From assembly GCA_902767725.1 (NCBI GenBank), contig CACXIM010000009.1:1-40974 (forward strand): a stretch of 40,974 bases of DNA, read 5' to 3'. The notes beneath the pieces are model-generated. The model saw nothing but the letters and a program-made list of their open reading frames with translations, did no database searches and was not told the origin of the DNA. Shown piece after piece: positions 1 to 40,974 of this stretch. This DNA is from an uncultured Bacteroidia bacterium (lineage in GTDB: Bacteria; Bacteroidota; Bacteroidia; Bacteroidales; F082). Position 1 is the stretch's first letter, and the number at the start of each line of letters is the position of its first letter. Both the position numbers and the translations under genes were made by a program.

Positions 1-1449
1 CCAGTTGATGGTCTTGTTGAGTTCGATCATGCGGTCTTTGAGGGCCGTGGTCTTGATGAACCAGCTGTCGAGGGGATAGTAGAGCACGGGTTTGTCGGTG
101 CGCCAGCAGTGCGGGTAGTTGTGCGTATGTTTCTCGCTCTTGAAGAGCTTGCCTTGTTCCTTGAGGAGCATCACGATGTCGACGTCGAGGCTCTTGTCCT
201 TCTCGGTCTTGGCGGGGTCGTAGGCATTCTTCACGAACTGTCCGGCGTAGGGGCGGTAGGCCTCCACGTCCATGCAGTTCTTGACAAACTCCGGGTCGAG
301 GTCTTCGATGCGGAAGAACTTACCCGTGCGGTCCACCATAGGTTGCGGCTTGCCGTCCTTGTCGATCATCTGCAAGGGCGGGATGCCCGCAGCGGCGGCC
401 ACACGTTTATCGTCGGCGCCGAAGGTCGGGGCGATGTGGACGATACCCGTACCATCCTCGGTGGTGACGTAGTCGCCAGGAATGATGCGGAAGGCACCTT
501 CGCCAGGGTTGACCCAAGGAATCAGCTGCTCGTATTCAAAGCCGACGAGGTCCTTGCCTTTGAATTCCTTCACGACTTCAGGAGCCTCTTTGAACATTGT
601 TTCCACCAAGGCCTTGGCCATCAGGATCTGGCACGGTTCTTCGGTGTAGGGATGTACGGTCTTCAGAAGTACATAGTCAATGTTCGGACCGACGCAAAGA
701 GCGGTGTTGCTCGGCAAGGTCCACGGTGTGGTCGTCCATGCAATAGCAAAAACAGGCAACTCATCGCCGCAGGCAACTCCTAACTCCTCACTCCTCACTT
801 TTAACTTAAACAACGCCACGCAGGTCAAATCTTTCACGTCGCGATAGCAGCCGGGCATATTCAGTTCGTGTGAGCTGAGGCCGGTGCCGGCAGCGGGGGA
901 GTAAGGCTGGATGGTGTAGCCTTTATAGAGCAATCCTTTGTTGTAGAGGTCTTTCAGAAGGAACCACAAGGTCTCGATGTAGTCGTTGGTGAAAGTGATA
1001 TAAGGATCGTTGAGGTTGACCCAGTAGCCCATCTTACGGGTGAGGTCGTCCCACATGTCCTTGTATTTCATCACTTCCTCGCGGCAGGCGCGGTTGTAGT
1101 CGTCGACGCTGATCTTCTTGCCAATGTCTTCCTTGGTGATGCCGAGTTTCTTCTCCACGCCGAGTTCGACGGGCAAGCCATGGGTGTCCCACCCGGCCTT
1201 ACGGACGACGTGTTTGCCTTTCAGGGTCTGGTAGCGGCACACCACGTCTTTGATGGAACGGGCCATCACATGGTGGATGCCCGGGGTGCCGTTGGCGCTC
1301 GGAGGACCTTCGAAGAAAACGAAGGCATTGTCCTTGTCGCGGTTGTCCAAACTCTTCTGGAAGGTATCGTTTTCTTCCCAATATTGGCGGATAGCATTGG
1401 CTGTCTCGGTGAGATTCAGCTGTTTATATTCTTTGTAGTTGTTTTCCAT
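1..1449 (-). CDS. ileS: Isoleucyl-tRNA synthetase, N-terminal part (cut by window edge)
   Basis: Class I aminoacyl-tRNA synthetase that charges tRNA-Ile in the cytoplasm. Translating the minus strand from the ATG at 1449 gives 483 residues in one open frame to the edge. Near residue 50 is FFEGPPSANGTPGIHHVMAR, which contains the HIGH-type ATP-binding motif (GIHH), followed by KAGWDTHGLPVE. Around residue 235 WTTTPWTLPSNTALCVGP marks the editing (CP1) domain, then GTGIVHIAPTFGADD. The KMSKS half lies outside the window. A -7 box at 1475-1482 lies just upstream and supports this start. Odd feature: the stretch encoding KLKVRSEELGV, just before WTTTPW, consists of heptamer repeats (775-807) and looks like an in-frame expansion. 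Identification is firm. Confidence 0.95.
   Translation of the reverse strand, partial: MENNYKEYKQLNLTETANAIRQYWEENDTFQKSLDNRDKDNAFVFFEGPPSANGTPGIHHVMARSIKDVVCRYQTLKGKHVVRKAGWDTHGLPVELGVEKKLGITKEDIGKKISVDDYNRACREEVMKYKDMWDDLTRKMGYWVNLNDPYITFTNDYIETLWFLLKDLYNKGLLYKGYTIQPYSPAAGTGLSSHELNMPGCYRDVKDLTCVALFKLKVRSEELGVACGDELPVFAIAWTTTPWTLPSNTALCVGPNIDYVLLKTVHPYTEEPCQILMAKALVETMFKEAPEVVKEFKGKDLVGFEYEQLIPWVNPGEGAFRIIPGDYVTTEDGTGIVHIAPTFGADDKRVAAAAGIPPLQMIDKDGKPQPMVDRTGKFFRIEDLDPEFVKNCMDVEAYRPYAGQFVKNAYDPAKTEKDKSLDVDIVMLLKEQGKLFKSEKHTHNYPHCWRTDKPVLYYPLDSWFIKTTALKDRMIELNKTINW
775..807. repeat. Heptamer-type tandem repeat inside ileS
   Basis: On the plus strand near-identical units AACTCCT, AACTCCT, CACTCCT and CACTTTT follow one another. 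They are read in frame on the minus strand as part of the IleS editing domain, just before WTTTPWTLPSN. Such low-complexity tracts are more usual between genes. Confidence 0.6.
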
Positions 1450-1474
1450 ATACTATGCATCCTAATTTAGCGTG

Positions 1475-1482
1475 CAAAGATA
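1475..1482 (-). promoter_or_regulatory. Bacteroidota -7 box upstream of ileS
   Basis: The minus strand reads TATCTTTG, matching the TAnnTTTG consensus, about 26 bases before the ileS ATG. No convincing -33 element was identified. Confidence 0.6.
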
Positions 1483-1532
1483 CGATTTTTTTTGTTTCCT
1501 CTATAGAAATAACGAATAACACTCCCTTTTTA

Positions 1533-1622
1533 GCCTCATCGCGGACTCGATCCGCGATCCCCTGAAGCAAAAGGGTGTTCCTATTGCTTAGGGGATTGCG
1601 GGTCTGCGCCCGCAATGAGGCC
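1533..1622. repeat. Three-hairpin repeat, copy A
   Basis: About 90 bp. The ends pair (GCCTCAT with ATGAGGC). Inside are hairpin 1 (GCGGACTCGATCCGC), a central hairpin (CCCCTGAAGCAA with TTGCTTAGGGG) and hairpin 3 (ATTGCGGGTCTGCGCCCGCAAT without its two last bases fits one arm-loop-arm unit). It lies between the polyprenyl synthase stop and the ileS promoter. Related copies are at 9216, 28793 and 29824. Confidence 0.75.
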
Positions 1623-1634
1623 ATAGAGTATGGA

Positions 1635-2468
1635 TTATTCCTCTCTCTCCGCGCAAAACACGGTCAAATCACGCAGTGTCTCAGTGATTTCCGAAGAAGG
1701 AAAACCCTCCAAAATCTTTAAGGTCTTTTCGTAATAAATGGGAAGCAGCGCTTGCGCCTGCTCCACGTTCTCGCCGTCGAGGAGGTCGTCGCGGAGTTGG
1801 AAGAGGATGCCGAAGTTGATGCCGAAGTTGGCTATCAGGCCTACCTGTTCAGTTGTGGCATTCACCGAGAGGGCACCAGCGACGCAGCAGGAACGCAATA
1901 GGGTGGCGGTTTTGCGGGTGATGATGTCCAAATATTGATCTGTAGGGCTGTCACATCGTGGCAGCCGCTGTTGTGTTGCATCACAGCGGCTGCCGTGGTA
2001 CGACAGCCCTACAGCCCCCTGCATCAATTCCCCTTCGCTCATGGCGGTAGCGGTATGGAGCATCTCGTTCAAAATAGGGCTGTCCGACGGGTGGGAGAGG
2101 AGCAGGATGGCCTTGGCTAAGAGATAGTCGCCAGCCAGCACCGCCGAGTGGTTGCCAAACTGTGCCTTTACCGAGGCACGGCCACGGCGTTCGGTGGTGT
2201 CGTCCACCACATCGTCGTGGATGAGTGTGGCACTGTGCATCATCTCCACAAAGGTGGCTGCGCGCAGCGTACGCTCATTGATTTCGCCAAAGAGCTTTGC
2301 GCTGAGCAGCACCAGGATGGGACGCAGGCGTTTGCCCTGCGACTCCTGCACGTAGCGCATGATGCTGTCCATGGGCTTGGTCTCGGCTTGCATGGTCTGC
2401 TCAAAAAAGACCTCAAACTGAGCTAATTCTACACGAATGGGCTCGATGATATGCTCCAACGTTTTCAC
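1635..2468 (-). CDS. Trans-polyprenyl diphosphate synthase, short form
   Basis: Condenses isopentenyl diphosphate onto an allylic diphosphate to build the all-trans prenyl chain of quinones or related lipids. The 277-residue product has the family signature GKRLRP (about residue 46), the first Asp-rich motif HDDVVDDTTERRG (about 84-96), MSEGELMQG, the TRKTATL helix and the second Asp-rich motif FQLRDDLLDGE (about 225). Two oddities: residues about 150-175 come from a 73-bp inverted repeat inserted without breaking the frame, and the segment normally after the second Asp motif (GKPxGxD and following, with the EGKxTLP stretch) is missing, so the protein jumps to a C-terminal helix ending TVFCAEREE. 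Family members usually have about 320 residues. Activity is therefore uncertain, although both Asp motifs are intact. It lies upstream of ileS on the same strand. Confidence 0.85.
   Translation of the reverse strand: MKTLEHIIEPIRVELAQFEVFFEQTMQAETKPMDSIMRYVQESQGKRLRPILVLLSAKLFGEINERTLRAATFVEMMHSATLIHDDVVDDTTERRGRASVKAQFGNHSAVLAGDYLLAKAILLLSHPSDSPILNEMLHTATAMSEGELMQGAVGLSYHGSRCDATQQRLPRCDSPTDQYLDIITRKTATLLRSCCVAGALSVNATTEQVGLIANFGINFGILFQLRDDLLDGENVEQAQALLPIYYEKTLKILEGFPSSEITETLRDLTVFCAEREE
1941..2013. repeat. 73-bp inverted-repeat element inside the polyprenyl synthase gene
   Basis: Perfect 12-bp terminal inverted repeats TGTAGGGCTGTC (1941-1952) and GACAGCCCTACA (2002-2013) enclose a second perfect 12-bp stem, GGCAGCCGCTGT (1960-1971) with ACAGCGGCTGCC (1983-1994), and an 11-base loop. 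The reading frame stays open across it. Confidence 0.85.
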
Positions 2469-2472
2469 GCGG

Positions 2473-2480
2473 CAAAGGTA
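2473..2480 (-). promoter_or_regulatory. -7 box immediately before the polyprenyl synthase
   Basis: The minus strand reads TACCTTTG, matching TAnnTTTG. It ends only four bases before the ATG at 2468, which would give a very short or leaderless transcript. Confidence 0.45.
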
Positions 2481-2556
2481 GGAATTATCACAAAACTAGC
2501 AAAACGCATAAAACATTATTTGGTTGGTGCGGCCTACCCAACCGAGTGGCCACAGG

Positions 2557-2600
2557 AAAGCAGGCCGTTCCGAATCAAGTTCGGAATGAGGGGCTGCTTT
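2557..2600. repeat. Two-tier hairpin upstream of the macroglobulin gene
   Basis: Outer arms AAAGCAG (2557-2563) and CTGCTTT (2594-2600) enclose inner arms GTTCCGAA (2567-2574) and TTCGGAAT (2580-2587). No protein-coding signal is visible here. It may be an intergenic palindromic repeat. Confidence 0.45.
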
Positions 2601-2665
2601 TCAACTGCTAATTTGGGTTTTGCCTTGTTTTGTGAGTTTTGTGATAAAAATAGCACGATATTTGC

Positions 2666-2673
2666 TATTTTTG
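2666..2673 (+). promoter_or_regulatory. -7 box for the macroglobulin gene
   Basis: TATTTTTG matches TAnnTTTG. It predicts a leader of about 170 bases before the ATG at 2853, and this leader contains the inverted repeat at 2691-2820. Confidence 0.55.
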
Positions 2674-2690
2674 CGTTGAATAAGATGCAA

Positions 2691-2820
2691 GAGATTCCCG
2701 TTGGGAATGGAATTGGTCATGTATTTAAATGGCGGCGGCCTGTAGAGCTTTCTGAATGTAAACGCCACAAGCCGCCGCATAAAGCAGCACAAACGGTTCT
2801 CCATTCCCGCAGGGAATCTC
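2691..2820. repeat. 130-bp nested inverted repeat in the macroglobulin leader
   Basis: The outer arms each form a small palindrome, GAGATTCCCGTTGGGAAT at the left and ATTCCCGCAGGGAATCTC at the right, and also pair with each other. GGCGGCGGC (2731-2739) can pair with GCCGCCGC (2771-2778) inside. The whole unit lies between the predicted promoter and the start codon. Confidence 0.6.
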
Positions 2821-2852
2821 CTACATTAACGAACAATAAAACAAGATACAAT

Positions 2853-5800
2853 ATGAAACACCTTGGAATCATCATCGGAATCATCGCCCTTGTTACCATC
2901 GGCGTATTGGCTTTTGCCATGCCAAACAAGAACCCTGGCAACCCCGACAACCCCAAAACCCCGAAAAACAACTACGAGAATATGTGGAAAAACGTAAAGG
3001 AAAACCTTGAAAAAAACCTGCCGGAATCGGCAGAAAAAGAACTGAATGCCATTGAGGAGAAGGCCACAAAGGACAAAAACCAAACCCAGTTGCTGAAGGT
3101 GTGGCTCTATCGGCAAAATATCATGCGTATTACCGTGGAAGAAGACCCAGAGCAAGCCTTCATCCAATACGTCGAGACGAAAATTGGGCAGTTGGATGCC
3201 GTGCACGATGCTTTGCTGCATGAGGAAATCGCCAAGGCGTATGCCGAGTATTTGGATGGCAACGAATGGCGCATCAACGATAACCTGCCCATCGACGGTG
3301 ATATTTCCAAGGTGGAGATGAAATATTGGGACAAGGAGAGTTTCAAAACACGCATCAACCAGCATTATGATGAGGCTTTGAAACCCGTCGAGGCACTGAA
3401 AAACGCCAAAACGGAAGATTTCATGGTGCTGTTTGAAAACAAGAACAACAACGAGGAAAACATTGAATACGAGGCTTCCTTATTTGAGTTTATGTTCCAC
3501 CGTGTGGCGAAATACTATCAGGAACAGGCCGATGCCGACGATGTGGAGGGCGAGACCGATGCCTGGTGGTTGCCCGCCAAGGACTTTGTGAAGGCTGATC
3601 TCGGAACTGCTGATAACCCACTTACGAAATGCCTGAAGATCTATCAAGACCTCATTGCCTTTAACCTCAAGAGTTCGAATGAGGATGTGCTGATTTACAA
3701 CGACTTCAAGCGCTTTGGCTTCGTCAATGGCATACTCGACAAGGATGCACAATACCAAGCCGCCATGGAGGATCTGAAGGCACAGCACAAGGACAACCCG
3801 CTTTCCGCCGAAATCACCTCCCTGATTGCGCGCAGCATGATGAACCAATACGAGAGCAACAGCAGCGACAGTGCCTATTTCGACCATTACAAAAAGGCCA
3901 AGGCGATGTGCGAGGAAGCTATTGCCAAGTTCCCGAAGTCAAAGGGCGCCAAAAACTGCCAAAACCTCATCGAGCGCATTGAGGAGCCGCAAATCGACAT
4001 CACGCTGAACTCGGTGCAACTGCCCAACGAGGCCATCCCCGCCGTGCTGGAATATAAGAACACGACCGCACCTTACTATAGGATTGTGAAGGTGAGCGAG
4101 AAGGAATTGAAGAAACTGAACGAATTGTATGGGGAAGACCGCTTTAAGGAGTTGTCCAAAATGAAAGCCTTGCTGGAGCAAGAACTCACATTGGCAGCCG
4201 AGACCGACTACCGCAACCATAGCACCCTGATTGCCTTGCCCGCTTTGGAGTGTGGCTTCTATTTCCTCATGGCCACCACCGAGAAAGGCATCAAGAGCCG
4301 TGACAAGACATTGGTGCTCCAGTTCCAAGTCTCGAGTCTCGGATTCATCACCGACGAAAAGGATCACAAGATGACCTTGGTCGTCGTGGATCGCAAAACG
4401 GGGAAAACCGTGGAAGGTGTCACCGTGGAACTCTACAGACGTGAGTTCGACTATAAGGACCGCCAGTACAAGACCATTATTCTTGAAACACCCAAGACTG
4501 ACAGCAATGGCAGGGTGCAACTTTCGAAAAAGACAAACAATTCGTTTTGCATCAACCTGCGCAAGGGCGACGATAACCTGCTGTCGGAACAAAGCTTCTA
4601 TCTCAGTGAGAAGTACGGCAACAGAGCTCAAGACATCACCACCAAGCTCTTCACCGACCGCGCCATCTATCGTCCCGGACAGACCGTCTATTTCCAAGGC
4701 ATTACAACGCGCCGCCAAGGCGAAGACTTGACCCTTGTGAACAATTACTCGGAGACGGTTTCCTTCCGTGATGCCAACTGGCAAGAGATTACCTCGGCCA
4801 ACTTTAGTACCGACGAATACGGCTCGTTCAGCGGGTCTTTCGTTATCCCCACCGATAGGCTGAACGGCGTGTTCCACCTCAACGCCAAGCAAGGTAGCGT
4901 CAACATCCGCGTGGAGGAATACAAACGCCCTACCTTCGAGGTTACGTTTGAGCGTCCGAAAGAGCAATACAAGCTCAACCAAGAGGTGACAGTGCATGGC
5001 GACGTGAAGGCATACGCCGGTTTCGGCTTGGATGATGTGGAATACAGCTACCGCGTCATCCGCAAGACTTCCTTCCCTTGGCGTTGCTGGTGGTGGTGGT
5101 ACCCGACCGTCGAGGATGAACAAATCACCTACGGCAAGGCGTGCACCGATGAGAACGGCAAGTTCGCCGTCACCTTCCGTCTGAAGCCTTCCAAGACCAT
5201 CGCGCCTGAGAAACAGCCAATGTTCACCTACGAAATCGAGGTGACCGCAACGAGCAAACAGGGCGAGACCCACGCCGACACCTACAGCATCCGCGCCGGC
5301 TACAATGAAATCGCGATTGGCACGGACCTGCCTTCAAAGGTCGAGAAATCGGACATCGGCAAGTACCAAATCACCGTGAGCAACCTCAGCTGGCAGCCTG
5401 CCAAGAGCCGCATATCGCGCAAGATATACCGCTATGAGGATGCCGCCAAGATCGACTACTTTAAAGCGATGGGACTTTCCGCAAAGCTGGATAGGCAGAT
5501 GTTGAGTGATGCTGAATTGGAGAGGTTGTTCCCTATGTATAGTTTTTATGATAAAAACCAGGTCCCTGAGCCTGTCGAAGGGCCGGCCCACTTGGTTGAC
5601 GAATCTGAAATAATGGTGGATGACAAAGCGAAGTTCTACGAAGGCAAGGCTTTGGAACCTGGAAGATACGTCGTGGACCTAACGAGTCTCGATGACCCCT
5701 TGGCGAAGACTTCACAACAGTTCACCGTGTTTGAAAACGACTCCAAGAAGCTGCCTGTCACCACGATGGAATGGAAACACCTTGACAAATCCACCGCCCA

Positions 5801-6875
5801 TCCCGGCGACGAAATCCATTTCAGCATCGGCAGTTCGGCCAAGGACGTGGACATCTGGGTGCAGTTGCTCCATGGAGACGAAGTCCGTCTGGACAAGAAA
5901 ATCAACCTCAGCAACGGCGTGCAGACCTTATCTTATAAGGTGACCGAAAGCGACCGTGGTGGCCTTGCTTGGCGTTATGCCTTCGTGAAGGAAAACAGCT
6001 ACAATACCGACCGTTTGAGTGTTTCCGTGCCTTTTGACAACTATGACTTGGATGTGAAACTCGCCACCATGCGCGACAAGCTCAGCCCCGGTGCCGAAGA
6101 GACATGGGAAGTGACCGTCCGCGACTACAAAGACAAGCCCTTGGAAGCTGCCTTACTCGCTGGTATGTACGATGCCTCGTTGGATGAATTTGAACGCAAT
6201 TATTGGGGATTCAGCATGTCTCCTTCGGGTGTGTATGGAAATAGCTTTGGCACAGACGACCATGGTTTCACCTCTTCTAACACGGGTTTGGAATATTTCT
6301 ATTTTGCCGAACTCTTCAACTTCAGCCTGCCCTCGGATGCGCCCTTCTTCGATTTTGGATATGGTTTCGGCAGAAGAATGTATAAAGGCTTGGGAGCCGG
6401 TAGGGTGATGTACGACGAAATGGTGATGGAAGAAGCCATTATGCCTATGTCAAGTCCAGTGTTGTCAAAGAAATCCGTTGAGGCTAATGGAGCCATCGAA
6501 ACGGCAGATGCTGAAGAAATGGTTGAAATAAAGAAACAAGAAAGCGTAGCTCCTAAGCTGGATAAAGGGGAAGAGAAAAAAGAGCCCGCCGAGCCTACTC
6601 TCCGTGAGAACTTCAACGAGACGGCCTTCTTCTTCCCGCAGCTGCGCACCAACACCGACGGCAGCGCGACCTTCAGCTTCACCATGCCCGACGCCCTCAC
6701 GCGCTGGCGCCTGATGCTGATGGCCTACACCAAGGACCGCAAGACGGGCAGCAAGGACTGCCGCGCTATATGTACGACAACGACGAGCTGTGGTTTGTCG
6801 CCAACGTCATCAACACGGGCGACGAACCGGTCACGCCCAAGGCGAAACTCGAGATTTTTGATGCGGGAACGATGA
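2853..6875 (+). CDS. Alpha-2-macroglobulin family protein, N-terminal fragment (frameshifted)
   Basis: Large envelope protein of the bacterial alpha-2-macroglobulin/MG2 family, thought to trap or inhibit foreign proteases. The start is MKHLGIIIGIIALV at 2853: it begins a hydrophobic export or anchor segment, whereas the open frame upstream (from 2451) has no coding character and covers the promoter and repeats. Residues about 30-400 are helical and repeat-like, then come the macroglobulin beta domains; TDRAIYRPGQTVYFQG (about residue 610) is the MG2 signature. A Met-, Gly- and Tyr-rich stretch and a Glu/Lys-rich linker follow, then NETAFFFPQLRTNTDG and MPDALTRWRLMLMAYT. The family match stops near 6755; the last 40 or so residues are out-of-frame sequence. 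The continuation is the next entry in another frame. A 24-bp palindromic repeat at 5561-5584 adds VPEPVEGP. Confidence 0.85.
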   Translation: MKHLGIIIGIIALVTIGVLAFAMPNKNPGNPDNPKTPKNNYENMWKNVKENLEKNLPESAEKELNAIEEKATKDKNQTQLLKVWLYRQNIMRITVEEDPEQAFIQYVETKIGQLDAVHDALLHEEIAKAYAEYLDGNEWRINDNLPIDGDISKVEMKYWDKESFKTRINQHYDEALKPVEALKNAKTEDFMVLFENKNNNEENIEYEASLFEFMFHRVAKYYQEQADADDVEGETDAWWLPAKDFVKADLGTADNPLTKCLKIYQDLIAFNLKSSNEDVLIYNDFKRFGFVNGILDKDAQYQAAMEDLKAQHKDNPLSAEITSLIARSMMNQYESNSSDSAYFDHYKKAKAMCEEAIAKFPKSKGAKNCQNLIERIEEPQIDITLNSVQLPNEAIPAVLEYKNTTAPYYRIVKVSEKELKKLNELYGEDRFKELSKMKALLEQELTLAAETDYRNHSTLIALPALECGFYFLMATTEKGIKSRDKTLVLQFQVSSLGFITDEKDHKMTLVVVDRKTGKTVEGVTVELYRREFDYKDRQYKTIILETPKTDSNGRVQLSKKTNNSFCINLRKGDDNLLSEQSFYLSEKYGNRAQDITTKLFTDRAIYRPGQTVYFQGITTRRQGEDLTLVNNYSETVSFRDANWQEITSANFSTDEYGSFSGSFVIPTDRLNGVFHLNAKQGSVNIRVEEYKRPTFEVTFERPKEQYKLNQEVTVHGDVKAYAGFGLDDVEYSYRVIRKTSFPWRCWWWWYPTVEDEQITYGKACTDENGKFAVTFRLKPSKTIAPEKQPMFTYEIEVTATSKQGETHADTYSIRAGYNEIAIGTDLPSKVEKSDIGKYQITVSNLSWQPAKSRISRKIYRYEDAAKIDYFKAMGLSAKLDRQMLSDAELERLFPMYSFYDKNQVPEPVEGPAHLVDESEIMVDDKAKFYEGKALEPGRYVVDLTSLDDPLAKTSQQFTVFENDSKKLPVTTMEWKHLDKSTAHPGDEIHFSIGSSAKDVDIWVQLLHGDEVRLDKKINLSNGVQTLSYKVTESDRGGLAWRYAFVKENSYNTDRLSVSVPFDNYDLDVKLATMRDKLSPGAEETWEVTVRDYKDKPLEAALLAGMYDASLDEFERNYWGFSMSPSGVYGNSFGTDDHGFTSSNTGLEYFYFAELFNFSLPSDAPFFDFGYGFGRRMYKGLGAGRVMYDEMVMEEAIMPMSSPVLSKKSVEANGAIETADAEEMVEIKKQESVAPKLDKGEEKKEPAEPTLRENFNETAFFFPQLRTNTDGSATFSFTMPDALTRWRLMLMAYTKDRKTGSKDCRAICTTTTSCGLSPTSSTRATNRSRPRRNSRFLMRER
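5561..5584. repeat. 24-bp palindromic coding repeat, copy 1
   Basis: Starts GGTCCCTGAGCCTGTCGAAG and ends GGCC. It is read in frame as VPEPVEGP within the macroglobulin protein. Same unit as at 8602-8625 and, in the opposite orientation, at 6902-6940 and 28239-28262. Confidence 0.85.
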
Positions 6876-8968
6876 AGCCTGTCAACATGATTGTTATGGA
6901 CGGCCCTTCGACCCTTCGACAGGCTCAGGGCTCAGGGGCCTATACCATCCCGATGGAAACCATACAACCCGGTCGCAGCAAGGAAGTGCGCTGGAAGGTG
7001 AAAGGACAATATGATTTGAGCCTGTTGGCCTTCCGCTTCACGGCCTACGCGGGTGAGTTCAGCGATGCCGAGCAGCACCTCTTGCCTGTGTTGAGCAGCG
7101 AAATCTTCATGACACAAACCCTGCCCATCACCGTGAAAGCCGAGACCGAAAAGACCTTCGACGTTCCCCTTGGCAGCCTCATTGCGGGCGAAGACCCGCA
7201 ATCTCTGCCAGGGGACAGCCATAATCACGAGCGCGACTACAGCCTGACCTTGAACTTCAGCACCAACCCCGTGTGGTACGCCGTTCAGGCCTTGCCTTAC
7301 CTGGCTAACGTCAAGACCGACCGCGCCGAGACCGCCTTCTATGTGTTCTACGCCAACACGCTCTCGTCCTACATCGCCGACAATATTCCTAACCTCTTGA
7401 ACTACATCAAGAAATGGCAGATTGAGACGCCCGATGCCCTGCTCTCGCAACTCGAGAAGGACCAAGATCTGAAGGCCATCATGCTGCAAGAGACGCCGTG
7501 GGTGCTTGAGGCCAAGAGCGAGACCGAGCAACGCAACCGCATCGCCACCCTCTTCGAGGTGAATACGATTCGCAACCAGCAGACCAATGCCTTGAGACTC
7601 ATCAAGGACAAGCAGAAATACAATGGCGGCTGGCCTTGGATGGACGGTATGCCCGAGAGTCCCTACATCAGCACCTACATTTTGAGCGGCTTCGGCAAGT
7701 TGCAAAAGATGGGTGCGTGGAGCTCGCTGAGCAAGACCGACCAAAACACAGCCCAAAGCATCTGTGACAAGGCCGTGCGCTACCTTGAATATGAGGTGGC
7801 CGAGACCTACCGTAACATGAAACGCTACAGCAAAGGCAAAGACTGGCCCATCGGCTCCAGTACCTTGAACGAGCTCTATGCCTTGAGTTTTTTCAAGGAA
7901 CAAAACTCCGACAAAGACTTTGCTAAGGCCAAGGACTACTACCTCAAGAGCCTCGACAAGGAGTGGACCTCGTTCAACTTTAACCAACGCTCAATGGGTG
8001 CTTTGGTGCTCTACCGCAACGGCAACGAAAAGACCGCGAAACTGATGATACAGTCGTTCAAGGAGTGTGCCCAAAAGAACGAGCAAATCGGCATGTACTG
8101 GCCGAAGAAGTACTTCAGCTTTGAGTCGCACATCGCCACCCATGCCAACATTATGGCAGCCTTCGCCGAAATCGACCAAGACCAGGAGATGATTGACGAA
8201 CTGCGTGTGTGGCTACTCACCCAGAAGCAGACCACGATGTGGGAGAACTCCGCTTCGACCGCCGATGCCATCTACGCTCTGCTCATGCGTGGCAGCGACT
8301 GGTTTGATGAAGGCAAGGAAGTCACCCTGCGCTTCAGCAACACGCCCATCAGCACCGAGGGCGGCGTGGCTGGCACGGGCTTCATCCAACGCCGCTGGAA
8401 CGCCAGCGAGGTGACCCAAGACATGCGCCAACTCACCGTCAACAACCCGACCCCCCACTTGGTGTGGGGCGGCCTGTTCCGCCAGTACTTCGTTCCGATC
8501 GACGAGGTCAAGAGTGACGAATCCGGCTTCACCATCAAGCGCGAGCTGTTTGTGGAGACGGTGACCGACAAGGGCAAGAAGTTGGTTCCCGTTGGATATA
8601 AGGTCCCTGAGCCCGTCGAAGGGCCGACATTACAAGTAGGCGACAAACTCACTGTGAAGATCACTTTCACCAGCCAGCAAGACATGAGTTTCGTCTTCGT
8701 CAAGGACCTCCGTGCTGCAGGTTTCGAGCCGATTGAGCAGATTTCGCGCTACGAGTACAACGACCAGATGTGTTACTACCAGAGCAACACCGACACCGAC
8801 ATGGAGTTCTTCATCGAGTTCCTGCCCAAGGGCACGCACCAGCTGGAGTACAGCATGTTCGTCACCAAGGAAGGCTACCTCAACAATGGCTATGCCTTGA
8901 TCCAGTGCCAGTATGCACCTGAGTTCAGTGCCTACTCTGATGGCATGCGTGTGAAGGTAGGGGAGTAA
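6770..8968 (+). CDS. Alpha-2-macroglobulin family protein, C-terminal fragment (frameshifted)
   Basis: Continuation of the preceding gene. It opens with PRYMYDNDELWFVANVINTG, the macroglobulin-domain stretch that in intact relatives directly follows the RWRLMLMAYT segment. The helical thioester-type domain follows: NPVWYAVQALPYL (about residue 165), then KYNGGWPWMDGMPESPYIST (about 285), and the receptor-like C-terminal region to the TAA at 8966-8968. The junction with the upstream fragment lacks the usual 15 to 20 linking residues, and the frame differs, so a deletion of 3n+1 bases is likely; the 7-mer CAAGGAC occurs at both 6731 and 6752. Where family members with a thioester carry CxEQ, this protein reads RAET. 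The ATG at 6770 is probably not a natural start. Two palindromic repeats (6902-6940 and 8602-8625) are read through in frame. Confidence 0.8.
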   Translation: MYDNDELWFVANVINTGDEPVTPKAKLEIFDAGTMKPVNMIVMDGPSTLRQAQGSGAYTIPMETIQPGRSKEVRWKVKGQYDLSLLAFRFTAYAGEFSDAEQHLLPVLSSEIFMTQTLPITVKAETEKTFDVPLGSLIAGEDPQSLPGDSHNHERDYSLTLNFSTNPVWYAVQALPYLANVKTDRAETAFYVFYANTLSSYIADNIPNLLNYIKKWQIETPDALLSQLEKDQDLKAIMLQETPWVLEAKSETEQRNRIATLFEVNTIRNQQTNALRLIKDKQKYNGGWPWMDGMPESPYISTYILSGFGKLQKMGAWSSLSKTDQNTAQSICDKAVRYLEYEVAETYRNMKRYSKGKDWPIGSSTLNELYALSFFKEQNSDKDFAKAKDYYLKSLDKEWTSFNFNQRSMGALVLYRNGNEKTAKLMIQSFKECAQKNEQIGMYWPKKYFSFESHIATHANIMAAFAEIDQDQEMIDELRVWLLTQKQTTMWENSASTADAIYALLMRGSDWFDEGKEVTLRFSNTPISTEGGVAGTGFIQRRWNASEVTQDMRQLTVNNPTPHLVWGGLFRQYFVPIDEVKSDESGFTIKRELFVETVTDKGKKLVPVGYKVPEPVEGPTLQVGDKLTVKITFTSQQDMSFVFVKDLRAAGFEPIEQISRYEYNDQMCYYQSNTDTDMEFFIEFLPKGTHQLEYSMFVTKEGYLNNGYALIQCQYAPEFSAYSDGMRVKVGE
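6902..6940. repeat. Nested palindromic coding repeat, copy 2
   Basis: 39 bp. GGCCCTTCGA is followed by a complete core, CCCTTCGACAGGCTCAGGG, and then CTCAGGGGCC, which looks like one copy of the 24-bp repeat inserted into another. It is read in frame as GPSTLRQAQGSGA. Confidence 0.8.
8602..8625. repeat. 24-bp palindromic coding repeat, copy 3
   Basis: Differs from copy 1 at one base (CCCGTCGAAG in place of CCTGTCGAAG) and is read in frame as VPEPVEGP. Confidence 0.85.
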
Positions 8969-9215
8969 GGGGTGTGTCGGAGACACACTCTCCTATTTAC
9001 CCCATACGTAGTGTGGGGTAGTGAGATGTGGGATATCGCTCATCCACTGCGTGTCGGAGACACGCTACATCATCAGAGTGAGACTGATGTAGCGTGCCTT
9101 CAGCACGCGATGTACATAGATCATCATCGTCATAGCACCCCATACGCAGTGTGTGGGTAGTGAGATGTGGGCTATCGCCCATCCAACTCACAGAGAAGCC
9201 CTACTATAGACCAAT
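8969..9215. repeat. Direct and inverted repeats in a convergent gap
   Basis: No gene is seen between the two convergent stops (8968 and 9320). A unit of about 48 bp beginning ACCCCATACG and running through GTAGTGAGATGTGGG occurs at about 8998-9045 and again at 9137-9184. Between them CACGCTACATCATCAG (9061-9076) can pair with CTGATGTAGCGTG (9084-9096). A short hairpin, GTGTGTC with the ACACAC tract, directly follows the macroglobulin stop and may help end transcription. Confidence 0.65.
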
Positions 9216-9308
9216 AGCCCTCATTGCGGAGGAACATCCGCAATCTCCTAAGCGAAAGGGTGTCCCTAACGCGTAGGAGATCGCGGGTCCTTGCCCGCGA
9301 TGAGGGCT
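9216..9308. repeat. Three-hairpin repeat, copy B
   Basis: The ends AGCCCTCAT and ATGAGGGCT pair. Hairpin 1 is TTGCGG with CCGCAA, the central hairpin is CTCCTAAGCG with CGCGTAGGAG, and hairpin 3 is ATCGCGGG with CCCGCGAT. It ends next to the stop codon of the endonuclease-like gene. Confidence 0.75.
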
Positions 9309-9319
9309 TTGGGATGGGT

Positions 9320-10618
9320 TTAGTCGACCACCAGCTTCACCGTCTGTCCCCAACCCCCATCATGCTTGATGCGCAGAAAATAAAACCCCGTAGTAATGTC
9401 ATGAAGCGCCAACTCAAACTGCTGTGAGCCCTCGCTAAGCTCGGCCGTATAGCGTTGCAGCAACTGCCCTTGCAGCGTGTACAGCTCCAATTGCACTTGT
9501 CCTTGCGTAGGGTTGAAGAAGCTCACGACAGCCCTATCGGAGGCAGGGTTGGGCGCCACAGTGGCATAGAGGCTCTGTGCTTCAAGGTCTTCCACACCGA
9601 GATGCACATCCACTGCGATCTTCATCGTCACGGGGAGGTGGTCGGAGCCATCGAAGAGGGCCTCCGCGACCTCATCGGGCACGGCCGTGTTGTTGCCTTG
9701 ATTCACGCTCATGTTAAAATGACGTCCGTCGTTGCCCACAGCATGATAAGAGCCTTGCACATAGCGCAAATGGTTGTAGCTGAAAGCGATCTCGTCGGCC
9801 ATCAAGATGAAGTCGAAGCGGTCGTCGAGGCCGCCCGAGGAGAAGCATTCATCGGAATAGTTTCTTGTGGATTGCGTATGGAAGGCGGCAAACTGATTGT
9901 TGTTGTTCCATTCGCCCACGCCGCCCACCAAGGCTGCAGGGTCCATGAAGCAGATCTCGGGGTTGCTATAGGTCTGGGTGAGCAGGCGGTAAGCAGGTTC
10001 GCTGGCGCCATACATGTTGAAGTCGCCCATGATCAGGGCGTTGTCATGGGGATAATGCTGGTTGACGTAGTCCATGGCGACCTGCATCAAGGCTCTCCGG
10101 CTCGACTCGTAGCCCATGCCTGCTTTGGGGTGCGCCACGATGCAGACCAACTTGATGGTGTCGCCTGCCGACAGACTCTTGGTCTTCAGGTAAAGCTCGT
10201 AGACATCCGTGTCGCGTGGGTTGGTGCGTAAGGCGATGTGCTTGCTCAGCCCCAGTTTCTGCGCGTTGAAGAAGATATGGTTGATGATGTTACTGCTGGC
10301 GTAGTTGATGATGTTGTCCGACTGCCAGTAGTTGGCTCCGTTGATGTTGAGGTTATGTCGTAGAAAATCGTTTTGCAGGGCGGAAGTGGCGCCAAACTCG
10401 CACACGGTGAAGATGTCGGGCTTCACATAATTGACAAGAGTACGGATGCATTCGTCCTTACGTTGTGTGTTGTTGTTGGTTTCGTAGCAGTCGGCAAAGC
10501 CGCTTTGGTAGTTGCCATAATACAGCAGGTTGTATTGCATCACGGTGAGGGTGTCTTGGGCCATGGAAGGCCATGCCATACAAATCGTGATGAGAAGTAG
10601 ACAGTATTTGCGCTTCAT
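9320..10618 (-). CDS. Secreted endonuclease/exonuclease/phosphatase-fold protein with T9SS tail
   Basis: 432 residues. The signal peptide (about 1-20, ending WPSMAQ) is followed by TLTVMQYNLLYYGN, the opening strand of the EEP fold. DIFTVCEFG carries the metal-binding Glu, ALIMGDFNMYGASEP the catalytic Asp-x-Asn, and GSDHLPV the active-site Asp-His near residue 330. The C-terminal 85 residues, beginning VAPNPASDRAVV and ending FYFLRIKHDGG...KLVVD, form a type A T9SS sorting domain, so the enzyme is probably exported and surface-attached or released. Substrate (nucleic acid or phosphoester) cannot be told. It has its own -7 box at 10639-10646 and diverges from the lipoprotein pair. Confidence 0.88.
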   Translation of the reverse strand: MKRKYCLLLITICMAWPSMAQDTLTVMQYNLLYYGNYQSGFADCYETNNNTQRKDECIRTLVNYVKPDIFTVCEFGATSALQNDFLRHNLNINGANYWQSDNIINYASSNIINHIFFNAQKLGLSKHIALRTNPRDTDVYELYLKTKSLSAGDTIKLVCIVAHPKAGMGYESSRRALMQVAMDYVNQHYPHDNALIMGDFNMYGASEPAYRLLTQTYSNPEICFMDPAALVGGVGEWNNNNQFAAFHTQSTRNYSDECFSSGGLDDRFDFILMADEIAFSYNHLRYVQGSYHAVGNDGRHFNMSVNQGNNTAVPDEVAEALFDGSDHLPVTMKIAVDVHLGVEDLEAQSLYATVAPNPASDRAVVSFFNPTQGQVQLELYTLQGQLLQRYTAELSEGSQQFELALHDITTGFYFLRIKHDGGWGQTVKLVVD

Positions 10619-10638
10619 TTTCAGGTTATTTTGTGCAG

Positions 10639-10646
10639 CAAAGATA
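10639..10646 (-). promoter_or_regulatory. -7 box for the T9SS-tailed endonuclease-like gene
   Basis: The minus strand reads TATCTTTG about 20 bases before the ATG at 10618. Confidence 0.6.
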
Positions 10647-10676
10647 GAAAATTTGGCGTGATATTTGAATTAATCC

Positions 10677-10684
10677 TATTTTTG
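10677..10684 (+). promoter_or_regulatory. -7 box for the lipoprotein pair
   Basis: TATTTTTG lies 14 bases before the ATG at 10699. A TTTG at 10652-10655 is at a plausible -33 distance. It lies back to back with the minus-strand promoter at 10639. Confidence 0.6.
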
Positions 10685-10698
10685 CAACGTTTTTAGTT

Positions 10699-11184
10699 AT
10701 GGAAAAAAAGTTTCAAAGCGGTTGTTGTGCCTTGGCGGTAGTGCTCTTGATGGCGATGAGTTCCTGCCATAAAGAAACTGAGCAGTATGCCCATTGCTCG
10801 CTATTGGGTCATTGGGGCTGTGAGAAGTATGTCAGCTGTCGCACGGATAGTACAGGCTACGAGAAATGGGAGACCTTCGAATATGAAGTTGGCTCGGGTC
10901 ACGGCTACGAGGTATATTTTTATGCCGATGGCTCAGGCAAGCTCTTGCTTAACGACAGTCCCGCTTTAATCAAAAAGTTCAATTGTGACTTTGACTACGA
11001 CTCAATAAGTCATACGCTTACTATATACAACACCTCTTGGATCATCTCGATGTTTTCGGATGCGACCAGCGCTGACATGACCATAGAGGAGGTGACGGAC
11101 AACCACGTTCAGGCATCGTGGACTAATTATTTCTCGGAGCCCGTACCCTTTTTTGAACGCTTTTACTTGAAACGAATCGAATAA
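10699..11184 (+). CDS. Small lipoprotein, lipocalin-like, first of a pair
   Basis: 161 residues. The N-terminus has a hydrophobic stretch ending LMAMSSC, a lipobox with Cys at about residue 23, so it is probably an anchored lipoprotein. LLGHWGCEKYV near residue 35 and the C-terminal FYLKRIE resemble bacterial lipocalin-like beta-barrel proteins, where GxW opens the barrel. The next gene has the same layout (GTWGVEKI and YLKRI), so the two look like diverged tandem duplicates in one transcription unit with only 19 bases between them. No specific ligand or role can be assigned. Confidence 0.75.
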   Translation: MEKKFQSGCCALAVVLLMAMSSCHKETEQYAHCSLLGHWGCEKYVSCRTDSTGYEKWETFEYEVGSGHGYEVYFYADGSGKLLLNDSPALIKKFNCDFDYDSISHTLTIYNTSWIISMFSDATSADMTIEEVTDNHVQASWTNYFSEPVPFFERFYLKRIE

Positions 11185-11203
11185 CACTTAAATAATAGAA
11201 AAA

Positions 11204-11782
11204 ATGAAAAGATTAGCTTTATTGACAACATTGGCCATTGCGGCAATGCTGTTCACTTCTTGCAAGAAGGTGGACTACAAGAATTTTATTGGCACTTGGG
11301 GTGTCGAAAAGATTGAGTACTACAACATCGACTACGCAGGCAATCCTATCGCTGCCTCGATGGATTCACATTCGTTTGATATTAACGATGCTGACAATAG
11401 TATTCAGTTGGTTTTCAAGGAAGATAAAACTGGTGTGATGCGCGACAGCGCCATCGACACCCTCTGGATTGAAAACGAAGAGACAGGGAATTATGACTAT
11501 ATCTATTGCCCCGATACCGTGATGGTGTATTCATTCACTTATTCCTATGATAATACTGACAAGTCATTGTACATGAACATAGACTATGGTACAGAAATGC
11601 GTACCTTCAGAATGGCTATCTACGACATGACAGATAACTCGTTCATCTATGAAAACGAGTATTTTAAGGATTATATGGAGAAAGCTTATCTGAAGCGCAT
11701 CAGTAAATCAGCTTCCAAATCGGGAAGCCGACAAGTTGTGAATCACCCGCATAAGCCGGGTTCGTTCCTTGGCGGAAGATAA
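11204..11782 (+). CDS. Small lipoprotein, lipocalin-like, second of a pair
   Basis: 192 residues with lipobox AAMLFTSC (Cys about residue 20) followed by KKVDYKNFIGTWGVEKIEYY. The body is rich in Asp and Tyr, as expected for alternating beta strands, and includes a typical KEDKTGVM turn. The homologous region ends at AYLKRISK. After it, about 24 extra residues (SASKSGSRQVVNHPHKPGSF and onward) are basic and unlike the preceding protein, so the original stop may have been lost. It probably shares the promoter at 10677. It ends 14 bases before a strong bidirectional terminator. Function unknown. Confidence 0.75.
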   Translation: MKRLALLTTLAIAAMLFTSCKKVDYKNFIGTWGVEKIEYYNIDYAGNPIAASMDSHSFDINDADNSIQLVFKEDKTGVMRDSAIDTLWIENEETGNYDYIYCPDTVMVYSFTYSYDNTDKSLYMNIDYGTEMRTFRMAIYDMTDNSFIYENEYFKDYMEKAYLKRISKSASKSGSRQVVNHPHKPGSFLGGR

Positions 11783-11795
11783 GAATTAAAGGCTG

Positions 11796-11849
11796 AAAAA
11801 AAATGCCGTGCATAGATTCTCGAGGGAATGACATGCACGGCATTTTTTT
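11796..11849. terminator. Bidirectional intrinsic terminator
   Basis: AAAATGCCGTGCAT pairs with ATGCACGGCATTTT, with an A-run before and a T-run after, between the convergent lipoprotein and rRNA methyltransferase genes. It can end transcription from both sides. Confidence 0.85.
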
Positions 11850-13053
11850 ATTCCACAATAAGCATCAACCCCTTCAGATACGCCCCTTCGGGGTGGAAAA
11901 TGTTGATGGGATGGTCGGCAGGCTGCGACAGCTGGTCGACGATGCGGACATTGCGCTTGGCTTCGATGGCCGCAGCGGTGACGATGCTTTGGAAGGTAGC
12001 CTTGTCGACGGCCTGCGAGCAGCTGAAGGTGAACAGTAGGCCGCCCTTGGCGATGCGCTTGATGGCCTCGGCGTTGATGAATTTGTAGCCACCCAAGCCG
12101 CGATGCCGATCCTGATGCCGCTTGGCAAACGCTGGAGGGTCGAGAATGATGAGGTCGAAGGCGCCTTCGCGCATCTGAGTCACATATTCTTTCATGTCGG
12201 CCACGTGGCAGGCATTCTCCTCTTTCGAATAGCCGTTCAATTCGAGGTTGGCCTCAGCCATGGCGATGGCTTTTTTGGAAGCGTCGACGGTGATGGCCCT
12301 GCGGGCGCCGCCTTTCAGCGCCGTGACGGAGAATCCGCCCGTGTAGCCGAAGGCGTTGAGCACGGTCTTGCCTGCCGCAAAGCGTCGTACTAGTTCGCGG
12401 TTCTCGCGTTGGTCGAGGAAGAAGCCCGTCTTTTGGCCTTCCTCCCAGTTGGGCAGGAAGCGGCTGTCGTTTTCCAAAATCATTTCATCCAGTCTTTCGC
12501 CGAAGAGGTAGCCGTCTTCCACGATGGCATCTTCCTTGCCCATGCGTTGCATGGCTTCGGCACTCTTATTGTAGATGGCCTGTAAGCCGAGGTCGGGCAT
12601 AAGCTTGAGGGCTCGGACGATCTCCTTCAAGTGGAGCGCCATGCCTTCTGTTTGGGCCTGCACCACGGCGGTGTGTCCGTAGATGTCGACGATGAGACCG
12701 GCCAGGCCGTCGCCTTCGGAGTGAACGAGTCGGAAGCAGTTGGTGCAGGGTTTGTCGGTAAGCCCCATGGCCTTACGCACCTCAAAGGCCTGTTTGAGGC
12801 GGTCGAGGAAGAACCATTCGTCGATTTTCTGGTTCTCGAAGCTGAGCATCTTCACTGCGATGCTGTCCGACTCGCAGAAGCCGGTACCGAGGATGTGGCC
12901 GTCGTAGTCAGTCACGGTGACGGTGTCGCCCGCCTGCAGGTCTTTGGCAGCGTCGTGGATGGCGCCCGAGAACACCCAGGGATGGAAGCGGCGCAAGGCT
13001 TCCTCTTTGCCTGGGTTGAGCCTTACGACGGGATAGAGTGGAGTTTGTTCCAT
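11848..13053 (-). CDS. rlmI: Class I SAM-dependent 23S rRNA methyltransferase, RlmI/YccW type
   Basis: 401 residues from the ATG at 13053. An upstream in-frame TTG (13074) is rejected because it overlaps the -7 box at 13072-13079. The N-terminal PUA-like domain includes NPGKEEALRRFHPWVFSGAI, with GDTVTVTDYDGHILGTG after it. The Rossmann methyltransferase domain follows: VLNAFGYTGGFSVTALKGGA (SAM-binding loop) and DLIILDPPAFAKR (motif IV), then FTFSCSQAVD with a family-typical Cys. E. coli RlmI makes m5C1962 in 23S rRNA. The exact target here is inferred from the family. It ends against a shared terminator with the lipoprotein pair. Confidence 0.88.
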   Translation of the reverse strand: MEQTPLYPVVRLNPGKEEALRRFHPWVFSGAIHDAAKDLQAGDTVTVTDYDGHILGTGFCESDSIAVKMLSFENQKIDEWFFLDRLKQAFEVRKAMGLTDKPCTNCFRLVHSEGDGLAGLIVDIYGHTAVVQAQTEGMALHLKEIVRALKLMPDLGLQAIYNKSAEAMQRMGKEDAIVEDGYLFGERLDEMILENDSRFLPNWEEGQKTGFFLDQRENRELVRRFAAGKTVLNAFGYTGGFSVTALKGGARRAITVDASKKAIAMAEANLELNGYSKEENACHVADMKEYVTQMREGAFDLIILDPPAFAKRHQDRHRGLGGYKFINAEAIKRIAKGGLLFTFSCSQAVDKATFQSIVTAAAIEAKRNVRIVDQLSQPADHPINIFHPEGAYLKGLMLIVE

Positions 13054-13071
13054 TGCATTTCGATTTTGTTG

Positions 13072-13079
13072 CAAAGATA
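13072..13079 (-). promoter_or_regulatory. -7 box for the rRNA methyltransferase
   Basis: The minus strand reads TATCTTTG, 18 bases before the ATG at 13053. It decides against the longer TTG start. Confidence 0.6.
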
Positions 13080-13113
13080 TGTTTTTTCTTTTTACGATGT
13101 GAAACCGTTTCCT

Positions 13114-13121
13114 TAACTTTG
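13114..13121 (+). promoter_or_regulatory. -7 box for adenine deaminase
   Basis: TAACTTTG matches TAnnTTTG and lies 21 bases before the ATG at 13143. It is divergent from the methyltransferase promoter. Confidence 0.6.
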
Positions 13122-13142
13122 CGCCAAAATTGAAATCAGCTC

Positions 13143-14774
13143 ATGAATAATTCTTTTACTATAGGGGGTCAGATTGTCGATCTCGTCAACTCCAGGATTT
13201 TTTCGGGTGTGGTTGTCGTCGAGGATGGCAAGATCACCAAGATTGAGGAACAGCCTGTGGGCAACACACAATATATCATGCCTGGCTTTGTCGATGCCCA
13301 TGTGCATATTGAGAGCTCTATGTTGGTGCCGTCGGAGTTTGCCCGTTTGGCAGTTTGCCACGGCACGGTGGCCACGGTCAGCGACCCGCACGAAATCGCC
13401 AATGTGTTGGGTAAGAAGGGTGTTCAGTACATGATTGACAATGGCAAAAAGGTACCGTTCAAGTTCTTCTTCGGCGCGCCGAGTTGTGTGCCTGCCACGG
13501 CTTTTGAGACGTCGGGCCGTGTGTTGGATGCTGCTGATGTTGAGGAGTTGTTGGCCTCATCCGACATCCATTATCTTTCCGAAATGATGAACTATCCTGG
13601 AGTGCTTTCCAACGATCCTGAGGTTAGGGCCAAGATTGCCGCTGCCAAGCGCTATGGCAAGCCTATTGACGGCCATGCGCCTGCTTTGACGGGTCGTGAT
13701 TTGCAGACCTATGTTGGGGCGGGTATCTCCACCGACCATGAGTGCTACACCTTGGCCGAAGCCTTGGAGAAGATTAGCCTGGGCATGAAAATCCTCATCC
13801 GCGAAGGCAGTGCAGCCAAGAACTTCGAGGCCTTGATTCCGTTGATGGCCACCCATCCTGACAAGTTGATGTTTTGCTCCGACGACAAGCATCCCAACGA
13901 GTTGGTGAAAGGTCATATCGATGAGCTAGTGGGTCGTGCTATCGCCTTGGGCTACAACGTGATGGATGTGTTGAAGGCGGCATCGCTCAATGCCGTGAAA
14001 CACTACAGGCTCAGCGTGGGCTTGCTCCAGCAGGGCGACGATGCCGACTTCATCGTGGTCGACGACTTGCGCAATCCCGTCGCCAAGCAGACTTATATAA
14101 AAGGTGTGTTGGTGGCCGAAAACGGGGTGTCAAGCATCAAGTATGTGGAGACTGGCACGCCCAATATCTTTGAGAGACCCTACCTTTATCCTCAAGACCT
14201 CTTTGTCCCTGACCAAGGGAAGAGAATCAAGGTGATAGAGTGTTTTGACGGGCAGCTGATTACCAAGTGTTTCACGACCGAACCCAAAGTGGAGAATGGT
14301 GGCATCGTCAGCGACGTGGACCGCGACATCTTGAAGATGGTGGTGGTCAACCGCTATCAGCCATACACGCCCACAGTGGCCTTTATCAAGAACTTCGGGT
14401 TGAAGAGAGGCGCCTTGGCATCGAGTGTGGCCCACGACAGCCACAACCTTGTGGCCGTGGGTGCCACCGACAGAGACATCCTTCATGCTGTCAACCTGCT
14501 CATCGAGCACACTGGCGGCGTGACGGCCTATTGTGGCACAGAGATGTTGGCGGTGCCTCTGCCCGTGGCGGGACTGATGAGCAACGAGGACGGCTACGAG
14601 GTGGCGGCCGCCTATCAAAATGCCGATGCCTTGGCCAAACGCTTGGGGTCGACACTTTATGCGCCCTTCATGACTTTGGCCTTTATGGCATTGCTCGTCA
14701 TCCCTGAACTGAAAGTCAGCGACCGGGGACTGTTTGACGTTAACACATTCAGTTTCACATCGATTTATGAATGA
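13143..14774 (+). CDS. ade: Adenine deaminase
   Basis: Converts adenine to hypoxanthine and ammonia in purine salvage, in the cytoplasm. 543 residues, the normal length of the family. The metal-binding motif of the amidohydrolase barrel is [20 protein letters not shown] (about residues 45-64), followed by [16 protein letters not shown]. Further metal or substrate positions are in [11 protein letters not shown] and STDHECYT, with [12 protein letters not shown] (about 240) near the active site. The C-terminal adenine deaminase domain includes [20 protein letters not shown] and ends with the Phe/Tyr-rich tail. No purine genes are adjacent, so regulation cannot be inferred beyond its own -7 box. 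Confidence 0.93.
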
Positions 14775-14790
14775 GATTTTTGTGGCTCTC

Positions 14791-14823
14791 AACCCATGTC
14801 ATTCCCTTGGGAATCTATGGGTT
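14791..14823. terminator. Hairpin with 25-base shared core after adenine deaminase
   Basis: AACCCAT pairs with ATGGGTT around the core ATTCCCTTGGGAAT. The 25 bases at 14795-14819 recur exactly at 28501-28525, where the outer arms are different. There is no long T-run here, so termination is plausible but unproven. Confidence 0.5.
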
Positions 14824-14851
14824 GATAACCACAAAACACAATTACAGTATA

Positions 14852-15026
14852 CAAGTTTCGCACATCCCTACGGGATGCAAAAGGTTGATGTTGTTTGTTT
14901 TACCGATAGTTAATCCCTACGGGATTAGTTGGACTTAATGGCATCCCATCGGGATGCACGTTCGGTAAAAACGAAACCTAGTGACAACAGCATCCCATCG
15001 GGATGCACCACGACTTGCGAAACTTT
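14852..15026. mobile_element. 175-bp MITE-like palindromic element with 12-bp flanking duplication
   Basis: Terminal inverted repeats AAGTTTCGCA (14853-14862) and TGCGAAACTT (15016-15025) enclose internal inverted repeats TTTACCGA and TCGGTAAA, plus several small palindromes of the type GCATCCCATCGGGATGC. It is flanked by the direct repeat AATTACAGTATA at 14840-14851 and 15027-15038. The second copy contains the rodA stop codon. It carries no open frame and no transposase, so any movement would need an enzyme supplied elsewhere. Confidence 0.7.
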
Positions 15027-15028
15027 AA

Positions 15029-16300
15029 TTACAGTATATTCAACCGATTGGCATCCTGTTTCACGAAGATGGCCAGCATCATGGTGAAGGCCAGCATGCT
15101 TGATCCTCCGTAACTCAAGAAAGGTAAGGGGATGCCGATGACGGGCACCAAGCCTATGGTCATGCCGATATTGATGGCTACGTGGACGAAAAGGATGCCT
15201 GCAATGGCATAGCCGTAAACACGACTGAAGGTAGATCGTTGTCGCTCAGCCATTAAGACAATCTTAACCAAAAGCGCCACATAAAGCAATACCACAACGG
15301 CGGTACCCAAAAATCCACCTTCCTCACCCACGGTGCAAAAGATGAAGTCGGTATGTTGTTCTGGGACGAAGTCGTACTTGGTCTGTGTGCCTTGCAGGAA
15401 GCCTTTGCCCAAGAATCCGCCCGATCCGATGGCAATTTTAGACTGGTGTACGTTGTAACCCACACCTTGCGGGTCGTCGAGTTGGCCAAGCAACACCAAG
15501 ATACGGTTGCGCTGGTGCTCCTGCAGCACCTTGTTGAAAGCATAGTCAACCGAGAACACGAAGGCGAACATGATGGCGAAGACGGCAAGCATCTTTACAA
15601 TGCCTTTCTTCTTGGTAATCAAATAGTAAGTCAAAGTGAGGGCAAGGAGGCTGCCCAAAATGATATACATGACCATTTGGCTACATACCAGGGTGAGGAC
15701 AAACAAGAGAATAGCCACTATGCCTCCTACCATCACCAGACCTGTGCCAGGGAAACCTTCGCGGTAGAGCACAAAGATAAAGGAAACGAAGACGATGGCC
15801 GAACCCGTGTCGTTTTGCAACAAGACGAGCGCCATGGGGGCGAGCACAATGAGTGCTGCAATGATTTGGTTTTTACGTTTTTGCAGGTCGACATCCAATC
15901 GGCCGAGATAGCCTGCCAATGCCAAGGCTGTGCCCATCTTGGCAAATTCGGAGGGCTGGAACTTGACGCCCGCCCCAAGGTCAATCCAAGAGGTGGCGCC
16001 TTTGGTGGCCTTACCATAGACCAGCACGACAAACAAACTGGCTAGGAAAAAGAAATAGATCCACAGCGAAAAAGCGTTGAAAAACTTAGCGTCAATCAAT
16101 AGGATGACAAACCCTATCAGCAGGGAAGCGCCAATCCAGATGAGTTGCTTGCCGTAGACTTGCGACAGGTCGAATATGCTGGGGTGCATCTCGTCGTATT
16201 TGGCCGAGAAGATGCTGAACCAGCCGATAATCACCAATGCCAAGTAGATGAGCACAGTCAGCCAGTCGATTTTTCCTATGATGCTGTTCCTTTCGTTCAT
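15029..16300 (-). CDS. rodA: Rod-shape SEDS peptidoglycan glycosyltransferase RodA
   Basis: Polytopic membrane glycosyltransferase that polymerises lipid II for lateral wall growth together with PBP2. 423 residues with about ten hydrophobic segments. SEDS family signatures: GATSWIDLGAGVKFQPSEFA (about residue 100), GSGGFLGKGFLQGTQTK (about 295), PEQHTDFIFCTVGEEGGF and the C-terminal GIPLPFLSYGGSSML. It overlaps the upstream mrdA by four bases (16297-16300, ATGA type), so the two are translated together. The stop codon lies inside the direct duplication flanking a palindromic element, which appears to have inserted exactly at the 3' end without changing the protein. mreB/C/D are not in the window. 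Confidence 0.93.
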   Translation of the reverse strand: MNERNSIIGKIDWLTVLIYLALVIIGWFSIFSAKYDEMHPSIFDLSQVYGKQLIWIGASLLIGFVILLIDAKFFNAFSLWIYFFFLASLFVVLVYGKATKGATSWIDLGAGVKFQPSEFAKMGTALALAGYLGRLDVDLQKRKNQIIAALIVLAPMALVLLQNDTGSAIVFVSFIFVLYREGFPGTGLVMVGGIVAILLFVLTLVCSQMVMYIILGSLLALTLTYYLITKKKGIVKMLAVFAIMFAFVFSVDYAFNKVLQEHQRNRILVLLGQLDDPQGVGYNVHQSKIAIGSGGFLGKGFLQGTQTKYDFVPEQHTDFIFCTVGEEGGFLGTAVVVLLYVALLVKIVLMAERQRSTFSRVYGYAIAGILFVHVAINIGMTIGLVPVIGIPLPFLSYGGSSMLAFTMMLAIFVKQDANRLNIL

Positions 16301-18162
16301 CGTTCGTTCTTATAAGAGATTCTGCCTTCCATCATGCGTCTTTCCAAGTCTTCGCGCACAGTGTAGCCACGGATGTATTTCTCAATCATCAGGCTGGCGA
16401 TGGGTGCCGCCCATGTGGCGCCGTAGCCGCCATTCTCAATGATGACGGCGAGGGCAATCTTGGGGTCGTCGACAGGGGCAAAGGCAATGAAGTTGGAGTG
16501 ATAGTTGCCATGTGGGTTTTGGGCGGTGCCGGTCTTGCCACATTGGGGGATGTCTTTCAATTCATAACGTCGTGCCGTACCTGCAGGGCCGCTGAACACC
16601 GTGCGCAGGCCTTTTTTCATTGTGCGGACGTATTTAGGGTCGATGCCGGGGTCTACTTTGGTGGTCATCACCTCGGGAATGGCAGTGCTGTCGCCGAAAC
16701 ATTTGATGAGGTGAGGCGGGTAGAAATAGCCTTCGTTGGCAATCAAGGCAGCGATGTTGCAGAGTTGCAAAGGCGTTACTAAAACCTCGCCTTGTCCGAT
16801 GCCTAAGGAGCGGATAGTCACGGAGTTCCATTGCCCATTATACATCTTGTCGTAATATTCGCGGGTGGGGATGTTGCCCGAACGCTCGTAGGGGATGTCG
16901 GTGTTGAACTTATGTCCTAACCCCAACTTATAAGTCATGTCCTTCCAATATTGGTAGCCTTCTTTGATGCCTCCGAACTTCGGGTTGTTGATGGTGGCCT
17001 TGAACGACTCGTAGAAATAGGGGTTGCACGAGTTCATGATGGCGTTGGCGAAGTCGGGACTGGAGCCGTGCGAGTGGGTGCACTTGATGGGCAAGGATCC
17101 AGTACCGCTGCAATGGAAACAGGTGGCAGGGGTGATGCTACCGCTCTGCATGGCGATGAGACCCACCACAGTCTTGAAAGTGGAGCCAGGAGGATAGGTA
17201 CCGCTGATGGCACGGTTGATGAGGGGCTTCATCGGATCGGCCTGCAACTCCTTATAATGTTGTCCGCGTTCGCGTCCCACCAAGAGGTTGGGGTCGTAGG
17301 TGGGGCTGGTGACGAAAGCCAGAATCTGTCCCGTGGAAGGCTCGACTGCCACGATGGAGCCGATTTTGCCCACCATCAGCTTCTCGCCGTAGGCCTGCAA
17401 TTCAGCGTCCAGACCAAGATAAATGTCTTTTCCAGCCACTGGTTCCTTATCGAGTTCACCATCCATGAAGCTGCCCATCTCGCGGTTGTGCACATCTACC
17501 ATCATCACTTTCAGGCCCTTCACACCGCGCAGTTCCTTTTCATACGATTTCTCTATGCCTGACTTGCCGATGTAGTCACCCTGCCGATAGTAGTTTTCCC
17601 CTTCTTTGTCCTTTTCCAGTTCGTTGGCATTGATCTCACCGATGTCACCTAAAGTATGGGCAGCGATGGCGTTGGGGTAGTGGCGTACGGTACGGGTCTG
17701 GAAATAAAAACCGGGATAACGGTATAGCACCTCGGCGATGTGGGCATAGTTTTCTTTCGAGACCTGCGTCATGAAGGGCGAGGGCTTGAAATAAGACTCT
17801 TTTTTGGCCTTGTTCATCCGCTCGATGAAGGATTCCTTGTCGATTTCGAGAAGATGGCAGAACAACAACGTGTCGAAGGGATTCACGGTATCCTTCATTT
17901 TCTCCATGGCTTGTTTTGGGACAACCATAAGGTCATAAACAGCTTCATTGAACACCAAAAGGTTGCCGTTGCGGTCGTAAACCTTGCCTCGGGCGGGATA
18001 TTGCGTTACAAAACGGAGCGCGTTGTTGTCGGCCAGTTGCTTGTAGTGTTTGTCGAGCACTTGGAGCGAAAACAACCTGATGAGATACACCACACCTATG
18101 GCGATGAAAATACCCATCACCAATAACTTCCTGGTTGACAGATTGTTGTTGCTCGTTCTCAT
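16297..18162 (-). CDS. mrdA: Penicillin-binding protein 2, elongation transpeptidase
   Basis: Class B PBP that cross-links peptidoglycan in the elongation complex, working with RodA. The ATG at 18162 (MRTSNNNLSTRKLLVMGIFI) is chosen: the longer frame from 18249 would run over the -7 box at 18180-18187. 621 residues: one N-terminal membrane helix (about 13-35), the PBP dimerisation domain (FVTQYPARGKVYDRNGNLLV), then the transpeptidase domain with the catalytic STFK (in YPPGSTFKTVVGL), SCN (in IMNSCNPYFYE) and KTG (in CGKTGTAQNPHG). All three catalytic motifs are intact. It is the first gene of the mrdA-rodA unit. Confidence 0.93.
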   Translation of the reverse strand: MRTSNNNLSTRKLLVMGIFIAIGVVYLIRLFSLQVLDKHYKQLADNNALRFVTQYPARGKVYDRNGNLLVFNEAVYDLMVVPKQAMEKMKDTVNPFDTLLFCHLLEIDKESFIERMNKAKKESYFKPSPFMTQVSKENYAHIAEVLYRYPGFYFQTRTVRHYPNAIAAHTLGDIGEINANELEKDKEGENYYRQGDYIGKSGIEKSYEKELRGVKGLKVMMVDVHNREMGSFMDGELDKEPVAGKDIYLGLDAELQAYGEKLMVGKIGSIVAVEPSTGQILAFVTSPTYDPNLLVGRERGQHYKELQADPMKPLINRAISGTYPPGSTFKTVVGLIAMQSGSITPATCFHCSGTGSLPIKCTHSHGSSPDFANAIMNSCNPYFYESFKATINNPKFGGIKEGYQYWKDMTYKLGLGHKFNTDIPYERSGNIPTREYYDKMYNGQWNSVTIRSLGIGQGEVLVTPLQLCNIAALIANEGYFYPPHLIKCFGDSTAIPEVMTTKVDPGIDPKYVRTMKKGLRTVFSGPAGTARRYELKDIPQCGKTGTAQNPHGNYHSNFIAFAPVDDPKIALAVIIENGGYGATWAAPIASLMIEKYIRGYTVREDLERRMMEGRISYKNER

Positions 18163-18179
18163 GATGATTTTGTGGATTA

Positions 18180-18187
18180 CAAAGGTA
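18180..18187 (-). promoter_or_regulatory. -7 box for mrdA-rodA
   Basis: The minus strand reads TACCTTTG, 17 bases before the ATG at 18162. It supports the shorter mrdA start. Confidence 0.55.
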
Positions 18188-18292
18188 TAAGTTTTTCTTG
18201 AAGCTCGATAGGGGAAGAAGAGGTTTTTTTCAAAAAAAAATCTTTTCATTCAAAAAGCATGGATAAAAACGAATTGAAAGACTTTTTTTCCG

Positions 18293-18300
18293 TATATTTG
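18293..18300 (+). promoter_or_regulatory. -7 box for the gldH-export cluster
   Basis: TATATTTG matches TAnnTTTG. It lies inside the longer possible gldH frame and so supports the ATG at 18322 as the start. Confidence 0.55.
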
Positions 18301-18321
18301 CACGGTTTTTATGCACTAAAA

Positions 18322-18783
18322 ATGAAAGGATACCGCTTTTTGGCTTTAGTTTTTTCCTTATGCCTTTTCGGGTGTGGGCAGCAGGCGAGCAATAGGGAGT
18401 TGCTGCAACGCAGTTTTTATGAAACCATCTGGGAGCGTTTTGATTATGTGACCTCCGATGTCGACGTCACAAAGGCAACGACCTACGATTTGAGCGTGCG
18501 TATCAGTTTCACCGACGATTATCCATACAATGACATCTCATTGATTTTCACTGTTTTTGATGATAAAGGGAATCCTTATCGTTCCAAAGGCTATAAGTTC
18601 AACCTTAAGGATGAAGAAGGTCATTGGAGCGTTGAAAAGGTGGATGGATGCTACACTTTCACTTTGCCTATCAACAAACAATTGTTGATTTCTGACCCTG
18701 GTAAATACCAATTCAGGCTCGAACAAAAGATGCCCATCACACCGGTGGTGGGCGTTAAGGAGCTTGTGCTTTTGAATAACTGA
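18322..18783 (+). CDS. gldH: Gliding motility-type lipoprotein GldH
   Basis: 153 residues from the ATG at 18322. MKGYRFLALVFSLCLFGC is a lipoprotein signal with Cys at about residue 18. The frame from 18259 would cross the promoter and is not used. The mature part matches the GldH pattern: ETIWERFDYVTSDVDV after the anchor, RISFTDDYPYNDISL, the basic KGYKFNLKDEEGHWS, and the C-terminal KYQFRLEQKMPITPVVGVKE. In Flavobacterium GldH is needed for gliding; in non-gliding Bacteroidales relatives its role is less clear, probably in the envelope or T9SS sphere. It is first in a plus-strand cluster, 13 bases before the polysaccharide export gene. Confidence 0.8.
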   Translation: MKGYRFLALVFSLCLFGCGQQASNRELLQRSFYETIWERFDYVTSDVDVTKATTYDLSVRISFTDDYPYNDISLIFTVFDDKGNPYRSKGYKFNLKDEEGHWSVEKVDGCYTFTLPINKQLLISDPGKYQFRLEQKMPITPVVGVKELVLLNN

Positions 18784-18796
18784 TTGAAATATAAAT

Positions 18797-19603
18797 ATGA
18801 AACACATGAATAGATTACTGAAAGTTGGATTGGTTGCGATGCTTTTTGCCGTAGCCTTCGCTTCATGCGTGCCTCAGAAAAAGATGTTGTATCTGAAGGA
18901 GGCCCAGATGGCGGCCGAAAACATTTCTAAAGAGTATGTCAACGACCGTACCGTCGACTACAAGTTGCAACCTGGCGATAACCTTTATATTCGTTTCCTC
19001 AACACGATTGACCAGAATAGCGCCGCTGCGCTTGCTGGTGAGAATAGTGCAAGGAATTATATGTCGTCAGAGGCCAGCATCTACCTTCAGTCCTATACTT
19101 TGGATGAGGACGGCTACATCGAAATGCCTTTGACTGGAAAGATCAATTTGAAGAACATGACGGTGGACCAGGCTAAGGAAAAGCTTCAAGAGGAAGTCTC
19201 CAAATTTGTCAATCAAACCACGCTCATCGTGAAGTTGTCGAATTTCAACTTGACCATTTTGGGTGAGGTGTCAAAACCAGGTATGTATAAGGTCTACCAG
19301 TCCCAGATCAACTTGTTTGAGGCCATTGCCTTGGCCGGCAATATGACCAATTTTGCGCAAAAAGACAACGTGAAGATTGTTCGTCAGACGAATAACGGCT
19401 CGGAAATCATCACGGTTGACATGGGACAAGCCGACATCCTTTCGTCGCCTTATTATTATTTGAAGCCCAATGATATCATTTATATCGAGCCGCTCAAGAT
19501 CAAGCAATGGGGCTTCACGTCCTTCCCCTATTCGACGGTTATTTCTGTTGTTTCATTGGCCGTCACATTGATTACGCTTTATACCAGACTTAAACCGGAA
19601 TAA
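18797..19603 (+). CDS. Polysaccharide export outer-membrane lipoprotein, Wza family
   Basis: 268 residues. It would form the outer-membrane exit channel for capsule or exopolysaccharide. Signal LLKVGLVAMLFAVAFASC has a lipobox Cys at about residue 23. The export domain follows: DYKLQPGDNLYIRFLNTID (about 55), EDGYIEMPLTGKINLKNMTV (about 110) and, in a SLBB-like domain, FNLTILGEVSKPGMYKVY (about 150). The C-terminus (about 240-262) is a hydrophobic helix, FPYSTVISVVSLAVTLITLY, in keeping with Wza proteins whose last helix spans the outer membrane. The start could also be the Met at 18806. The Wzc-like partner follows 45 bases downstream. Confidence 0.9.
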   Translation: MKHMNRLLKVGLVAMLFAVAFASCVPQKKMLYLKEAQMAAENISKEYVNDRTVDYKLQPGDNLYIRFLNTIDQNSAAALAGENSARNYMSSEASIYLQSYTLDEDGYIEMPLTGKINLKNMTVDQAKEKLQEEVSKFVNQTTLIVKLSNFNLTILGEVSKPGMYKVYQSQINLFEAIALAGNMTNFAQKDNVKIVRQTNNGSEIITVDMGQADILSSPYYYLKPNDIIYIEPLKIKQWGFTSFPYSTVISVVSLAVTLITLYTRLKPE

Positions 19604-19648
19604 TTAAAACTAAAAAGGTAGAGTTGTTTTAAAAAGAAAGATAACGTT

Positions 19649-22135
19649 ATGGCAAACGAAAAACAAACATACATTCCTCAGCAAGCTAAAGAAGAACAGA
19701 GTATTGATATCAAACAGCTGATTTTTACGGCTTTGCGGTATTGGTATCTATTTGTTATCTTTGTTGTGGCGGCTTTGGTCGTCGGCTTTGTCATCAATCG
19801 CTATTCTACCAAGGTTTTCCAAACTTCGGGTACGGTGCTCATCAAAGAAGGTCGTGGCTTGGATGCTACCTCCATCATGACTTCGGGGAGTTTCGGAAAT
19901 AGTCAGAATGTCGACAATGAAATTGCTGTTTTGAAGTCGTATACGCTTACTGAACGCGTTGTCAAGAAGATGGGCATCGAAGTGACTTATTCGGAAAAGG
20001 GTCGTATTTCTTCCACGGAAATGTACAACACTTCCCCCTTCTTGGTCGAATTTGAACGCAGTGTGCCTCAAGCGGTGGGTTTGGTTTATGAAATTGCTTT
20101 CCAAGAAAATGGTGATTTCAGCCTCCATGCCGTGGGTGAAGGCTATTCCAAATATGATTACATCCTCTGCCAATCTGCAGGCGGCAGTTCAGGAGAGAAA
20201 ATCGACTTTGTTGGCGATTACAAGCAGGGAGAATGGATTGACAACGGGTATAACCGCATCCGTGTCACTTTGAATGAGAATTGTGATCCAAAACTCCTCA
20301 AGAACCGCAAGATGATGTTCTGGCTCAATAGTTATCCTTCTCTTGTTTCACAGATGAAGAGTTTCTCCGTGGGTCCGCTTAGTAAGATGTCATCGGTGGT
20401 ATCTATCGTAATGAGTGGTACCAATAAGAATAAGATTGTGGATTTCGTCAACCTTTTGATGAATGAGTATGTGAATCGCGGCTTGGAAAAGAAGAATATG
20501 GTTTCAGAGAATACCATCGAGTTTATCGACAATGAATTGAGTGGTATTCAGGAATCGTTGAGTCAGGCTGAGACGGAATTGAAAGACTTCCGCACGAAGA
20601 ATGACCTTATGAACCTTGACCTGCAGGCCAACCAAGTGTATACCAATCTTCGCACTTTGGAGAAAGAACGGGCCGAAAAAGCTGTCAACCTCAAGATCTA
20701 CAAGCGAATGCAAGACTATATCAGGGTTCAAATCGACGATCCTGAAAACTTGGCGTCGCCCAGCACCATGGGTATTAACGACCCCTTGCTCAATCAGTTG
20801 GCACGCGACCTTGTCACGCTGTCGCAGACCAAAGCCACTAAGTTGCTTACCCAAACTGAGCAGCACCCCGAGATTATGAAACTCAACGAGCAAATCATCA
20901 CCACGAAGAGGGCTCTGCTTGAGACCATCAACAACTTGGTTGACAATGCCCAGTTGAGCATCAATGAAATTGATCGACGTATAGGGTCGTTGGAGGTGGA
21001 GTCGCGCCAATTGCCTGCCAAGCAACAGGAGCTGATCAACTATCAACGTAATTTCAACTTCACTGACGACACTTATAAGTATTTGATGCAACGTCGTGCC
21101 GAAGCCCAAATTCTGCGTGCCTCCAATATGCCCGACAACGAGATTCTTGATGAAGCACGTTTGGAAAGGACGATAAGAATTGCGCCTCGCACTGCCATGA
21201 ACTACCTGATAGCTGTCATCATAGGTCTGCTGATACCGGCTTTATACCTCTTTTTGAAGAACTTCTTCAACAACACGGTCAGCGACCGCAAGGATGTCGA
21301 AAAGCTGACCCATTATCCCATCGTCGGTCAGGTGGCCCAAACTGCCAACAAAGACCCGCTGTTGGTGGTCAACAATCCCAAGTCGCCAGTGTCGGAGGCC
21401 TTCCGTGCCATTCGTACCAATGTCGATTTTATCACCCAAAGCAAGACCCCATGCAGCGTACTCGTCACGGGCGATGTGCAGAGCCTTGGAAAGACTTTTA
21501 TCAGCATCAATCTTGCATCAATTTACGCCCTTTACGGAAAGAAGACCGTGTTGCTGGGCTTCGATATGCGTAAACCAAGGTTGTTCCAAGAGTTTGGCCT
21601 GAACAACAATATTGGATTAAGCAGTTACTTGGGAAATAAGGAATCACTTGATGAAGTGATTCAAGCCTCCGGTAAGATCCCGACACTCGACATCATCACC
21701 AGCGGCCCGATTCCGCCGAATCCTGCCGAACTGATTGCTTCGAAAAAGTGTGACGAGTTGTTTGAGGAATTGAAGAAACGTTATGATTATATCATCATTG
21801 ATACGCCTCCTATCGGTTTGGTTACGGATGCCTTGTTGCTCATGCGCCATTCCGACGCCAACCTCTTCATCGTACGTCAAGGCGTGACCAACAAGAATGC
21901 TTTCGGTAGCATCATCAAAGACCTTGAAGACCGCGATATGAAGTTCTCCATCGTGGTGAATGGCTTGCAAGCCGAGAAGGGATATGGCTATCGCTATGGT
22001 GGTAAACAATACGGCTACGGCTATGGCTACGGCTATGGCTACGGCTATGGTTACGGCTACGGGAATGATTATTACGGTGAAACCGAAAATGGCAAGAAGA
22101 AGTCCCGTTTCCGTAAGAAAGAAAAGAATAGCTAA
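19649..22135 (+). CDS. Wzc-like polysaccharide co-polymerase and tyrosine autokinase
   Basis: 828 residues. Inner-membrane protein controlling chain export and length with the Wza channel. Layout: cytoplasmic start, first membrane helix YWYLFVIFVVAALVVGFVI (about 31-50), Wzz-type periplasmic domain with a long coiled coil (about 270-480), second helix (about 513-532), then a BY-kinase domain with Walker A GDVQSLGKTF (about 610), Walker A' LLGFDMRKPRLF and Walker B DYIIIDTPPIG. The C-terminal tail is rich in tyrosine: nine Gly-Tyr units in a row (DNA about 22011-22063) plus five nearby Tyr, then a basic end KKKSRFRKKEKNS. Tyr clusters there are the autophosphorylation sites in this family. It sits between the Wza-like gene and the UpxY-like gene. 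Confidence 0.92.
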   Translation: MANEKQTYIPQQAKEEQSIDIKQLIFTALRYWYLFVIFVVAALVVGFVINRYSTKVFQTSGTVLIKEGRGLDATSIMTSGSFGNSQNVDNEIAVLKSYTLTERVVKKMGIEVTYSEKGRISSTEMYNTSPFLVEFERSVPQAVGLVYEIAFQENGDFSLHAVGEGYSKYDYILCQSAGGSSGEKIDFVGDYKQGEWIDNGYNRIRVTLNENCDPKLLKNRKMMFWLNSYPSLVSQMKSFSVGPLSKMSSVVSIVMSGTNKNKIVDFVNLLMNEYVNRGLEKKNMVSENTIEFIDNELSGIQESLSQAETELKDFRTKNDLMNLDLQANQVYTNLRTLEKERAEKAVNLKIYKRMQDYIRVQIDDPENLASPSTMGINDPLLNQLARDLVTLSQTKATKLLTQTEQHPEIMKLNEQIITTKRALLETINNLVDNAQLSINEIDRRIGSLEVESRQLPAKQQELINYQRNFNFTDDTYKYLMQRRAEAQILRASNMPDNEILDEARLERTIRIAPRTAMNYLIAVIIGLLIPALYLFLKNFFNNTVSDRKDVEKLTHYPIVGQVAQTANKDPLLVVNNPKSPVSEAFRAIRTNVDFITQSKTPCSVLVTGDVQSLGKTFISINLASIYALYGKKTVLLGFDMRKPRLFQEFGLNNNIGLSSYLGNKESLDEVIQASGKIPTLDIITSGPIPPNPAELIASKKCDELFEELKKRYDYIIIDTPPIGLVTDALLLMRHSDANLFIVRQGVTNKNAFGSIIKDLEDRDMKFSIVVNGLQAEKGYGYRYGGKQYGYGYGYGYGYGYGYGYGNDYYGETENGKKKSRFRKKEKNS

Positions 22136-22148
22136 AGAAACATGTGCG

Positions 22149-22679
22149 ATGGACAATCGTGAAGAAAGGCATTGGCATGCCCTTTATGTCAGGTCACGGT
22201 CTGAGAAGAAAGTGCTGTCGCAACTTGAGGAGAAAGGTTTTACGGTTTATTTGCCGTTAGTTACTCAGGTTAAGCAATGGAGTGATCGGAAAAAGAAAGT
22301 AGAGGAGCCTTTGTTCAAATCGTATGTATTTGTCTATTCCAACGATAAGGAGTACATCCCGATTTTGAATTTGTATGGTGTGATCAAGTTTGTCTGCTTT
22401 GAGAAGAAAGCTGTCGTCGTCCCCGAAAACCAGATTTTGGCCATCCAAAAGTTTGTCAGCGATTACGATAAAGGTGAGGAATTTAAAATGCTGAACAACG
22501 AGGAACTGAAGGAAGGACAGCGGGTGCGCATCATCAATGGCCCGATGAAAGGCTTGACAGGCAGGCTCGAAACCATCTGCAACAAGCGCCATCTGATTGT
22601 CTATATTGACGTGGTAGGACAGTGCATCCCCGTTCACATACCCAGGGCAAAAGTGGAGCCTTGCGAAGAAAAGGGCTGA
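22149..22679 (+). CDS. NusG-like transcription antiterminator, UpxY type
   Basis: 176 residues from the ATG at 22149, 13 bases after the kinase stop; the longer frame from 21960 only overlaps the kinase tail and is not used. The NGN domain is RHWHALYVRSRSEKKVLSQL through VYLPLVTQVKQWSDRKKKVE and FKSYVFVYSNDKEY; the C-terminal KOW domain is GQRVRIINGPMKGLTGRLE (about 125-143). In Bacteroides, UpxY proteins ride with RNA polymerase through capsule operons and prevent early termination. Here it lies after wza- and wzc-like genes and no glycosyltransferase gene is in view, so its target operon is not shown by the window. Confidence 0.88.
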   Translation: MDNREERHWHALYVRSRSEKKVLSQLEEKGFTVYLPLVTQVKQWSDRKKKVEEPLFKSYVFVYSNDKEYIPILNLYGVIKFVCFEKKAVVVPENQILAIQKFVSDYDKGEEFKMLNNEELKEGQRVRIINGPMKGLTGRLETICNKRHLIVYIDVVGQCIPVHIPRAKVEPCEEKG

Positions 22680-22706
22680 AAAAGTTCTGCATTTAAAGAT
22701 AATTTC

Positions 22707-22714
22707 TATCTTTG
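22707..22714 (+). promoter_or_regulatory. -7 box for the coiled-coil membrane protein
   Basis: TATCTTTG lies 38 bases before the ATG at 22753. It indicates that this gene is transcribed separately from the upstream NusG-like gene. Confidence 0.6.
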
Positions 22715-22752
22715 CAGCATAATACTACGAATCGAAACAAAACAAATAAGTC

Positions 22753-23667
22753 ATGGATTCAGAGAGAAAGAAAAAATCAAATCAACCTTTATGGCTTTAT
22801 GCCCTATTGGCTTTGTTGGCCATAGTTTTGGCGGTTGTCTGTGTCTTGTGGTCTGGAGACAAAGGCAAAGTAAAGAATCTTGAAGCCGAAAAAGAGATGC
22901 AACGCCTCGACTTTCAGGCCGAAGTGGACAGTCTGATGAAGGTGCACAACAAACTGAAAGATAGTTATGGCGAACTCAGTCAGGAATTGGCTGAGAAAGA
23001 CAGCATTATCCAAGCCGATGCCATCGAAATCAAGCGCCTTCTTGACTCGCAATGGGACTACAACCGTATCAAGAAGAAAGTCACGCAATTGCAGGAGATT
23101 TCGCAGCGTTATGTGCGCCAGATGGACTCACTCTATACCGTTAACCGCGAATTGGTGGCCGAAAACGAGCGCATCCGTGAGGAATACCAAAACGAACGCC
23201 GTCAGAACACCAACCTCACCCGTCAGAAGGAAGAGCTGACCAACAAGGTGAACCAAGCTGCTACGATGAGAATCTCCAACTACAGCGCTAAAGCTGTGCG
23301 TTTCAAGGGTAGCGGCAAAGAATCGGACACCGATAGGGCCAGCCGTGCCGAACGCATCAGAATCGACTTTACCGTGGCCGCCAACGAGCTCATCCAGCCC
23401 GGAACGAAGTTGTTCTATGTGCGTATCGCCGACCCCAGGCGTGCCATCATCACCAAGGGCTCGGGCGACGAGTATTCCTTCAAGGCGAATGGCGAGACCT
23501 TGCAATTCACCGAGAAGGTGAGGGTGAACTACGACGGCAAGGAAACTGCCGTGCGCGCCTACTATACCAAGCCTGACGCATACGAGCTGATGCCTGGCAC
23601 CTATTTCATCGATGTCTACGAGGAAGGTGGCAAGGTCATTGGACAAACCACTGTAGATTTGAAATAA
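22753..23667 (+). CDS. Unrecognised membrane-anchored coiled-coil protein
   Basis: 304 residues, not matched to a family I know. After a basic start (MDSERKKKSNQ) one hydrophobic helix, PLWLYALLALLAIVLAVVCV (about 12-32), anchors it, probably with the rest outside the cytoplasm. Residues about 40-170 are heptad-rich, Glu/Lys/Gln-heavy coiled coil. The C-terminal 130 residues look like a beta domain (SNYSAKAVRFKGSGK, then LIQPGTKLFYVRIADPRRA and YELMPGTYFIDVYEEGGKV). It follows the export cluster with its own -7 box and ends at a perfect palindromic terminator. A structural or scaffold role at the envelope is possible but only a guess. Confidence 0.75.
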   Translation: MDSERKKKSNQPLWLYALLALLAIVLAVVCVLWSGDKGKVKNLEAEKEMQRLDFQAEVDSLMKVHNKLKDSYGELSQELAEKDSIIQADAIEIKRLLDSQWDYNRIKKKVTQLQEISQRYVRQMDSLYTVNRELVAENERIREEYQNERRQNTNLTRQKEELTNKVNQAATMRISNYSAKAVRFKGSGKESDTDRASRAERIRIDFTVAANELIQPGTKLFYVRIADPRRAIITKGSGDEYSFKANGETLQFTEKVRVNYDGKETAVRAYYTKPDAYELMPGTYFIDVYEEGGKVIGQTTVDLK

Positions 23668-23692
23668 AGGCAAAACATTTCGTGAATTTTTT

Positions 23693-23726
23693 GTAGAGAC
23701 GCAAAATTTTGCGTCTCTACTTTTTT
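23693..23726. terminator. Perfect 28-bp palindromic terminator
   Basis: GTAGAGACGCAAAA (23693-23706) is followed at once by its exact complement TTTTGCGTCTCTAC (23707-23720) and a T-run, between the convergent coiled-coil gene and recO. It works as a terminator for the plus-strand gene and has the form of a dispersed palindromic repeat. Confidence 0.8.
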
Positions 23727-24450
23727 ATTCCAAAACCGTCTTCAGCACCTCGTGCGAATGGAAATCATTCATCACGGGGGCATGGAGCCGCATGAACACG
23801 ATGAGCCCGTCGAGTAAGGCTCGGCGCTGGTTCACATTAAGAGGTAAGTGGCAGGTTTCATCGATGCCTGCGTTGAGCAGTTTCGAGAGTAGTTGTGCGT
23901 CCTCTGCATCGAAATAGTAGGGGTGCAAGGGATAGTCATGGGCAAACGAGCCTTCCATCATGTCGAAGCAATAGCCTGCTTCATGGTTGGCTTTGGGATA
24001 GAAGCCCAGGTGTCGCGTCAGCTCTAAGGTGAAAAACAATGGGAAGTTGGCATAGTCCTGATGGACCAAGTCGAGCCATAGCATCGATCGTTCGATGAAG
24101 TCGTAAAGCGGCTCGTTTTGTTCTTGTTCCGTGATGGTTTTTGAAAGCAACTCACTGACGTACATCAGAATGGCACTTTTGTTCATCACGAAAGGGATGC
24201 TTTGATAAACCGTGGCGAGTTGCACGTCTTTCATGTAGCCCAAGCTGCTTCGGTTGGTTTTGCCAACTTCCACATAATTAATAAGGTGTAGGTTTTGGAA
24301 TAAGGCCACGCGACTCTTCGAGTTGTGGTTGAAGGCGCCTTTCACCATATAGGAACGCAGTCCGAGGCTTCGGGTGAACACCTTCACGATGAGGCTGGTG
24401 TCGCCGTAGCGGATGGATTGCAGGACTATGCCTTGGATTGTGTCGTCCAT
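23725..24450 (-). CDS. recO: DNA repair protein RecO
   Basis: Recombination mediator that helps load RecA at gaps together with RecF/RecR, and anneals single strands. 241 residues from the ATG at 24450. The longer frame from 24564 would lie inside the upstream gene. The N-terminal OB fold is MDDTIQGIVLQSIRYGDTSL through KVFTRSLGLRSYMVKGAF, followed by the helical C-terminal domain (LSKTITEQEQNEPLYDFI, then LELTRHLGFYPKAN). Its ATG overlaps the stop of porZ by one base (TGATG), so the two are translationally coupled. This family lacks simple catalytic motifs, and the call rests on the N-terminal pattern and size. Confidence 0.88.
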   Translation of the reverse strand: MDDTIQGIVLQSIRYGDTSLIVKVFTRSLGLRSYMVKGAFNHNSKSRVALFQNLHLINYVEVGKTNRSSLGYMKDVQLATVYQSIPFVMNKSAILMYVSELLSKTITEQEQNEPLYDFIERSMLWLDLVHQDYANFPLFFTLELTRHLGFYPKANHEAGYCFDMMEGSFAHDYPLHPYYFDAEDAQLLSKLLNAGIDETCHLPLNVNQRRALLDGLIVFMRLHAPVMNDFHSHEVLKTVLE

Positions 24451-26771
24451 CAGTTCATGAGCAGGATCTTGGTGGCAAATTTGTCGGTGCCTTGCTTGGT
24501 GCTGACGAAAATGAGGTAGACGCCGGGCTCTACCTTCTCGCCATTGATGGTGGTGCAGTCCCACACGGCTTGGCCACCTTCGGAAATCAGCTGGGTGACA
24601 AAGGTGCCATCTACTGTGGTGATTCTTACCAATGAATTGGAAACCAAACCTTTTATGCCGACAAATCCGTGATACCCAAGTCTTACGGGGTTAGGATAGG
24701 CGATCACGTCTGTGACGATGGGATCGGGAGTGGCATACTCGCCCCGATAAGAGATGACTCCACTGGCTGTGCCGAAAAACACCTCGCCGCTCTTGTCGAC
24801 GGCCATGGTGGTGACGGCATTGTCGAGTAAAGGACTGTTGTTGGTGTTGAAGTAATGGATTTCCTTGGGTTTGCCATCGAACGACATGAGGTAGACACCC
24901 GATTCGAGGCCAAACCAAATCTGGTTGACGCCTTCCATGGCGGCCATCGAAAGCACATTGGAGCCGTCGAAGAGATAGTCGTATTGGTCGGTGCCGTCGT
25001 TGCGTGGCACGCGGACTTGCGTGGCGTCGAAATTAGAGCCGTTGAAAATCTTTCTTGAGTCGTCAAACAAGCAAGGACCTTTGTCGGTGCCAGCCCAAAC
25101 ATTTCCCTTGTTGTCGACGGTGATGCAGTTGACCGAACCGAGGAGGTTGCCGCTACCTGCTGCCGAGTTGAGGTTGACGGCCTGGTCGTCGGCTGGAATG
25201 TCGAGGGTGCCGTTGTCGTTGAAGACGATGACTTCGCCGTTGCGGCGCGTGATCCACTTGTAGTCGTTGTGGTCGATGAAGAGCGGTCCTATGTCGATGG
25301 CACTGAGGCTACCTCCCAAGTTGTAGGAATGCCAAGTGCCGTTGGGTTCCATCACGGAGAGTAGATCGGGGGCGCCAGTGTTTGCCACCCAGAGGTTGCC
25401 TTTGCTGTCGAAGGCTAAGCCGCTGATGTTGATGAGACTGGGGTCACTAGCCCAAGGTTCAAGAGAACTGTTTTCGGCGTTGTATACTTCCACTAGTTCA
25501 TCACCCTTGAACTTCAGTATGCCGTTGCCCCAGGTGCCCACGTAAGTGACTGAGGGATCGTTGGGGTTGGTAGCGGTACACACGAAGTCGGTATAGTCGT
25601 TGAAGTTGGGTAGGGTGGTGTTGTTGAGGATGGTCCATAAGCCATCGAAGCGGGCTACGCCTTCGCGCATATAGCGTTTGCTCCAGTTGGAGGCATGGCC
25701 TCCTGTGGCAATCCAGACTTGGTCGCCGCAGGCCTTGAGCTCAAAGACGTTTTTCGAGGCGGTGCCATTAGGTTTCACATCCATGTTGTTCCAGCCGTCG
25801 GAGGTCTTGATGAGGCCGCGTTTGTTGTCGCCAATCCAATAGTTGCCACTGTTGTCCAAAGCCACAGCCCAAGGTTCGATGTTGCCGCCAGGCGAATGGA
25901 TGGAATGCTGGGGATTGAGGTTGAGGTCGTACACCGAAAGATTATATCTGTTGGATATCAGTAGACGGTCACTGCAGGCACGCATCTGTCTCTTCTCGCT
26001 GACGTTCTCCTTGTCGAAATAGCCCCAATGGCTGCCATCGTAAACAAAGAGTGTGTCGGCATTAAAGCCACCGTTATAGTTGAGCAGCAACTTGCCGCCG
26101 AACACCTCCATCTCGGTATAGGCTAAATGGGGATGGATGAGACTGTTGTCGAAGTGCCATGCGGCGTAATTGGCCAGGTTTTGTGCGTCAAGTGAGGCAT
26201 AATACATGCCGTCGTCAGTGCAAGCATAGAGGCGTCCGTTGTATTTGACCACATCGGTGACATTGACCATATCTCCTTGGTTTCCAATGTAATATGTGTC
26301 TTTCACTTCTTCTTTTTTCAAGTCGAAAACCACGATGCCGAAGCCACAAGCCGCGTAGGCCAAGTCGCCATCGAAATAGACATGGTTGATGCTTTTGTTG
26401 CCCACGATGTTCTTGTCCTTGATGTCGCTCATGTTGTGGATGTTGCCCTCGTAGTCGATGAGGTCGACATTAGCGTTGGTATAAGCCACAAAGAGCTTGC
26501 GTTGGCTCTCGTTGTAGCCGATGGTGCTGATGCCGATATCCGACAAACCATTGATTTTGTTGAGGATATGGATGGAGTTGTCTTGCGTGTCGTAGTAAAA
26601 CAGCTCATACTGCGTGGCTGCATAAATCTTGTAGCCAACAGGTTCCACGCCAATCACTTTTTGATAGGGCAGGTGAGTACGCCAGTTGCCGATGGAAACG
26701 CCGTCTTGGGCAATGGCGAAGGTGGAGATGAGCCATGCTGCTATGAGGAGGGTAGATTTCAGTTTGTTCAT
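24450..26771 (-). CDS. porZ: T9SS-associated beta-propeller protein PorZ
   Basis: 773 residues. In Porphyromonas PorZ is a surface part of the type IX secretion attachment complex that delivers anionic LPS to the sortase PorU. Signal peptide about 1-21 (ending TFAIAQ), then the opening DGVSIGNWRTHLPYQKVIGV, typical of PorZ. Two seven-bladed-type propeller regions follow with blades such as GYKIYAATQYELFYYD, GRLYACTDDGMYYASL, GLAFDSKGNLWVANTG, TVDNKGNVWAGTDKGPCLFD and VDKSGEVFFGTASGVISYRG. The last 85 residues (VIAYPNPVRLGYHGFVGIKG to FATKILLMN) are the sorting-type C-terminal domain, as PorZ retains one. It reads into recO with a TGATG overlap. No clear -7 box was seen upstream. Confidence 0.85.
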   Translation of the reverse strand: MNKLKSTLLIAAWLISTFAIAQDGVSIGNWRTHLPYQKVIGVEPVGYKIYAATQYELFYYDTQDNSIHILNKINGLSDIGISTIGYNESQRKLFVAYTNANVDLIDYEGNIHNMSDIKDKNIVGNKSINHVYFDGDLAYAACGFGIVVFDLKKEEVKDTYYIGNQGDMVNVTDVVKYNGRLYACTDDGMYYASLDAQNLANYAAWHFDNSLIHPHLAYTEMEVFGGKLLLNYNGGFNADTLFVYDGSHWGYFDKENVSEKRQMRACSDRLLISNRYNLSVYDLNLNPQHSIHSPGGNIEPWAVALDNSGNYWIGDNKRGLIKTSDGWNNMDVKPNGTASKNVFELKACGDQVWIATGGHASNWSKRYMREGVARFDGLWTILNNTTLPNFNDYTDFVCTATNPNDPSVTYVGTWGNGILKFKGDELVEVYNAENSSLEPWASDPSLINISGLAFDSKGNLWVANTGAPDLLSVMEPNGTWHSYNLGGSLSAIDIGPLFIDHNDYKWITRRNGEVIVFNDNGTLDIPADDQAVNLNSAAGSGNLLGSVNCITVDNKGNVWAGTDKGPCLFDDSRKIFNGSNFDATQVRVPRNDGTDQYDYLFDGSNVLSMAAMEGVNQIWFGLESGVYLMSFDGKPKEIHYFNTNNSPLLDNAVTTMAVDKSGEVFFGTASGVISYRGEYATPDPIVTDVIAYPNPVRLGYHGFVGIKGLVSNSLVRITTVDGTFVTQLISEGGQAVWDCTTINGEKVEPGVYLIFVSTKQGTDKFATKILLMN

Positions 26772-26840
26772 AGAGGTAAAATTTGGCTGTAAAATTACGA
26801 ATTTATAGGGAGATAACGCGATTTTCGCCGAAATGTTTTA

Positions 26841-26848
26841 TAACTTTG
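26841..26848 (+). promoter_or_regulatory. -7 box for the GLUG-like T9SS protein
   Basis: TAACTTTG matches TAnnTTTG and lies 19 bases before the ATG at 26868. Confidence 0.6.
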
Positions 26849-26867
26849 CACGGAAAAACCGAACAAA

Positions 26868-28475
26868 ATGAAGAAATCATTATTATCTATTTTAGCCATT
26901 GTGTTGACATTCAATCTGATGGCAACCAATGTTTGGGACGGCTCTTCGGAGCCTTGGACCCAAGGTGACGGCACGATGAACAATCCTTATCGTATTGAAA
27001 CGGCGGCCAATTTGGCCTATCTCGCTGAAAAAGTCAACGAAGGCTATCAGGCTGTAGGACAGGGTGTTTTCGAGGATGAGTATTTCCTGCTCACCGACGA
27101 CCTCGACCTGAACAACCTCAACTGGACGCCTATTGGCAATGTGAATTATAGCATGGATGGCTTCTATTTCGCAGGTCGTTTCGATGGTTGCTATCATCAG
27201 ATTGAGAATTTGAGGATAGAGACCAGTGCCGACTTGGTGGGCTTGTTTGCCGCTGTAGGTGGCGAAGACCATTATGTCAGGAATCTTTCGGTGAGCGGCA
27301 CGGTTATTTCCACGGGCATGGGTGCAGCAGGCGTGGTGGGCGGCATCGCTGGCGATGCTTTGGTCTATCGATGCAGTTTCTCGGGCTCAGTGAGTGTGAA
27401 CAACGGCGGCTCTTTTTGCGGTGCTGCCGGTGTGGTTGCTGGGGTGCAAAACGGTAGGGTGGTGCAATGTTCATCGTCAGCAACTGTGACGGTGACGAAT
27501 AGCAATTTCATGGGTGCCGCTGTGGCAAGTGGAGTGGTGTGCTTCGCGCGCGAAACGGCTTCTATCCAAAGTTGTTACAACACGGGCTCAGTGAATGCTA
27601 GTGCCGTGCTGATGGGTATTTCGGGCGGCATCTTGGCCGCCACGGTGGAGTCGGCGGAAGTCAATATCTATTCATGCTACAATGTCGGTCAAATCAGTGG
27701 CGGCGCGTCGGGCGGCATCTTCGGCATGGTCAGTCCCATTGACCCGACTAAGAGCGAAAATGCAATCAATGTCAGTAATTGTTTCTTCTTGACCTCTGCT
27801 GGCGGCAATAATGGCTATGGCACGGGCATGACAGCCGACGAGATGAAAACCGAGCAATTCAAGAACCAACTCGACCAAAGCGCACACGCTTTCGTGATGG
27901 ACAACGGCACCAACAACGGCTATCCCGTCCATAGTTTGGCGAGTTTTATCCTTTATGAAGCTTCCGACATCACCCCACATTCAGCCAAGCTGTCGGCATG
28001 GATTCACCAGGGCAACGACCATTTTGCGAGGGCCTATTTCAAGTACCTGAAATGGGAAGAAACCGAATGGATTGAGGTAGACGTGCCGACCGACGGCTAT
28101 GTGGAAGCTGTGCTTGAGGGCTTGGAGGAAGACACCTATTATGAGTATATGTTTGCCTGCGAGTTTGACGATGGCACTGGGATTGAGTCGGGACAACCAA
28201 GGGCGTTCCAAACGGGATATGATGCTGTTGATGAGGACGGCCCTTCGACGAGCTCAGGGACCTTGGTGGTTTATCCGAATCCTGTATCGGAAGTACTTTA
28301 TATTCAAGGTCTTAAGCCTATTGAGGTACAAGTTTTCAATGCTTTGGGTCAGTTGGTGAAGACCATCAAAAACGAGAGTCAAATCAACGTCAGCGATTGG
28401 TCAGAAGGAGTGTATGTGTTGCGCATCGCTACCGCTGACGGGAAGGTTTTTGAGAGAAGGGTATCTGTAAAGTAG
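26868..28475 (+). CDS. Secreted GLUG-like repeat protein with T9SS tail
   Basis: 535 residues. Signal peptide MKKSLLSILAIVLTFNLMAT, then WDGSSEPWTQGDGTMNNPYR and ETAANLAYLAEKVNEGY, the usual start of GLUG-type beta-helical surface proteins (WxG...G...PY.I.t...L.yLa..vN). Repeats such as GGIAGDALVYRCSFSGSVSV and IQSCYNTGSVNASA are GLUG-like rungs. A fibronectin-like stretch (about 365-430) precedes the sorting domain VVYPNPVSEVLYIQGL to KVFERRVSVK. The linker just before this domain is encoded by a 24-bp palindromic repeat (28239-28262) giving GPSTSSGT. Likely role: surface or secreted adhesion protein; no catalytic motif is visible. A strong hairpin follows the stop. Confidence 0.85.
   Translation: MKKSLLSILAIVLTFNLMATNVWDGSSEPWTQGDGTMNNPYRIETAANLAYLAEKVNEGYQAVGQGVFEDEYFLLTDDLDLNNLNWTPIGNVNYSMDGFYFAGRFDGCYHQIENLRIETSADLVGLFAAVGGEDHYVRNLSVSGTVISTGMGAAGVVGGIAGDALVYRCSFSGSVSVNNGGSFCGAAGVVAGVQNGRVVQCSSSATVTVTNSNFMGAAVASGVVCFARETASIQSCYNTGSVNASAVLMGISGGILAATVESAEVNIYSCYNVGQISGGASGGIFGMVSPIDPTKSENAINVSNCFFLTSAGGNNGYGTGMTADEMKTEQFKNQLDQSAHAFVMDNGTNNGYPVHSLASFILYEASDITPHSAKLSAWIHQGNDHFARAYFKYLKWEETEWIEVDVPTDGYVEAVLEGLEEDTYYEYMFACEFDDGTGIESGQPRAFQTGYDAVDEDGPSTSSGTLVVYPNPVSEVLYIQGLKPIEVQVFNALGQLVKTIKNESQINVSDWSEGVYVLRIATADGKVFERRVSVK
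28239..28262. repeat. 24-bp palindromic coding repeat, copy 4
   Basis: GGCCCTTCGACGAGCTCAGG followed by GACC is the reverse-orientation form with a small central variation. It is read in frame as GPSTSSGT in the linker before the T9SS domain. Confidence 0.8.
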
Positions 28476-28485
28476 TTTTGAAGTA

Positions 28486-28543
28486 AAAAGCCTTGCCTTT
28501 CATGTCATTCCCTTGGGAATCTATGAAAGGCAAGGCTTTTCTT
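28486..28543. terminator. Long hairpin terminator with shared 25-base core
   Basis: AAAAGCCTTGCCTTTCAT (28486-28503) pairs perfectly with ATGAAAGGCAAGGCTTTT (28523-28540) and is followed by a T-rich tract. It separates the GLUG-like gene from the convergent tRNA. The central 25 bases (28501-28525) are identical to 14795-14819. Confidence 0.85.
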
Positions 28544-28544
28544 G

Positions 28545-28616
28545 TAGCCCCACTAGGACTCGAACCTAGATTTAAAGTTTAGGAAACTTCCGTTCTATCC
28601 CTTGAACTATAAGGCC
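28545..28616 (-). tRNA. tRNA-Arg (anticodon CCT)
   Basis: Read on the minus strand: acceptor GGCCTTA with TGGGGCT and discriminator A, D stem GTTC/GAAC, anticodon stem GAAGT/ACTTT with loop TTCCTAA (CCT at 34-36), and T arm CTAGG-TTCGAGT-CCTAG. It reads AGG. CCA is not encoded in full. The acceptor stem has several G-U pairs, including position 1-72, which is unusual for a tRNA. A -7 box lies upstream. Confidence 0.92.
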
Positions 28617-28633
28617 GTTGGATAAATTCGCTG

Positions 28634-28641
28634 CAAAGGTA
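28634..28641 (-). promoter_or_regulatory. -7 box for tRNA-Arg
   Basis: The minus strand reads TACCTTTG, 17 bases before the tRNA 5' end. Confidence 0.55.
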
Positions 28642-28674
28642 AGACTTTTTTCTGAAATAGGAAATCTTTATTTG

Positions 28675-29011
28675 AGTTTCGCACATCCCGATGGGATGTA
28701 AGGAGTTGATCATCGTCGTTTCTTTTACCGAGCGATAATCCCTACAGGATTGGTCCGATTCTCGTAGGGAATTGCCTTCGGTTGAATTATGAGTATCGCG
28801 GACTTGATCCACAATCTTCTGTGCTATAGGGTTTACCTTTCTTGCTTAGGAGATGGCGGGTCCTTGCCCGCCATGACGCTGAAAGAAGGGATTCTTCCGA
28901 AATATTTTACCGAGCGACAATCCCTCGGGATTGTTACGATTTCCGTAGGAAATGACGTTCGGTTGAATTATGAGTTTGCTGTTTTTCGGCATCCCGTAGG
29001 GATGCACCAAA
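28675..29011. repeat. Composite palindromic repeat region between the tRNA and xth
   Basis: No gene is seen here. The left end, AGTTTCGCACATCCC, and the block with TTTACCGA plus AATCCCTAC match the 175-bp element at 14852. A unit of about 70 bp (TTTTACCGAGCGA to CGGTTGAATTATGAG) occurs at about 28722-28793 and again at about 28907-28975. Between the two units sits three-hairpin repeat copy C. GGCATCCCGTAGGGATGC closes the region just before the xth stop. Confidence 0.65.
28793..28878. repeat. Three-hairpin repeat, copy C (degenerate)
   Basis: Hairpin 3 (ATGGCGGGTCCTTGCCCGCC) is intact, but hairpin 1 and the central hairpin (TTGCTTAGGAGAT side) have lost pairing. It lies inside a pair of 70-bp direct repeats. 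Confidence 0.6.
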
Positions 29012-29015
29012 TTCT

Positions 29016-29777
29016 TTATTTCAAATCAAGCACAATAGGGCAATGGTCCGACTGCATCACCTCGGGCAGGATGCCGACATTGGCGATGCGGTCTTTCAGG
29101 TTGTCGGTCACGATATGGTAGTCGATGCGCCAGCCGAGGTTCTTGGCACGGGCGCCAGCGCGGAAACTCCACCAGCTGTATTGATTGGGCTCTTTCACCA
29201 ATTGTCGGAAGCTGTCGATGTAGCCGTCGCTGAGGAATTCGGTCATCCACTGGCGTTCCTCGGGTAGGAAGCCCGATGAGGTGTCGTGTTTCCTCGGGTT
29301 GTTGATGTCGATGTCCTCGTGGCAGATGTTGTAGTCGCCGGAGAGCACCAATTGTGGTCTTTCTTTTCTCAACGCGTTGACATACTTGCGGAAGAAGTCG
29401 AGCCACACCATCTTGAAGGCTTGGCGCTCATCTCCCGTGGTGCCCGAAGGGTGGTAGACGCTCACCACCGAGAGGTCGCCGAAGTCGGCACGGAGGAAGC
29501 GGCCTTCGATGTCGTACAAAGGTTCGTTCATGCCGTAGACAACGTTGTCGGGCTCCTGTTTTGTGATAAGACCTACGCCACTGTAACCCTTCTTCTGTGC
29601 AGGGAACCAATAGTGGTGGTAGCCCATCATCTCGAAATCCATCAGGGGAATCTGGTCGGGCGTGGCTTTCAGCTCTTGGAAGCAGAGCACATCGGGTTGG
29701 TAGTCGTTGATCCATTGCAGCAGGCCTTTGTTGATGGCCGCGCGGATGCCGTTCACGTTATAACTGACGATTTTCAT
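29016..29777 (-). CDS. xth: Exodeoxyribonuclease III (AP endonuclease)
   Basis: 253 residues from the ATG at 29777 (MKIVSYNVNGIRAAINKGL); the longer frame from 29843 adds residues unlike the family. It cuts DNA at abasic sites and removes 3' blocks in base excision repair. All Exo III motifs are visible: NVNGIRAA, CFQELKA (metal-binding Glu), GYSGVGLIT, SVYHPSG, LSGDYNICHEDIDI (Asp-x-Asn), SWWSFRAGARAKNLGWRIDY and QSDHCPIVLDL (catalytic Asp-His). It is divergent from the chloride channel, with three-hairpin repeat copy D between them. Confidence 0.95.
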   Translation of the reverse strand: MKIVSYNVNGIRAAINKGLLQWINDYQPDVLCFQELKATPDQIPLMDFEMMGYHHYWFPAQKKGYSGVGLITKQEPDNVVYGMNEPLYDIEGRFLRADFGDLSVVSVYHPSGTTGDERQAFKMVWLDFFRKYVNALRKERPQLVLSGDYNICHEDIDINNPRKHDTSSGFLPEERQWMTEFLSDGYIDSFRQLVKEPNQYSWWSFRAGARAKNLGWRIDYHIVTDNLKDRIANVGILPEVMQSDHCPIVLDLK

Positions 29778-29823
29778 TGGTGTGTATTTTGTCGGTCTGG
29801 GTATTACTATCTTAAACATATTG

Positions 29824-29912
29824 CCGTCATGGCGGAGGTACATCCGCCATCCCCTGAACGCGAAGACGACACTTTTCGCTTAGGGGATTGCGGGTCAAGC
29901 CCGCAATGACGG
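29824..29912. repeat. Three-hairpin repeat, copy D
   Basis: The ends CCGTCAT and ATGACGG pair. Hairpin 1 is ATGGCGG with CCGCCAT, the central hairpin is CCCCTGAACGCGAA with TTCGCTTAGGGG, and hairpin 3 is ATTGCGGG with CCCGCAAT. It lies between the divergent xth and ClC genes. Confidence 0.75.
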
Positions 29913-30024
29913 TAAAGGGTAGGTTTTGTTTTCCCTGCCGTTTGAAATGGCGAAAATAGTGAAAAAGTCGTTTCTTTTCGGTGCGCGCGTTACTTTTTTA
30001 TATTTTAGCGGCCGAAAAACGAGA

Positions 30025-31815
30025 ATGACCGTGGGTAAAGCCAAAGACAAAATCAACGGATGGATTGATCGCTTCAACGCATGGCGCACAACGCACATGA
30101 CCGACCGTCGTTTCATGCTGATACTCAGCATCCCGACGGGATTCCTGGCCGGTGCCGCTGCTGTCGTCATCAAGAAGCTGGCACACGGCATCCGCGATTT
30201 GGTCATCAACGCGCAGTTCAACTATTCCCACTTGCTTTATTTCATTTGCCCCGCCATCGGTATCTTGCTGACCATCCTGTTCTGCAAGTACATCCTCAAG
30301 AAGGACGTCGGCCATGGCATCCCGGGCATCCTTTATGCCATCTCGAAAAACAAAGGTAAGGTGCACCATAGCAGCACTTGGTCGAGCATCGTCACCAGCG
30401 CCTTGACTGTCGGTTTTGGTGGTTCGGTGGGATTGGAAGGTCCCAGTGTGTCGACGGGCGGCAGCATAGGCTCCAACATCGCCCAGGCCTTGAAACTGGA
30501 CTATAAACACACTATCTTACTCATCGGCATGGGTGGCGCAGCGGCCTTGGCTGCCATCTTCCAAGCGCCTATCACGGGCATCGTCTTTGCCCTTGAGGTG
30601 TTTATGATTGACTTGTCACTCAATGCCTTGGTGCCCATCATCTGCTCTTCGTTTGTCGCCATTCTGACGGCTTATTGGTTCCTTGGTCAGACGGTGGAGT
30701 ATCCAGCGGCTATCGCCGAGGGTTTCATTCCTAGCAACGCCTTGTTTTACGTTGGTTTGGGTCTCTTCGCAGGTTTGGTGTCGGCCTATTTCCTCAAGGT
30801 GACTTTTAGTGTGGAAAAGCGCTTCAAGAAGGTGCAGTCACCATGGGTGCGTTTCCTCGTTGGCGGCACGCTGTTGGGTATACTTATCTTCTTGTTTCCA
30901 GCGCTTTACGGCGAGGGTTATGAGGCCATCAACTCGGCTTTGCGTGGCGACTACAGCCCGGTCTTTGGCAACGCGTGGTTTGCGAGATTCAAGGAATACG
31001 ACTTGGTGGTCATCATCCTCTTTGCGGGTATGATTCTGTTGAAAGCCTTTGCGACGGCCTTCACCTTTGGTGCGGGCGGTGTGGGTGGCACCTTTGCTCC
31101 CGCTTTGTTTATAGGCGCTTTCACGGGATTGTTTTTTGCAACTTTGGTTAATTATCTGGGTATAGGTAACTTAGACCCAGCCAAATTTGCCCTCGTGGGC
31201 ATGAGTGGCTTGGTGGCGGGCATGCTTCATGCGCCCTTGACGGGCATCTTCCTCATCGCAGAAATCACGAATGGCTACGCGCTCATTGTGCCGTTGATGA
31301 TTGTGTCGGCCTTGGCCTACGCCATCAACAGACTGTTTTTCAGTCATTCCATTTATACCAATGCCGTGGCAGAGAAAGGTGTGGAGGTGACGCACAACAA
31401 GGATAAGAGTATTCTCAACATGATGGCTATCAACCAGTTGATTGAGACCAATTTCAGTCCTATTGATCCCAACTGCACTTTCGGTGATCTATTGCCTTTG
31501 GTGTCGTCATCAAAGCGTAACATCTTCCCCGTGGTCGACAAGGAAGGCTTCTTCTGTGGCCATGTGTTGTTTGATGACGTGCGCGCCATTCTCTTCGATT
31601 CAAGCCATTACGACCAATCGATCCAGAATTATGCGGTGCTTCCTGACTATGTCATCCACCCAGAGGAGCCGATGGAAGAGATTGTGCATAAGTTCCAGAA
31701 ATCGGGCAAATACAACATTCCTGTCATTCAAGGAGGGAAGTATTTGGGTTACCTTTCTCGCGCCAATGTGTTTTCGGCTTACCGCGCCATGATGAGCGAA
31801 ATTTCAGAGGATTGA
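30025..31815 (+). CDS. ClC-family chloride channel/antiporter with C-terminal CBS-like region
   Basis: 596 residues from the ATG at 30025. Upstream in-frame Met codons at 29926 and 29950 would add a basic stretch with no family match. It moves chloride (or a similar anion, possibly against protons) across the inner membrane. ClC signatures: GHGIPG (variant of GSGIP, about residue 95), GGSVGLEGPSVSTGGSIGS with the gating Glu, and GAGGVGGTFAPALFIGA (the GxFxP motif). About a dozen hydrophobic helices fill residues 30-430. The tail (about 460-590) contains two CBS-like segments, for example KRNIFPVVDKEGFFCGHV and KYNIPVIQGGKYLGYLSR, which in this family sense adenine nucleotides. Neighbours give no hint of the physiological role. 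Confidence 0.92.
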   Translation: MTVGKAKDKINGWIDRFNAWRTTHMTDRRFMLILSIPTGFLAGAAAVVIKKLAHGIRDLVINAQFNYSHLLYFICPAIGILLTILFCKYILKKDVGHGIPGILYAISKNKGKVHHSSTWSSIVTSALTVGFGGSVGLEGPSVSTGGSIGSNIAQALKLDYKHTILLIGMGGAAALAAIFQAPITGIVFALEVFMIDLSLNALVPIICSSFVAILTAYWFLGQTVEYPAAIAEGFIPSNALFYVGLGLFAGLVSAYFLKVTFSVEKRFKKVQSPWVRFLVGGTLLGILIFLFPALYGEGYEAINSALRGDYSPVFGNAWFARFKEYDLVVIILFAGMILLKAFATAFTFGAGGVGGTFAPALFIGAFTGLFFATLVNYLGIGNLDPAKFALVGMSGLVAGMLHAPLTGIFLIAEITNGYALIVPLMIVSALAYAINRLFFSHSIYTNAVAEKGVEVTHNKDKSILNMMAINQLIETNFSPIDPNCTFGDLLPLVSSSKRNIFPVVDKEGFFCGHVLFDDVRAILFDSSHYDQSIQNYAVLPDYVIHPEEPMEEIVHKFQKSGKYNIPVIQGGKYLGYLSRANVFSAYRAMMSEISED

Positions 31816-31831
31816 TTTGTTTCACAAAGAA

Positions 31832-31856
31832 TGCGCAAAACACCCTACTTTGCGCA
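31832..31856. terminator. Hairpin after the ClC stop
   Basis: TGCGCAAA (31832-31839) pairs with TTTGCGCA (31849-31856), 17 bases after the stop codon. It lacks a T-run, so it is only a possible terminator or 3' stabiliser. Confidence 0.35.
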
Positions 31857-31858
31857 AA

Positions 31859-31924
31859 AAGCTTGAAGCCACACTGGACGACTATTGGGAGAATGTCGCC
31901 GTTGGCATTACCTTTAAACTCTGA
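31859..31924 (+). pseudogene. Possible remnant of a gene 3' end
   Basis: A short open stretch reads KLEATLDDYWENVAVGITFK, Leu, stop. It has no start and no upstream body, and its ending resembles the last strand of an outer-membrane barrel (alternating hydrophobics, then aromatic-x-Leu). It is followed after 26 bases by a strong terminator, as a real gene end would be. It could be a fragment left by deletion, or chance. Confidence 0.3.
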
Positions 31925-31950
31925 TAATCATACCTGATGTCGAAATAATA

Positions 31951-31987
31951 AAGAGTCGCAACCGTTACGATTGCGACTCTTTTTTTG
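31951..31987 (+). terminator. Intrinsic terminator
   Basis: AAGAGTCGCAA pairs with TTGCGACTCTT across a 9- to 10-base loop, followed by a run of T. It ends the ClC transcript. The next gene (stop at 32066) is on the other strand. Confidence 0.85.
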
Positions 31988-32065
31988 TGGTTGTAAAATC
32001 AAAGTCTTTATGGATAATAATTACAATACACAATTGGATTGTAACTAAAAAGCACTCACTTCAGA

Positions 32066-35000
32066 TTACTCAACCACGATTTTTTGTGTCTTGGAGTTGA
32101 CGCCGTTGACGAGCTGGATCATATAGACACCTGCAGGCGCTTTGAAGCCGACTTGGCAGCTGCCGTTGACGCTCTGGGTGTTGACGAGGCGGCCGGTGAC
32201 ATCGTAAACGTTCATAATGGCGTTGCCTTCGTTGTTGATGATGAGCTTGCCGTTGCTAAAGAAAGCGAAGTCATTGTCGCCGTTTGCGTCCCCGCAAACG
32301 AACAACAGCTTGAAACGGTTCTCGTAGTCCGTCGACTTGGCCTCGAAGCTGTAGCTCGGGTTGGCGAGAAGGTCGGTCTCGATGCCAGTCAAATTATCAA
32401 TAAGGTGGAGATAATCGAAGCTGACTTCCTGAGCAGCGAAGCTGAGGGTGTAGTTGCCGTTCTTTTCAGCCTTGAAGCTGACGGGCAGCTCGCCTTGGTT
32501 CTCGGCGTTGACGATGGCGTAGTCCTTGTCTTCCTGCGGGATATAGACCTTCGTGTGGTGCTTGTTGAGTTGGAACTTGGGCAGCTGGTGACCTCTGTCG
32601 AAACGCACGATGGCGCGGTCGATGGTGGCACCACGTTTGTTGGTAAGGTTCATGACTAACTTGTCGAGGGGTACAGGATCAAGGGGTACAATAGGAGATT
32701 CCCACTCCGAGAAGGTAACCTTTTGGCCTGCTTCAGTGGCCACCACAAAGAAGCCTTGCATTGGCGAAATTGGCATGTTTTCGTCGGCAGAGATTATTTC
32801 CGTACCTTCTTCGTTCATGACATAAAAAGCTTTGTCAACGGAGACTTGGTAGTTGTAGGGGTTACCCAAGAGGTTCCAACCAGCGAACTCGGCGGCATTG
32901 CTGTCATATTTCAGATTGATGACGCCGCTGCCGCTATAAGGCGTGCCGGTGAAAATGAATTCCCTAGAAGTATCGTGGGCGTAGAGGTAGCCCTTGCCAG
33001 GCTCGAGGTTGAAGTTGCCATCGTCACCTTTGAAGTTGATCCATTCCAAATCCTGGGATTGGTCGAAGTAGTAGAGGTCGAATTTGCCCTCGATCATGTT
33101 TTGTTGCGTATAAAGATCGATCGCATTGGCAGGATTCACGGTGACAGGCGAAGCGATGAGGTAGTAGCCGCCGTCGGGATCTTCAAACTCTTCTTCATAG
33201 CCTAAGATGGGGAGTTCGTATCCGAGATATACCGTGGTGAAGGTGCCGATTTCGCTCCATTCGGTGTTGCCTCCGTTGCCGTCGCAGTTGACGCCTTGCA
33301 CTTGGAATTGGTACCTTGTACCGGCAATGAGGTCCGTAAGCGTGCAGGGGTTGGGGACCTCTTCGACAAGCGTCCAATCTGATGTTTGCTCGGTGATGGT
33401 GACGTCAGCACCAGTCAACCTGCCATACATTTTCACTTCAAATTCATATACCTTTCCAGCCTCGAAGACATAGTTATCCTGCCGGCTACCGACGTTACCT
33501 TCATCGCCAATATAAGTAACTTTTTCATAATATGGATTTGGGTTTACAATCACCCAGTCGTAAGTGCCCGCGGGAATTTGGATGGCAACGCTCCCGTTTG
33601 AAACCATGTGACTGGTCCAATAGTATTTGTCAGCATCCACAGGTATCTTGTATTCAAACCAACCGTCATATCCCATTGTGAAAAGGTCGTATTCTTCGTT
33701 AGCATTAGCATCGGCGTCGATCAGCATTTGGAAGCCGCCGGCATAATCGTAAAAAGGCGGACCAGCGGTCAGAATGACGGTAGCAAGTTCATTATAGGGA
33801 TCGTTTGTGAAATGACGATATCGCACGTTGTACGTATCGCTGTAACCTGTCCAACCAAGCTCAACTGTGTTGCTGACCGCTTCGGCAGTGAGATCGTATG
33901 GAGCGGAACAATAGTCGGGTGTGGTGAAGGTGGCGATGTCTGACCAAATGCTTGTTTCGTTTCCGTCGCAGTGGGCCTTCACTTTGAATTCGTATCCCGT
34001 ATTGCGAGGAAGACCCGTAAGATCGAGGGGTTTGGTTACAGAAGTGGTTTCGATCCATGGCCCATATTCCTGAGAATAATAGATACTAAAGTCATCGAGT
34101 ATGAGCGCGTTCGCGCTCATGAATGCAGAATTGAAGTGGCGGATGGCCACGTAGCCCATCGTTCCGTTAAAACTATTGAGGTCAACGGTGATCTCATTGT
34201 AGGTTTGGAAGGGGTCCACATCGCGCTCTTCGACCATCACGAAATCGTCGATGGACGTGGTTCCGGTGGAAACATAAACTGCAAAATGCTCTTCATTCAC
34301 GGCTGTAAGATAGAACTTCAACGTCCCGTGGAGGGGAACTTGGGGCGAAATGAGCCATTCGTCGGGATCGTTACTGAAGGAGTACATGCATCCGGTACCA
34401 GAATGAGCGTATAATGAATTATCATTTGGGATCCAGCTGTCGTTGGGGTTGGAGCCATTATGGATGGTACTCCAATTGGAAGGCAAGCCGTTTTCAAAAC
34501 CTTCTGAAAAGTCTGTTTCAACATGAGTGGTTCTATATTGCACATCGAAGCTTTCGGCATCGCTTTCCCAATTCAAGGTGGCGGAGTTGAGCGTCAAGTT
34601 AGTGGTGGTCAAAGCGTAGGGTCTGGGGCAGCTGACAGCGTGCACACGCAGGGTGTAGTCTTCAAAAATAGCCCATCTCTGGTTATAGCAAGGGTCACCA
34701 GCATAGTCCATTCCACTAATATATCCAGCTCTGGCACCACCGATACGCATACGGTAGTCACCTGGAGGTGTTCCGCCGGGGAGGGTGATGGATGCGTTCA
34801 AAAATACGGATGCACCTTCTGCGCTTGTGCCGACGTAAAGGATTTCGCTATCCTCAAAAGTCAAACTGTTGTCAAGGTCAACCCAAATATAGGTTTTATA
34901 ACCGTAACCAGTTTCATAAAGGATAGACATGGTAGCTGTTTCATTCATTTCGCAGATTTTGTCGATGTAGTAACCATAATAAGGAAATGCTGTGGGTCTG

Positions 35001-36352
35001 TCGTGGTTGGCTGTCGTCTTTGTGCCCTCAAAGAGGAATTGGTAGATACCGCTTCCGTCCATTGTCCAGGGATTCGGCCTGCAATAGCCGATATAGGTTT
35101 CCACAGGGCCTTCCCAAAGACTATAGCCATCTTCACTATCGTAGGCGCGCACCCAGAAGTAGTACCTGGTGTCGATTATCGTGAATTCTTTCGAACCCGT
35201 AGTACCGCTGATTTGGAAATCTGAATCGATGTTTTGGTCGGGGTCGGCGTCAGGATCGACAGACCATGCGATTTCGTATGAATCCGCATCGCCTTCCCAA
35301 GTCACGGTGGCGGTTCTTCCGTTGGCCGTAGCGGTGAGGTTGGAGAGAGTGCTGAAGGCGACTTCAGTGTGGATGACCATGGTTGCAGGTTGGCCAAATG
35401 CACCGTTTCCGCAGTTCCTGCGGATGAAGACGGTGTAGTCGCTGTTGGGAATCAGGTTGTCCCAGGTCATGCTGCAAGTCGTTTCGGTAGCAGTGATCGG
35501 TCCAGCGTAGGTCACGGCTTGGGGGTCGATGTCGGTGCCCAATTCAATGGCATAGTCGAACATGTCGCCCACCTCGGCATCCCATTGCATGGTTACGCCA
35601 CGGGTGGTGAGGCTGTTTTCAACAACTGCAAGACCCGTGGTGGAGTAGAAGCAAACCGGTGGGTTGAACTCGTAGTAGCGATATCCTCCGTGCCAGCCTA
35701 TTGATCTTCCTTCAGGAATAGAGGTGTAGTGAGTAGCGGCATGGGATTGTGGGTCCATAAGCCAGATGTCGTTGGCCGACTGGCCAATACCGCTCTGGTA
35801 ATATCTAGGATTCGTATAAGGTGCTGAGCCGTAGATGATGACCACTTTTGAGTCCGCCTCATAGAGTTGGATTTGCCATTTCACATCGGAGTAACTGCTC
35901 TGTAGTTGGTTTGGGTCCATCACAAATTCACACACGAAAACACGGTTGGGTGCGGTGCCGGTCAACTGATAGTTGATGTAACCCTCCTCGCCTGTCTTAA
36001 GATCTGCGGAAATACCACATATTTTGGGGAAGCGCGAGTCGGACCAGAACCTATCAATTCCCAAAGGTTCAGTGGAGAATGAGAACATACCATTGGAATT
36101 TACCCAGAACTGGGTATAGGTGCCATTTCCGAAGTGGAAAGAGAAGTCGGTTCCCATGGTGAGAAGGCTGGAGGCATCATCGTCGTGACCGCTAGACAAG
36201 GCAGTTTGTGGGTCGTCCAGGGTAATCCATCGAGAGTCATCAACACCCGTGGTATAGGTGTAATCAGCCAAGTCTTGTGCGTTCAATGCCAACGGCGAGA
36301 ACATCGCCATCAGCATCATGAAAAGGAGTGTGTTTCTTTTTTCTTTTTTCAT
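32066..36352 (-). CDS. Giant T9SS-secreted adhesin-like protein A (FN3, GEVED, cleaved-adhesin domains)
   Basis: 1428 residues. Signal peptide about 1-25 (TLLFMMLMAMFSPLALNAQ). An N-terminal beta domain (about 26-235, FHFGNGTYTQFWVNSNGMF) is followed by fibronectin type III modules (about 240-420). A GEVED-type domain has WVDLDNSLTFEDSEILYVG and PPGDYRMRIGGARAG (about 470-575). A cleaved-adhesin/jelly-roll domain (about 610-775) starts at FSEGFENGLPSNWSTI and has DEWLISPQV. Another FN3-like region follows. The conserved module GGYYLIASPVTVNP to NRFKLLFVCGD (about 1070-1360) and a T9SS sorting domain ending KTQKIVVE close the protein. The signal peptide and C-terminal module are near-identical to those of protein B upstream; the middles differ. 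Likely a surface adhesin; no catalytic motif seen. Confidence 0.85.
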   Translation of the reverse strand: MKKEKRNTLLFMMLMAMFSPLALNAQDLADYTYTTGVDDSRWITLDDPQTALSSGHDDDASSLLTMGTDFSFHFGNGTYTQFWVNSNGMFSFSTEPLGIDRFWSDSRFPKICGISADLKTGEEGYINYQLTGTAPNRVFVCEFVMDPNQLQSSYSDVKWQIQLYEADSKVVIIYGSAPYTNPRYYQSGIGQSANDIWLMDPQSHAATHYTSIPEGRSIGWHGGYRYYEFNPPVCFYSTTGLAVVENSLTTRGVTMQWDAEVGDMFDYAIELGTDIDPQAVTYAGPITATETTCSMTWDNLIPNSDYTVFIRRNCGNGAFGQPATMVIHTEVAFSTLSNLTATANGRTATVTWEGDADSYEIAWSVDPDADPDQNIDSDFQISGTTGSKEFTIIDTRYYFWVRAYDSEDGYSLWEGPVETYIGYCRPNPWTMDGSGIYQFLFEGTKTTANHDRPTAFPYYGYYIDKICEMNETATMSILYETGYGYKTYIWVDLDNSLTFEDSEILYVGTSAEGASVFLNASITLPGGTPPGDYRMRIGGARAGYISGMDYAGDPCYNQRWAIFEDYTLRVHAVSCPRPYALTTTNLTLNSATLNWESDAESFDVQYRTTHVETDFSEGFENGLPSNWSTIHNGSNPNDSWIPNDNSLYAHSGTGCMYSFSNDPDEWLISPQVPLHGTLKFYLTAVNEEHFAVYVSTGTTSIDDFVMVEERDVDPFQTYNEITVDLNSFNGTMGYVAIRHFNSAFMSANALILDDFSIYYSQEYGPWIETTSVTKPLDLTGLPRNTGYEFKVKAHCDGNETSIWSDIATFTTPDYCSAPYDLTAEAVSNTVELGWTGYSDTYNVRYRHFTNDPYNELATVILTAGPPFYDYAGGFQMLIDADANANEEYDLFTMGYDGWFEYKIPVDADKYYWTSHMVSNGSVAIQIPAGTYDWVIVNPNPYYEKVTYIGDEGNVGSRQDNYVFEAGKVYEFEVKMYGRLTGADVTITEQTSDWTLVEEVPNPCTLTDLIAGTRYQFQVQGVNCDGNGGNTEWSEIGTFTTVYLGYELPILGYEEEFEDPDGGYYLIASPVTVNPANAIDLYTQQNMIEGKFDLYYFDQSQDLEWINFKGDDGNFNLEPGKGYLYAHDTSREFIFTGTPYSGSGVINLKYDSNAAEFAGWNLLGNPYNYQVSVDKAFYVMNEEGTEIISADENMPISPMQGFFVVATEAGQKVTFSEWESPIVPLDPVPLDKLVMNLTNKRGATIDRAIVRFDRGHQLPKFQLNKHHTKVYIPQEDKDYAIVNAENQGELPVSFKAEKNGNYTLSFAAQEVSFDYLHLIDNLTGIETDLLANPSYSFEAKSTDYENRFKLLFVCGDANGDNDFAFFSNGKLIINNEGNAIMNVYDVTGRLVNTQSVNGSCQVGFKAPAGVYMIQLVNGVNSKTQKIVVE

Positions 36353-36431
36353 TGTAAGTTTATTATAATAAGTTTAGTTTTTAATTCAATTATTCTGTCT
36401 CTTTTGGAGTTTCCCGCCGCGGGAATCTCAT
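36353..36431. other. Short gap between the two adhesin genes
   Basis: An A/T-rich stretch without a clear -7 box, then the palindrome TTCCCGCCGCGGGAA inside GAGTTTCCCGCCGCGGGAAT (36409-36428), which overlaps the 3' edge of the upstream gene region. It is a possible terminator or processing hairpin between the two minus-strand genes. Confidence 0.4.
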
Positions 36432-39400
36432 TTATCTCACAACCACCTTTTGGGTCTTCACGTTGTCGTTGTTGATGAGGCGGAGCATGTAAACGCCTTT
36501 GGCGGCGTTGACGTTGACATTAGCGCAGCCGTTGATGGCCTCAGTGCTGATGATGCGGCCGTTGACGTCGATCACCTGGATAATGGCATTACCTTCGTTG
36601 CTAATGATCCAATTGTCATTGTTAAAGAAAGCGAAGTCATTGTCGTCGTTTGCGTCCCCGCAAACGAACAACAGCTTGAAACGGTTCTCGTAATCCGTCG
36701 ACTTGGCCTCGAAGCTGTAGCTCGGGTTGGCAAGGAGGTCAACGTCGGTGCCGGTGAGGTTGTCGATCAAGTGAAGGTAGTTGGCAGTTGCTGAGATGGT
36801 AAGGGTGTAGGTGCCGTTCTTTTCAGCCTTGAAGTTGACGGGCAGCTCGCCTTGGTTCTCGGCGTTGACGATGGCGTAGTCCTTGCCGTCCTGCGGGATA
36901 TAGACCTTCGTGTGGTGCTTGTTGAGTTGGAACTTGGGCAGCTGGTGGCCTCCGTCGAAACGCACGATGGCGCGGTCGATGGTGGCGCCACGTTTGTTGG
37001 TAAGGTTCATGACTAACTTGTCGAATGGTACAGGATCAAAGGGTACAATAGGAGCTTCCCATTCCGAGAAGGTAACCGTTTGGCCTGCTTCAGTGGCCAC
37101 CACAAAGAAGCCTTGCATTGGCAGAATTGGCGTGTTTTCGTCGGCAGAGATTATTTCCGTGCCCGCTTCGTTCATGACATAAAAAGCTTTGTCAACAGAC
37201 ACATTGTAGTCGTATGGGTTACCCAGGAGGTTCCAGCCTTTGAATTCGCCGGCGTTGTCGTCATAAACCAGATCGAACGTGCCGTCGCCGCTGTAAGGCG
37301 TGCCGGAGAGGTTGAACATACCAAAAGTATTGTGGGCGTAGAGGTAGCCCTTGCCAGGCTCGAGGTTGAAGTTGCCATTGTTGCCTTTGAAGTTGATCCA
37401 CTCAAGGTCCTGGCTTTGGTCGAAGTAATAGAGGTCGAAATCGCCATCGATCATGCTTTGTTGAGTATAGGAATCGATCGCATCGGCAGGATTCACGGTG
37501 ACAGGCGAAGCGATGAGGTAATAGCCGCCGTCGGGATCTTCAAAGTCTTCTTCATAGCCCCCGATGAAAAGGGTGTATGCGATAGGCGTGGTGAAGTAAG
37601 CATATTCGCTCCATTCAGTGGTGCCTCCATCGCAGTCTTGGTTGATGCCCTGCACTTGCCATGCATAGTCGATATTAGAATCCAAATCGTTGATGGTTAA
37701 GGATCCTGAAGTTGCGGTTGCGTTCTGTATGTCGTTGTCGTAGATGCGGAAGTCGTCAAGAACCAGGCGCATCTTACCTTCGGAGTTGAAATGGCGGATA
37801 GCAATGTAACCTTCTTGTCCGTTATAGCTGCTCAAATCGGCAGTATATTCCGTGTATTCACCTCCTGCTAAAGTTTCTGCAACCAAAATGGTGTTGAAGT
37901 CTTCAACGGAATTGCCAGTCGTAGAGACATAGATGGCGAAATTATCGGGTTCCCAAGCTAGTGCGCTGCGCAGCCACACGCTCATGGTGCCTTTGAGTTC
38001 AACCTGAGGCGTAATCAGCCAGTTGTCGGGAGAGAGGATGTGGTCACCGCTGTCGAAGACGTAACTTGCAGAAGCAGCCATGTGTGTGCCACCATGGGCT
38101 TGTTCGATATCATTGTCAACATACCAGTCGTAACCGTCACCATTGTTGTCAATGGTGGTCCAAGTATCAGGCAGGCCATTTTCGAAGTCTTCGTAGAAGA
38201 GCACTTTACGGTATTTTACATTGTAGCTTTCCTGGTTACTTGTCCAGCGAAGTTTGGCAGTGCTACCTGTGGTGACTTCGGCTTGTAGCTCAGACGGTGC
38301 TATGCAATCATGAGGGCAGTTCACGGTGTAAGAGGCGACAAGGCCGTCAGCAGGTGCTGAACAATCAAACGGGTCCTCGCAGCCCTCATGCTGAGCGATA
38401 ACTTCACCCGAGGGGTCGGTAATGACATAACCGTTTTGGTATCCGTAATAGCCTTGGGCATAGTAATAGAAATCAAGTTCGGTGCCATCGCAAACAAAAA
38501 CTTCGATCGTCTCTGATTCATTATTGAGTGTTATCTCAGCCAAAATATTGTTCGTGTTGGCATCTGCCACATACATGTATCCAGAGGCTTCACCCCAATA
38601 GTCGGTTAGGGTAACGCTAACGGCGCATTTGTCTTCCTCCAGACAGTCAATTGTGATGCTTTTAGGGTTGGTCCAATCGCTGGTTTCATTACCTTCGCAG
38701 TTGGCTTGAAGCATGATGGTGTAGGTGGTTGATAATTCACCCGTGAAGCTATATGGGCTGGTGACGTTGTTGGTCACGGTACCATTGATATTGATATTAT
38801 AGGAGGAGGCATAGCCGCTCCATGTGACGGTTACTATGTCGTCTGAAGCAGATAGTTGGACGTTGCTGGGCTTGGGGCAGGATGAAGCCTCAAGCACTAT
38901 AAGCTGGTAGTCTTCCGCTTCCCCATTATGTCCATTGACACATGGGTTTAAATCAACGTCTCCGGAGTACATTCCCTCAATACGTATGCGGTAACTACCT
39001 GGGAGCGTGGTGATAGGAATGGAGATGATTCCAGTCCAATTGGTATGGATGCCGCTGTTCTGGATAGCCACATTCTCACCAGCATCATCGAAGTCGTAGT
39101 CCTGATTCCAGTCAATCCACATTCCGTATTTCATCTTAGGGACGAAGCTTCCGGGGGTGACGGTGAATCCGATGGTTTGTCCAGCCTCTGCTGATGCGGA
39201 ATGGGAGTTGAAGTAGTCGAAGTAACCGCCAGAGGATAACGAAGTGCCAGTATTGCTGATATTGGTCTCGCCATCCTCAGTGCTGAAACCAGCGATATAG
39301 ATGTAATCGGCGTCGGAATTAGAATAATAAGGTGTGCAATAGCTTGGTTCTGTAACGGTGATGGTGCAAGTGGCGGTGTAATCACTTTCGTCAATTATCA

Positions 39401-40199
39401 TGATTGCGGTAATGGTAGCAGTGCCAGGGGCCACGCCAGTCACCGTGGCCGTGGTGCCGCTGCCGCTCACTGTGGCCACGCTGGTATTGCTTGAACTGTA
39501 TGTGATGGTGGGTGTGCCGCTTACATTGTGGTATGTAGCGGTAAGGGTTTCCGTGAATCCATAGCTTATCGTTGCGGTAGCAGGCTCGAGTGTGATATAG
39601 GGGTCAGTTGTTATCGTTTCCGTGACGGTAATGTCGTCAATGTAAAGAGCATACCGGTTGGCAGGAGAAGTGCAGTGAACAACTACTCTAACACTTTGGC
39701 CGGCAAGCGCGGCACTCGTGACGGAACCAGACCTCTCGACAAAGGTGTTGTTGGTATAGGAAGCAGATGCAATAACGCTATACCGCGTTGCGGAAGCAAC
39801 GGCAGCTGCCGTGGGTACATCACTCGCCTTTACGAAGAACACACTAAACGTTTCGGCATTACTCGAATTACGAGTCCTCTCCCACAGGCTTACGCTGAGT
39901 TCAGACGCATTGGCATTTACGCTAAATGGAGCGGATACCAGATAGCAGTTTGCAGCATTGCTAGTATAAAAATACTCCGCGCTTTTTGATCCACTGTGCG
40001 CATAACTGGAATAGGTGTTAAGGCTCCAGTTGTGGCCGTTGCCCGCATTGTAAGCAAACCAGTCATCGGCAGAATAGCTTTCGCTGAAGCCCCACGTCAT
40101 GTTGTCGAAGTTCTCAGACAACAGCACTGCTTGTGCGTTTGATGCCAACGGCGAGAACATCGCCGTTAGCATCAAGAAAAGGAGTGTTTTTCTTTTCAT
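36432..40199 (-). CDS. Giant T9SS-secreted adhesin-like protein B (cleaved-adhesin, Big2, GEVED, FN3 domains)
   Basis: 1255 residues. Signal peptide about 1-23 (TLLFLMLTAMFSPLASNAQ). A first jelly-roll/cleaved-adhesin domain (about 25-200, ending LYIDDITVTET) is followed by a Big2-type Ig fold (about 203-285, TYSSSNTSVATVSGSGTTAT). A GEVED domain (about 290-435) has WIDWNQDYDFDDAGENVAI and GEAEDYQLIV. Then an FN3 module, a Cys-rich stretch (about 530-640), and a second cleaved-adhesin domain with YEDFENGLPDTWTTI and DNWLITPQV. The shared module GGYYLIASPVTVNPADAID to FKLLFVCGDAND (about 885-1185) and a T9SS domain ending KTQKVVVR complete it. AGGAG just before the ATG is unusual for this phylum, which rarely needs one. 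Probably a surface adhesin. Confidence 0.85.
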   Translation of the reverse strand: MKRKTLLFLMLTAMFSPLASNAQAVLLSENFDNMTWGFSESYSADDWFAYNAGNGHNWSLNTYSSYAHSGSKSAEYFYTSNAANCYLVSAPFSVNANASELSVSLWERTRNSSNAETFSVFFVKASDVPTAAAVASATRYSVIASASYTNNTFVERSGSVTSAALAGQSVRVVVHCTSPANRYALYIDDITVTETITTDPYITLEPATATISYGFTETLTATYHNVSGTPTITYSSSNTSVATVSGSGTTATVTGVAPGTATITAIMIIDESDYTATCTITVTEPSYCTPYYSNSDADYIYIAGFSTEDGETNISNTGTSLSSGGYFDYFNSHSASAEAGQTIGFTVTPGSFVPKMKYGMWIDWNQDYDFDDAGENVAIQNSGIHTNWTGIISIPITTLPGSYRIRIEGMYSGDVDLNPCVNGHNGEAEDYQLIVLEASSCPKPSNVQLSASDDIVTVTWSGYASSYNININGTVTNNVTSPYSFTGELSTTYTIMLQANCEGNETSDWTNPKSITIDCLEEDKCAVSVTLTDYWGEASGYMYVADANTNNILAEITLNNESETIEVFVCDGTELDFYYYAQGYYGYQNGYVITDPSGEVIAQHEGCEDPFDCSAPADGLVASYTVNCPHDCIAPSELQAEVTTGSTAKLRWTSNQESYNVKYRKVLFYEDFENGLPDTWTTIDNNGDGYDWYVDNDIEQAHGGTHMAASASYVFDSGDHILSPDNWLITPQVELKGTMSVWLRSALAWEPDNFAIYVSTTGNSVEDFNTILVAETLAGGEYTEYTADLSSYNGQEGYIAIRHFNSEGKMRLVLDDFRIYDNDIQNATATSGSLTINDLDSNIDYAWQVQGINQDCDGGTTEWSEYAYFTTPIAYTLFIGGYEEDFEDPDGGYYLIASPVTVNPADAIDSYTQQSMIDGDFDLYYFDQSQDLEWINFKGNNGNFNLEPGKGYLYAHNTFGMFNLSGTPYSGDGTFDLVYDDNAGEFKGWNLLGNPYDYNVSVDKAFYVMNEAGTEIISADENTPILPMQGFFVVATEAGQTVTFSEWEAPIVPFDPVPFDKLVMNLTNKRGATIDRAIVRFDGGHQLPKFQLNKHHTKVYIPQDGKDYAIVNAENQGELPVNFKAEKNGTYTLTISATANYLHLIDNLTGTDVDLLANPSYSFEAKSTDYENRFKLLFVCGDANDDNDFAFFNNDNWIISNEGNAIIQVIDVNGRIISTEAINGCANVNVNAAKGVYMLRLINNDNVKTQKVVVR

Positions 40200-40298
40200 C
40201 TCCTATTTGTTTGTTAATTTATTGGTTATCAAATTGTTTCTATTGGATTATTATTTATTGTACCTTCACCATGCTGAAGCTGGCGGTGTAGGGACCTA

Positions 40299-40974
40299 TC
40301 ATTGTACAGCGGCACGCACTGGGCGGACAGGGATGCCTAAATGCCTGAAAGAGGAACTTGTCTTGATGTTTTCGGACGAGAAGACGAGGGTATTGGCTTT
40401 TCTGGGATTTTCATTGTCGAGCATATTCGACCAGTAGTAGCCTTGGTTGCCCAGGTCGAGCACTTCATCGTCGCGGATGCGGTCGGAGGCGGGCAGGAAC
40501 ATGGTGTTGCCGTTGGTTGCGGTGAAGAGATAGCCGTTCACGTCGTTTTGGGTTGTCCAAGAATAAGTGGTGTTTTGGAGTAATTCGTCCCATTGCTCTT
40601 TGGTAGGCATGCACCATTCGTTGCCCAAAAGGGCGATGGCTACGTCATCACCCGATTCAAGGATGGTCAGGTTGTCGCTGAAGCCTTCGTTACCAAATTC
40701 CGGGTCGTTACAATACTTGGTCAATTGGTTGCCTGACTCGTTACAGTACTTGTAGGTGTCCCATTTGTACGTTTCTTTCTTTTCGATCTCGGCCCATGAA
40801 TAGTAATTGCCATATCCCTCAGGTACGGTAGCGCCTATGTTGCAATTGGCCCAAAGCGTGCCGCTCGGCAAGCCGAGGTCAACGTATTCGAGGTTGTCAT
40901 TCGATTCGTTTCCGTTGTTCGGGTCGTTTGGGTTGACGTTCTTTTTGCATCCTGTGGTTGCAATGATTAAGAGC
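40299..40974 (-). CDS. Lipoprotein with Fibrobacter-type paralogous domain (5' end outside window)
   Basis: The minus-strand frame is open from the window edge to the TGA at 40299, giving 225 residues. The first visible residues LLIIATTGCKKNVNPNDPNN carry a lipobox (ATTGC), so only a few N-terminal residues are missing. The body matches the major paralogous domain of Fibrobacter and many Bacteroidales surface proteins: YVDLGLPSGTLWANCNIGAT, YYSWAE, KYC, LGNEWCMPTKEQWDELLQN, GYLFTATNGNTMFLPASD, YYWSN and the C-terminal RHLGIPVRPVRA. This fold resembles C-type-lectin-like/FGE domains; its role is unknown. It lies 100 bases upstream of adhesin B on the same strand with no clear promoter between, so they may be co-transcribed. 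Confidence 0.82.
   Translation of the reverse strand, partial: LLIIATTGCKKNVNPNDPNNGNESNDNLEYVDLGLPSGTLWANCNIGATVPEGYGNYYSWAEIEKKETYKWDTYKYCNESGNQLTKYCNDPEFGNEGFSDNLTILESGDDVAIALLGNEWCMPTKEQWDELLQNTTYSWTTQNDVNGYLFTATNGNTMFLPASDRIRDDEVLDLGNQGYYWSNMLDNENPRKANTLVFSSENIKTSSSFRHLGIPVRPVRAAVQ

Follow-up and report, generated by a model that had tools for sequence, protein, structure and literature searches.

Inside a stretch of 40,974 nucleotides (the whole of the DNA analysed, hereafter the window), four places within protein genes carry the same short unit, which raises the question of what these copies are and how they came to lie there in frame. The host of this 24-letter repeat is probably a gut bacterium. 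The four sites are more convincingly explained than otherwise by a widespread, non-autonomous miniature palindromic repeat that is independent of RAYT transposases, and this explanation is weighed below against three rivals.

Four copies and the architecture of the repeat unit

The 19-bp core CCCTTCGACAGGCTCAGGG has 4 matches in the window at no more than 3 mismatches, whereas shuffled sequences gave a mean of 0.02 and 0 of 100 reached 4; the four sites reported by the first-pass annotation therefore exist, and that observation was understated. Copy 1 (5562..5585, minus strand) and copy 3 (8603..8626, minus strand) are both read as VPEPVEGP by the codons of the gene. Copy 2 (6902..6940, plus strand) is a concentric double copy of 39 nt, in which one element is nested within another, and is read as GPSTLRQAQGSGA. 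Copy 4 (28239..28262, plus strand) is read as GPSTSSGT immediately upstream of a Por secretion (T9SS) C-terminal sorting domain. Two of these positions had been given exactly, and the other two are shifted by one at their ends when read as codons; the lengths of 24, 39, 24 and 24 nt are multiples of three as had been noted, with the 39-nt site now corrected to a concentric copy.

The first three copies lie in the same gene, as had been proposed, but in GCA_902767725.1 this bacterial alpha-2-macroglobulin-like gene is broken into a pair of ORFs that overlap but do not share a frame. The 5' part (2451..6875, plus strand) encodes MG2 and the start of the A2M domain and holds site 1, and the 3' part (6770..8968, plus strand) encodes the bMG10 domain and holds sites 2 and 3; a search by sequence for a solved structure of this 3' ORF gave none at E 0.001. 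The fourth copy belongs to an ORF of 535 aa (26868..28475, plus strand) with Por_Secre_tail (PF18962) at aa 468-529.

The unit can be written as CGG-xyz-TTCGACARGCTCA-z'y'x'-ACC, where the 13-nt core TTCGACARGCTCA is near-invariant and the 3-bp stem covaries. The 24-bp palindrome described earlier is palindromic although imperfect, since CCCT/AGGG and an outer GG/CC flank an asymmetric 11-nt centre. With the CCC/GGG type excluded, perfect 3-bp stems were found in 23 of 32 host copies (shuffle mean 4.2, maximum 10) and in 31 of 46 copies at named loci (shuffle mean 5.1, maximum 13), and on viral contigs, with CC/GG excluded, in 23 of 29 (shuffle mean 4.5, maximum 10). The flank consensus is CGG ... 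ACC in the host copies, many other carriers having a CGAACG tail, and it contains no GTAG/GTGG tetranucleotide 5' of the stem. Folded alone as single-stranded DNA, the 25-mer did not exceed its shuffles (z 0.26), so that the hairpin of a single unit is weak. In an Rfam search of the window and five named loci the repeat had no match at the gathering score, a tRNA being the sole match.

The CGTC REPs (including RPE-4, RPE-6 and dRS3) resemble the repeat, as PMC3733652 describes them, in occurring in several phyla, in having no known dedicated transposase and in being partly intragenic. The same paper gives them stems of 8-9 bp that begin with A-T pairs and loops of mostly 4-5 nt, whereas the present unit has a 4-bp stem about its asymmetric 11-nt centre and does not require a CGTC end. 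From the alignment of copies against that description, membership of the CGTC REPs was rejected on stem and loop.

Insertion sites, reading frames and protein context

In the host genome the 19-bp core occurs at 93 places with no more than 2 mismatches (47 forward, 46 reverse), against 0 for a reversed-pattern control, which places the copy number far above chance. Most copies are single; 17 of 24 neighbouring pairs are inverted, with spacings of 27-53 bp, and the places listed for another genome (G294) include 8 inverted pairs with spacings of 59-66 bp.

Empty and filled sites were compared in 30 aligned orthologues of one gene, the macroglobulin-like one, at its three sites. Site 1 is empty in 20 of the 30, with a plus copy in 5, a minus copy in 3 and both in 2, so one codon gap has been filled in different species and in either orientation. 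At site 2, 15 orthologues are empty, 11 have a single copy (+24), 1 a single copy of +21 and 3 the double copy (+39); at site 3, 21 are empty, 5 have +24 and 4 carry a plus and a minus copy. At the empty sites the residues are missing, and are not encoded by unrelated codons. It had been suggested that the repeat spreads as 8-codon units. This does not hold strictly, because the net gains at the three sites are 15, 18, 21, 24, 33, 39, 45, 48, 51, 54 or 57 nt, 24 being only the commonest. Since length differences are divisible by three in all 30 orthologues at each site, selection would appear to maintain the frame and not one fixed length. No target duplication could be read by eye at the empty sites of this gene, whose flanking codons are often altered too, and an appearance of repeated insertion could also arise if copies inserted in a common ancestor were later lost in some species.

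The earlier proposal of a repeat family inserted in frame is supported, although not every copy is genic: among the host copies examined, 64 of 108 are intragenic and in frame, the remaining 44 lying outside confident genes. This figure combines 62 of 106 copies classified by score with two window sites added manually, with placeholder scores and frames read directly; the threshold (score 55) was chosen after the scores had been seen, the dicodon model was trained on the same loci, the 50 ORF entries of the census may include one gene twice, and copies sharing one pair or array are counted separately. Genes with in-frame copies include FtsZ, DnaX, MurD and GyrB/ParE-like ones, homologues of essential genes being among them, and the functions of the genes carrying copies are unrelated to one another. 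More than half of the examined copies are intragenic in the three genomes sampled (the sample covers 20 of the 26 sites listed for G145 and 20 of 41 for G197); the score places 18 of 20 Microbacterium copies within genes, and in 10 of 10 ORFs scanned, for instance PheT, a Pfam domain lies in the same frame as the repeat.

Five of the six reading frames of the unit are open. The intragenic host copies use GPSTGSGT (24), VPEPVEGP (21), ALRQAQGP (12), RSLSLSKG (6) and RPFDRLRD (1), the stop frame being used by none, and this bias departs from five equal frames (chi-square p = 6e-6). Many copies seem to persist within host genes because five frames are open and selection retains only net changes divisible by three; the frame would then be set by selection rather than by the chemistry of insertion. 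The retained frames would give short polar peptides (GPSTGSGT, VPEPVEGP and ALRQAQGP), more often outside known domains than inside, presumably with no benefit to the host.

The opposite possibility is that the copies are adaptive, the repeat being retained because it supplies flexible linkers, with positive selection where domains join, for example before T9SS sorting domains. It accords with the bias of the frames to polar peptides, with the filling of one codon gap in different species and orientations, and with a depletion of host inserts in Pfam domains (12 of 39 lie within one, where relative area predicts 19.3, as plain counts with domain ranges merged and two family-less proteins, L041 and L059, excluded). 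Besides, Por_Secre_tail is immediately preceded by an insert in L040, in L050 and in the protein of the window, while in L086 the insert is at the domain edge. However, the pattern is also what tolerance together with purifying selection yields, no confident gene surrounds 44 of the 108 copies, the gene functions are unrelated, and inserts in Microbacterium are often inside domains (5 of 10 scanned). Positive selection for linkers is accordingly very unlikely in our judgement, and of the generator of protein linkers first envisaged the frame bias and the host Pfam depletion stand, although tolerance explains both.

The likeness in concept to the Rickettsia palindromic elements (RPEs) that had been pointed out was upheld, for a repeat without GTAG or CGTC tags. 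PMC10969869 describes RPEs as palindromic and in frame in many unrelated genes, where they add peptide segments; the present repeat is likewise palindromic, with many in-frame copies in unrelated genes and with empty orthologous sites (in one gene). It is set apart by its 24-nt unit and its many phyla, as RPEs measure about 150 bp and form ten families in one genus according to the same paper. PARCELs are also coding palindromic repeats with a patchy distribution over distant clades, but PMC2996958 describes tandem, variable motifs of 25 residues in ORFs of unknown function, whereas here a single 8-residue insert of near-constant DNA enters conserved genes.

Spread across bacteria and a possible mobiliser

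The family is not specific to its host, as the same core is multi-copy in very distant bacteria, in genomes from at least 12 phylum-level groups. Fifty named carrier genomes hold 2-536 copies each, against 0-3 for the reversed control, and the three richest have 536, 445 and 255. Searches for a published description of the core, its shorter forms (10-mers) or the peptides found none relevant by title among the matches listed, and searches by topic, on palindromes shared between phyla and on repeats kept in frame, led to the four papers cited here.

Such a distribution could also be expected of a nucleic-acid signal, either a protein-binding site or an mRNA hairpin, conserved for its function and with the coding copies as by-products. 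The identity of the 13-nt core across very distant phyla and the covarying stem agree with it, as do the plasmid records with a core match, 66 in all, since 32 of the 40 listed show no listed gene beneath the match (in an incomplete gene table). On the other hand, the core is patchy in Bacteroidota (of 99 genomes, 46 lack it and 13 reach at least 10 copies), the sites are not conserved between species, and both the weak folding of a single unit and the lack of an Rfam match at the gathering score speak against it. This explanation is regarded as distinctly improbable.

According to the remaining rival, RAYT (Y1 HUH) transposases move the repeat, which would be an ordinary REP/REPIN family whose hairpin is atypical in the way reported for Bacteroidetes RAYT subclasses. 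GTAG REPs, REPINs and BIMEs, as described in PMC3733652 and PMC6006769, are short palindromes with tens to hundreds of copies, often inverted pairs and compensatory stem changes, and atypical structures beside Bacteroidetes RAYTs are described in PMC6006769. The host genome contains RAYT-model matches and some of its copies form inverted pairs; in 58 genomes of the host genus, RAYT number and copy number are correlated (Spearman 0.61), RAYT being missing in 0 of 23 copy-rich against 15 of 35 copy-poor genomes.

Nevertheless, a PF01797 (Y1/RAYT transposase) profile search gave no match in 21 of 50 carriers, the three richest included, and a recheck of 15 of these with NF047646 left 14 without a match and 1 with weak matches below the cut-off; absence here means that profile searches gave no match, some of the genomes searched being drafts. 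The best-scoring RAYT of the host, at C47, is flanked by palindromes that differ from the repeat, and only 3 of 30 RAYT loci hold the core at no more than 1 mismatch. Moreover, the repeat differs from GTAG REPs in its lack of a GTAG/GTGG tag, in its largely intragenic copies in the three sampled genomes and in a core that is nearly invariant over phyla. RAYT was consequently rejected as the general mobiliser, being contradicted by the RAYT-negative genomes unless it acts there from outside, and the rival as a whole is considered unlikely. Next to the core at 160 loci (80 viral, 80 named), no shared transposase was found, none of the 15 largest of 70 clusters being transposase-like; these 15 come from viral loci only and by eye resemble phage structural genes or their antisense frames.

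Under the RAYT-independent repeat preferred here, single units or inverted pairs would be copied into new positions, probably through a trans-acting, single-strand-processing enzyme that in many carriers would not be a RAYT/Y1 transposase.

Implications of a shared and possibly mobile repeat

A bolder form of this explanation is put forward tentatively, as somewhat less probable than its negation: in at least 12 phylum-level groups, one pan-bacterial repeat, unrelated to RAYT-REPs, would have preserved a 13-nt recognition core around which the stem is free to drift. Its movement would depend either on a process of host replication or on an enzyme that is widespread but still to be discovered and that may act on single-strand DNA. 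With 24 nt and five open frames, such a repeat would add in-frame peptides again and again, genes for essential proteins not excepted.

Should the family prove real and mobile, bacteria as distant as Bacteroidota, Actinomycetota, Spirochaetota and candidate phyla would have a short repeat in common whose moving machinery is absent from current lists. The copies would also represent a large natural experiment, in which homologues of essential proteins carry many 8-residue insertions whose orientation and frame are known. Such inserts may reveal where folded proteins accept extra residues, and they could pass for genuine linkers in annotation and protein modelling.

Copies of the element and their anatomy

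The ~24-nt palindromic element, noted in the first-pass annotation at four sites of the window, is present at all of them (5562-5585, 6902-6940, 8603-8626 and 28239-28262) above chance (4 matches vs a shuffle mean of 0.02), and its 19-bp core (≤2 mismatches) occurs likewise in excess in the host genome, at 93 places, the reversed control giving none. The host genome is a 3.06-Mb draft (completeness 79.6%, contamination 5.8%) that shows 92.8% identity over 2243 bp to 'uncultured Bacteroidales bacterium RUG382' and 87.9% over 2967 bp to 'bacterium F082', both of them records that presumably originate from the rumen; the host is accordingly placed in the Bacteroidales, close to these two. The proposal of a repeat family inserting in frame into genes is well supported, and the palindromic family is genuine; its extent had been underestimated, the family being wider than first thought.

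The aligned copies follow the pattern CGG-xyz-TTCGAC[A/G][A/G]GCTCA-z'y'x'-ACC(T). Stems are perfect in 98 of 107 aligned copies and the triplets vary as pairs: CCC/GGG (75), CGT/ACG (8), GCC/GGC (6), TGC/GCA (3) and others. Among host copies without the CCC/GGG type, all three pairs are formed in 23/32 (shuffle mean 4.2), and the same is true of 31/46 further copies in named loci (5.1) and 23/29 viral contig copies (4.5). In a 400-kb stretch of the relative G028, whose copies were picked independently of the stem and are mostly CCC/GGG, 15/15 have three pairs (shuffle mean 8.5, maximum 13). When folded as single-stranded DNA, the 25-mer gives a weak hairpin (-2.3 kcal/mol, z 0.26) and a longer version found at a Methylomicrobium locus gives a strong one (-14, z -5.0); thus the stem pairing draws its support from covariation rather than from the folding energy of the 25-mer.

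Neighbouring pairs at most 80 bp apart in the host loci (n=24) are inverted in 17 cases. Fifteen of the 107 distinct cores of the fetched host loci match a repeated-left-half pattern, comprising concentric copies and the one-sided duplication of locus L030, where the host, compared with G028, has 9 nt duplicated in tandem. Besides, one element (L090) holds a 24-nt element within it, and another (L088, 1501-1540) has a 12-nt half repeated (GACAGGCTCAGC) with the frame kept. The comparison with G028 gave a BLAST hit for 26 of 108 sites; 17 site alignments were attempted, several being poor and one lacking the site. Copies at L042, L046 and 8603-8626 of the window are common to both genomes, the orientation is opposite in G028 at L008 and L022, an eroded copy faces window site 28239-28262, and opposite L089 an element of a different stem type is nested at the centre.

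Inserts in protein genes

The first-pass annotation had proposed to align the host proteins with orthologues lacking the insert, to count coding copies and frame phases, and to search the relatives. A genus search with the 3' open reading frame (ORF) found the macroglobulin-like gene in 86 of 99 genomes, and the genomes whose loci were given provided an alignment of 30 orthologues, host included. Empty sites were sought in this gene, together with the incidental comparison against G028, and insert-free orthologues were found at all three sites. At site 1, 20 orthologues lack the element, 5 have it in the plus orientation (one concentric), 3 in the minus orientation and 2 in both. Site 2 shows no insert in 15 orthologues, a single copy in 12 and a concentric one in 3. 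At site 3 the element is missing from 21, minus in 5 and present in both orientations in 4. Opposite orientations in one gap may reflect repeated insertion, in-place inversion or both. The idea of 8-codon inserts holds as regards the frame, since length differences from the empty form are always multiples of three at the three sites, but not as regards a constant 24 nt. As net lengths are sometimes other than 24, a fixed length alone is insufficient to account for the frame, and selection must act to keep it. In the window this gene is broken into two ORFs that overlap and lie in different frames (2451-6875 and 6770-8968), most of the aligned orthologues having a single uninterrupted frame of about 2000 aa; the split is either a real mutation or an assembly error. 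Further intergenic repeat-like stretches, unrelated to the element, are seen by eye at 8969-9320 and 28660-29020 (e.g. around catcccgatgggatg).

By dicodon score 62 of 106 host copies are intragenic, or 64 of 108 once two window sites are added by hand; in the relative G145 the figure is 16/24. Five of the six element frames are open, and their use among host intragenic copies is uneven (24, 21, 12, 6 and 1; none in the stop-containing frame; p = 6e-6). Insert-bearing homologues include FtsZ, DnaX, MurD and dTDP-glucose dehydratase, which pass the curated NCBIfam cut-off, and GyrB/ParE, MvaD, MurU, OppC and ketoacyl synthase, which score under it, so that these names denote homology only. Of 39 inserts in 27 host proteins, 12 fall inside Pfam domains, the expectation by area being 19.3. 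The inserts of FtsZ and DnaX are downstream of the folded Pfam domains, in regions which we take to be linkers. The FtsZ homologue (L055) carries three consecutive minus copies at exact 24-nt spacing (VSEPVES-KVPEPVEG), which belong to a run of copies past its folded domains (~1456-1549).

Of the 41 sites listed for Microbacterium sp. SA39, 20 were retrieved, and 18 of these copies are intragenic by score. Ten of the 18 ORFs were scanned, and all ten have a Pfam domain in the frame of the insert, with families such as ThrS, PheT, 6PGD and aromatic lyase. The insert falls within the Pfam range in five (L433, L436, L442, L443, L444) and ahead of the first domain in four (L431, L434, L438, L441), perhaps near the start codon.

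Distribution across bacteria

The exact 19-mer is found in at least 117 stretches of the genome contigs searched. Carrier genomes were sampled for 50 of the 80 loci among the matches listed; all 50 have a match by construction, because they were picked for carrying the 19-mer, and copy number is free of that bias. Copies of the 13-mer range from 2 to 536 per carrier genome (control 0-3). According to groups assigned from record titles, many carriers being draft assemblies, genomes with at least 12 copies occur in Pseudomonadota, 'Deltaproteobacteria', Chloroflexota, Actinomycetota, Bacteroidota, Spirochaetota (Treponema bryantii, 153), Acidobacteriota, Methylomirabilota, Fibrobacterota (191), KSB1, Peribacteraceae and Uhrbacteria; a Campylobacterota record has just 2. 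The flank past the stem differs by lineage, being CGAACG in many Proteobacteria and Chloroflexi and ACC in Actinomycetota and Bacteroidota loci.

Among 99 Bacteroidota genomes taken without carrier selection, 53 carry one copy or more and 13, including the host, at least 10, across nine families. The search of relatives found the 19-mer (≤1 mismatch) in 58 of 149 host-family genomes, and the host genus is divided between genomes with zero or few copies and others with up to 115. An exact 18-nt query match also lies within a hypothetical protein in 17 Caulobacter phage records (phiCbK kind; H57-H73), which makes these phages a possible vehicle.

Candidate mobilisers

Papers are available on GTAG and CGTC REPs (PMC3733652), Rickettsia palindromic elements (PMC10969869), RAYT classes (PMC6006769) and PARCELs (PMC2996958). 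A text search of the literature gave no paper on the core or its peptides among the matches listed; figures and most subscription papers fell outside it, so a prior description of the element may exist.

The inverted pairs and the covariation of the stems point to REP-like elements, whose Y1 transposase is the RAYT. RAYT number and copy number correlate in the host genus (rho 0.61, 58 genomes); however, this may reflect a single clade, because, G134 apart, the macroglobulin ORF of the copy-rich genomes is at least 87% identical to that of the host. As a general mobiliser RAYT was rejected: the PF01797 profile matches nothing in 21 of the 50 carrier genomes, among them Plantibacter (536 copies), Planctomonas (445) and Propionicimonas (255), and a recheck of 15 of these negatives with NF047646 left 14 without a match and one with a weak, sub-cut-off score. 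A core (≤1 mismatch) is present at only 3 of 30 RAYT loci, and the best-scoring host RAYT (C47:658-1137; locus L217, 579-1379) is flanked by three copies of a different palindrome, TGGGCGAATTTGCAATTCGCCCA, which recurs (≤3 mismatches) at just two other places in the host genome. Several RAYT-model matches (host contig C89:2715-3434 and similar) come in two pieces within a single open frame, as if a segment had been inserted mid-domain.

The known REP transposase does not explain the element family. From the RAYT evidence we infer either that an unknown mobiliser would copy the element or, alternatively, that a host replication process may favour hairpin centres, as the concentric copies suggest.
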